DNA from: Streptosporangium amethystogenes
GTDB taxonomy: Bacteria; Actinomycetota; Actinomycetes; Streptosporangiales; Streptosporangiaceae
DNA length: 38,080 nt
Direction of reading: 5' to 3'
Assembly: GCF_000721075.1 (NCBI RefSeq)
Contig: NZ_JOEQ01000048.1
Location: 1-38,080, forward strand
Of the stretch, positions 1 to 38,080 are shown one piece after another. Position numbers and translations under genes: made by a program. Every line of letters begins with the position of its first letter. The first letter of the stretch is position 1. The notes below the pieces were generated by a model. It was not told the origin of the DNA and did no database searches. It worked only from the letters and a program-made list of their open reading frames with translations.

Positions 1-52
1 ACCCGAGCCTGAGCGTCCAAACCTCCAGGCTCACCTGTTCCACCAGCTTCAC

Positions 53-86
53 CCGAAGGGGCCCGGCATCAGCCGGGCCCCTTCGG
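53..86. terminator. Perfect 15-bp hairpin, probable terminator
   Basis: The arms CCGAAGGGGCCCGGC (53-67) and GCCGGGCCCCTTCGG (72-86) pair perfectly around the loop ATCA. No U-tract follows, which is usual for high-GC actinobacterial terminators. It probably ends transcription of a gene lying left of the window edge. One plus-strand frame stops at 10-12, but too little is present to identify that gene. Confidence 0.7.
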
Positions 87-376
87 CCATTCCCACCGGA
101 TTCTTACCGGTGAAGGCTCCCCTGCCCCGTTTCGCCTTCACCCCCATGTGGTGGAGGACCCGGTCTCCGCCACCGGGCCTGACGCGGCGGCGCGGGCCCT
201 CGGAGACGACCAGGAGCTCCTCTCCCGATCCGCCGGGACGAGCGGGTCGGCACCCACAGGCCGGCAGCGTACGTGATCCGTTCGTATCCGCGTTCCGGCC
301 CCCTGCGAGCACAGGTGCCGGAAGCACTTTCCATGACACGACGCGCGACGGACACCGGCGGTCCTGGAAACCAGAG
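87..376. other. Intergenic stretch with no gene recognised
   Basis: This stretch lies between the edge hairpin and the malic enzyme terminator. Open frames run through it on both strands, but their translations are arginine/proline-rich and resemble nothing known. I see no convincing ribosome binding site, tRNA or repeat copy here. Confidence 0.4.
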
Positions 377-405
377 ACGCCCCCCGCCGGTCGGGCGAGG
401 GGCGT
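377..405 (-). terminator. Hairpin downstream of the malic enzyme gene
   Basis: The outer arms ACGCCCC (377-383) and GGGGCGT (399-405) pair, with further GC pairing inside. The hairpin lies about 80 nt past the stop codon of the leftward malic enzyme gene, so it is a plausible terminator for it. Confidence 0.45.
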
Positions 406-485
406 TCGGTCGGGCGCCTGGTGGGCGTGATCGTGCTTCGGCCGGATGGCGGGTTCGCCTGCCGCGCCGCCTGGGCTGTCGCGAT

Positions 486-1688
486 CTAGAGACGGGCGAC
501 CCCGTCGACACGGGCCTGCTCGGAGACGGCGGCGATGACCGCCGGGGCGACACGCTCGTCGAACGGGCTGGGGATCACGCAGTCGGCCGACAGATCGTCG
601 TCCCCGACCACCCCGGCCAGCGCCTCGGCGGCGGCGACCTTCATGTTCTCGGTGATCGTGGTGGCGCGGACGTCGAGCGCCCCGCGGAAGACGCCGGGGA
701 AGGCCAGCACGTTGTTGATCTGGTTGGGGAAGTCGGAACGGCCGGTCGCGACCACCTGCGCGTACTTGCGCGCGATCTCCGGCCGCACCTCGGGCGTCGG
801 GTTGGACAGCGCGAAGACGATCGAACCGGAGGCCATCGACGCGATGGCCTCCTCCGAGACCGTCGAGCCCGACAGTCCGATGAACACGTCGGCCCCGGCC
901 AGCGCCTGCTCGGTGGAACCGCGCAGGTCGGCCCTGTTGCTGTCGCGGGCCAGGGCCTCCTTCACCGGGTTGAGACCGTCGCGGCCCTGGTGGATGACAC
1001 CCTTGGAGTCGGCCACCGCGATGTCACCGATGCCCGCGTTGAGCAGGATCCGGCTGACCGCGATCCCGGAGGCACCGGCACCGGCGACCACGGCCCGCAG
1101 ATCGCCCAGCGAGCGACCGGTCAGCCGCGCCGCGTTCTTCAGCGCGGCCAGCGCGACGATCGCGGTGCCGTGCTGGTCGTCGTGGAAGACGGGGATGTCG
1201 AGGATCTCGCGGAGGCGCGCCTCGACCTCGAAGCAGCGGGGGGCACTGATGTCCTCGAGGTTGATCCCCCCGAAGGAGGGGGCGAGCCGGACGACCGTCT
1301 CGACCAGTTCGTCCACGTCGGTGCAGTCCAGGCAGATGGGCACCGCGTCGACATTCGCGAACTGCTTGAACAGCAGGGCCTTGCCCTCCATGACCGGCAT
1401 GGCGGCGGCAGGCCCGATGTCTCCGAGACCGAGCACCGCGGTGCCGTCGGAGACGACGGCGACCACATTGGAGATCCAGGTGTAGTCCTTGGCGAGTTCG
1501 GGCTTCTCGGCGATCGCGCTGCAGACCCTGGCCACGCCAGGTGTGTAGGCGAGTGCCAGGTCGTCGGCGTTGCGGACCGGGACCGTGGAACGGACCTCCA
1601 GCTTGCCCCCGCGGTGCAGGGCGAAGGCCGGATCCAGATCCAGGGCTTCGAGTGCTTCGAGAGAGATGGAAGATGGCATGGTGGCCAC
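486..1688 (-). CDS. NAD(P)-dependent malic enzyme
   Basis: Malic enzyme oxidatively decarboxylates malate to pyruvate and CO2 with reduction of NAD(P), linking the TCA cycle to pyruvate and NAD(P)H supply in the cytosol. The 400-residue protein has the short bacterial layout without a phosphotransacetylase domain. Visible motifs are LALAYTPGVA with the catalytic Tyr near residue 48, the metal-binding stretch FHDDQHGTA, the nucleotide-binding loop GAGASGIAVS, ALSNPTPE, and NQINNVLAFPG near the C-terminus. The start used is a GTG preceded by AGGGG; an in-frame ATG three codons later is an alternative. It is transcribed alone, divergently from the CGNR gene. Cofactor preference cannot be read reliably from the sequence. 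Confidence 0.93.
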   Translation of the reverse strand: MATMPSSISLEALEALDLDPAFALHRGGKLEVRSTVPVRNADDLALAYTPGVARVCSAIAEKPELAKDYTWISNVVAVVSDGTAVLGLGDIGPAAAMPVMEGKALLFKQFANVDAVPICLDCTDVDELVETVVRLAPSFGGINLEDISAPRCFEVEARLREILDIPVFHDDQHGTAIVALAALKNAARLTGRSLGDLRAVVAGAGASGIAVSRILLNAGIGDIAVADSKGVIHQGRDGLNPVKEALARDSNRADLRGSTEQALAGADVFIGLSGSTVSEEAIASMASGSIVFALSNPTPEVRPEIARKYAQVVATGRSDFPNQINNVLAFPGVFRGALDVRATTITENMKVAAAEALAGVVGDDDLSADCVIPSPFDERVAPAVIAAVSEQARVDGVARL

Positions 1689-1927
1689 AGCGACCCCTGT
1701 AGTTCAGTCAGGCAGACGGATAGTTCCTTCTGAGACGGCCGCGGAAAGCCTGTCCCCGGCTTCTGTAGCCGCTCGGGGCCTACTTCACTGAGCACGGTCG
1801 CCTGGAGGGTTCGGGGGTCACCCGTCGCTCGATTGTGCCACATGTTGAGACTGTCACCACGGGCGGGTGCCCCATACTTTCGTCGTCCCGGTGTTAACCT
1901 CACCACACCGTGTAATACTCGAAGTCC

Positions 1928-2488
1928 ATGCCACCTCTTACATTGACGGATCCCCAGATGGACCTGACCTCCTACGCGGAGCTGGCCGTACTACTGATCA
2001 ACAGCCCCGACCGGCTGACCGGTCTCGAAGGGCTGCGCGCGCTCCTGGAAGAGGGCGGTCGCTACCGGCCCGGCTGCCGCATCACCAGAAGCGACCTGGA
2101 AGCCCTGCGCGACCTGCGCGAAGAGCTGATGGTCGTGTTCGAGACCGCCGAGGCGGGCGACGAGGAGGCGGTGGTCGACCGGCTCAACTCACTGCTGATC
2201 CACCACCCGGTCCAGCCACAGATCTCCGGGCACGACGGCGAGCGCTGGCACCTGCACCTCACCGAGGGCGGCCGGATGGCCGACCAGTACGCGGTGGGAG
2301 CGGTGATGGGACTCGCCACCATGATCACCGATCTCGGTGTCGACCGGCTCGGCCTCTGCCAGGCGCCGCCCTGCCGCAGGGCCTACCTCGACACCTCCTC
2401 CAACCGGTCGCGCCGGTACTGCTCGGAGCGGTGCGCCAGCCGTGCCAACGTCGCCGCCTACCGGGCCCGCCAGAAGGTCGGCCAGTAG
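1928..2488 (+). CDS. CGNR zinc-finger protein (ABATE-type regulator)
   Basis: The 186-residue protein matches the actinobacterial CGNR zinc-finger family, thought to be transcriptional regulators with an N-terminal ABATE-like domain. The C-terminus shows the four-cysteine finger: LCQAPPCRR, then RYCSERC, then the basic helix ANVAAYRARQ. The signature CGNR itself reads CASR here. The N-terminal part (about residues 11-130) is helical and acidic, as in relatives. An in-frame ATG at 1958 (MDLTSYAELA) is an equally good start by family length. The 3' end overlaps the convergent sodX gene by 31 bp. Its target is unknown. Confidence 0.8.
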   Translation: MPPLTLTDPQMDLTSYAELAVLLINSPDRLTGLEGLRALLEEGGRYRPGCRITRSDLEALRDLREELMVVFETAEAGDEEAVVDRLNSLLIHHPVQPQISGHDGERWHLHLTEGGRMADQYAVGAVMGLATMITDLGVDRLGLCQAPPCRRAYLDTSSNRSRRYCSERCASRANVAAYRARQKVGQ

Positions 2489-2760
2489 CGCAGCACCACC
2501 CGGCCGACGATCGACGATGGAGGCAGCGCGCCGAAGTCCCAGCTGTCACGCCTGCCGGGAGCACGCTGGTTGTCGCTCTCCAGCCACCAGCCGCCGTCCG
2601 CCTCCCAGACCGCGCGTTTGACGATGAGCACGGCAGGGTCGGACGGCAGCCGGGCGACGACCAGATCGCCGGGCCTCACCACCGCTCCGCGCCGTACCCA
2701 GAGCCAGTCGCCGGACCGCAGCGCGGGCAGCATCGAGTCCCCCGCGACACGTACTCTCAT
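2458..2760 (-). CDS. sodX: Nickel-type superoxide dismutase maturation protease
   Basis: SodX is a small S24/S26 signal-peptidase-like protease that removes the N-terminal propeptide of Ni-superoxide dismutase so that the new N-terminal His can bind nickel. The 100-residue protein starts MRVRVAGDSMLPALRSGDW, which carries the catalytic Ser in the GDSM box. A conserved Lys follows in VLIVKRAV, giving the Ser/Lys dyad. The C-terminus has the family stretch SDNQRAPGRRDSWDFG. The ATG at 2760 is preceded by GGGAGGGGG. It is divergent from sodN with a 90-bp gap, the usual partnership. The 3' end overlaps the CGNR gene. Confidence 0.9.
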   Translation of the reverse strand: MRVRVAGDSMLPALRSGDWLWVRRGAVVRPGDLVVARLPSDPAVLIVKRAVWEADGGWWLESDNQRAPGRRDSWDFGALPPSSIVGRVVLRYWPTFWRAR

Positions 2761-2850
2761 CGAGCGTAACCCCCTCCCACACGGGCATTCAGAGACGAGT
2801 AAGGTCGTTAACCGGACCATTCTGAACATGGCATCAAGGAAGGATTTCCG

Positions 2851-3252
2851 ATGCTCGCACGACTTCTGCGCCCCAGGAACATCGCGTCGGCGCACTGCGA
2901 CCTGCCCTGCGGCGTATACGACCCGGCCCAGGCCCGCATCGAGGCCGAGTCCGTCAAGGCCATCATGGAGAAGTACGCCGGAAACGAGGACCCGGTGTTC
3001 CGCTCCCGTGCGCTCACCATCAAGGAGGAGCGGGCCGAGCTGGTCAAGCACCACCTGTGGGTGCTGTGGACCGACTACTTCAAGCCCCCGCACCTGGAGA
3101 CCTACCCGCAGCTGCACCAGCTGTTCTGGGAGGCCACCAAGCTCGCGGGCGCGGCCGGCGGCAAGGGCACCGTCGACGTCGCCAAGGCCGACGAGCTGCT
3201 GGGCAAGATCGACGAGATCTCCAAGATCTTCTGGGAGACCAAGGCCGCCTGA
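2851..3252 (+). CDS. sodN: Nickel-containing superoxide dismutase
   Basis: SodN converts superoxide to hydrogen peroxide and oxygen in the cytosol using a nickel centre. The 133-residue precursor has a 14-residue propeptide ending IASA. Cleavage exposes the nickel hook HCDLPCG: His15, Cys16 and Cys20 of the precursor are His1, Cys2 and Cys6 of the mature 119-residue enzyme, which forms a four-helix bundle. The strong ribosome site AAGGAAGGA precedes the ATG. The processing protease gene sodX is divergent and adjacent. The 90-bp shared promoter region shows no clear Fur/Nur-type palindrome to me. Confidence 0.97.
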   Translation: MLARLLRPRNIASAHCDLPCGVYDPAQARIEAESVKAIMEKYAGNEDPVFRSRALTIKEERAELVKHHLWVLWTDYFKPPHLETYPQLHQLFWEATKLAGAAGGKGTVDVAKADELLGKIDEISKIFWETKAA

Positions 3253-3266
3253 AACCCTCACGACCA

Positions 3267-3388
3267 CCCCGTGAGGAAGCGTCGGCGACTGGACTGAGGA
3301 GGGGGAGGTCGCGAGGAACGAGCGACCTCCCCCGACGAGGGAAGGAGCCGGACAAGAGCGGCCTCACCTCGACGCGCAGCGTCGCCAT
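3267..3388 (-). repeat. Intergenic multi-hairpin repeat, copy A
   Basis: This is the shortest copy of a six-member family. Read on the minus strand the order is: H1 hairpin (GCGACGC, loop TGC, then GCGTCG), GGTGAGGCCGCTCTTG, CTTCCCTCGTCG, the H3 stem-loop, then the core CTCAGTCCAGTCGCCG. On the plus strand H3 is GGGGGAGGTCGC (3301-3312), loop GAGGAACGA, GCGACCTCCCCC (3322-3333), a perfect 12-bp stem. The tail hairpins of longer copies are nearly absent. It lies between sodN and the rsbW-like gene, both rightward. No coding function is likely. Confidence 0.85.
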
Positions 3389-3508
3389 CTACACGACACG
3401 CGCTAGCTTCGTAATCAATACAGTCAAATCGCCCCGATCGCGAGTCCAAATGGGCCAACCACCGTCTCAGGGCTGTAGGTTGCAGTCAGCGACTCTGCGA
3501 GGAGGAAC

Positions 3509-3934
3509 GTGACCGAACACACCGAGGCGCCCGCAGTCGGCATGGGCGGGATCCGTGACGTGGTGAGCGTCCGGCTGCCGGCGACGAGTGCTTATCTATC
3601 CGTGCTGCGTACGGCGACAGCCGCACTTGCCGTACGGCTGGACTTCACGCTGGACGAGATCGAGGATCTACGGATCGCGGTCGATGAGGCGTGCGCGATG
3701 CTGCTGACCCAGGCCGTCCCCGGCACCGATCTGACCGCCGAGTTCGAACTCACCGGGCAGTTGATGAAGGTGCGGGTCGAGGTCAGCACGGTGGGAAGCA
3801 CCCCCCCGAAGCGCGACGATTTCGCGTGGATGGTGCTCACCGCCCTGGCTGATGATGTGGATGCCGTAACCGACTCCCCCGACCGTATGGCGATCGTCCT
3901 CCGCAAGCGCCGAGGCGCGGCGAGGCCGGCGTGA
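3509..3934 (+). CDS. RsbW-like anti-sigma factor
   Basis: Proteins of this family bind SigB/SigF-type sigma factors and release them when an anti-anti-sigma factor takes over. The 141-residue protein resembles the HATPase fold of RsbW, with VSVRLPATSAYLSVLRTATA and then the N-box-like helix DLRIAVDEACAML near residues 50-62. The Asn that binds Mg-ATP in typical RsbW is not visible, and the glycine-rich ATP lid is replaced by DDFAWMVLTAL, so ATP binding and kinase activity are doubtful. The GTG start has the ribosome site GGAGGA eight bases upstream. It overlaps the downstream sigma gene by 4 bp, the classical anti-sigma/sigma pairing. Confidence 0.82.
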   Translation: MTEHTEAPAVGMGGIRDVVSVRLPATSAYLSVLRTATAALAVRLDFTLDEIEDLRIAVDEACAMLLTQAVPGTDLTAEFELTGQLMKVRVEVSTVGSTPPKRDDFAWMVLTALADDVDAVTDSPDRMAIVLRKRRGAARPA

Positions 3935-4731
3935 CGGAAAGGACTCGTGCCATGGCCGCCAGCGACCACGCGGTGCCCGACCGGGTGCGTGCGCGCCTGC
4001 TCTTCGCAGAGCTGGTGGAGTTGACCTCCGACGACCCCCGGCGCCAGCGCATCCGTGACGAGCTCGTCGAGCTCCACCTTCCCCTCGTCGAATATCTCGC
4101 CCGCCGGTTCCGCAACCGGGGCGAGTGGCTGGATGACCTCACACAGGTCGCGACCATCGGCCTGATCAAGTCGATCGACCGCTTCGATCTCGGCCGCGGT
4201 GTGGAGTTCTCCACCTACGCCACCCCGACGATCGTCGGTGAGATCAAACGTCACTTCCGTGACAAGGGCTGGGCGGTCCGTGTACCGCGTCGGCTTCAGG
4301 AGCTGAAGCTCTCGCTCACCAAGGCGATCAGTGAGCTCTCCCAGCGGGAGGGACGCGCGCCGACCGTGGCCGAGCTGGCCACGTTCCTGAAGATGAGCGA
4401 GGAGGAGGTGCTCGAAGGACTGGAGTCGGCCAACGCCTACTCCACGGTCTCCCTCGACGCGCCCGACTCCGGTGACGACGACGCGCCGGCGGTGGCCGAC
4501 TCCCTCGGCATCGTGGACGACTCCCTGGAGGGCGTCGAGTACCGTGAGTCGCTCAAGCCCCTGCTGGAGCGGCTGCCTCCGCGCGAGAAGCGAATCCTGC
4601 TGCTGCGTTTCTTCGGCAACATGACACAGTCTCAGATCGCCACCGAGCTCGGCATCTCGCAGATGCACGTGTCCCGGCTGCTCGCCAGGACACTCGCCCA
4701 GCTCCGCGAGGGCTTGACCGTGGACGACTAG
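3931..4731 (+). CDS. sigF: RNA polymerase sigma factor, SigB/SigF family
   Basis: This group 3 sigma factor directs RNA polymerase to stress or development promoters. The 266-residue protein shows region 2 (LPLVEYLARRFRNRGEWLD, then DDLTQVATIGLIKSIDRFD and FSTYATPTIVGEIKRHFRD), region 3 near residues 115-180, and a region 4 helix-turn-helix (TQSQIATELGISQMHVSRLL). The GTG start overlaps the preceding anti-sigma gene. An in-frame ATG at 3952, preceded by GGAAAGG, would give a protein 7 residues shorter. Co-translation with the RsbW-like protein implies tight stoichiometry. Actinobacteria carry several SigF paralogues, so exact orthology is uncertain. Confidence 0.88.
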   Translation: MTERTRAMAASDHAVPDRVRARLLFAELVELTSDDPRRQRIRDELVELHLPLVEYLARRFRNRGEWLDDLTQVATIGLIKSIDRFDLGRGVEFSTYATPTIVGEIKRHFRDKGWAVRVPRRLQELKLSLTKAISELSQREGRAPTVAELATFLKMSEEEVLEGLESANAYSTVSLDAPDSGDDDAPAVADSLGIVDDSLEGVEYRESLKPLLERLPPREKRILLLRFFGNMTQSQIATELGISQMHVSRLLARTLAQLREGLTVDD

Positions 4732-4798
4732 GGCCCGCCTGGCAGGTCCTGCCGTGGCGGGGATCGGTCAGGTGGTGCCTCGTAAGGCGGAGGAGGGA

Positions 4799-4816
4799 AC
4801 CGCGGTGGGCCGCGGT
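4799..4816. terminator. Hairpin between convergent sigF and membrane protein gene
   Basis: The arms ACCGCGG and CCGCGGT pair perfectly around TGGG. Its place between two converging genes fits a bidirectional terminator. A smaller hairpin (GGCAG/CTGCC) lies at 4741-4753, just after the sigma gene. Confidence 0.6.
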
Positions 4817-4861
4817 GACCGGTGACGCGGCGAGGCCCCGTCTGACCAACCCCGCGACTGC

Positions 4862-5290
4862 CTACTCCTGGTCCCCGTAGAGGGCGTGCGTCGTCGGCGG
4901 GGACAGTAGCGTGACCAGTCCGATCACCGCCAGGGTGATCAGCGAGATGCCGATCACCAGTTGGTCGGACTGGATCAGCGTGATCGAGATCGGGGTGGCG
5001 AAGATCTGCGTCAGCACGCCCGGACTCCGGGACCACCGCTCGGTGAGGATCATGCCCCATCCGACCCAGAGCAGAGCCGCACCGATGATGATCCCGGACA
5101 CCGCGACGGCGATCGAGGTCATCAGGTCGGACGGCTGGCCGATCACGGTCTCCACTCCGACGTAGCCGCCGAGGAGCAGAGCGGTGGCGCCTTCCACCGC
5201 CATGACGGCGGCGGCGACGGTGAGGGTCATCGGACGGTTCGACACGCTGTCAACCCTATCGCCGAGGGGGGCCGCACCGTTCTTTGCCAT
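4862..5290 (-). CDS. Integral membrane protein of unknown function
   Basis: The 142-residue protein has a short polar N-terminus (MAKNGAAPLGDRVDSVSNRP) followed by about four hydrophobic helices: roughly residues 20-42 (TLTVAAAVMAVEGATALLL), 55-80 (SIAVAVSGIIIGAALLWVGW), 90-105, and 110-132 (VIGISLITLAVIGLVTLL). There is no cleavable signal peptide. It resembles small actinobacterial membrane proteins of no assigned role. It is divergent from the diacylglycerol kinase gene with a 69-bp gap. No functional motif is visible. Confidence 0.75.
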   Translation of the reverse strand: MAKNGAAPLGDRVDSVSNRPMTLTVAAAVMAVEGATALLLGGYVGVETVIGQPSDLMTSIAVAVSGIIIGAALLWVGWGMILTERWSRSPGVLTQIFATPISITLIQSDQLVIGISLITLAVIGLVTLLSPPTTHALYGDQE

Positions 5291-5347
5291 CTTGGCTTGG
5301 ACCTTGGCGGAAGGTCGGGTTTCGACGGAAGTTCGGGGCTCGGCGGA

Positions 5348-5353
5348 TACGCT
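5348..5353 (+). promoter_or_regulatory. -10 hexamer of the diacylglycerol kinase gene, leaderless
   Basis: TACGCT fits the actinobacterial -10 pattern TANNNT and ends 6 nt before the ATG at 5360. No ribosome binding site fits, so the mRNA probably begins at or next to the start codon. No clear -35 is seen. Confidence 0.45.
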
Positions 5354-5359
5354 GGGATT

Positions 5360-6319
5360 ATGCGCGCGATGCTCCTGGTGAATCCGAAGGCGACGACGAC
5401 CAACCAGCGGACCAGGGATGTGCTCATCAGAGCGCTGAGCGCGACGATGAACCTGACCGTCGAGGAGACCGGCTACCGGGGGCACGCGACACAGCTCTCC
5501 CGCAAGGCCCACGCCTCCGGTTACGACGTGCTGGCCGTCCTGGGCGGTGATGGCACCATCAACGAGGCAGTGAACGGGCTGCTCGACCCGGTGGACGGAA
5601 AGGGTGGCGACGAGGGCAGCTCGGCCGACCGGCCGGCACTGCTGGCCATCCCCGGCGGCAGTGCCAATGTCTTCGCCAGGGCCCTCGGCCTGCCGAACAG
5701 CCCGGTCGAGGCGGTAGGGGCGATCCTGGAGGCGATCCGTGACGGCCGGCAGCGAATCGTCGGCCTCGGTCAGGCGATCTGGGATGGCCAGACTAGATAT
5801 TTCACGTTCTGCAGTGGCCTGGGGTACGACGCCGAGGTGGTCAGGGCGGTCGAAGGGATACGAGGCACCGGCCGTAAGGCCACGCCCGCACGCTATGTGA
5901 ACACCGCGTTACACCACTACCTGTCGACGGACAAGCGTCATCCCTCGATGACCGTCGAGGGGCCGGAGGTGCCGCCGACCGGCGGCATCTACATGGCCGT
6001 CGTCTCCAACACCTCACCCTGGACGTACATCGGCCCGCGGCCGGTCTCACCGACCCCGTGGGCGAGCTTCGAGACCGGCCTTGACCTGCTGGGACTGCAA
6101 CGCCTGGGCCTGCCGAGCATGCTCCAGCTGATACCTCAGATCATCGGTGCCCGCGACACCCTGCCCACCGGCCGTCACCTGGTGCAACTTCACGACGAGA
6201 GAGAGTTCACGCTGAGTGCCGAGCGGCCCGTGGCGTTTCAGCTGGACGGGGACTATCTGGGGGAGGTTGAGCGAATAACGTTCCGCTCTATCCCTAATGC
6301 GTTACGAGTCGTGGTCTAA
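5360..6319 (+). CDS. Diacylglycerol/lipid kinase family protein
   Basis: Enzymes of this family phosphorylate diacylglycerol or related lipids with ATP and act at the cytoplasmic face of the membrane. The 319-residue protein opens MRAMLLVNPKA. It has the DAGK catalytic glycine motif GGDGTINEAVNGL near residues 61-73 and PGGSANVFARALGLP near 100. The C-terminal beta domain ends FQLDGDYLGEVERITF, typical of the YegS/DgkB fold. The start is set by the family N-terminus and the -10 just upstream. The substrate could be diacylglycerol or another lipid alcohol; the sequence alone does not decide. Confidence 0.88.
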   Translation: MRAMLLVNPKATTTNQRTRDVLIRALSATMNLTVEETGYRGHATQLSRKAHASGYDVLAVLGGDGTINEAVNGLLDPVDGKGGDEGSSADRPALLAIPGGSANVFARALGLPNSPVEAVGAILEAIRDGRQRIVGLGQAIWDGQTRYFTFCSGLGYDAEVVRAVEGIRGTGRKATPARYVNTALHHYLSTDKRHPSMTVEGPEVPPTGGIYMAVVSNTSPWTYIGPRPVSPTPWASFETGLDLLGLQRLGLPSMLQLIPQIIGARDTLPTGRHLVQLHDEREFTLSAERPVAFQLDGDYLGEVERITFRSIPNALRVVV

Positions 6320-6410
6320 CCCATTACGTCCCGTCATCGTGTGACGCATCCGACATCCATTTCAGGCAAAACGTTCTCCCAAACCTCTTGCGTGTACTGA
6401 GCGTGGCTGA

Positions 6411-6424
6411 CAATCTCGAGATTG
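6411..6424. promoter_or_regulatory. Perfect 14-bp palindrome upstream of whiB1
   Basis: CAATCTCGAGATTG is fully self-complementary. It sits in the 279-bp gap between the lipid kinase and whiB1 genes, about 175 bp before the whiB1 ATG. It looks like a dimeric regulator operator, and a TTGACG hexamer overlaps its right edge (6422-6427). The regulator is unknown. Confidence 0.45.
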
Positions 6425-6531
6425 ACGTCGGAACGTAGGACCTTTGAGCGGTACCCCGCTCCCAGGCCATCGGCGATCAAGCGGACGCGCCCCGAGCCGA
6501 ACCCCGGATCGGGGAGTTGTTCGCGCTGGTT

Positions 6532-6547
6532 AGTGAAACTCTTCACA
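6532..6547. promoter_or_regulatory. CRP/FNR-family binding site upstream of whiB1
   Basis: AGTGA-N6-TCACA (6532-6536 and 6543-6547) differs from the classical CRP consensus TGTGA-N6-TCACA at one base. In Mycobacterium tuberculosis the whiB1 promoter is controlled by the cAMP receptor protein Rv3676, so a site 52 bp before the whiB1 start codon fits a conserved cAMP input. The transcription start is not known here. Confidence 0.6.
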
Positions 6548-6598
6548 AAGTGAGCCGCTGGAGCGCGTAAGGGCTCCTCTTTACTAAGGAGTGGACGC

Positions 6599-6853
6599 AT
6601 GGACTGGCGCCACCGAGCTGCCTGCCGTGACGTGGACCCCGAGCTGTTCTTCCCGATCGGCAACACCGGCCCCGCCCTGATGCAGATCGAAGAAGCGAAG
6701 CAGGTCTGCCGTACTTGCACCATCAGTGAAGCATGCCTGAAGTGGGCACTGGAATCCGGGCAGGACGCCGGCGTCTGGGGCGGCCTGAGCGAGGACGAGC
6801 GACGCGCCTTCAAGCGACGTACGGCCCGCGCCCGCGCCCGCAGTAGTGTCTGA
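6599..6853 (+). CDS. whiB1: WhiB-family iron-sulfur regulator WhiB1/WblE
   Basis: WhiB1 carries an NO-sensitive [4Fe-4S] cluster and acts with the primary sigma factor as a transcription regulator; it is essential in mycobacteria. The 84-residue protein has the four cluster cysteines Cys9, Cys37, Cys40 and Cys46 (VCRTCTISEAC), the GVWGG turn near residues 58-62, and a basic C-terminal tail FKRRTARARAR for DNA contact. The ribosome site AAGGAG lies 7 nt before the ATG. The next gene, pdtaS, is convergent, the same order as Rv3219-Rv3220c in M. tuberculosis. A repeat copy fills the gap between them. Confidence 0.95.
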   Translation: MDWRHRAACRDVDPELFFPIGNTGPALMQIEEAKQVCRTCTISEACLKWALESGQDAGVWGGLSEDERRAFKRRTARARARSSV

Positions 6854-6855
6854 CT

Positions 6856-7061
6856 GCGACGCGTGCCTTTGGCGACGCTAACGCGTCGCGGTGAGACCGC
6901 TCTTACCCGGCTCTGTACTGTCGGCGACGCTAACGCATCGCAGTGAGACCGCTCTTACCCGGCTCCTTCCCTCGTCGTTCATCCGCTTCACTCCTCAGTC
7001 CAGTCGCCGGCGCGGCCTCACGGTCGTCCCTTGGGCAGGGCATGGGCACGTCCCGAGGTGG
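6856..7061 (+). repeat. Intergenic multi-hairpin repeat, copy B
   Basis: It begins just after the whiB1 stop codon. A full H1 hairpin (GCGACGC-TAAC-GCGTCGC from 6872) plus GGTGAGACCGCTCTTACC is followed by a second, partly decayed H1-H2 unit from 6924. Then come CTTCCCTCGTCG, a variant segment TCATCCGCTTCACTCC in place of the H3 stem, the core CTCAGTCCAGTCGCCGGCG, and a decayed tail. The remaining sequence to 7243, before the pdtaS stop, shows nothing I recognise and is less GC-rich. Confidence 0.83.
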
Positions 7062-7243
7062 CATCTGATCGGTCACCTGGGTGGCGTTGTGGTGAAGTGC
7101 GCTGGCCTGGTTTCCTACCTCTTCGTTTGTTCCGTTTCGCGTTGCGTCAACGGCGACGTCGCGCGTAGCGGTAGGGATGCTCCGCTTTTTGGCCCGGTCG
7201 GCGATGCGGCCTCGCTGTGAGGTTTCGATCTGATGCGGTTTTC

Positions 7244-8707
7244 CTACCCCGCGGGGAGGGGGATGCTCAGACTTACCTCGGTGCCGCCGCCCTGTCGCGG
7301 TTCGATGGCCAGCCGCCCGGACAACTCGCCCACCACCAGGGTCCGTACGATCTGCAACCCCAGACTGGTGGTCTGGTCCAGGTCGAAGTCCTCCGGCAAC
7401 CCGCTGCCGTTGTCGGACACGATCACGTCCAACCGCTCTGCCCCGCGCGACACGATCACCTGGAGTTTACCCTGACGCTGCGCCAGCCCGTGCTGGACCG
7501 CGTTCTGCAGCAACTCCGTGAGGACCATCGCCAGCGGCGTCGCGATCTCCGAGCGCAGCACCCCGAAGCTCCCGACCCGGCGCGGCACGACCTGTGTCTC
7601 CGGGGCCGCGACCTCTCCCGTCATCGCGATCACCCTGTCGGCGATGTCGTCGAAGTCCACCTGCTCCTCGGGCGTGTGGGAGAGCGTCTCGTGCACGATC
7701 GCGATCGACCCGACCCTGCGTACCGCCTCCTCCAGCGCCTCCCTGCCCTCCGGCAGCCGCAGCCGCCTGGCCTGGAGCCGCAGCAGCGCGGCCACCGTCT
7801 GCAGGTTGTTCTTCACCCGGTGGTGGATCTCCCTGATGGTGGCGTCCTTGGTCATCAGCTCTCGCTCGCGGCGGCGCAGCTCGGTCACATCCCTGATGAG
7901 CACCAGAGCGCCGATTCTCCCGCCACCGACGATCAGCGGGATCGCCCGCAGCTGCACGACGGTGCCGCCCGACTCCACCTCCGTCTCCCTGGGCTCTCGC
8001 CCGCTGGCGACGATCATCAGGTTCTCGTTGATGGGCTCGTCGGAGTAACAGAGCGTGGCGGTCGTACGGCCCAGCTCCGCACCGACCAGGTCGGCGGTGA
8101 GGCCCAGCCGCCGGTAGGCCGACAGCGCGTTCGGCGAGGCGTATGTGACACGGCCCGCCCGGTCGAGCCGGAGCAGCCCGTCACCCACCCGCGGCGAGCG
8201 GACCAGGATCGGCTCCGCGCCGGAGAACGGGAAGCGGCCCTCGGCCACCATCTGGGCCAGGTCGGAGGCGCTCTGCAGGTACGTCAGCTCCAGCCTGGAG
8301 GGGGTCCGCGCCGAGGACAGGTTCGTCGAGCGCTGGATGACGCCCAGGAAGTGGTCGGCCCGCCGCACGGGAATGGTCTCCTCGCGTACCGGCACCCCGC
8401 TCGACCAGTCCGGATCGCCCTCACGGCAGATACGCCGCTCGTTCCAGGCGGTCTCCAGCAGCGGCCGTTCGCCCTTCGCCGCGATCATGCCCACGATGTC
8501 GTCGTGATAGACGGTCGGCCCGGTGGTGGGCCGCATCTGCGCGATCGCGACCCAGCCGGAGCCGTCCTTCAGCGGGATCCACAGGATCAGGTCGGCAAAG
8601 GACAGGTCCGCGAGGAGCTGCCAGTCGGAGACCAGCGAGTGCATCCACTCCAGGTCCGCATCGTCGAGCGCGGTGTGACGAACCGCCAGGTCGCTTAGAG
8701 TCGGCAC
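7244..8707 (-). CDS. pdtaS: Sensor histidine kinase PdtaS
   Basis: PdtaS is a cytosolic histidine kinase that phosphorylates the antiterminator PdtaR in actinobacteria. The 487-residue protein has an N-terminal GAF-like H_kinase_N domain (about 5-140), a PAS domain (about 175-275), and a HisKA_2 dimerisation helix EIHHRVKNNLQTVAALLRLQ with the phospho-His at 295/296. An HWE/HisKA_2-type ATPase follows, with the N-box ELLQNAVQHG and G-box DNGSGLP. There are no transmembrane segments. The GTG start gives VPTLSDLAVRH, as in relatives. PdtaR is not in the window. The whiB1-pdtaS neighbourhood is conserved with M. tuberculosis. Confidence 0.92.
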   Translation of the reverse strand: MPTLSDLAVRHTALDDADLEWMHSLVSDWQLLADLSFADLILWIPLKDGSGWVAIAQMRPTTGPTVYHDDIVGMIAAKGERPLLETAWNERRICREGDPDWSSGVPVREETIPVRRADHFLGVIQRSTNLSSARTPSRLELTYLQSASDLAQMVAEGRFPFSGAEPILVRSPRVGDGLLRLDRAGRVTYASPNALSAYRRLGLTADLVGAELGRTTATLCYSDEPINENLMIVASGREPRETEVESGGTVVQLRAIPLIVGGGRIGALVLIRDVTELRRRERELMTKDATIREIHHRVKNNLQTVAALLRLQARRLRLPEGREALEEAVRRVGSIAIVHETLSHTPEEQVDFDDIADRVIAMTGEVAAPETQVVPRRVGSFGVLRSEIATPLAMVLTELLQNAVQHGLAQRQGKLQVIVSRGAERLDVIVSDNGSGLPEDFDLDQTTSLGLQIVRTLVVGELSGRLAIEPRQGGGTEVSLSIPLPAG

Positions 8708-8732
8708 TCGTGCATCATGCGTTCTTTCCAGG

Positions 8733-8749
8733 CCCGAACGCGAATCGGG
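8733..8749. promoter_or_regulatory. Inverted repeat between pdtaS and bioF
   Basis: CCCGA and TCGGG (arms 8733-8737 and 8745-8749) flank 7 bp in the 68-bp divergent gap. This is the only dyad in the gap and could be an operator for the biotin operon. It does not match the TGAAC-type BioQ site that I know of. Support is weak. Confidence 0.25.
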
Positions 8750-8775
8750 TGAGTCCTGCTGAAAAGATGCCGCTT

Positions 8776-9936
8776 ATGGAGCAGATCCCTGATCCGCTGG
8801 TCCGGTTCCGTGCGGCGGCGGCCACGAGGGAGGCCGCAGGGCTACGGCGGACCCTGCGCGCCCGCACACCGGACGACGACGGCCTCGTCGATCTGGCCTC
8901 CAACGACTACCTCGGCCTGGCCAGAGACGAGCGGCTGGCCGAGGCGGCCGTGGCGGCGACACGCACCTGGGGTACCGGCTCCACGGGTTCCCGCCTGGTC
9001 ACCGGCTCCACGAGCCTGCACGCGCGCCTGGAGGCACGGCTGTGCGCCTTCACCGGCGCGGAGGGCGCCCTGGTGTTCTCCTCCGGCTACCTGGCCAACC
9101 TGGCCGCCGTCGCGACTCTGGGCAGGGGCGCCCTGGTGGTCTCCGAGGCGGGCAACCACGCGTCGATAGTGGACGCCTGCCGGCTGTCGCGCTCGCGGGT
9201 CGTGGTCACCCCGCACCGGGACGTCGCCGCCGTGGAGCGGGCGCTGGCCTGCCGGGACGAGGAGCACGCGATCGTGGTCACGGACGCGGTCTTCTCCGTG
9301 GACGGCGATCTGGCCCCACTCGCGGAGCTGTACGCGGCGACGGTGCGGCAGGGTGCGCTGCTGGTCGTCGACGAGGCCCACGCGATCGGGGTCATCGGGC
9401 CGCGCGGACAGGGCGCCGTGCACGCCGCGGGGCTGGCGGCCGAGCCGGGCATTGTGAGAACGATCACACTGTCCAAGTCCCTGGGCTCCCAGGGTGGAGC
9501 CGTACTGGCCGCGCCCGAGGTGATCCAAACCCTTGTGGACACAGGCCGGTCGTTCATCTTCGACACCGGGCTGGCACCCGGCAGCGTGGCCGCGGCACTC
9601 GCCGCTGTCGATATCCTTCACCATCAGCCCGAACTGCCCGGACGCGTGCGAACCATGGCGAGGGAGCTGGCCGCTATGGCCCGCGATCTCGGCCTGGAAA
9701 GCGGCGATCCAGCGGGTGGGGTCGTCCCCGTCGTGCTCGGCCCACCCGAGATCGCACTTCGGGCCGCCCTCATCTGTGCGGAACACGGGGTGCGCGCCGG
9801 ATGCTTCCGGCCGCCCTCGGTGCCGGTCGGCCGCTCTTGCCTGCGCTTGACGGCACGGGCCAATCTGAGTTCCGACGATCTAGCGGTGACCAGGGGTGCA
9901 CTCACCGCCGTGGCCGAGATGAAGGTGACCATGTGA
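8776..9936 (+). CDS. bioF: 8-amino-7-oxononanoate synthase
   Basis: BioF is a PLP enzyme that condenses pimeloyl-ACP (or -CoA) with L-alanine to 8-amino-7-oxononanoate, the first step of biotin ring assembly. The 386-residue protein shows the alpha-oxoamine synthase features [35 protein letters not shown], the cofactor Asp in [15 protein letters not shown], and the PLP-binding Lys in [12 protein letters not shown]. The ATG at 8776 has GAAAAG at a sensible distance; an ATG at 8767 is the alternative. Its stop overlaps the GTG of the next gene by 4 bp, so it heads an operon with a regulator, bioD and bioB. Confidence 0.93.
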
Positions 9937-10652
9937 GCGACGACTCCCCGAGAATCCCGAAATACTACGACGTCAAGCGCAGCCTGCTCACCCTCACCAA
10001 GAGCCTGCCCGCGGGTAGTGCGCTACCCCCCGAGCGAGCTCTCGCGGTCCGCTTCGAGACGTCGCGCACCACGGTGCGCCAAGCCCTGTCCGAACTCGTG
10101 GTCGAGGGCCGCCTGGTGCGCATCCAGGGCAAGGGGACGTTCGTCGCACAGCCCAAGGTCGCCCAGGTCCTCCAGCTGACCTCCTACACCGGGGATCTAC
10201 GGACCGTCGGCCTCGAACCCGACACCAAGATCCTTGACATCAGTTACGTCACCGCCGACGAGCAGTTGGCCCGCCGCCTGGCCATCAACGCCGGCGGCCG
10301 TGTGCTGCGCATTCACCGGTTACGCCTGGCCAGCGGCGAGCCGATGTCGATCGACACCACCCACCTGTCGGCTCGGCGCTTCCCCCGCCTGCGGCGGGAG
10401 CTGGAGATGCACTCCTCGCTGTACGAGACGCTGTACAACGCGTACAACGTGCGGCTGACCGACGCCGAGGAGATCATCGAGACCGTGCTGGCCACCCCGT
10501 ACGACGCACAGGTGCTCGGTGTCGACGCGGGCCTGCCGCTGCTCCTGCTCACCAGGCACGCCTTCGACGCGGACGGCAACCCGGTCGAGTGGGCACAGTC
10601 CCTGTACCGGGGCGACCGCTACAAGTTCGTCACCCGGCTGCGCCGCCCCTGA
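9933..10652 (+). CDS. GntR/HutC-family regulator, DasR-like
   Basis: The 239-residue protein has a GntR winged helix (about 10-75, with [21 protein letters not shown] and [10 protein letters not shown]) and a UTRA effector domain (about 90-236, ending [17 protein letters not shown]). From memory it matches Streptomyces DasR, the aminosugar-phosphate sensor of GlcNAc metabolism and development, along nearly the whole length, including [13 protein letters not shown] and LQLTSYT segments. Its place is odd: it is translationally coupled to bioF and precedes bioD. It may be a true DasR, or a paralogue recruited to biotin control. No dre-type operator was seen in the operon promoter. Confidence 0.85.
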
Positions 10653-10658
10653 CCCACC

Positions 10659-10664
10659 TAAGCT
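10659..10664 (+). promoter_or_regulatory. -10 hexamer before bioD
   Basis: TAAGCT fits TANNNT and ends 7 nt before the bioD GTG. It could give a leaderless bioD-bioB transcript separate from bioF. GGGACGG in the same spacer could instead serve as a ribosome site. Confidence 0.35.
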
Positions 10665-10671
10665 GGGACGG

Positions 10672-11394
10672 GTGAGCATTCTCGTGGTCACCGGGACCGA
10701 CACCGGGGTGGGAAAGACCGTCGTCACCGCGGCGGTGGCCTCGCTCGCCAGAGAGCGAGGCTCCTCCGTGGCCGTGCTGAAACCCGCGCAGACCGGGGTG
10801 TCGGACACCGAACCCGGCGACATGGACGACGTCATCCGGCTGTCCGGGGTACGGACGACCTTCGAGTCGGCCAGGTACCCCGCCGCGCTGTCACCCGCGG
10901 CGGCGGCGCGCCTGGCCGGTCTGCCGCCGGTCTCCCTCGCCCGGGTGGCGGACCGGGTCGGCGAACTGGCCGGCTCACACCGGCTGGTGATCGTCGAGGG
11001 TGCCGGCGGGCTCCTCGTCCGCTTCGACGAGGAGGGCGCGACCTTGGCCGACCTGGCCAGGGCGCTCTCGGCACCGGTGCTCCTGGTGACCAGGGCCGGG
11101 CTGGGCACGCTCAACCACACCGCGCTGACGCTGGAGGCGATGGCCCACCGAGGGCTGGAGCCGGCCGGGGTGGTGATCGGCTCCTGGCCGGCCGCGCCCG
11201 GCGTCGCCGAGCGGAGCAACGTCGCGGATCTGGAGATGCTGGCCGCCCGGCCGCTGGCGGGCGCCCTCCCCGAGGGCGCCGGGCTGCTGGAGCGTGACGC
11301 CTTCGCCCGCGCCGCCCACTCCGGGCTGGGGCCGGCGCTGGGCGGTGGTTTCGACCCCGCCGCCTTCCGCACCACCCTTAGGCTTTCCCCGTAG
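10672..11394 (+). CDS. bioD: Dethiobiotin synthetase
   Basis: BioD closes the ureido ring, converting 7,8-diaminononanoate, CO2 and ATP to dethiobiotin. The 240-residue protein begins [16 protein letters not shown], which holds the P-loop (GTDTGVGKT, about 8-16). It continues with the conserved Lys in AVLKPAQTG, the Mg-binding EGAGGLLV near 107-114, and [13 protein letters not shown]. The 19-bp gap from the regulator gene supports operon membership, although a possible internal promoter lies in it. The substrate-making aminotransferase bioA is not in the window. Confidence 0.93.
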
Positions 11395-11419
11395 CCACGA
11401 CCGTGGATCCGAACCGCTC

Positions 11420-11480
11420 GACGTCCTCCCCGGTGGAAGCCGGGAATCCCACCCCTTCCCGGGGTCGGCACCCGGGGTCT
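11420..11480 (+). other. Possible IS200/IS605-like right-end relic between bioD and bioB
   Basis: The 103-bp bioD-bioB gap holds GACGTCCTCCCC followed by a small hairpin (CCCGG-TGGAAG-CCGGG) and AATCCC. A second hairpin follows (ACCCC/GGGGT, 11451-11465). From memory, this resembles the hairpin sequence found at the right ends of many actinobacterial IS200/IS605 elements, where tnpB and its RNA end. No tnpA or tnpB is present, so at most it is a solo end. It may simply be a leader structure for bioB. Confidence 0.25.
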
Positions 11481-11497
11481 CCACGCTGGAGGTATTC

Positions 11498-12493
11498 ATG
11501 AGCGACATCCTCGAGATCGCCAGGACGCAGGTGCTGGAGGGGGGCCGCGGTCTCGACGCCGCGCGGGCCCTGTGCTGCCTGGAGCTGCCGGACGACCGCC
11601 TGGCCGAGCTGCTGGCCCTGGCCCACGAGGTGCGGATTAAGTGGTGTGGTCCCGAGGTGGAGGTCGAGGGGATCGTCTCCCTCAAGACAGGCGGCTGCCC
11701 CGAGGACTGCCACTTCTGCTCGCAGTCGGGGCAGTTCTCCTCTCCGGTCCGCGCCGTCTGGCTGGACATCCCCTCGCTGGTCGAGGCCGCCAGGGAGACC
11801 GCCGCGACCGGGGCCACCGAGTTCTGCATCGTGGCCGCCGTACGGGGCCCCGACCAGCGCCTGATGGACCAGGTCCGCCAAGGCGTGAAGGCGATCCGCG
11901 AGGCGGTCGACATCAACGTCGCATGCTCACTGGGCATGCTCACCCAGGCGCAGGTCGACGAGCTGGCCGAGATGGGGGTGCACCGCTACAACCACAACCT
12001 GGAGACCGCGAGGTCCCACTTCGGGAAGGTCGTCACCACCCACACCTGGGAGGAGCGCTGGGACACCTGCCTGATGGTGCGCGAGGCCGGCATGGAACTG
12101 TGCTGCGGCGGCATCGTGGGCATGGGCGAGACCCGGGAGCAGCGTGCCGAGTTCGCCGGGCAGCTGGGCGAGCTGGCGCCCGACGAGGTTCCGCTGAACT
12201 TCCTCAACCCGCGCCCCGGCACGCCCTTCGAGTCCTTCCCGCTGCTGGAGGGGGCCGAGGCGCTCCGGACCATCGCCGCCTTCAGGCTCGCGCTGCCCCG
12301 CACGATCCTGCGCTACGCGGGCGGTCGCGAGCTGACCCTGGGCGACCTGGGCACCCGCGACGGCATGCTCGGCGGCATCAACGCGATCATCGTGGGGAAC
12401 TACCTGACCACCCTGGGCCGCGCGGCCGAGGCCGACCTCAGCCTGCTGGCGGACCTGAAGATGCCCATCAAGGCGCTCTCCGACACGCTCTGA
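11498..12493 (+). CDS. bioB: Biotin synthase
   Basis: BioB is a radical SAM enzyme that inserts sulfur into dethiobiotin to make biotin. The 331-residue protein has the radical SAM cysteines C-x3-C-x2-C at Cys67, Cys71 and Cys74 ([10 protein letters not shown]). Typical BioB blocks follow: YNHNLETAR, the GGIVGMGE turn, [12 protein letters not shown], and the C-terminal [15 protein letters not shown]. The ATG at 11498 is preceded by TGGAGG. Actinobacterial BioB proteins of this kind need the small partner BsaP, whose gene lies 4 kb to the right. It ends the bioF-regulator-bioD-bioB unit. Confidence 0.95.
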
Positions 12494-12612
12494 GCCTCCC
12501 TCCGACGAATGCCGGCCCCTTATCTCCAGCCCGATGCCATATGTGTCGCCCGCATTAGGCGAGGGGATCTGGGCAGGGAGAACAATCCCTGTTCGGCTAA
12601 GTGACTGACTGG

Positions 12613-12618
12613 TAGGTT
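12613..12618 (+). promoter_or_regulatory. -10 hexamer of the TPP enzyme gene, leaderless
   Basis: TAGGTT fits TANNNT and ends 7 nt before the ATG at 12626. There is no ribosome site in between, so a leaderless transcript is likely. The 132-bp gap after bioB otherwise shows no clear terminator hairpin. Confidence 0.45.
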
Positions 12619-12625
12619 GCGCGAT

Positions 12626-14278
12626 ATGGAGTCTCCGAAGCACGCAGGTGACATCGCGGTCGCCATCTCCAAGGCATACGGCATCGAGACCATGTTCACC
12701 CTGTCCGGTGGACATGTCTTCCCGCTCTACGACGGCGCGGTCCACGAGGGGATGCCCATCCTGGACGTTCGCCACGAGCAGAGCGCGGTCTTCGCCGCCG
12801 AGGCGACCGCGCGGCTCACCCGTAAACCCGGGCTGGCCGTACTCACCGCGGGACCCGGCATCACCAACGGCGTCAGCGGAGTGGCCACCGCGCACTTCAA
12901 CGGCTCGCCCGTCGTGGTCATGGGAGGCCGTGCCCCCCAGTCCCGGTGGGGTTCAGGCGCGCTACAGGAGATCGACCACCCACCGTTGTTCGCACCGATC
13001 ACCAAGCTGGCCTTCACCGGATCGGGCGCCGACTCCATCGCGCAGGACGTGGAGATGGCCTTCCGCACCGCCCTCGCCCCGCACCGCGGCCCCGTCTTCC
13101 TCGACTTCCACATGGACCACCTCTTCTCGGCCGCGCCTCCGCTCGAAGAGGCCCCCGAGACGTTGACTCCGTCGCCGCTGGAGCCCGACCCCGACGCGCT
13201 GGCCGCGATCGCCCGCCTGATCGCCGAGGCCCAGCGTCCGGTGCTGGTGCTCGGTTCCGATGTGTGGATGGACCGCGCCGAGGAGGTCGCCAGAAGCTTC
13301 GCCGAGGAATACCGACTGCCGGTCATCCCCAACGGCCAGGGGCGCGGCATCCTGCCCGCCGGCCACGAACTGCTGGTCACCCGGGCCAGGGGAATGGCGT
13401 TCTCCCAGGCGGACCTGGTGATCGTGGCCGGCACCCCGATCGACTTCCGCCTCGGCTACGGCTGGTTCGGCGGCAAGGACGGCGCCCCGCTCGCCAAGGT
13501 CGTGCACCTGGCCGACGCGCCGTCGCAGCTGGCCACGCACATGGACCCGGTCGGCACCGCCGCCGGTGACCTCTCGCTGCTCTTCTGGGGACTTGGCACG
13601 GCCTGTGCCGAAGCGGGCGTGTCCCCCAAGAGCTACGCCCCCTGGGTGACCCGGCTCTCCGAGGCGGCCTCGGCCGCCATCGCCGCCGACGCCGCCCTGC
13701 TTGAGTCCGCAGCCGACCCGATCCACCCGATGCGGATCTACGGCGAGCTGGGCAAGCTCCTCGCCGACGACGCCGTGGTGATCGGCGACGGCGGCGACTT
13801 CGTCTCGTACGCGGGCAAGTACGTCGAGCCGAAGCAGCCGGGAAACTGGCTCGACCCGGGCCCGTACGGCTGCCTGGGCACGGGCCTGGGTTACGCCATC
13901 GCCGCCAGGGTGGCCCGTCCCTCCTCGCAGGTGGTGCTGTTGCTCGGCGACGGCGCGGCCGGCTTCTCGCTGATGGACGTCGACACTCTCGTACGCCACC
14001 GCCTGCCGGTTGTGATGATCTGCGGCAACAACGGCATGTGGGGTCTGGAGAAGCATCCCATGCAGATGCTCTACGGCTACGACGTGGCCGCGGACCTCCA
14101 GCCCCAGTGCCGCTACGACCAGGTGGTGACCGCCCTCGGCGGTGGCGGCGAGCTCGTCACCGATCCCGCACAGATCGGCCCGGCCCTGCGCCGCGCGTTC
14201 GACTCCGGTGTGCCCTACATGGTCAACATCGCCACCGACCCCTCGGTGGCCTACCCTCGCCAGACCACGGGCGTCTAG
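12626..14278 (+). CDS. Thiamine pyrophosphate-dependent acetolactate synthase-like enzyme
   Basis: The 550-residue protein has the three-domain TPP decarboxylase fold. The N-terminal PYR domain carries the cofactor-activating Glu in VRHEQSAVFAAEATARLT near residue 50. A central Rossmann-like domain follows. The C-terminal PP domain has the TPP/Mg motif LLGDGAAGFSLMDVDTLVRH ending in CGNNGMWG. It resembles the catalytic subunit of acetolactate synthase (IlvB/ILV superfamily), but no small subunit is adjacent. Relatives with other decarboxylase or lyase activity, such as oxalyl-CoA or benzoylformate type, are possible. It is transcribed alone after bioB, and an 18-bp terminator hairpin follows. 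Confidence 0.85.
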   Translation: MESPKHAGDIAVAISKAYGIETMFTLSGGHVFPLYDGAVHEGMPILDVRHEQSAVFAAEATARLTRKPGLAVLTAGPGITNGVSGVATAHFNGSPVVVMGGRAPQSRWGSGALQEIDHPPLFAPITKLAFTGSGADSIAQDVEMAFRTALAPHRGPVFLDFHMDHLFSAAPPLEEAPETLTPSPLEPDPDALAAIARLIAEAQRPVLVLGSDVWMDRAEEVARSFAEEYRLPVIPNGQGRGILPAGHELLVTRARGMAFSQADLVIVAGTPIDFRLGYGWFGGKDGAPLAKVVHLADAPSQLATHMDPVGTAAGDLSLLFWGLGTACAEAGVSPKSYAPWVTRLSEAASAAIAADAALLESAADPIHPMRIYGELGKLLADDAVVIGDGGDFVSYAGKYVEPKQPGNWLDPGPYGCLGTGLGYAIAARVARPSSQVVLLLGDGAAGFSLMDVDTLVRHRLPVVMICGNNGMWGLEKHPMQMLYGYDVAADLQPQCRYDQVVTALGGGGELVTDPAQIGPALRRAFDSGVPYMVNIATDPSVAYPRQTTGV

Positions 14279-14291
14279 GCCCTGCTCGACG

Positions 14292-14332
14292 GATGCCGGT
14301 CTCGGCGGCCTGTCGCCGCCGAGACCGGCATC
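14292..14332. terminator. Perfect 18-bp bidirectional terminator hairpin
   Basis: GATGCCGGTCTCGGCGGC (14292-14309) pairs without mismatch with 14315-14332 around the loop CTGTC. It lies 13 bp after the TPP enzyme stop and 38 bp from the stop of the convergent kinase gene, so it can serve both. Confidence 0.85.
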
Positions 14333-14370
14333 GGTGTTGACCGGTTAGCCACCCGAGGAGGGACGCCCGG

Positions 14371-16158
14371 TCAGGTAGCGGCTGTGGGGGTCGCGGTGGG
14401 GGTCGGTGGGCACTTCTCACTGATCACCACGATCTCCACCGGCTTGCGGGAGTCCCACATGACATCCGGCGCGGGGTCCTGCTGGACCACTTTCAAGCAC
14501 TGTGAGTGATCGACGTCGGCGCTCTCGCTGACCTTCGCCTTCAGACCCGCCGCCTTGAGCTGTGCCACGGCCGCCGTTGGCGTCAGACCCACGACGTTCG
14601 GCACCTTCCTCTTCTGCACCGGCGTCAGTGTGGGGGTCGGTGTGGGCGTCGGGGTGGGCGTCGGGGTGGGCGTCGGCGTGGGGGTGGGGGTCGGGGTCGA
14701 GGTCGGGGCGGAGGGCTCCGTCGATGGCGGACAGCCATCATCGGCCACCACGATCTCCACCGGCTTTCTTGGATCCCACAGGACCCGGGCGGCAGGATCC
14801 TGCTGAACGACCTTCGCGCACTCCGAGCCGCCCGTGTCGGCGTTCCCGAAAATCGTCGCCTTCAGACCCGCTTTCCTCAGGTAGGCTCTGGCCGCCTCCG
14901 GCGTCAGGCCCGTCACGTTGGGCACCCGCCGCTTCGATGGCGGCCTCGCGGTGGGCGCCAGCGATTCGGTCACGCTGGGCGTCGACTGGGTGTTCATGTT
15001 CTCTTGCGGCACCTCGGAGGCCGCCAGCCCGTTGATCGCCACCGCGACAAGACCAACGCATATCACGCCCGCCGTGGCGGACATGGCCACCAGTCCGCCC
15101 TTACCTCGCGGCTTCTTCACGGCACGGGAACCACGCCTACCGGGGATGGCCTCGGTGGCCTGCGCAGACCCCGGAGCCACAAGCGGCTCGGCCCCCTGCC
15201 AGTCACCCGTCTGCCCATGCCCTGGCTGAGGTGTGGCGGAGCCCTGCCAGCCCGTCTGAGGTCCGGCGGATGCCTGTTCCTGCCAGCCGGTCTCGACCGG
15301 TGACTGCTGCGGACCCGCCTCGGCGTCCTGCGAGAGGATCGACTGCCTCGCGGCGGCGCTCATGGCCATGGCGCTGGGGAAGCGCCGGGCCGGATCCTTG
15401 GCGAGGGAGCGCTCCACAAGCGCCCGGATCGCGGGCGGGACGTCCGGCGGCAGCGGCGGCGGCGTCTCACGGATGTGCTTGAGCGCGATGGTGACCGGCG
15501 TGTCACCGTCGAACGGGCGCTGCCCGGCCAGGCACTCGTACGCCACCACGCCCAGCGCGTAGATGTCCACCGCGGGCGTGACAGGTGCGCCCTCCGCCTG
15601 CTCCGGCGCGCAGTAGGCGGCGGTGCCGAGCACCATGCCCGCGTCGGTGAGCCGGCTGGCGGTGTCGGATCTGGCGATGCCGAAGTCGGTGAGCACCAGG
15701 GTGCCGTCCGAGCGCACCAGCAGGTTGCCCGGCTTGATGTCCCGGTGGACGATGCCCTGGTCGTGGACCGCCTGCAGCGCCGAGGCCGCCTGGGCGATGA
15801 GGTCCATCGCGGCGCCGGGGGCGATGCGTCGCAGCCGCCCGAGCAGGCGGTCGAGCGGCTCGCCGTCGACGAACTTCATCACCAGGTACGCCGTAGCCCC
15901 CGCGCCGGGCACCTCGTGAACCCCGTAGTCGTACACGTCGACGACCCCGGGGTGGTTGATCGTCGCCATCGCCCTGGCCTCGCCCTGGAAGCGAACCAGA
16001 AAGCCCGGATCGTCGGTACGGCCCGGAAGCAGCACCTTGACGGCGACGGTGCGGGCCAGGACCATGTCCTCGCCCTTCCACACCTCGCCCATACCACCGG
16101 CGCCGATGCGGGTATCCAGGCGATACCGCCCCGCCAGCGTCGTGCCTTGGGCCACCAT
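14371..16158 (-). CDS. PASTA-domain serine/threonine protein kinase (PknB-like)
   Basis: This transmembrane kinase senses peptidoglycan-type ligands through extracellular PASTA domains and phosphorylates Ser/Thr of target proteins. In the 595-residue protein the kinase domain spans about 12-262: glycine loop GAGGMGEV, Lys41, HRDIKPGN (catalytic Asp140), DFG 158-160 and APEQ. A Gln/Gly-rich linker with GWQ repeats follows (about 285-345), then one membrane helix (about 355-378). Outside are two PASTA domains (from 411, and the last ~70 residues), each with one Cys pair (for example SECAKVV and DDGCPP), joined by a long Thr-Pro repeat. Housekeeping PknB usually has four PASTA domains, so this is a paralogue. 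The ATG has GGGGGAG upstream. Confidence 0.92.
   Translation of the reverse strand: MVAQGTTLAGRYRLDTRIGAGGMGEVWKGEDMVLARTVAVKVLLPGRTDDPGFLVRFQGEARAMATINHPGVVDVYDYGVHEVPGAGATAYLVMKFVDGEPLDRLLGRLRRIAPGAAMDLIAQAASALQAVHDQGIVHRDIKPGNLLVRSDGTLVLTDFGIARSDTASRLTDAGMVLGTAAYCAPEQAEGAPVTPAVDIYALGVVAYECLAGQRPFDGDTPVTIALKHIRETPPPLPPDVPPAIRALVERSLAKDPARRFPSAMAMSAAARQSILSQDAEAGPQQSPVETGWQEQASAGPQTGWQGSATPQPGHGQTGDWQGAEPLVAPGSAQATEAIPGRRGSRAVKKPRGKGGLVAMSATAGVICVGLVAVAINGLAASEVPQENMNTQSTPSVTESLAPTARPPSKRRVPNVTGLTPEAARAYLRKAGLKATIFGNADTGGSECAKVVQQDPAARVLWDPRKPVEIVVADDGCPPSTEPSAPTSTPTPTPTPTPTPTPTPTPTPTPTLTPVQKRKVPNVVGLTPTAAVAQLKAAGLKAKVSESADVDHSQCLKVVQQDPAPDVMWDSRKPVEIVVISEKCPPTPTATPTAAT
14629..14708 (-). repeat. 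In-frame 6-bp tandem repeat encoding Thr-Pro
   Basis: About 80 bp of imperfect GTGGGC/GTCGGG hexamers encode the PTPTPT linker between the two PASTA domains. The unit length is a multiple of three, so slippage changes linker length without a frameshift. Confidence 0.8.
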
Positions 16159-16529
16159 TACTCCCCCGTAACCCTCTCCACTCCTACGCCAGGGCTCTCC
16201 AACAAAGCGGATTCGCATCGCGGCACCATCACGGCCCTGTAACGAAACCCTGCATGCCGTATGGCTCGCAAACAAGACGCGTGCCGTAGCATCGCACAAA
16301 CCCCGGCAATTTTGGGCGTACTTGTACACCTTGCAGGCCCTTGCGCCCGGGGCAACTCGGGTGTCATACCCGAAACAGCCGACCCGGGTACCGCAACGGC
16401 AACCCACAGCACATCAGCAAAGTCCGTAAAACCCTACAAGACTACGCAGATAAGGCGTAAGCCGGGGTGAAAGCGGCCCATATCCACCGAACCATATTCG
16501 GGTGAAAAGCCGACACACAGCGCCCACCG
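16159..16529. other. Noncoding stretch between kinase and bsaP genes, with dyads
   Basis: No gene is supported here. The region holds the dyad TCGGGT-GTCAT-ACCCGA (16357-16373), a nearby ACCCGGGT palindrome, and a small hairpin CCGAA-CCATA-TTCGG (16487-16501) about 30 nt beyond the bsaP stop, a weak terminator candidate. It is less GC-rich than the genes and must carry the kinase promoter, which I cannot place with confidence. Confidence 0.4.
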
Positions 16530-16712
16530 TCAGCCGCTTGTCACACCGTGCTCGGCGCAGCGCGCGGACCAGCCCCCGGGGGTCACCTGCACCACCATCC
16601 GGCGGCGACAGCGGGCACAGTAACGGGGCGGCTCCATCACGCGCGCGGCCCGGCACCCGGCGTGGTCGGCCTCGCCCTCCGGGCGGCCGCAGTGGTCGCA
16701 GTACGGGGTCAC
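16530..16712 (-). CDS. bsaP: Biotin synthase auxiliary protein BsaP
   Basis: BsaP is a small cysteine-rich protein that mycobacterial-type BioB needs to make biotin from dethiobiotin. The 60-residue protein begins [14 protein letters not shown] and contains [20 protein letters not shown] and SARCAEHG. Six cysteines (5, 8, 20, 32, 35, 51) occur as two CxxC pairs plus singles, consistent with metal or cluster binding. I chose the GTG at 16712 because a TAGGCT -10 lies 8 nt upstream; an ATG at 16739 would add nine residues and overlap the divergent gene. In Mycobacterium the gene follows bioB (Rv1589-Rv1590); here it is 4 kb away on the other strand. Confidence 0.85.
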
Positions 16713-16720
16713 GGGACCAG

Positions 16721-16730
16721 AGCCTATGCT
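16721..16730. promoter_or_regulatory. Overlapping divergent -10 elements of bsaP and thioesterase genes
   Basis: The ten bases AGCCTATGCT hold TATGCT on the plus strand (7 nt before the ATG at 16738) and TAGGCT on the minus strand (8 nt before the GTG at 16712). Both fit TANNNT and both would give leaderless mRNAs. The two -10s share bases, so polymerase cannot occupy both at once. Confidence 0.5.
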
Positions 16731-16737
16731 GGCGCGC

Positions 16738-17142
16738 ATGGCACTCGCTCCCGGTCTGCAGGCACGGCTTCTCACCATGGTGGAGGGGGGGGACACCGCG
16801 GCGAAGGTCGGCAGCGGAGACGTCCCCGTGCTGGCCACCCCCCGCGTGCTGGCTCTCGCGGAACAGGCGACCCTCCAGGCGGTCGCGGGAGCTCTGGCCC
16901 CTGGCCAGACCTCCGTTGGCACCCGGGTCTCTCTGGAGCACCTGGCGGCCAGCCCGGTCGGCACGCACATCGAGGTCGCCGTCGAACTCACCGAGGTCGA
17001 CGGCCGCCGCCTGGTCTTCGGCTTCACCGCCCGCGATCGGCAGGCCGTCGTCGCGAGCGGAACCATCGAGCGCGTCGTCGTCGACCGCGAACGCTTCCTC
17101 GCGCGCCTCACCCCCGGGGGCGAGGGCGGAACTACTCGATGA
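16738..17142 (+). CDS. FlK-like hotdog-fold acyl-CoA thioesterase
   Basis: The 134-residue protein matches the family of fluoroacetyl-CoA thioesterase FlK, small hotdog enzymes that hydrolyse short acyl-CoA esters. The FlK catalytic set appears conserved: Thr34 ([12 protein letters not shown]), Glu42 and His68 ([12 protein letters not shown]), followed by [20 protein letters not shown]. The substrate is probably an ordinary acyl-CoA; nothing indicates fluorometabolism. The ATG at 16738 is favoured over that at 16726 because of the -10 spacing. The 3' end overlaps the convergent biotin carrier gene by 11 bp. Confidence 0.8.
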
Positions 17143-17344
17143 CGGCGATCAGGTCGCCCTCCTGGATGACGTCGCCCTCGGCGACCTGCAACTTGGCGAT
17201 CACGCCGTCGTCCTCGGTGAGGACCGGGATCTCCATCTTCATCGACTCAAGAATGAGCAGGGTGTCGCCGTCCTCGACGGTGTCCCCCTCGGCCACCAGA
17301 ACCTTCCAGACGTTCGCCACCATCTCAGCGCGGATCTCAGCCAC
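17132..17344 (-). CDS. Single-domain biotin carrier protein (TB7.3-like)
   Basis: The 70-residue protein is one biotinyl domain. It has the biotinylation motif ESMKMEIPV with Lys36 as acceptor, and the closing [10 protein letters not shown] strand. BirA would biotinylate it, and it would serve as a mobile carboxyl carrier. It resembles Rv3221c (TB7.3) of M. tuberculosis, which there adjoins pdtaS. The GTG start (VAEIRAEM) has GGGAG 6 nt upstream; a longer start (MKNVERW) is less likely. No carboxylase subunit gene is adjacent, so its partner is not evident. A lipoyl role is unlikely given the MKM motif. Confidence 0.9.
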
Positions 17345-17398
17345 CGGAAACTCCCATCGTTCAACGTTCTTCAACTTTGCCAGACAGAGCTGATCACG

Positions 17399-17410
17399 CT
17401 CGCATGCGAG
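17399..17410. promoter_or_regulatory. 12-bp palindrome upstream of the biotin carrier gene
   Basis: CTCGCATGCGAG is fully self-complementary and lies 55 bp before the GTG of the biotin carrier gene, a plausible operator position. The regulator is unknown. Confidence 0.3.
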
Positions 17411-17459
17411 ACACCAGTCCTGTGCCGGACTTTCCGTCGACGAACTCCGTGCCTTTACC

Positions 17460-17479
17460 GCGGCTCCCGGCAGAGCCGC
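17460..17479 (-). terminator. Hairpin after the HD-domain gene
   Basis: GCGGCTC and GAGCCGC pair perfectly around CCGGCA, 26 nt past the stop codon of the leftward HD-domain gene. It separates that operon from the biotin carrier gene. Confidence 0.6.
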
Positions 17480-17504
17480 AGTCGGCGTTCGGCTGCGGGA
17501 AAGC

Positions 17505-18785
17505 CTAAAGCCGATGGATCGGGGCCAGCCTGTCGATCACTCTGGCCATCGCCTCGACGACCGTCGGATCGTACTCCTTGCCCGCGCCGAGACGGAGGCG
17601 CTCCAGCGCGGCGCCTGCCCGATCGCGGTCACTGGAGCCGCCCACCAGATCGTCGTAGGCGTTGGCCGCCTTGATGATGCGGCTGGCCATGGGCGGCGTC
17701 TCGGCGCAGGTGTCACACTGACGGCGGACGATCTCGGCCACCCGGTCCAGCACCCCGGTCTGCTTGATCACCTCCGCGCCCAGCTCGGCGATGCGCCGCG
17801 CCTGCTCGGGGTCGGTGAGGACCGTGGCCCCGCCGGGAATCGGGTCGCGCAGCGACAGTTGACCGATGTCGTGCATGAGCGCGGCGTATTCGAGCTCCAG
17901 TAGCTCGGGCTCTGCCGTGCCGAGCTCTCGCCCGACCGCCACCGCCAGGCGGCTCACCCGGCGGGAGTGTCCCGGCTCGACATAGCCGCCGACCTCGGTG
18001 ACCCGCGACAGCGCTCGTACGGTTTGCAGATAGGTGGCCCTGATCCCGGCATACTTGCGGAAGGCGACCTGGGTGACCAGCAGCGGCGCCGCGAAGACCA
18101 GCAGCGCGGCCATGTCCATGCTGTGCGAGGCGAGCGCGAGCAGGATTCCCGAGGCCGCGACGGCGACCCCCAGCGGCGCTGCCATCCACAGCTCGTCGTG
18201 AACGGCCACCTTGAAGGCGGCACGCACCTGCTCGGCCCGGAGCGCGGCGGCCAGCAACACGTCGGTCACCACCATGAGCAGGATGAACAGGGCCATCACT
18301 CCGAGCGCGGGCCACCAGCCGCTCTCATCTCCTCTGGCCAGGTCGAACAGCGGGCCTGCCAGCGGCCGGTAGGCCAGCGCGAGCAGGGCACCGGTGAGCA
18401 GCCTGCGCGCCATCGCGTCCAGGCGGGGTGGGCGGCCCACCGCGAGGTGCGGCAGCGCCCCGGCGACCATGCCGACCGAGAGCACCGCGACGACCTGGAG
18501 CGCCGAGTGCCGGGCGGGAACACCGCCCATGTCCAGCAGGAGCGTGTAACCGAGCGCGGCCGCCGCGCCGATCGGCGCCACCTCCCTGTTGCCGGGCATG
18601 GTCAGCCTGGCCAGTTCCCCCACCGCGATCAACGCCCCGAAGGCGACTGCGATCTGGGGATCGAGCAACCCTGTCGCGGCCGTGTGGGCCACCCCGGCCA
18701 CCGCCAGCAGGCCCGCCGCGCAGATCAGCAGCAGCTGGCCCGAGTCGAGCGCCTGGAAAGCCCGGTTGGCGCCGGAGCCGTTCAT
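17505..18785 (-). CDS. Membrane HD-domain protein, degenerate HD-GYP
   Basis: The 426-residue protein has about seven to eight hydrophobic helices in residues 15-240 (for example LLLICAAGLLAVAGVA and LGVMALFILLMVVTDVLLAAAL), then a cytoplasmic HD phosphohydrolase domain. GHSRRVSRLAVAVG and the HD pair in ALMHDIGQLSL are present. The GYP-type motif of c-di-GMP phosphodiesterases is missing: where HHE-x-DGxGYP is expected the sequence reads RRQCDTCAETPPMASR. It may be a degenerate or differently specific phosphohydrolase. Its ATG overlaps the stop of the upstream HD-GYP gene (ATGA), so the two are translated together and may partner. Confidence 0.82.
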   Translation of the reverse strand: MNGSGANRAFQALDSGQLLLICAAGLLAVAGVAHTAATGLLDPQIAVAFGALIAVGELARLTMPGNREVAPIGAAAALGYTLLLDMGGVPARHSALQVVAVLSVGMVAGALPHLAVGRPPRLDAMARRLLTGALLALAYRPLAGPLFDLARGDESGWWPALGVMALFILLMVVTDVLLAAALRAEQVRAAFKVAVHDELWMAAPLGVAVAASGILLALASHSMDMAALLVFAAPLLVTQVAFRKYAGIRATYLQTVRALSRVTEVGGYVEPGHSRRVSRLAVAVGRELGTAEPELLELEYAALMHDIGQLSLRDPIPGGATVLTDPEQARRIAELGAEVIKQTGVLDRVAEIVRRQCDTCAETPPMASRIIKAANAYDDLVGGSSDRDRAGAALERLRLGAGKEYDPTVVEAMARVIDRLAPIHRL

Positions 18786-20137
18786 CGCTCGGACACCACC
18801 TGAATGGGCATGGTCGGGTCGTCGTGGTCCTTCGTGGTGGTCTCCACCGCGTCGGCCGGGGGCGTGCCGACGGTGCGCGGCGGCTCCCAGCCGTCACGGT
18901 CGACCGCCTTGATGAACGCCACGACCATCACCGGGTCGAACTGGGTGCCGGCGTTCTTGCGCAGCTCGGTCATGGCCACCTCATGCGAGCGGGCGTTGCG
19001 GTAGGAACGGTCCGAGGTCATCGAGTCGAAGGCGTCGGCCACCGCGATGATCCTGGCGAACTCCGGGATCTCATCCCCCGCCAGCCCCATCGGGTAGCCC
19101 TTGCCGTCCTGCCGCTCGTGATGGTGCATGATCCCGGCGAACGCCTCGTCCAGGAAGTCGATGCCGCGCACGATCTCCAGCCCGCGCATCGGATGGAGCT
19201 GGATGGCCGCGAACTCCTCCTCGCTGAGCGGGCCGTCCTTCTGCAGCACCTTGGTCGGCACGCCCAGCTTGCCCACGTCGTGGAGCATCCCGGCGTAGCG
19301 GATCGCGCGCAACCGCTCGGACCTCATACCGATCTCCTCGGCGATCATTCCCGCGGCCAGGGAGACGCGGGTGCAGTGGCCGCGTGTGTAGTAGTCCTTG
19401 GTCTCCACCGCCTGGCAGAGCGCGGCGATCGTGGCGTCGTAGGAGCGCTGCTGCGCGAGGTACTGACCGAAGGCCCAGCGTGCCACGAAGAGCGGGAGCA
19501 GCACGAGCACCGCGGAGATCGAGTTGACCGTGGCCCACAATCCCGCGATCAGCAGGCCGAAAGTGGCGTAACCGAAGTAGGAGACCATGAACTGGGCCAC
19601 GCCCCGCAGCGGCACCTGGTGGGTCTGACCCGTGAACGCCAGCACGAACGCGATCAGGACGAAGTTGAGGGGCACGAACACGGCCGCCGCGCCCGCGAAC
19701 GGCACGATGATCTCGTCGAATCCGGCGATGGTGGGCACCTCGGCCCTGCCACCGAGCGCCACGTAGACCCGGCCCGCGACGTAGCCGCAGATGGCGAACT
19801 GGGCGCTGTTGAACAGCCGCTTCACCAACGGCAGGCCGGGCCGCACGCTGAACATGGCCGTCATGCCGACCAGCGCCGCCCCCTCGGGGCCGAGCAGCAC
19901 CACCGCGGCGAGCACGGCGGAGAAGCTGACCGACACCGCCGCCTGCCTGACGTTCAGCAGGGTGGGCACCGATTCGCACACCAGGAACAGCAGAGCAAGC
20001 ACCATGAGGTTGGACCAGTCAAGCCGATCCAGACGACCGTCCGCCGCCACGCTGTATCCGAGCAGCACGAAGGCGGCTCCGATAACAAGGATCAGATAGA
20101 CCTTGGCAAACCACGGCAGTCCACGCAAAGCGGCCAC
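18782..20137 (-). CDS. Membrane HD-GYP domain phosphohydrolase
   Basis: HD-GYP proteins hydrolyse cyclic di-GMP or related nucleotides. The 451-residue protein has an N-terminal membrane region of about eight helices (residues 10-235) and a C-terminal HD-GYP domain with RGHCTRVSLAAGM, MLHDVGKLGVP and the full motif HHERQDGKGYP. IIAVADAFDSMTSDRSYR follows, typical of active members. The GTG start has GGAG 8 nt upstream. It is first in a two-gene operon with the degenerate paralogue. The tail after residue 415 is polar and unstructured. Confidence 0.88.
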   Translation of the reverse strand: MAALRGLPWFAKVYLILVIGAAFVLLGYSVAADGRLDRLDWSNLMVLALLFLVCESVPTLLNVRQAAVSVSFSAVLAAVVLLGPEGAALVGMTAMFSVRPGLPLVKRLFNSAQFAICGYVAGRVYVALGGRAEVPTIAGFDEIIVPFAGAAAVFVPLNFVLIAFVLAFTGQTHQVPLRGVAQFMVSYFGYATFGLLIAGLWATVNSISAVLVLLPLFVARWAFGQYLAQQRSYDATIAALCQAVETKDYYTRGHCTRVSLAAGMIAEEIGMRSERLRAIRYAGMLHDVGKLGVPTKVLQKDGPLSEEEFAAIQLHPMRGLEIVRGIDFLDEAFAGIMHHHERQDGKGYPMGLAGDEIPEFARIIAVADAFDSMTSDRSYRNARSHEVAMTELRKNAGTQFDPVMVVAFIKAVDRDGWEPPRTVGTPPADAVETTTKDHDDPTMPIQVVSER

Positions 20138-20318
20138 CCTAGGGCTCCAAAGGGCGCGCGTTCAGGTCCAGGAGATCCCGGGATGGGCCGGGCCGACCGT
20201 TTCCTTCAACATGCGCTGCCTCCACGTCGATTTCGCACTCAGGCTACAGAAGCGAGCCAGATCAGGAGGGCGGGACGACCAATCGCAAGCAAAGCGTAAT
20301 CAGTCAATCACGGACTGC

Positions 20319-20613
20319 TGGCGACGCTACGCGTCGCGGCTCGGCCACCTGTATACGGCGACACTGCGCGTCGTGGTGAGACCGCTCTTGTCCGGCTCCT
20401 TCCCTCGTCGACCGGGGCCGCTCGTACCTCACGAGCTGCCGGCGACGCTGACGCGTCGCGGTGAGACCGCTCTTACCCGGCTCCTTCCCTCGTCGACCGG
20501 GGCCGCTCGTACCTCACGACCCCGCTCTCCTCAGTCCAGTCCCCGGCGCGGCCTTACGGGAAGTCCCTCAGGGGAAGGGCTGGGGCACATCCCAGGGGTG
20601 CTTCTTGGGGCGG
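20319..20613 (+). repeat. Intergenic multi-hairpin repeat, copy C
   Basis: This copy has three H1 hairpins (GCGACGC-TAC-GCGTCGC from 20320, a decayed one from 20358, and one with loop TGAC from 20442). The H2-to-H3 segment occurs twice in tandem (about 20375-20435 and 20460-20520). H3 in the second unit is CGGGGCCGC (20498-20506), loop TCGTACCTC, ACGACCCCG. One core and one tail follow. The element lies between the HD-GYP gene start and the epimerase gene end. The 180 bp to its left (20138-20318) carry the HD-GYP promoter region, with nothing else recognised. Confidence 0.85.
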
Positions 20614-20642
20614 TTCCTGTGGCTAGGGGGCGCTTGGTGGGA

Positions 20643-21587
20643 TTACGGGGTCGCGAGCCTGGTCCTCGCCCAGTCGACCGTGGCTTTCAGACCCGTGGCC
20701 AGGTCCGTCCGGGGACGCCAGCCGAGCCCGTCGAAGGCGGGAGCCGGATCGACGGCCATGGCCGGGAGGTCTCCCAGGCGGGTCGGGGCCGCCTCCGGCT
20801 CGTCGACGGCCCCCGCCGCCGCGGCGACCAGCGAGTGCAGCCTGCGGTCGGTGGTCTCGACTCCGGTGCCCAGGTTGAAGCGGCCGCCACCGCCCTCGGT
20901 GCCACAGGCGCGGGCGAAGCCGTCGACCACGTCGTCGACGAAGATGTAGTCGCGGGTCTGGGTGCCGTCGCCGTACACCACCGTGGGGGTGCCGTTGAGC
21001 AACGCGTCCGTGAAGATGGCGACCACCCCCGCCTCGCCGTCCGGCGACTGGCGCGGGCCGTAGACGTTGGAGAGCACCAGCGTGGTGTAGTCGATGCCGT
21101 GGAGCGCCTTGAACGTGGCCAGGTAGGTCTCCGCGCTGAGCTTGGAGGCCGCGTACGGAGAGCGCGGGTCGGTCGCCGCGCCGCCGGAGACCGGGATGAC
21201 CGCCGGCCTGCCGTAGACCGCGACCGAGGAGGCGAAGACGACCTTGCGGGTGCCCCCGTGGTGGGCGGCCGTCAGGACCGACACGGTGCCCTCGACGTTG
21301 AGTCTGGCGTCGTGTACCGGGTCGGCCACGCTCTTGCGCACGCTGATCTGCGCGGCGAGGTGGCAGACGACCTCGGGTCTCCACTCGGCCGCCAGGCCGA
21401 TCAGGGCCGGGTCCCGGATGTCCATCACGTGCAGGGCGAACAGGGGGCTCTCCGCGGCGCGGACCAGGTTGCCGCGGTCGCCACCGGACAGGTCGTCCAC
21501 CACGGCGACCTCGTGCCCGTCGGCCAGCAACCGGTCAACGAGGGTGGATCCGATGAACCCCGCCCCACCGGTCACGAGTATGCGCAT
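20643..21587 (-). CDS. NAD-dependent nucleotide-sugar epimerase/dehydratase (GalE-like)
   Basis: The 314-residue protein is an extended short-chain dehydrogenase. The NAD-binding loop is TGGAGFIGSTLVD near the start, with VVDDLSGGDRGN for the ribose, HLAAQISVRKSV, the catalytic Ser in FASSVAVYG, and the Tyr-Lys pair in SPYAASKLSAE. YGPRQSPDGEAGVV and GDGTQTRDYIFVDDVV follow, typical of UDP-glucose 4-epimerases and dTDP-glucose dehydratases. The ATG at 21587 gives MRILVTGG. The exact sugar substrate is not decidable. It is transcribed alone; no glycosyltransferase is nearby. Confidence 0.87.
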   Translation of the reverse strand: MRILVTGGAGFIGSTLVDRLLADGHEVAVVDDLSGGDRGNLVRAAESPLFALHVMDIRDPALIGLAAEWRPEVVCHLAAQISVRKSVADPVHDARLNVEGTVSVLTAAHHGGTRKVVFASSVAVYGRPAVIPVSGGAATDPRSPYAASKLSAETYLATFKALHGIDYTTLVLSNVYGPRQSPDGEAGVVAIFTDALLNGTPTVVYGDGTQTRDYIFVDDVVDGFARACGTEGGGGRFNLGTGVETTDRRLHSLVAAAAGAVDEPEAAPTRLGDLPAMAVDPAPAFDGLGWRPRTDLATGLKATVDWARTRLATP

Positions 21588-21640
21588 GAGCAACCCCCAT
21601 CGTCGTGTGACTCCTCCGCTCCACGAGGGGAGTGGCTTCT

Positions 21641-21664
21641 CGGTTCCCTCAGCCGAGGGAACCG
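21641..21664 (-). terminator. 10-bp perfect hairpin after the sigR-rsrA operon
   Basis: CGGTTCCCTC and GAGGGAACCG pair perfectly around AGCC. It lies 124 nt beyond the rsrA stop and 54 bp before the epimerase start, in position to end the sigR-rsrA transcript. Confidence 0.65.
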
Positions 21665-21787
21665 ACGGCCAGGCCATGACCGTTTCGAACCCAGGAACCA
21701 TAACAGGGAAGCGGTTCACCTGCCGGATGAACCCGGCGGCCAGTCGGCACACGCGATGACCACGACCGTACGGAAGCTCCGGAGAGG

Positions 21788-22054
21788 TCAGTGGGCGAGT
21801 TCGGAGCGTACCTGGTCAATCCGGCTGAGCACCTTGGCCCGCAGGTCTTCCGAGACCTGATCGCACCCGCAGTGCTTGGCGACGAGTTGCTTGACGACCT
21901 GCTCCAGGCCGTACTCCTCCAGGCAGGGGTGGCACTCGTCCAGGTGCTGGCGGATGTCCGCGCAGTTGCGCTCGTCGAGCTCGCCGTCCAGGTAGGTGTA
22001 GACCTTGTCCAGGACCTCACGACAGTCGGTGTCGTGGTGCTCGCCACAGCTCAT
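21788..22054 (-). CDS. rsrA: Redox-sensing zinc anti-sigma factor RsrA
   Basis: RsrA holds SigR inactive in reducing conditions; oxidation of its zinc-binding cysteines to a disulfide releases SigR. The 88-residue protein has the ZAS motif H-x3-C-x2-C at His37, Cys41 and Cys44 plus Cys11, the same positions as in Streptomyces coelicolor RsrA. Three additional cysteines occur at 31, 62 and 64. It lies 64 bp downstream of sigR on the same strand, the usual operon. With NiSOD in the window it belongs to the oxidative/thiol stress defences. Confidence 0.93.
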   Translation of the reverse strand: MSCGEHHDTDCREVLDKVYTYLDGELDERNCADIRQHLDECHPCLEEYGLEQVVKQLVAKHCGCDQVSEDLRAKVLSRIDQVRSELAH

Positions 22055-22118
22055 GCGATCACCTCACCCAGGGGTGTCAAGGCCGCCGGGGCGGAATCGC
22101 CGTTCCTGTCTCGCTCGC

Positions 22119-22841
22119 TCACTTCGCACCTTCCGCGGGAACCAGGCCACGCTCGCGGGCGTAGTCCTCAAGTTGGGTCCGCAGCTGGCGACGGCCCCGG
22201 TGCAGCCGCGACATCACGGTCCCGATGGGGGTCCCCATGATGTCCGCGATCTCCTTGTACGGGAAGCCCTCGACGTCGGCGAGATAGACCGCGATGCGGA
22301 ACTCCTCGGGAAGCGCGGCCAGCGCTCGCTTCACGTCGGTGTCCGGGAGGTGCTCCAGCGCCTCGACCTCCGCCGACTTCAACCCCGCCGAGGTGTGCGA
22401 CTCGGCCCTGGCCAGCTGCCAGTCCTCAATCTCCTCGGCGCCCGACTGCTTGGGCTCCCGCTGCTTCTTGCGGTAACTGTTGATGAAGGTGTTGGTCAGA
22501 ATTCGGTAAAGCCACGCTTTGAGGTTCGTGCCTTGCTGGAACTGGTGAAAGGACGCGAACGCCTTGGCGAAGGTCTCCTGAAGAAGGTCCTCGGCGTCCG
22601 CGGGGTTCCGGGTCATCCGAAGCGCGGCGGAGTAGAGCTGGTCGAGATAGGGCATGACATCCCGCTCGAACCGTGTGCTCCGCTGCTCCAGAGTCTCCTC
22701 GTCTGTCGCAGGGACCGGACCCACCCCCTTAAGATCGCCGGAGTCCTGCTGACGCGGGACACCGTACTGAGCGGAGAATACCCGCTCACCGGGGATGGCC
22801 CGATCACCGGGGCGGGTGACGGGTTCGATCAAGGCGAGCAT
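22119..22841 (-). CDS. sigR: ECF sigma factor SigR (thiol-oxidative stress)
   Basis: SigR directs transcription of thioredoxin, mycothiol and protein-quality genes under disulfide stress. The 240-residue protein closely follows Streptomyces SigR from [19 protein letters not shown] onward, with region 2 ([38 protein letters not shown]) and region 4 ([38 protein letters not shown]). The N-terminal ~55 residues are variable in the family. The ATG at 22841 has GGAGG 11 nt upstream. S. coelicolor makes long and short SigR isoforms from two promoters; a similar choice of start is possible here. A SigR-type promoter lies upstream. Confidence 0.94.
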
Positions 22842-22882
22842 CTGCTTGCCAACCTCCGAAAGGATCGTGCGTTGTCCGCTTG

Positions 22883-22910
22883 CAACACGCTCGTCCAGTC
22901 ATCTGTTCCC
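22883..22910 (-). promoter_or_regulatory. SigR-type promoter of sigR (autoregulation)
   Basis: On the minus strand GGGAAC, 18 bp of spacer and GTTG match the SigR/SigH consensus GGGAAT-N18-GTT at all but one base. The expected start point is about 35 nt before the sigR ATG. This is the positive autoregulation known for sigR and sigH genes. Confidence 0.75.
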
Positions 22911-23010
22911 GCAAGATAGAAGGTGACGAACGACCCGGTACGGGGAAAAGAAGATACGTACCGGTAGGTAATCAAAGACCACCGGATCCTCCCGACGCCA
23001 GGAGCTGCTT

Positions 23011-23751
23011 GTGCTGCCCATCCCGGCCGAAGAGCTGAACGGCTCAGGTGCGCTCGGGCCGTACTGGACCTTTTATCACGCGGTCGTGGCCGAGCAACTG
23101 AGTCGATGGCTGCCGGAAACCCCCTCCACCGTCCTCGACATGTCCTGCGGCAACGGCCGCTGGGCCGTCCAGGCGGCGAAGGCGGGACACCGGGTGATCG
23201 AAATGGTCGACTTCCGCCGGCCCGCGGACGATCAGCCGCTGCACGACATCTCCAGGGTCAGCCAGGTACGCGCCGACGACCTGCGCTTCCTGCCCGACTG
23301 CAGCGTGGACGCCGTACTCGCCGAGGAACGGGCGATGTCCGTGGAGCTCATGGCCGAGTCCGCGATCGACGATGTCGCCAGGGTTCTGCGTCCCGGCGGC
23401 CGGACACTGGTCTGCGTCGACTCCCTGGTACTGGGGATGGCGATCCTCGCCGAGCAGAACTACTGGGCCCACCTGCGCCAGACCGGCGAGGTCATGCTCG
23501 TTCCCTGGCCCGACGGCAGCATCACCCGCTGCTTCAGCAGCGCCCAGCTCCGCGAGCTGCTCACCGAGGCGGGCCTGGAGGTCGAGTGGGTACGGCCCCG
23601 CACGGTGCTGTCCCCTTCGACCGTCGACCATGTGCTCGCCTCCGACTCCCGGGCGCTCACCTGGCTGGTCAACACCGAACTGGACACCCACCCCGACGAC
23701 GACGACACGGTGGGCATCCACCTGGTCGCCAGCGCGCGCCGACCTGTTTGA
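23011..23751 (+). CDS. Class I SAM-dependent methyltransferase
   Basis: The 246-residue protein has the Rossmann methyltransferase core: motif I VLDMSCGNGRWAVQAAKAG (about 42-60), an acidic end of strand 2 (VIEMVDFR), DLRFLPDCSVDAVLAEERAM, and VLRPGGRTLVCVD. The C-terminal part may hold the substrate site. The GTG start has AGGAG 6 nt upstream. It is divergent from sigR with a 169-bp gap. The acceptor substrate cannot be told. The second base of motif I is less glycine-rich than in typical members. Confidence 0.8.
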   Translation: MLPIPAEELNGSGALGPYWTFYHAVVAEQLSRWLPETPSTVLDMSCGNGRWAVQAAKAGHRVIEMVDFRRPADDQPLHDISRVSQVRADDLRFLPDCSVDAVLAEERAMSVELMAESAIDDVARVLRPGGRTLVCVDSLVLGMAILAEQNYWAHLRQTGEVMLVPWPDGSITRCFSSAQLRELLTEAGLEVEWVRPRTVLSPSTVDHVLASDSRALTWLVNTELDTHPDDDDTVGIHLVASARRPV

Positions 23752-23753
23752 TT

Positions 23754-24158
23754 GCGACGCTAACGCGTCGCGGTTCGGGCGTACCCATGGCGACGCTAAC
23801 GCGTCGCGGTTCGGGCGTACCCATGGCGACGCTAACGCGTCGCGGTGAGGCCGCTCTTACCCGGCTCCTTCCCTCGTCGAGGGAGGTCGCTCGTACCTCG
23901 CAACCTCCCTCTCCTCAGTCCAGTCGCCGGCGCGGCCTCACGGGTAGTCCCCCAAAGGGAGGAGTGAGGCACGTCCCCGGGGTGCTTCTTGGGGTGGGAG
24001 AACGCGCCCCTTCTCCTCAGTCCAGTCGCCGGCGCGGCCTCACGGGTAGTCCCTCAAGGACAGAGCACGAGGCACGTCCTCAGGGGATTCTTGAGGCGGG
24101 TGGACGGTGCGTCCCTTCGGGAGGGATCACGGACACGTCCCCAGGAACTTCTCGGGAG
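23754..24158 (+). repeat. Intergenic multi-hairpin repeat, copy D (longest)
   Basis: It begins 2 bp after the methyltransferase stop. Three H1 hairpins recur with an exact 36-bp period (23754, 23790, 23826), the first two linked by GGTTCGGGCGTACCCATG. H2, CTTCCCTCGTCG and H3 follow: GGGAGGTCGC 23881-23890, loop TCGTACCTC, GCAACCTCCC. The core plus tail then appears twice (from 23913 and 24016), and a third tail unit runs to 24158, touching the stop codon of the convergent DksA-like gene. The element fills the whole 407-bp gap. Confidence 0.88.
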
Positions 24159-24491
24159 TCAGCGTCGGCGTTCGCGTTTGGACTGGCACTGGAGGCAGCG
24201 GGCGGCTTCGGGGCGTGCCTCCAGCCTGCCCTCCGGGACGGGCGCGGCGCAGTCCGCACAGAGTCCGTAGCACCCCTCGTCCATCCGCCTGAGCGCCTCG
24301 ATCACCGAACCCCGGTGCCGGGTGGCCCCCTCCAGCAGTGCCCGGTTGCGGTCGGAGTCGGTCAGCTCGGAACCGGCGTCCGCCGGGGAGCGGTCCCCCG
24401 CGGCGGGTGAATCTCCGCGAAGGACTCCGATGGAACGGTCAAGTTCGGCGAGCATGTTCTTCAGGCGCTCGCGCGCGGTCGCGACATCCAC
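24159..24491 (-). CDS. DksA/TraR-family zinc-finger protein
   Basis: DksA/TraR proteins bind RNA polymerase through its secondary channel and alter promoter kinetics. The 110-residue protein has a helical N-terminus (TARERLKNMLAELDRSIGVL), a central region with SELTDSDRNRALLEGATRHR, and a C-terminal C4 zinc finger: CYGLCADC, then CLQC after 17 residues. The usual DxxDxA coiled-coil tip is not clear. The GTG start has GGAGG 9 nt upstream. Its stop codon touches repeat copy D. The RNA polymerase role is inferred from the family only. Confidence 0.83.
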   Translation of the reverse strand: MDVATARERLKNMLAELDRSIGVLRGDSPAAGDRSPADAGSELTDSDRNRALLEGATRHRGSVIEALRRMDEGCYGLCADCAAPVPEGRLEARPEAARCLQCQSKRERRR

Positions 24492-24670
24492 GAATCCGCA
24501 CCTCCGGAAAGCGGGGGCGGCCTGGGAGGGGGTCCCCGACTCTCCCGTCAGGCGCAAGGGGTGAGTTCTGGCGACGGTGATCTCGCCCACTTGTCGCGAG
24601 TCACCGCTTTCCTCAGCGGATGCCCACTTGGCGAAAGTTTTACACCGGATCGACCGGCGTTTTCAGAAGA

Positions 24671-24685
24671 GCGGCCGACGGCCGC
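24671..24685 (-). terminator. Hairpin after the SRAP peptidase gene
   Basis: GCGGCC and GGCCGC pair around GAC, 7 bp beyond the stop codon of the SRAP gene, a probable terminator. The gap to the DksA-like gene is 201 bp and holds its promoter region. Confidence 0.45.
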
Positions 24686-24692
24686 CCTCCCC

Positions 24693-25424
24693 CTACCGCA
24701 GCGGCTCGACGAGCTCGGGGCTGTTGTTACGCACCGAGTTGACCGCGGTGGAGACCGGATAGACCTCCAGCCCGGTGGAGCCCGCGGGGATCAGAAACTC
24801 CCGCGCGTCGGTCACTCCCGGGTCGAGCCACTCACCCCACCGGTCGCGCTCGATCAGCATCGGCATCCGATCGTGTACCGCACCGGCCTCGTCCACGGCG
24901 TCGGTCGTGATGATCGTGCAAGTCACCAGCCAGGAGAGCGGGTCGTCTTCGGTCCGGCCCCGGTCCCGCCAGAACTCGTACAGCCCCGCCATGGCCAGCA
25001 CGCCGCCGTCGGCGGGGCGGACGAAGTAGGGCTGCTTCTTCGGTCTGCCCTTGGCGTCCTTCTCATCGAGCACGACCCACTCGAAATAGCCGTCGGCGGG
25101 CAACAGGCACCTGCGCTCCGCGAACGCCTTGCGGTAGGCGGGTTTCTCCGCCACCGTCTCCACCCGCGCGTTGATCATCTTTGAGCCGATGGAAGGGTCC
25201 TTGGCCCAGGCCGGGACCAGTCCCCAGCGGACCACGCGGAGCTGCCGGACCGGTCGGCCGTCCGGATCGGACTTCGGCACCCGGCTCATCACCGCGTACA
25301 CCGGTTTCGTGGGCGCGACGTTGTAGTCGGGCCTGAGTTCGTCGTCGGCCGCGCCGTCAAGCTCGACCTGGAACTCCTCCAGCAACTCGTGCTTGCCCCG
25401 CGTAGACGCGTATCTCCCGCACAT
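24693..25424 (-). CDS. SOS response-associated peptidase (SRAP/YedK/HMCES family)
   Basis: SRAP proteins crosslink to abasic sites in single-stranded DNA through the alpha-amino and thiol groups of Cys2, protecting the site during replication. The 243-residue protein starts MCGRYAS, so Cys2 is in place after Met removal. The other active-site parts are present: Asn in YNVAPTKPV, NARVETVAEKPAYRKAF, Glu in ADGYFEW, and His in AVHDRMPMLI. The ATG at 25424 is fixed by the Cys2 requirement. It is divergent from aroA, with repeat copy E between them. Confidence 0.93.
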   Translation of the reverse strand: MCGRYASTRGKHELLEEFQVELDGAADDELRPDYNVAPTKPVYAVMSRVPKSDPDGRPVRQLRVVRWGLVPAWAKDPSIGSKMINARVETVAEKPAYRKAFAERRCLLPADGYFEWVVLDEKDAKGRPKKQPYFVRPADGGVLAMAGLYEFWRDRGRTEDDPLSWLVTCTIITTDAVDEAGAVHDRMPMLIERDRWGEWLDPGVTDAREFLIPAGSTGLEVYPVSTAVNSVRNNSPELVEPLR

Positions 25425-25457
25425 ATCCCCACTCTGCCACGCCACGGCACACCGGAA

Positions 25458-25669
25458 ACTCCCCAGAGAAGCACCAAGATCTCTCCTCACGGACGCCCCG
25501 TTCTCCCACCCCGAGAATCGCCCCGGGGACGTGCCCCATGCCCTCCCCTTGGGGACTCCCCGTGAGGCCGCGCCGGCGACTGGACTGAGGAACGAAGGAG
25601 CGAAGCGGATGAGCGACGAGGGAAGGAGCCGGATCCCAGCGGCCGAACCGCGACGCGCAGCGTCGCCAT
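25458..25669 (-). repeat. Intergenic multi-hairpin repeat, copy E (divergent promoter region)
   Basis: Read on the minus strand: H1 (GCGACGC-TGC-GCGTCGC, 25650-25666), a variant second segment GGTTCGGCCGCTGGGATCC, CTTCCCTCGTCG, a variant TCATCCGCTTCGCTCC in place of H3 (as in copy B), the core near 25565-25590, TCCCC-AA-GGGGA, and CCCCG...CGGGG. A decayed extra tail follows toward 25458. It occupies most of the 267-bp space between the SRAP and aroA starts, so it must overlap one or both promoters. Confidence 0.83.
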
Positions 25670-25678
25670 ATACACAGC

Positions 25679-25684
25679 TAGGCT
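25679..25684 (+). promoter_or_regulatory. -10 hexamer of aroA, leaderless, abutting repeat copy E
   Basis: TAGGCT fits TANNNT and ends 7 nt before the aroA ATG. A 17-bp spacer puts the -35 at 25656-25661, inside the H1 hairpin of repeat copy E. No canonical -35 is seen there. Confidence 0.5.
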
Positions 25685-25691
25685 TTTAGCC

Positions 25692-26969
25692 ATGTCCGCT
25701 CCGCTGTGGCCCGCGCCGACCGCGACCGAACCCGTCCGCGCGACCGTTCCCCTGCCCGGGTCGAAGTCCGTGACCAACCGCGCACTGCTGCTCGCCGCGC
25801 TGGCCGAGGGACCCGGCACGGTACGGCTGGCGCTGCGCAGCCGCGACGCCGATCTGATGGCGGACGCGCTGCGGGCACTGGGCGCGACGATGACCCCCTC
25901 CAACGAGAGCGCCTCAAGCGTCGACTGGGCGATCATGCCCGGCCCCGTCATCAGCGGCGCCCACATCGACGTGGGGCTGGCGGGCACGGTCATGCGCTTC
26001 GTACCGCCCATGGCGGCACTGGCCAGGGGCGAGGTGTTCTTCGACGGCGACCCGCACGCGCGTAAGCGCCCGATGGGCCCGATCCTGCGCGCGCTGCGCG
26101 CCCTCGGCGCCGAGGTGACCGGCGACGCACTGCCTTTCACCGTCAGGGGGCCGCTGACCGGCGGCGAGGTCAGGCTCGACGCGTCGGGCTCCTCTCAGTT
26201 CCTCTCCGGCCTGCTGCTGACCGCCGCGCGCTTCGAGAAGGGCGTGACGGTACGCCACGACGGCCCGCCGATTCCCTCGCAGCCGCACATCCAGATGACC
26301 GTTCAGATGCTGCGCGAGTTCGGCGTCGTGGTGGACGACTCCGAGCCGGACGTCTGGCGGGTCGAACCCGGCCCTATCGAGGCGAGGGACTTCACGGTCG
26401 AGCCCGACCTGTCCAACGCGGCGCCTTTCCTGTCCGCCGCCATGGTGACAGGCGGCACGGTCACCATTCCCGACTGGCCCGTACGGACGACCCAGCCTGG
26501 TGACCAGTTGCGCACGCTGCTGGCCGACATGGGTGCCTCGGTGGAGTACACGGCCGAAGGGCTGGCGGTCACCGGTACCGGGCGAATCACCGGAATCGAG
26601 GCGGACCTGCGCGACGTGGCCGAGTTGACCCCGACGATCGCCGCGCTGGCCGCTCTCGCCGACTCCCCCAGCAGGATCAGCGGTGTCGCCCACATCCGCG
26701 GGCACGAGACCGACCGGCTGGCCGCTCTGGTCGCGGAGATCAACGGTCTCGGCGGCGACGCGAACGAGACCGAGGACGGCCTGGAGATTCGGCCCCGACC
26801 GCTCACCGGCGGCGTGTTCCACTCCTACGCCGACCACCGGATGGCCACCGCCGGAGCGGTCATCGGTCTGGCCGTGCCCGGCGTCGAGGTGGATGACATC
26901 GCCACCACGGGTAAGACCCTCCCCGAGTTCACCTCGATGTGGGCGAACATGCTGCGCGGCGCGCGGTGA
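25692..26969 (+). CDS. aroA: 3-phosphoshikimate 1-carboxyvinyltransferase (EPSP synthase)
   Basis: AroA transfers the enolpyruvyl group of PEP to shikimate 3-phosphate, the sixth step of the shikimate pathway to chorismate. The 425-residue protein shows [20 protein letters not shown] near the N-terminus (shikimate-phosphate binding), [12 protein letters not shown] where many bacteria have [27 protein letters not shown], and [12 protein letters not shown] near 385. The ATG follows a leaderless-type -10. The next gene, rsgA, starts 83 bp downstream on the same strand, and the pair is often linked in actinobacteria. Confidence 0.95.
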
Positions 26970-27052
26970 GGGGCGACCGGCCGGCAGGCCCAGGAGGCGC
27001 CCGGTAGTCATGGCCCTTCGCGGGGCGCACCGGGCCGGACAAGGCGGAGAAA

Positions 27053-28105
27053 CTGAGAAAGCGCGAGTACGACGAGGAAGACGTCAGGGTCAGGCCGGGA
27101 AAGGGATCCCGGCCCCGGACCCGGATCCGTCCTGCCCATGAGAACGCGGTCCCGGCGTTCGTGGTCGCCGTCGACCGCGGGCGCTACACGTGCCTGGTCG
27201 AGTCGGAGGGCGAGCGGGGGCGCCGCCGCAAGCGGGACCAGGCGGAGGGCGCCGCGATGAGCGGCCGGGTCGTGGTCGCGATGAAGGCACGCGAGCTGGG
27301 CCGCAAGGGGATCGTGGTCGGCGACCGGGTGGCCCTGGTGGGCGACGTCTCCGGGATGACCGACACGTTGGCCCGCGTCGTGCGGGTGGAGCCCCGCGTC
27401 TCCATGCTCCGCCGCTCCGCGGACGACACCGACAACACCGACGGCATCGAGCGCCCCGTGGTCGCCAACGCCGACCAACTCGTCATCGTGACGGCCCTGG
27501 CCGATCCGCCGCCCCGGCCCCGCATGATCGATCGGATGCTGGTCGCGGCCTTCGACGCCGACATCGAGCCGCTGCTCTGCCTCACCAAGTCCGATCTCGC
27601 CTCGCCCGACGAGTTGGTCTCGCTGTACGCCCCCCTCGGCGTGCCGTACGTGGTGGTCTCCAAGGGCGGCGACCTGGTGGAGGTGCGGGAGCGCCTCAAG
27701 AGCCGGATCAGCGTGCTCGTCGGCCATTCCGGGGTGGGTAAGTCAACCCTGGTCAACGCCCTGGTACCGGACGCCAACCGAGCCGTCTCACACGTGAACG
27801 CGGTGACCGGCCGGGGCCGTCACACCTCCACCTCCGCCGTCGCCCTCGAACTGCCGGAGAGTGGCTGGATCATCGACACCCCCGGGGTGCGCAGCTTCGG
27901 TCTGGCCCACGTCTCGGTGGAGACGGTCCTGGCGGGCTTTCCCGACCTGATCGAGGGCACCATCCAATGCCCGAAGGGCTGCAATCACCTCTCGGAGGAG
28001 TGCGCCCTGGACGCCTGGGTAGCCGCCGGCCACGCCGACCAGGTCCGCCTGACCTCCCTACGCCGCCTCCTCGCCAGCCGCGAAGGCGCCTCCGACGACG
28101 ACTAA
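27053..28105 (+). CDS. rsgA: Ribosome small-subunit-dependent GTPase A
   Basis: RsgA is a circularly permuted GTPase that checks late maturation of the 30S subunit. The 350-residue protein has an OB-fold N-domain (about 36-85) and a permuted G-domain with G4 LTKSDLA and then G1 GHSGVGKST and G3 DTPGVRSFG. A C-terminal zinc site CPKGCNHLSEEC follows. The family N-terminus (REYDEEDVRVRPGKGSRPRTR) is encoded upstream of the first in-frame GTG (27161), but no ATG or GTG opens it. I placed the start at CTG 27053, preceded by AAGGCGGAG. If translation began at 27161, about 36 conserved residues would be lost. Confidence 0.88.
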   Translation: MRKREYDEEDVRVRPGKGSRPRTRIRPAHENAVPAFVVAVDRGRYTCLVESEGERGRRRKRDQAEGAAMSGRVVVAMKARELGRKGIVVGDRVALVGDVSGMTDTLARVVRVEPRVSMLRRSADDTDNTDGIERPVVANADQLVIVTALADPPPRPRMIDRMLVAAFDADIEPLLCLTKSDLASPDELVSLYAPLGVPYVVVSKGGDLVEVRERLKSRISVLVGHSGVGKSTLVNALVPDANRAVSHVNAVTGRGRHTSTSAVALELPESGWIIDTPGVRSFGLAHVSVETVLAGFPDLIEGTIQCPKGCNHLSEECALDAWVAAGHADQVRLTSLRRLLASREGASDDD

Positions 28106-28415
28106 CCCCAAGGAACACCACGAGCACGCCCCTCGTGCCCTTTCCTTGGGGGACTCCCCGTGAGACCGCACGACTGAACCGAGGAGAAGGACACTCCGCT
28201 CTCCCGCCCCAAGAATCACCCCGGGGACATGCCCCATGCCTCCCCTCTGGGGGACTCCCCGTGAGGCCGCGCCGGCGACTGGACTGAGGAGAGCGGGGTC
28301 GCGAGGAACGAGCGACCCCGGTTGACGAGGGAAGGAGCCGGGTAAGAGCGGCCTCACCGCGACGCGCCAGCGTCGCCATAGGCAGGCCCGAACCGCGACG
28401 CGCCAGCGTCGCCAT
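28106..28415 (-). repeat. Intergenic multi-hairpin repeat, copy F
   Basis: Read on the minus strand: two H1 hairpins (loop TGGC) with a 36-bp period, H2 GGTGAGGCCGCTCTTACC, CTTCCCTCGTC, and H3. On the plus strand H3 is CGGGGTCGC (28294-28302), loop GAGGAACGA, GCGACCCCG (28312-28320). The core lies near 28262-28290, and two tail units follow, the second decayed but with a perfect CACGAG/CTCGTG stem. It starts directly after the rsgA stop and ends 85 bp before hisN. Confidence 0.87.
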
Positions 28416-28477
28416 CAACACAGCAGGAACGCGACACGATTGTCCCCCCTTGCGCCCCACTCTCCTCAATTCGGTCA

Positions 28478-28495
28478 CCAACGCGATAGCGTTGG
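28478..28495 (+). promoter_or_regulatory. Perfect inverted repeat over the hisN -10 region
   Basis: CCAACGC-GATA-GCGTTGG has 7-bp perfect arms and ends 5 nt before the hisN GTG. It contains TAGCGT (28487-28492), a TANNNT -10 with 8 nt to the start codon. It could be a repressor operator on a leaderless promoter, or an RNA hairpin at the very 5' end if transcription starts further upstream. Confidence 0.5.
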
Positions 28496-28500
28496 CATCC

Positions 28501-29304
28501 GTGACGGGTTATAACGACGATCTTCGCCTCGCGCACGTCATGGCCGACGCGGCCGATGATCTGACCATGCGTCGGTTCAAGGCCCTGGATCTGCGGGTGG
28601 AGAACAAGCCTGACCTCACACCGGTGAGCGATGCCGACCAGGCGACCGAGCAGGCGATTCGTGCGACCCTTGGCCGGGCCCGGCCTCGCGACACCATCAT
28701 CGGCGAGGAGTTCGGCAAGAGCGGCTACGGCGAGCGCTCGTGGATCATCGACCCGATCGACGGCACCAAGAACTACGTGCGCGGAGTGCCCGTCTGGGCC
28801 ACGCTCATCGCCCTGGTGGACCAGGGCCGCGTCGTCGTGGGCCTGGTCTCGGCCCCCGCGCTCGGCCGCCGCTGGTGGGCCGCCCGCGACGGTGGCGCCT
28901 GGACCGGCAAGAGCCTCACCAAGGCCACACGCTGTCAGGTCTCCTCCGTCGCCTACCTGGAGGACGCGTCGTTCTCCTACTCCAGCCTCGGCGGCTGGGA
29001 GGAGGCCGGGAAGCTCGACGCGTTCCTCGACCTGAACCGTTCCGTCTGGCGCAGCCGCGCCTACGGTGACTTCTGGTCACACATGATGGTCGCCGAGGGT
29101 GCGGTCGATGTGTCGGCGGAGCCCGAACTCTCCCCATGGGACATCGCGGCGCTGACCGTGATCATCGAGGAGGCGGGCGGCATCTGGACCGACCTGTCGG
29201 GTGTCCCAGACATCGACGGCGGCAGCCTGCTGTGCAGCAACGGCCCCCTGCACACCAAGGTCCTTGAGCGCCTCGGCAGCGGGCCGCTCACCTTCCCCGT
29301 CTAG
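28501..29304 (+). CDS. hisN: Histidinol-phosphatase, inositol monophosphatase type
   Basis: HisN removes the phosphate of L-histidinol phosphate, the eighth step of histidine synthesis. The 267-residue protein has the Li-sensitive phosphatase metal motifs: GEEFG near residue 61-65, WIIDPIDGTKNYVRG near 81-95, and the distal WDIAALTVIIEEAGG near 211-225. The N-terminus VTGYNDDLRLAHVMADAAD matches actinobacterial HisN and supports the GTG at 28501 over longer starts. No ribosome site precedes it, consistent with a leaderless message. General inositol monophosphatase activity is the alternative. Confidence 0.9.
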   Translation: MTGYNDDLRLAHVMADAADDLTMRRFKALDLRVENKPDLTPVSDADQATEQAIRATLGRARPRDTIIGEEFGKSGYGERSWIIDPIDGTKNYVRGVPVWATLIALVDQGRVVVGLVSAPALGRRWWAARDGGAWTGKSLTKATRCQVSSVAYLEDASFSYSSLGGWEEAGKLDAFLDLNRSVWRSRAYGDFWSHMMVAEGAVDVSAEPELSPWDIAALTVIIEEAGGIWTDLSGVPDIDGGSLLCSNGPLHTKVLERLGSGPLTFPV

Positions 29305-29368
29305 TCCCTCTTCCGGGCGCCGTACGGCCGTCCGCTCCTCCACACACGCCCGAGTACTCGCCATATCC

Positions 29369-29401
29369 GTTCACCTTCCCTGGGATGTCGGGAGGGTGAA
29401 C
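29369..29401. terminator. 12-bp inverted repeat after hisN
   Basis: GTTCACCTTCCC (29369-29380) pairs at 11 of 12 positions with GGGAGGGTGAAC (29390-29401) across 9 nt. Lying 64 nt past the hisN stop, it fits a terminator. The arm GTTCACC is also a PHO-box half-repeat, so an operator role is an alternative. Confidence 0.5.
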
Positions 29402-29563
29402 AGATCACCAGACCCGCGAGGACCGAGGCCGGGGGCGATGGCGATGGCGAGCCGACGGCCCCCCTGTCCACCAGGTCATATTTCCGCCAAAACTATCTAA
29501 GGCGCACCCCAAAGGCCCTACGCAGCTGCAAGCCAGGACGAAAATCCTGCCAAAGCCCAGGTA

Positions 29564-29628
29564 TTCACATCCGTGGGTTCACCTCTTCCGGTACCGGTCA
29601 CGGCTCGTTTCACTTCCGTTCACTTTGC
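29564..29628 (+). promoter_or_regulatory. PHO-box-like direct repeats upstream of pstS
   Basis: Five repeats of the type (G)TTCAC start at 29564, 29578, 29597 (GTCAC), 29609 and 29619, ending about 60 bp before pstS. The closest pair, TTCACTTCCGTTCAC, resembles the PhoP direct repeat GTTCACC with 11-bp period, although the spacing here is 10. The promoter itself was not placed. The gap 29402-29563 shows nothing further. Confidence 0.5.
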
Positions 29629-29684
29629 CCCAGTTTCATCGAAGACATCGAGAACGGATCTCACTACGGAGAAGGAACATAACC

Positions 29685-30683
29685 GTGACCAGTGGACAGC
29701 GCCGCCTCAGCGCGGTGGCGACGGCCGCGCTCGTCGTTTCGCTCGCGGCCGCATGCGGTGGCGACGCCAAGCCCGGCAGTGACGGAAGCACCTCGTCCGC
29801 CGCCCCCGCCACCGAGGCGGGCGCGACTCTGAGCGGCGAAGTCAAGATTGACGGTTCCAGCACCGTGGCTCCCCTCACCCAGGCCGCCTCCGAACTCTTC
29901 GGCGAGGAGCAGCCGCAGGTGAAGGTACCGGTCGGCACCTCGGGCACCGGCGGCGGCTTTGAGAAGTTCTGCGCCGGCGAGACCGACATCTCGAACGCCT
30001 CCCGCGCCATCAAGGACGAGGAGAAGGCGGCCTGCGAGGCGAAGGGCATCACGTTCACCGAGCTCACGGTGGCGACCGATGCGCTGACCGTCGTGGTTCC
30101 CAAGGAGAACGACTGGGCCACCTGCCTCACCACCGACCAGCTCAAGAAGATCTGGGAGCCGGCGGCCGAGGGCAAGATCAAGACCTGGAAGGACGTCGAC
30201 GCCAAGTTCCCCGCCGAGGCGCTGAAGCTCTACGGCCCCGGCACCGACTCCGGCACCTTCGACTACTTCACCGACGAGATCAACGGTGAGGAGGGGGCCA
30301 GCCGCAAGGACTACAGCCCGAGCGAGAACGACAACGACATCGTCACCGGTGTCTCGGGCGCCAAGGGCGGTCTGGGCTACTTCGGCTTCACCTACTTCGA
30401 GGAGAACATCGACAAGCTGAAGGCCTTGGAGATCGACTCGGGCAGCGGTTGCGTGGCCCCGAGCGTCGAGGCGGCCCAGGGCGGCAAGTACACCCCGCTC
30501 TCCCGCCCGCTGTTCATCTACCCCTCCACCGCCGCGGTGAAGCGGCCCGAGGTCGCGGCCTTCCTCGACTACTACGCGTCCAACATCAACGCGATCGCCA
30601 AAGATGCCAAGTTCGTCCCGCTGAATGCCGAGCAGGAGGCCAAGCTCAAGGCTGACATCACGTCACTGAAGAGCGCCGGCTGA
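29685..30683 (+). CDS. pstS: Phosphate ABC transporter substrate-binding lipoprotein
   Basis: PstS captures inorganic phosphate outside the membrane and delivers it to PstCA. The 332-residue precursor has a lipoprotein signal peptide with basic residues 6-7, a hydrophobic stretch and the lipobox LAAAC (Cys24), followed by a Ser/Gly/Ala-rich linker. Phosphate-binding blocks are visible: DGSSTVAPLTQAASE, TSGTGGGFEKFCAGETDIS and GPGTDSGTFDYFTDE. The GTG start has GGAGAAGGA upstream. PHO-box-like repeats precede the gene. Its stop overlaps the pstC start by one base. Confidence 0.96.
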   Translation: MTSGQRRLSAVATAALVVSLAAACGGDAKPGSDGSTSSAAPATEAGATLSGEVKIDGSSTVAPLTQAASELFGEEQPQVKVPVGTSGTGGGFEKFCAGETDISNASRAIKDEEKAACEAKGITFTELTVATDALTVVVPKENDWATCLTTDQLKKIWEPAAEGKIKTWKDVDAKFPAEALKLYGPGTDSGTFDYFTDEINGEEGASRKDYSPSENDNDIVTGVSGAKGGLGYFGFTYFEENIDKLKALEIDSGSGCVAPSVEAAQGGKYTPLSRPLFIYPSTAAVKRPEVAAFLDYYASNINAIAKDAKFVPLNAEQEAKLKADITSLKSAG

Positions 30684-31624
30684 TGTCGGCACAGCACCGC
30701 ACGACCGTTCCAGGGACCAGGGGGTCCCTGGCGCGGTCGCGCCCGCGTTATGGCGAGTTCGTGGTCAAGGCCGTTCTCCTGACCGCCGCCATGGTGTCGG
30801 TGGCGACCACGATCGGCATCGTCATCGCCCTCCTCGAACCGACCGTCGAGTTCTTCGCCGCGGTGAGCATCGGCGAGTTCTTCGGGTCCACCGACTGGGG
30901 ACCGCTGTTCAACCCGCCGGCGTTCGGTGTCTGGCCGCTCATCGTCGCGACCGTGGAGATCACCCTCATCGCCGTCGTGGTCGCCGTGCCGCTCGGCCTG
31001 GCCGCGGCGATCTACCTGTCGGAGTACGCCTCCCACAGGACTCGCAAGATCTTCAAGCCGGTACTGGAGGTTCTCGCGGGCGTTCCGACGGTGGTCTTCG
31101 GCTTCTTCGCCCTCACCTTCGTCACACCGCTGTTCAGGAATCTCTTCCCCTTCCTGGACCTGGAGGCCAAGAACGCACTCGCCGCCGGTCTCCTGGTCGG
31201 CGTGATGATCATCCCGATCGTCGCGTCGCTGTCGGAGGACTCGATGGCCGCGGTGCCGAACGGCCTGCGCGAGGGCTCGTACGCCCTCGGCGCCTCCAAG
31301 ATGCTCACCTCGGTGCGTGTCGTCGTCCCCGCCGCGTTCTCCGGCATCGTCGCCGCCATCATCCTGGCGATCTCCCGGGCCGCGGGCGAGACGATGATCG
31401 TCGCGATCGCGGGCGGCTTCAAGTCCGTCTTCACGCTCTACCCGGGCAATGAGATGTCCACGATGGCGGCCTTCATCGCCCAGGCCGGCTCCGGCGACGC
31501 CTCGGTCGGCTCGATCGCCTACAAGACCATCTTCGCGGTGGGTTCCCTGCTTTTCGTGATCACCTTCGCGATGAACTATCTCAGCGCCCGCATGGTCCAG
31601 AAGTATCGCGAGGTCTACGACTGA
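30683..31624 (+). CDS. pstC: Phosphate ABC transporter permease PstC
   Basis: PstC is one of two membrane subunits of the high-affinity phosphate importer. The 313-residue protein has about six transmembrane helices: one near 30-52, then the five-helix permease block from about 85. The ABC-contact loop reads SMAAVPNGLREGSYALGASK near 190-209. The ATG overlaps the pstS stop codon, and the gene ends on the pstA ATG, so the operon is translationally coupled throughout. Confidence 0.95.
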   Translation: MSAQHRTTVPGTRGSLARSRPRYGEFVVKAVLLTAAMVSVATTIGIVIALLEPTVEFFAAVSIGEFFGSTDWGPLFNPPAFGVWPLIVATVEITLIAVVVAVPLGLAAAIYLSEYASHRTRKIFKPVLEVLAGVPTVVFGFFALTFVTPLFRNLFPFLDLEAKNALAAGLLVGVMIIPIVASLSEDSMAAVPNGLREGSYALGASKMLTSVRVVVPAAFSGIVAAIILAISRAAGETMIVAIAGGFKSVFTLYPGNEMSTMAAFIAQAGSGDASVGSIAYKTIFAVGSLLFVITFAMNYLSARMVQKYREVYD

Positions 31625-32514
31625 TGGCCATCCTCTCCACCCCGCGTTCGGCCGTGCAACTGGCGAGCAAGGGACGTCCGCTCAAGGAGCACCTCTTCCG
31701 CATCGCGCTGATGGCCAGTCTCGCGATCGCTCTGGCGTTCCTGGCCATGCTGCTGCTCTACGTCGTCGAGAAGGGGTGGCCGCGGCTCAACTCGATGCTC
31801 TGGGAGAACCAGCCCTCGATCCGCCGCCCGGAGACCTCGGGCATCCAGTCGGGCATCCTGGGCACTTTGTGGATCATCGCGTTGACCGCGGTCATGGCCC
31901 TGCCCACCGGGATCCTCGCGGCGATCTACCTTGAGGAGTACGCCGACAGGACCAAGTGGTACAACAAGCTGATCGAGTTGAACATCTCCAACCTGGCGGC
32001 CGTTCCCTCGATCGTCTACGGCATCCTCGGCCTGGGCATCATCGCCCGCTGGCTGCAGTTCGGCTTCACGGTCATGACCGGCGCGGTCACCATCTCGCTG
32101 CTCGTGCTGCCCATCGTCATCATCTCCGCGCGTGAGGCCATCCGCGCGGTGCCCCCGTCCATTCGCGAGGGCTCACTGGCACTGGGCGCGACCCAGTGGC
32201 AGACCATCTACCGCCAGGTGCTCCCGGCGTCGATCCCCGGCATCGCGACGGGCTCGATCCTGGCCCTCTCCCGTGCGATCGGCGAGGCGGCCCCGTTCCT
32301 GATGCTCGGTGCCGCGACGCTGGTCCGGTTCAATCCCGAGGGTGTCTGGAGCAGTTTCACCGTCCTGCCGTTGCAGATCTACAGCTTCATCAGCCGGCCC
32401 CAGGAGGAGTTCAGCATCCTCGCCTCCGCGGCGATCGTGATCCTGCTGGCGATCCTGCTCCTGATGAACTCGGTCGCCATCTGGCTCCGTAACCGCTACC
32501 AGAAGCGCTGGTGA
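31624..32514 (+). CDS. pstA: Phosphate ABC transporter permease PstA
   Basis: PstA pairs with PstC to form the phosphate channel. The 296-residue protein has about six helices, starting with ALMASLAIALAFLAMLLLYVV. The ABC-contact loop is REAIRAVPPSIREGSLALGATQWQ, and the last helix is AAIVILLAILLLMNSVAIWL. The ATG is the same codon region as the pstC stop (TGATGG), and pstB follows after 8 bp. Confidence 0.95.
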   Translation: MAILSTPRSAVQLASKGRPLKEHLFRIALMASLAIALAFLAMLLLYVVEKGWPRLNSMLWENQPSIRRPETSGIQSGILGTLWIIALTAVMALPTGILAAIYLEEYADRTKWYNKLIELNISNLAAVPSIVYGILGLGIIARWLQFGFTVMTGAVTISLLVLPIVIISAREAIRAVPPSIREGSLALGATQWQTIYRQVLPASIPGIATGSILALSRAIGEAAPFLMLGAATLVRFNPEGVWSSFTVLPLQIYSFISRPQEEFSILASAAIVILLAILLLMNSVAIWLRNRYQKRW

Positions 32515-32522
32515 GGTAAGAA

Positions 32523-33371
32523 ATGTCCGAGATTGGAATTTCCGTGCCGAATGTGAACGTGCGCGGCCCCGAAGTCCCCCGTACCATCGAGGCCCTCGAC
32601 CCGGTCTTCACCGTCTCCAACCTCAGCGTTTTCTACGGTGACTACGAGGCGGTGCGCGGGGTCGACATGACCATCGGCAACCGTGAGATCACGGCCATGA
32701 TCGGCCCGTCCGGCTGCGGCAAGAGCACGGTGCTCCGCTGCTTCAACCGGATGAACGACCTGATCCCCGGCGCCCGCGCGGTCGGCGAGATCCTCTACCA
32801 CGATGAGAACCTGTACGGCGACCACGTGGACCCGATCGAGGTCCGCCGCCGGATCGGCATGGTCTTTCAGAAGCCGAACCCCTTCCCCAAGTCGATCTAC
32901 GACAACATCGCCTACGGTCCCCGGGTCAACGGGATCAAGGGCAACATGGACGAGATCGTCGAGGAGGCGCTGACCAAGGCGGCGCTCTGGGACGAGGTCA
33001 AGGACAAGATCAAGCAGAACGCGCTCTCCCTGTCCGGCGGGCAGCAGCAGCGCCTGTGCATCGCCAGGGCGATCGCGGTGAAGCCCGACGTCATCCTGAT
33101 GGACGAGCCCTGCTCGGCCCTGGACCCGATCGCGACCACCAAGATCGAAGATCTGATGCAGGAGCTGACGCGCGACTACACGATCGTCATCGTCACCCAC
33201 AACATGCAGCAGGCCGCCCGTGTCTCCGACCGTACCGCCTTCTTCACCGCCGAGGTCGACGGAGCCGGCGTGCGGCACGGCCGCCTGGTGGAGTTCGACG
33301 AGACCAGCCGCATCTTCACCAACCCCAGCGACAAGCGGACCGAGGATTACATCACCGGTCGCTTCGGCTGA
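32523..33371 (+). CDS. pstB: Phosphate ABC transporter ATPase PstB
   Basis: PstB hydrolyses ATP to drive phosphate import. The 282-residue protein has Walker [10 protein letters not shown] (about 61-69), the Q-loop in [18 protein letters not shown], the ABC signature [14 protein letters not shown], Walker [14 protein letters not shown] and the switch His in [15 protein letters not shown]. An N-terminal extension of about 30 residues precedes the core. GAGG lies just before the ATG. The next gene, a regulator, starts 19 bp downstream. phoU is not in the window. Confidence 0.96.
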
Positions 33372-33390
33372 CCCATATTGGAGGATCCGG

Positions 33391-34110
33391 GTGCTCCAGC
33401 CGCAGACGGCACCAGAGGTGGAAGGGGACAGACGGACGGCACCCACACTGCTGGTGGCCGATCCGGAAGCGGCCATGGTCCATGACCTGTCCGCGGCCCT
33501 GGAACGCGAAGGGGTGCGGGTCACGGGCGTCACCGATGGTGCCCAGGCTCTCCTGCAGGCCGGGGCGCTGCGGCCCGACGTCGTTCTCGTCAGCGCCTCG
33601 CTGCCGGTCCTGGGGGCTGTGGAGTTCGTCCGCGCGGTACGGCTGACGCGGGCGACCCCCGTCCTGCTGGGCGTGGGCGAGGGGCACGCCCAGCAGGCCG
33701 TCCAGGCGCTGGCCGCCGGGGCCACCGCGTGCGTGGCCCGCCCCTACCGGGTGCCCGAGCTACTGCCCCTGGTCCACGCCGCGTTCACCGGCGAGCCCGG
33801 GGCCCGCATGGTGCTCGTGGTCGGCAAGGTGGAACTCGACGTCAACGCCTACCAGGTCACGGTCGGCGGCCGGATCATCCACCTGCCGTTGCGCGAGTTC
33901 GAACTGCTGCACTACCTGATGCGTAACGCGCACCGTACCGTGACGCGAGAGCAGATCATGAGGCATGTCTGGAACTCCACGGACACCGCCTCGACCAACA
34001 CCATCGCGGTACACGTCAAGCGTCTCCGCGCACGTCTGGGCGACACCGACGACCAGCTGATCCAGACCGTTCGCGGGGTGGGCTACCGGCTGGTCGACAG
34101 GACCCCGTAA
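33391..34110 (+). CDS. Atypical OmpR-type response regulator with degenerate receiver
   Basis: The 239-residue protein has a receiver-like domain (about 17-130) and an OmpR winged helix (about 142-236, with LPLREFELLHYLMRNAHRTVTREQIMRHVW and VHVKRLRARLG). Key receiver residues are changed: the acidic pair reads LVADPE, the phosphoacceptor Asp is Ser68 (VVLVSASLPVLG), the Thr switch is Gly, and the Lys of the KP motif is Arg117. Phosphorylation is therefore unlikely. GGAGGA precedes the GTG start. It closes the pst operon with only a 19-bp gap and has no kinase partner nearby, which suggests phosphate-linked but phosphorylation-independent control. Confidence 0.88.
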   Translation: MLQPQTAPEVEGDRRTAPTLLVADPEAAMVHDLSAALEREGVRVTGVTDGAQALLQAGALRPDVVLVSASLPVLGAVEFVRAVRLTRATPVLLGVGEGHAQQAVQALAAGATACVARPYRVPELLPLVHAAFTGEPGARMVLVVGKVELDVNAYQVTVGGRIIHLPLREFELLHYLMRNAHRTVTREQIMRHVWNSTDTASTNTIAVHVKRLRARLGDTDDQLIQTVRGVGYRLVDRTP

Positions 34111-34124
34111 CGGGTACCCGCCGC

Positions 34125-35126
34125 TCAGTTCGCGTCCGGCTCGCAGCCTTGTTCACCCCTGAAGGCTTCCATGACGCGCGCGGCCACGCCCTCGACCTTG
34201 GCGATGCCGGCACTCATGCTCGGGCTGTCCTCTGTGAGGACAGCCACCGCGTAGTCGTGCCCGTGCCCGCGGATCAGTCCGGCGCTGACGACCACCCAGC
34301 GCCCGTTCGACGCGTGCCGCAGCCAGCCGTTCTTCAGCGACACCTGGTCGTTCTCGCACGCTCCCGCGCTGATCCCCCACTTCTGGCCGGGGGTCACCCG
34401 CTCCATCAGCCCGAGCACCCGCCGGCGTTCCGCGGGAGCCAGCGGGCTCTTACCCGTGGCCAGCGCCCTGACCAGCCGTACCTGGTCCTCGGCCGTGCTC
34501 TGCGTGGCGCCCCAACAGTTCGGGGCCGCACACCGCCCGCCGGGGGTGTGGGTGCGCTTGAGGCCGAGCCTGCGGTTCGCACTGGCCAACCCCTGCTCCA
34601 GGCCGATCCGCTCGTACAACCGGTCGGCCGCTCCATCGTCACCGAAGCGGATCATGTGCCTCGCGTCGGCCCTGGCCTGATCGCCGAGTTCGCGCCACCG
34701 CGTGTCGAGCAGCAGTGCCGTCAGGATGCTCACCTTGGAGATGCTGGCCATCGGCAGTTGGAGAGCACGGTGGTAGCGGTAGCGCCGGCCCGTGGTCAGA
34801 TCGTGCACCGAGACCGCGGTTCGCCCACCGCCGTACCTGACGAGAAGGCCGTCAAGGGTGTGCGTGAGCTTCCCGGGGAGAATCCTCGGCGAGCCGGCGA
34901 GCCCCGTCCGCCCCGGGGTGCCGGGGAAGGTGGGGGCGGGGACCGCTGCCAGGAACGGCGCCGGAGGAGGCGGCACCGACGCCGGTGCCGCCTGCCGCCA
35001 GGAAGGAGACGCCGTCGGGGAGGAGATGCTCACCGGCGTCAGGCCCTGGCATGTGCTACAGGCGGTGACCTGCGCGGTGACCAGCAGGACAGCCGCCGCG
35101 ACCACCCGGTGCCTGGCTCTCATCAT
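34125..35126 (-). CDS. Lipoprotein serine hydrolase, class A beta-lactamase fold
   Basis: The 333-residue precursor has a lipoprotein signal peptide (MMRARHRVVAAAVLLVTAQVTAC, lipid on Cys23), a Pro/Ala/Ser-rich linker to about 85, and a domain of the class A beta-lactamase/penicillin-binding fold. The active-site box is SISK (Ser128, Lys131). The SDN box reads GDD (RFGDDGAADRLY) and the KTG box reads KNG (SLKNGWLRH). The altered SDN argues against strong beta-lactamase activity; a cell-wall peptidase or unknown hydrolase is as likely. The ATG at 35126 is chosen; an ATG at 35123 and a TTG at 35135 are also open. It converges on the response regulator gene. Confidence 0.82.
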   Translation of the reverse strand: MMRARHRVVAAAVLLVTAQVTACSTCQGLTPVSISSPTASPSWRQAAPASVPPPPAPFLAAVPAPTFPGTPGRTGLAGSPRILPGKLTHTLDGLLVRYGGGRTAVSVHDLTTGRRYRYHRALQLPMASISKVSILTALLLDTRWRELGDQARADARHMIRFGDDGAADRLYERIGLEQGLASANRRLGLKRTHTPGGRCAAPNCWGATQSTAEDQVRLVRALATGKSPLAPAERRRVLGLMERVTPGQKWGISAGACENDQVSLKNGWLRHASNGRWVVVSAGLIRGHGHDYAVAVLTEDSPSMSAGIAKVEGVAARVMEAFRGEQGCEPDAN

Positions 35127-35160
35127 CCACCCCAACCGTCTCCCCCATTACGTGACGATC

Positions 35161-35172
35161 GGGATATATCCC
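35161..35172. promoter_or_regulatory. 12-bp palindrome upstream of the lipoprotein hydrolase gene
   Basis: GGGATATATCCC is fully self-complementary and lies 35 bp before the ATG. On the minus strand it contains TATATC, a -10-like hexamer, so a repressor bound here would block the promoter. The surrounding ~70 bp are AT-richer than the rest of the window. Confidence 0.4.
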
Positions 35173-35254
35173 ACAACAGGCACTAAGAAGATGATGAAGC
35201 GAAATCTAGCCAGAAAGAGAACTTACGCCTTGGAATGTCGCATTGAACCTGCAC

Positions 35255-36148
35255 CTACCCTTGGGAGACCTCGGCGGTTAGCCGGGCGATGCTCTCGTCG
35301 TCGCAGGTCGCCCAGAACTCACCGACGACGTCTTCGAGGTGCTTCAGCGACTCGGCCCGGAAAAGAACATCCTGATATTTCGTGATGTCGTAGTGCGTGG
35401 TGCCCATGACGGCGACGTCCAGCGGCCGGATGTCCATGCCCCGGAACTCTTCGATCTCCCCGTAGGAGGACAGGATGCCCGCCCCGTACGCCCGCAGCTC
35501 ACCCTGGTCCGTCATGACGCCGAACTCCATCGTGAACCAGAAGACCTTCGAGACGAACTCCAGCGCTTCGGAACTCTCGACCCTCCGCGCCGCCTCCCCG
35601 GCCAGCCGGTAGAGCCGCGAGTAGCGGTCGGAGGCCAGCGCGTTGGCGTGCCCGATCACCTCGTGGATCACGTCGGGCTCCGGCGTGTACAGCGGCGTGG
35701 AGTGGTGCCGGATGTACTGCGTGGAGTGGAAGAGCCCATCCTCCAGAACGCCGTAGAAATCTCTGAGCGGCACCAGCCCCGCGGCCGGGATGTAGCGGAA
35801 CCCGGTCAGCGGCTCCAGCAGATCACTGACCTCCTGTAGCTGCGGGATGCGCTCGGCGGGCAGTCCGAGCCGCTCGGTCGCGGCCAGATACTCGACGGTT
35901 GCGTATTTGTGGTGCTTCAGGCTGAGTTCTCGGCTGACCAGCGCCCACACCTCGTGCTCCTGGGCGGTGTACTCGGCCGTCGGGATCGGCGTACCCGGCA
36001 CGTACCCCACAGCGAGGGCCGCGATCGCGTTGCGGCGCGCACGGTAGACCGGATCGGCGAAACCCGGATGACCGGCACCGAGGTGGACCTCGATCGTGCC
36101 GTCGTCACGGGTCGCCACCGGCGCGAAGTACTGCGCTTCTTCGAACAT
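35255..36148 (-). CDS. Phenylalanine 4-monooxygenase (aromatic amino acid hydroxylase)
   Basis: This Fe(II)/pterin enzyme hydroxylates phenylalanine to tyrosine, opening phenylalanine breakdown. The 297-residue protein is the short bacterial form without an ACT domain. Iron ligands are His162 and His167 (IHEVIGHANAL) and Glu208 (FWFTMEFG). The stretch FYGVLEDGLFHSTQYIRH near 131-148 is typical. The ATG at 36148 is fixed by a promoter whose -10 ends 7 nt upstream. The divergent Lrp-type gene and the operators between them imply amino-acid-responsive control. Confidence 0.92.
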   Translation of the reverse strand: MFEEAQYFAPVATRDDGTIEVHLGAGHPGFADPVYRARRNAIAALAVGYVPGTPIPTAEYTAQEHEVWALVSRELSLKHHKYATVEYLAATERLGLPAERIPQLQEVSDLLEPLTGFRYIPAAGLVPLRDFYGVLEDGLFHSTQYIRHHSTPLYTPEPDVIHEVIGHANALASDRYSRLYRLAGEAARRVESSEALEFVSKVFWFTMEFGVMTDQGELRAYGAGILSSYGEIEEFRGMDIRPLDVAVMGTTHYDITKYQDVLFRAESLKHLEDVVGEFWATCDDESIARLTAEVSQG

Positions 36149-36155
36149 GTATGAA

Positions 36156-36184
36156 ATGACAGCAATTCCTGGAAACATTGACAA
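36156..36184 (-). promoter_or_regulatory. Leaderless promoter of the phenylalanine hydroxylase gene
   Basis: On the minus strand TTGTCA (36179-36184), a 17-bp spacer and TGTCAT (36156-36161) are followed by 7 nt and the ATG. The -35 matches TTGACA at five of six bases. One operator arm (36199-36208) lies just upstream of the -35. Confidence 0.6.
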
Positions 36185-36198
36185 GAGCGGCCAGTTTT

Positions 36199-36260
36199 AC
36201 TGGGCGATCCGCACAGAACTGTACGGTCATACCGTGCTTACGCTGGTCGAATCGCCCAGT
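36199..36260. promoter_or_regulatory. Nested symmetric operators for the Lrp-type regulator
   Basis: The perfect inverted arms ACTGGGCGAT (36199-36208) and ATCGCCCAGT (36251-36260) flank a central dyad ACGGT-CAT-ACCGT (36223-36235). Both dyads share a centre at about 36229, midway between the hydroxylase and regulator promoters. Several phased sites are what a multimeric Lrp/AsnC protein would bind. Confidence 0.65.
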
Positions 36261-36279
36261 TTGCTGCCATCCTGTTGAG

Positions 36280-36747
36280 ATGTCTATCGACGAGTTGGAC
36301 GGCCGCCTCCTGGTCACCATGCGCGCCAACCCGCGCATCGGCCTGACCGAGCTGGCCCGCCTGCTCGGCGTGGCCCGGGGCACCGTTCAGGCCCGCGTCG
36401 AGAAACTGACCGCCCGCGGCGTCATCGCCGACTTCGGCCCCACGGTCACCCCCGAGGGTGCCGGGTACCCGATCCTGGCGTTCGTCTCACTACAGATCGC
36501 CCAGGGCCGCCTGGACGAGGCTGTACGGGCACTGGAGCCTCTTCCCGAGATCCTGGAGGTCTACGGCACCAGTGGCCAGGCCGACCTGCTCTGCCGCGTG
36601 GTGGCCCGCAGTACCCCCGACCTCCAGGAGATCATCGCCCGCATCCTGGCCTCCCCCGCCGTCCAGCGGACCGACACCACGATCGCCCTCTCCGTCCAGG
36701 TCCCCTACCGGATCGAGCCCCTGCTCCGTGCCGCAGCCGAGACCTGA
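36280..36747 (+). CDS. Lrp/AsnC-family transcriptional regulator
   Basis: Lrp/AsnC proteins are multimeric feast/famine regulators that bind amino acids. The 155-residue protein has an N-terminal helix-turn-helix (IDELDGRLLVTMRANPRIGL, then LARLLGVARGTVQARVEKL) and a RAM effector domain (about 65-150) with VYGTSGQADLLCRVVARS. It is divergent from phenylalanine hydroxylase, so phenylalanine or tyrosine is the likely ligand and the hydroxylase the likely target. The ATG at 36280 starts MSIDELD, as in the family. Confidence 0.9.
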   Translation: MSIDELDGRLLVTMRANPRIGLTELARLLGVARGTVQARVEKLTARGVIADFGPTVTPEGAGYPILAFVSLQIAQGRLDEAVRALEPLPEILEVYGTSGQADLLCRVVARSTPDLQEIIARILASPAVQRTDTTIALSVQVPYRIEPLLRAAAET

Positions 36748-36758
36748 CCCGCGCCCGG

Positions 36759-36825
36759 TTGCCGGCACCGGTCATTGTCGGCACGGGGCGTTGCAGGCAG
36801 CGGTCACTTTGCCGACACAGGTCAT
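36759..36825. terminator. Repeats and inverted arms between convergent lrp and tetR genes
   Basis: TGTCGGCA (36776-36783) can pair with TGCCGACA (36810-36817). Also, TTGCCGGCACCGGTCAT (36759-36775) recurs as TTGCCGACACAGGTCAT (36809-36825) with two differences. The position between converging genes suggests a shared terminator region. The second copy runs into the tetR stop codon. Confidence 0.4.
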
Positions 36826-37415
36826 CGATGGTCCGCGGACGCCCTGAGGCCGTCGAAGACGATGGCGAGCGTACGACGCTGGAGGTCGCGATCCCACCCC
36901 GCGTGGAGTGCCCCCTGGCAGATACCGGTGAGCAGTGCGATCACCTCGTCCAGCCGAACCCCCTCGCGGACCGTGCCGGCTTCCTGAGAACGGATCAGGA
37001 GCGTCGCGATCCCCTCGCGCAGCATCTGAACCGAGCTCGCGACCTGGAGATCGATCCCCGTCTCGGCGAGAAGCCCCACGACCGTCCTCTTCTGCGCCGC
37101 CTGCTCGACCATGCGGGTGACGAAGGTGAACAGCGCCTCGCCAGATGCGTCGTCGGCCGCGAGAGCGGCCATATCCCGGTCCAACCTGCCGAGGAGGTCC
37201 TTCATGATGGCCTGCAGGAGCTCCTGCTTGGTCGGAAAGTGCTTGAAGACCGTACCGATGGCCACTCCGGCACGGGCGGCGACCTCCTCGGTCGACGCCG
37301 ACGGCCCCTTCTCCGCGAAGACCGTCTCCGCCGCGGCGAGAATCCGCTCCCGGTTACGCCGGGCGTCCGCACGCATCGGCCTGGCACCGCCCGGCGAGGA
37401 GTTCGACGACGTCAT
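36822..37415 (-). CDS. TetR-family transcriptional regulator
   Basis: The 197-residue protein has the TetR N-terminal helix-turn-helix (about 22-65: RERILAAAETVFAEKGPSAS, EEVAARAGVAIGTVFKHF) and a helical ligand/dimer domain with QMLREGIATLLIRSQEAGTVRE. The ATG at 37415 gives MTSSNSSPGG; an ATG at 37376 (MRADARRN) is a shorter alternative. It is divergent from the SnoaL-like gene, with two matching operators between them, so it very likely represses that gene and itself. The ligand is unknown. Confidence 0.9.
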   Translation of the reverse strand: MTSSNSSPGGARPMRADARRNRERILAAAETVFAEKGPSASTEEVAARAGVAIGTVFKHFPTKQELLQAIMKDLLGRLDRDMAALAADDASGEALFTFVTRMVEQAAQKRTVVGLLAETGIDLQVASSVQMLREGIATLLIRSQEAGTVREGVRLDEVIALLTGICQGALHAGWDRDLQRRTLAIVFDGLRASADHR

Positions 37416-37455
37416 CCCAGCCCGCCTTCCCCGAGCCGGAACACGAGACACGGCA

Positions 37456-37504
37456 TTGACAAAGTGAGTCTCCACTCATAATCATAAAGGTGAGTTTCCA
37501 CTCA
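37456..37504 (+). promoter_or_regulatory. Promoter with two TetR-type operators
   Basis: TGAGT-N4-ACTCA occurs twice, TGAGTCTCCACTCA (37465-37478) and TGAGTTTCCACTCA (37491-37504), spaced 26 bp. A consensus -35 TTGACA (37456-37461) stands before the first, and AT-rich -10 candidates CATAAT (37477-37482) or TAATCA (37479-37484) stand between them. Operator 1 fills the spacer, so binding would block the rightward promoter. Confidence 0.8.
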
Positions 37505-37533
37505 TCTTAACTTCCAACAGGGCGGAAACCATC

Positions 37534-37983
37534 ATGCCCGAAGTCACAGTCGTTCCCGGTCCCCGCGAGATCTTCGAGCGTATGCGGCGGCACTGGCTTG
37601 AGAACCCCGGCGGCATCGGGGGCGAGCTGGCCGAGGACGCCGTCATCGAGATTCCCTTCGCCCCTTCCGGCAGGACCCGGCGGTACGAGGGGCGGGAGGC
37701 GTTCCTCCACTTCGCCGGCCCCGAACAGGCTGCCTTCGTCCGGGAGTTCCGCTTGGACGAGGTTCGCGAGGTGGTCATCCACGAAACCACCGACCCCGAG
37801 GTCATCGTCGTCGAGTACGAGCTCGCCGGCACCGTCATCGCCACCGGCCACCAAGCCGCCTCCGCCTTCATCGGAATTCTTCGGGCGCGGGATGGGAAGA
37901 TCATTCATTGGCGCGAGTACCAGAACACGCTGGCGATGATCGAGGTGCTCGGACCCATGAACGGAGCAGGGAATCTCCGGTAG
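37534..37983 (+). CDS. SnoaL/NTF2-like fold protein
   Basis: The 149-residue protein has the cone-shaped NTF2/SnoaL-like pattern: an N-terminal helix (REIFERMRRHWLENPGG), AEDAVIEIPFAPSG, the helix REAFLHFAGPEQAAF, and then beta strands VIVVEYELAGTVIATG and GKIIHWREYQNTLAM. Members are small cyclases, isomerases, hydrolases or binding proteins, so the reaction is not decidable. It is probably kept silent by the divergent TetR regulator until an unknown ligand appears. GGCGGAAA precedes the ATG. Confidence 0.83.
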   Translation: MPEVTVVPGPREIFERMRRHWLENPGGIGGELAEDAVIEIPFAPSGRTRRYEGREAFLHFAGPEQAAFVREFRLDEVREVVIHETTDPEVIVVEYELAGTVIATGHQAASAFIGILRARDGKIIHWREYQNTLAMIEVLGPMNGAGNLR

Positions 37984-38021
37984 ACAGGGCCGACGGGGAC
38001 ACGGGTGCCGGAAAACAGGAA

Positions 38022-38043
38022 GGCCCCACCGCGTGGTGAGGCC
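38022..38043 (+). terminator. Hairpin after the SnoaL-like gene
   Basis: GGCCCCACC and GGTGAGGCC pair at eight of nine positions around GCGT, 39 nt past the stop codon, a probable terminator. Confidence 0.6.
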
Positions 38044-38080
38044 CCGGGAACGAAACTCCCCCGGGAAAGCACGAAGGCCC

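Follow-up and report, generated by a model that had tools for sequence, protein, structure and literature searches.

What is the intergenic element that recurs through this part of the Streptosporangium amethystogenes genome, and how did it come to be there? The window, by which we mean the whole 38,080-nt stretch analysed, had been predicted to hold six copies of an ordered chain of hairpins (H1, H2, H3, a core, H5 and H6), confined to gaps between genes. The copies themselves are real, as the core CTCAGTCCAGTCGCCGGCG, with up to two mismatches, occurs seven times in the window and not once in 50 order-2 Markov windows, and they do sit between open frames bearing Pfam domains, in both orientations. 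The chain of hairpins, in contrast, was read from the wrong strand: the element is one nested structure followed by a single 3′ hairpin.

Fold and covariation of the GA-ladder element

The element is about 110 nt long (range about 90-125 nt) and folds on the strand opposite to that of the original prediction, in the order P1, P2, a tandem-GA ladder, a variable P3, the returning ladder, P2′, a bulge, P1′, the 3′ hairpin and a short tail. The ladder consists of Watson-Crick steps alternating with tandem G·A/A·G pairs (CTGGACTGAGGAG / CGACGAGGGAAG), with three tandem-GA steps in succession within one helix. H3 and the core are both present but not as separate units, since CTTCCCTCGTCG and the core form the two sides of one ladder helix that encloses P3, the former H3. 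H1 is the 3′ hairpin, which in nearly all aligned copies follows P1′ and thus lies outside the P1 arms. H2 did not survive the comparison: just 5 of the 45 aligned copies can form six or more of its seven pairs, and copy 5 lacks the H2 sequence. H5 and H6 correspond to a module of CCCC..GGGG hairpins, P0, found upstream of the element in Streptosporangium copies but not noticed in the copies inspected from other genera. The tail is weakly conserved: ACAC or ACAG occurs within 18 nt of the 3′ hairpin in 35 of 102 copies but over the following 18 nt in 9 of 102, and a universal ACAG tail was rejected because ACAG alone is found there in 23 of 102. The features of the window are collected in Table 1.

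Table 1. Copies, partial copies and P0 modules of the element in the window.
Feature	Position	Strand	Basis and remarks
Copy 1, all parts from P1 to 3′ hairpin	3270..3387	+	Covariance-model E 9.6e-16; fold -65.5 kcal/mol, z -5.3; orthologue in near congener G003
5′-cut copy keeping 3′ hairpin, 3′ of copy 2	6861..6913	-	Repeat family D1; partial-copy scan (L004)
Copy 2, short P3	6922..7022	-	Covariance-model E 1.7e-14; fold z -3.95, complement z -0.49
Two 5′-cut copies, 3′ hairpin in each	20319..20439	-	Partial-copy scan, L013 right partial 40-118; blastn
Copy 3, full	20440..20558	-	Covariance-model E 1.4e-16; fold -62.6 vs -41.6 kcal/mol
P0 module, Streptosporangium type (CCCC..GGGG hairpins), upstream of copy 3	20559..20613	-	Repeat family D3
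Two 36-nt 5′-cut pieces, each with 3′ hairpin	23751..23823	-	Repeat family D6; L005 right partials
Copy 4, full	23824..23942	-	Covariance-model E 3.8e-19; fold z -8.35
P0 module and older 3′-cut copy (P1-P2-5′ ladder; core 24016-24034)	23943..24158	-	Core matches, repeat families, blastn
P0 modules upstream of copy 5	25445..25560	+	Own genome vs G003
Copy 5, short P3, P1 with tandem G·A	25561..25668	+	Covariance-model E 1.5e-15; fold -40.7 vs -36.0 kcal/mol, z only -0.22
Older 3′-cut copy and P0 module, upstream of copy 6	28106..28259	+	Repeat family D9
Copy 6, full	28260..28378	+	Covariance-model E 1.0e-17; fold -74.7 vs -60.9 kcal/mol
5′-cut copy directly 3′ of copy 6	28379..28415	+	Repeat family D14; partial-copy scan (L008)

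The element strand folds more stably than its complement in all six window copies (for example, -77.0 vs -62.0 and -46.5 vs -27.2 kcal/mol), with a small margin in copy 5, whose fold is no better than shuffles; the P1 helix of copy 1 is partly broken, with AA facing GG. RNA folding z-scores range from -3.85 to -8.35 in four of five copies and reach -1.02 in the remaining one. Under DNA parameters P1, P2 and the 3′ hairpin form as well, but the ladder does so only in part. The folded strand is probably RNA, with single-stranded DNA as the alternative.

Covariation, measured by pair counts with shuffles in place of R-scape, is strong. Among 106 distinct copies, 29 of 36 pairs change on both sides, with a score of 0.377 compared with 0.101 for shuffled and at most 0.041 for slid alignments; an earlier 45-copy alignment gave double-sided changes in 19 of 36 pairs. 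The 3′ hairpin covaries, and even within the conserved ladder there is change: in 10 of 105 cells one pair has flipped from G-C to C-G, and in 8 of 106 another has gone from C-G to G·U. The mismatches are biased to one strand, with 167 G·U against 21 A·C (83 against 21 without one mostly-U·G ladder position) and 818 G·A against 6 C·U (195 against 6 without six ladder positions). Alignment A2 was fitted to the model. Its loci, for the most part, and those of A1 were retrieved with patterns in which the ladder boxes are fixed, so these boxes are invariant largely by construction. The covariation supports selection on the folded single strand, and the fold is shown to be under selection on one strand.

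Copy number, spread and signs of mobility

The expectation of very many copies per genome was too high, as a genome-wide search does extend the family beyond the window but to tens of copies only. The 9.44-Mb genome yields 29 core matches at up to two mismatches, 38 blastn pieces and 30 matches to the covariance model, of which 24 have E<1e-3. Six of these 24 strong matches fall in this 38-kb contig where about 0.1 would be expected, so the window is a hotspot of the element in its own genome, and copies cluster locally in contigs C48, C7 and C2. The core is present in 135 of 345 genomes of the order, with up to 61 copies per genome, while a reversed-pattern control gave no match in the genomes listed. 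In a distant genus, 60 of 150 genomes carry a variant core, and in one of these (G1093) 19 of 26 listed core strings are identical. The element seems to have dispersed into the gene gaps of many soil actinobacteria. A covariance-model scan of the phylum, in which nine candidates were scored per genome, was positive in 2 of 396 genomes including the own genome, a lower bound. Presence is patchy among congeners, and genome-specific subfamilies of copies are seen.

Comparison with relatives reveals empty sites. The site at 23740-24170 measures 431 nt in the window and 30 nt in the near congener G003, and one gain plus one exact loss, instead of two gains, is a possible history for it. The site at 25445-25690 spans 37-39 nt in 11 of 15 congeners, and an insert at an operon junction is absent from all six relatives examined (of 14). 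At the site of copy 1, the copies of several congeners look eroded.

Nested and tandem copies are common. Ten loci have a 3′-cut copy on the left and a 5′-cut copy on the right, and in six of these the halves are complementary with 2-3 nt missing. Slippage at CGYGAGG words, which accompany three of the six nested cases, can partly yield the nested pattern in those three; the other three pairs lack the word. Four loci with both kinds of partial copy (L001, L005, L020 and L042) do not fit nesting. Tandem full copies are spaced 98-126 nt apart, tandem 36-nt pieces are also seen, and 5′-cut copies, which keep the 3′ end in the manner of SINEs, are found in 38 loci compared with 15 for 3′-cut copies (p=0.002). 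No constant or general target-site duplication was found across 102 copies: a flank word of at least eight letters is shared in 18 of them, where about six are expected, and 17 of these 18 have a neighbouring copy. Two single sites, L135 and L155, have duplicated words at their flanks.

It is well supported that the element disperses, inserts intergenically and into itself, amplifies in genome-specific subfamilies and decays in place. The original prediction had named a structured RNA, a MITE/REP-like passenger and a regulatory site as candidates; covariation bears out a folded strand, and a mobile passenger finds support in the empty sites, the nesting and the amplification peculiar to single genomes, while the notion of a cis-regulator of one gene class finds no support in the genes around the copies (below). 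A plasmid or phage passenger was rejected, as one 247-nt query had no plasmid or phage blastn match at E<=1e-5 and the single match to the exact core pattern in a viral-contig collection lies on a contig, perhaps host DNA, that carries an SNF2-helicase gene with an intein.

The analysis found no partner enzyme, and neither of the two families tested, reverse transcriptases and Y1 transposases, is required. Of 20 element-rich genomes, 12 carry RVT_1 and eight do not, and 11 of 20 element-free genomes carry it too; a reverse transcriptase as required partner was rejected on these counts. A Y1 (IS200/REP-type) transposase was rejected in the same role because Y1_Tnp finds no match in 5 of the 20 element-rich genomes. 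Taken by itself, the distribution of Y1_Tnp (15 of 20 element-rich vs 9 of 20 element-free genomes) leans towards an association with element-rich genomes.

Genomic neighbours and known families

In tandem gaps the element is sense in 44 loci and antisense in 18 (p=0.0013) and the upstream gene is codirectional in 65 of 95 loci, counts that rest on rough gene calls and a non-random sample of loci. Copies are found inside codirectional gene pairs and in divergent gaps, often just 3′ of a stop codon, and some lie inside operons at stop and start codons, such as L131 and L157, which we take to be the purF-purM and carB-pyrK junctions. The neighbours have no common function: in a Pfam scan of 139 of 175 neighbour proteins, with long ones cut to 480 residues, 189 families were found, the commonest in five.

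The original prediction knew of no named family, and Rfam agrees. At gathering scores, nothing in release 15 matches the element, whether in the window or in 21 related loci, the three matches obtained there (two tRNAs and one ribosomal protein leader) falling in other parts of the loci; around two copies in L043, a search at E up to 5 returned five matches, all far below gathering scores. A known RNA family was thus rejected, since none matched in Rfam, while the type of evidence is shared, as Rfam structured RNAs show covarying stems around a near-invariant core and the element has covarying helices on one strand. No open-access title among the matches listed describes the element, subscription papers being mostly outside that search, and the string CTGGACTGAGGAG is absent from the open-access papers searched.

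Tandem sheared G·A pairs are a protein-binding structure in OLE RNA and kink-turn RNAs; unlike these, the element has three consecutive tandem-GA steps, and no three-nucleotide kink-turn bulge was seen. MITEs are small, non-coding, dispersed and presumably moved in trans. The element shares these traits but has no terminal inverted repeats at both ends, as the 3′ hairpin sits outside the P1 arms, and no general target duplication; a parent transposon was not found.

REPs, according to PMC3733652, are 20-40 bp palindromes with an unpaired tag, divided into GTAG and CGTC super-families; for the CGTC REPs no dedicated transposase seems to exist, and most of them terminate in a CCA-like tail. Like the REPs and RAYTs described there, the element forms short intergenic palindromic repeats, dimers and clusters, and the Streptosporangium 3′ hairpin happens to resemble the CCA-like tail. 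Unlike those single palindromes, it folds into two domains over about 110 nt, and what it conserves is the internal GA ladder. The words Streptosporangium, Nocardia and Actinobacteria are absent from the main text of PMC3733652 and from a paper on intrastrand triplex repeats (PMC4666352). The bcr1 repeats, in the parts of PMC6542083 and PMC2267715 that characterise them, are about 150-170 bp long, average 39 copies per strain, and have mobile features and a predicted conserved secondary structure; their mobility is tied to a TTTAT motif, and they are said to occur in the Bacillus cereus group alone. They resemble the element as small, structured repeats with tens of copies and mobile features; those parts mention no GA ladder, a separation by description rather than by sequence.

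Competing explanations and significance

On balance, we consider it probable that the element represents an undescribed family of small non-coding, non-autonomous mobile elements that are recognised as a folded single strand. A trans-acting factor would recognise this strand through the near-invariant GA ladder, the copy would be made or joined starting at the 3′ end, so that new copies tend to keep the 3′ hairpin, and sense placement beside genes would mean either that the element is transcribed or that the opposite orientation is selected against. A bolder version, which we consider doubtful, is a bacterial mobile RNA: a short non-coding GA-ladder RNA that propagates itself to new sites, starting at its 3′ end, and depends not on the usual reverse transcriptases or hairpin transposases but on a host or undescribed ladder-reading enzyme. 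Reverse transcription in trans from the 3′ end, as in a SINE-type retroelement, would fit the excess of 5′-cut copies, the covarying 3′ hairpin and the sense bias, but is unlikely in view of the RVT_1 counts, the existence of 3′-cut copies and the weakly conserved tail. Movement of a REP- or MITE-like DNA element by a Y1 (IS200/RAYT) transposase acting on single-stranded hairpins would suit intergenic hairpin DNA in tens of copies, with Y1_Tnp somewhat commoner in element-rich genomes; the element-rich genomes without Y1_Tnp, the lack of general target duplication and of terminal inverted repeats in P1, and a length far above that of REPs make it decidedly unlikely.

A structured RNA useful to the host, whether an intercistronic or 3′-UTR element or a small RNA with a conserved protein partner, spread by duplication and gene conversion, could explain the strong constraint on the fold, the sense bias with codirectional upstream genes and the placement at stop and start codons within operons. 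We regard it as fairly unlikely, as its neighbours share no function, nested and tandem copies are common, and presence among congeners is patchy with several eroded copies. Local satellite growth of an old hairpin by tandem duplication, slippage and homologous exchange, with no real transposition, is quite improbable: tandem copies and pieces, contig clusters and the four loci unexplained by nesting speak for it, whereas isolated copies between unrelated genes, cleanly empty sites, the recurrence of the same core in distant genera and the three nested pairs without CGYGAGG speak against it. Transcription terminators or DNA/nucleoid sites are highly improbable despite the many copies just downstream of stop codons, because the 18 nt that follow the 3′ hairpin contain a four-T run in a single one of 102 copies and TTT in three, copies also lie inside codirectional pairs and in divergent gaps, and the G·A and G·U bias is confined to one strand; the earlier view that these are not simply terminators stands.

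In small mobile repeats of bacteria it is usually the ends that stay constant. Here the constant part is an internal folded ladder, while the stems diverge through compensating changes, which makes the folded strand itself the likely recognition target. It is present in about two fifths of the searched genomes of the order and in a distant genus, yet has no Rfam match. Copies at stop/start junctions within operons may alter expression, and a search for a new mobilising enzyme or RNA-binding protein could start directly from the element.

A nested fold on the purine-rich strand

Whereas the original prediction described a chain of hairpins on one strand of each copy, the complement of that strand gives a single nested fold followed by a 3' hairpin, in the order P1, P2, CTGGACTGAGGAG, P3, CGACGAGGGAAG, P2', bulge, P1', 3' hairpin and short tail. 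The two conserved boxes pair on either side of the variable hairpin P3 as a ladder of, in order, C-G, U-A, (bulged G), G.A, A.G, C-G, U.G or C-G, G.A, A.G, G-C, G.A, A.G and G-C, and the bulge between P2' and P1' measures 5-6 nt in five copies folded. RNAfold recovers the ladder unaided in 5/5 copies (z -5.9, -4.1, -8.4, -3.9, -1.0), and the purine-rich strand folds more stably than its complement in 6/6 window copies; the fold of copy 5 is no better than shuffles (z -0.22). With DNA folding parameters P1, P2 and the 3' hairpin form, the ladder only partly. The tail is weakly conserved, with ACAC or ACAG no more than 18 nt from the hairpin in 35/102 copies versus 9/102 in the next 18 nt. Upstream of Streptosporangium copies lies an additional module of CCCC/GGGG hairpins, P0, itself tandemly repeated at one locus (L054), which may represent a further domain or an independent passenger.

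An alignment of 45 copies chosen by pattern, in which the boxes are therefore invariant by construction, shows both-sided changes at 19/36 pairs. At E<=1e-3 the covariance model built from it retrieves 114 matches, 106 of them distinct, across 98 loci; the distinct ones, fitted to the model and mostly from loci also fetched by pattern, change on both sides at 29/36 pairs, with a covariation score of 0.377 versus 0.101 for shuffled alignments and at most 0.041 for slid structures. The covariation that the original prediction had named as a check was thus found, by pair counts compared with shuffles. One ladder pair is G-C in 95 copies and reversed to C-G in 10, a second reads C-G in 97 and G.U in 8, and in P1 and P2 tandem G.A steps swap with Watson-Crick pairs. 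Among 20 copies in loci fetched from a distant genus, three positions left free by the script take only the coupled forms CT..G (10), GC..T (9) and CC..G (1). The excess of G.U over A.C (167 to 21; 83 to 21 once one ladder position is set aside) and of G.A over C.U (818 to 6; 195 to 6 once the six ladder positions are) points to the purine-rich strand as the folded one. Both the fold and the strand that forms it are well demonstrated.

Copy number and distribution

All six predicted repeat stretches are present in the window, a complete contig (C48) in which the core occurs 7 times versus 0 in 50 order-2 Markov windows. The 9.44-Mb genome holds 29 core sites at <=2 mismatches, 38 blastn pieces and 30 covariance-model matches, 24 with E<1e-3. 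Six of these 24 lie inside the window, which is therefore a hotspot and not a genome average, and the extrapolation from its density to very many copies per genome does not hold. Contigs C7 and C2 carry further hotspots (see table).

Positions of elements and associated features
Feature	Position	Strand
Copy 1 (site 1)	3270..3387	+
P0 module	20559-20613	
431-nt interval	23740-24170	
P0 module	23943-24001	
Copy 5 interval	25445-25690	
P0 module	25445-25560	
Copy 5	25561..25668	+
rsgA/inositol-phosphatase gap	28100-28440	
P0 module	28207-28259	
Hotspot, contig C7	241-273 kb	
Hotspot, contig C2	15-18 kb	
Transposase-like gene end, locus L057	about 1620-1900	

Searched with a pattern for the strand originally described, 7/60 genomes have matches, our own included, and a collection of 84,980 species yields 11 stretches in nine species or MAGs, namely two of Streptosporangium, two of Planotetraspora, one each of Thermocatellispora, Actinomadura and Micromonospora, and one MAG each of Nocardiopsis and Streptosporangiaceae. 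The folded-strand pattern matches 15/394 genomes sampled across the class, every one of them from the same family, and 135/345 genomes of the order, the richest having 61 copies; a reversed-pattern control has 0 matches among the genomes listed in the order scan. A variant occurs in 60/150 genomes of a genus in another family (g44), with up to 39 copies. Of the 26 core strings listed for one genome (G1093), 19 share a single sequence, which suggests recent amplification. The single match in a viral collection (L220) adjoins an SNF2-type helicase gene with an intein carrying a LAGLIDADG domain.

Empty sites, junctions and gene context

Dispersal of the element is well supported. We compared the rsgA region across fifteen congeners. 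The 431-nt interval, for which the comparison covers 14 of them (G015 left out), shrinks to 30 nt in G003, whose left flank is 98% identical, and to 21-42 nt in G010, G002, G008 and G013; G005 has the same element type and G006 an element of another subfamily, and no element is seen in the 57-294 nt of G014, G009, G011, G001, G007, G004 and G012. In G012 (L198) this gap is filled by a different tandem GC-rich repeat (CCCCTAGGAGGTCCTGTCCGAGGT-like). The copy 5 element is common to the window and G003, with 37-39 nt in 11/15 congeners, 49 nt in G014, and other sequence in G005 (148 nt) and G015 (257 nt). Site 1 holds an intact or almost intact copy in the window, where AA stands opposite GG in P1, as well as in G003 and G012; the copies of G005, G009 and G011 look eroded. 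In genus g277, G693 carries the element at an operon junction, between stop and start codon; in 6/6 relatives read, of 14, the element is missing and the genes either abut or overlap. The rsgA/inositol-phosphatase gap measures 341 nt in the window versus 522-1855 nt in 13 congeners measured of 15 (L190-L204), and therefore looks, from these lengths, like a favoured site of other insertions.

Partial or full neighbour copies lie on the left in 34 of 101 copies, on the right in 35 and on both sides in 17. Ten loci combine a 3'-cut copy on the left with a 5'-cut copy on the right; the halves are complementary in six (breakpoints 37|40, 37|41, 39|43, 33|37, 55|58, 29|33) and not in L001, L005, L020 and L042. 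The word CGYGAGG, which could have led to slippage, is present in three of the six (L018, L021, L051) and absent from L053, L153 and L197. Partial copies keep the 3' end at 38 loci versus the 5' end at 15 (p=0.002). A target-word search found at least 8 shared flank letters in 18/102 copies versus about 6 copies with mismatched flanks, but all except one of the 18 adjoin another copy; single sites do have ATGAG or ATGAAGAC on both sides.

By rough gene calls at 95 loci, tandem gaps hold 44 sense versus 18 antisense copies (p=0.0013); of the remaining loci 16 are convergent and 10 divergent, and 7 undetermined. Among 139 neighbour proteins scanned, of 175 extracted, the most frequent Pfam family is found in 5, and the 25 families listed, of 189, include none of transposases. 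At L143, L154, L155 and L157 the tail supplies or adjoins the start codon of the downstream gene, at L157 apparently also its ribosome-binding site.

Candidate partner enzymes and a proposed mode of copying

Twenty element-rich genomes were compared with twenty having zero copies by the strict pattern. RVT_1 occurs in 12/20 versus 11/20 and Y1_Tnp in 15/20 versus 9/20, and neither was found in G968, G989 and G1003, which carry 21, 21 and 28 copies, so neither family is required for carrying the element; possibly a partner was lost after the last burst. G851 has 21 Y1_Tnp matches and no element by the strict pattern. A stretch beside the copy in G003 (L057) looks like the terminal part of an IS200/IS605-type transposase gene, complete with a hairpin of its own.

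Rfam gave no match to the element, in line with the original prediction, which could name no such family, and no title describing it is among the literature matches listed. REPs and bcr1 repeats come closest in kind. Of the proposed MITE/REP-like passenger, the behaviour of a small mobile repeat stands, but the element fails the membership tests for both REPs and MITEs; it also fails the reverse-transcriptase test of a retroelement. We infer a mechanism in which a trans-acting factor would recognise the folded RNA or single-stranded DNA of the element, which would be copied from its 3' end.
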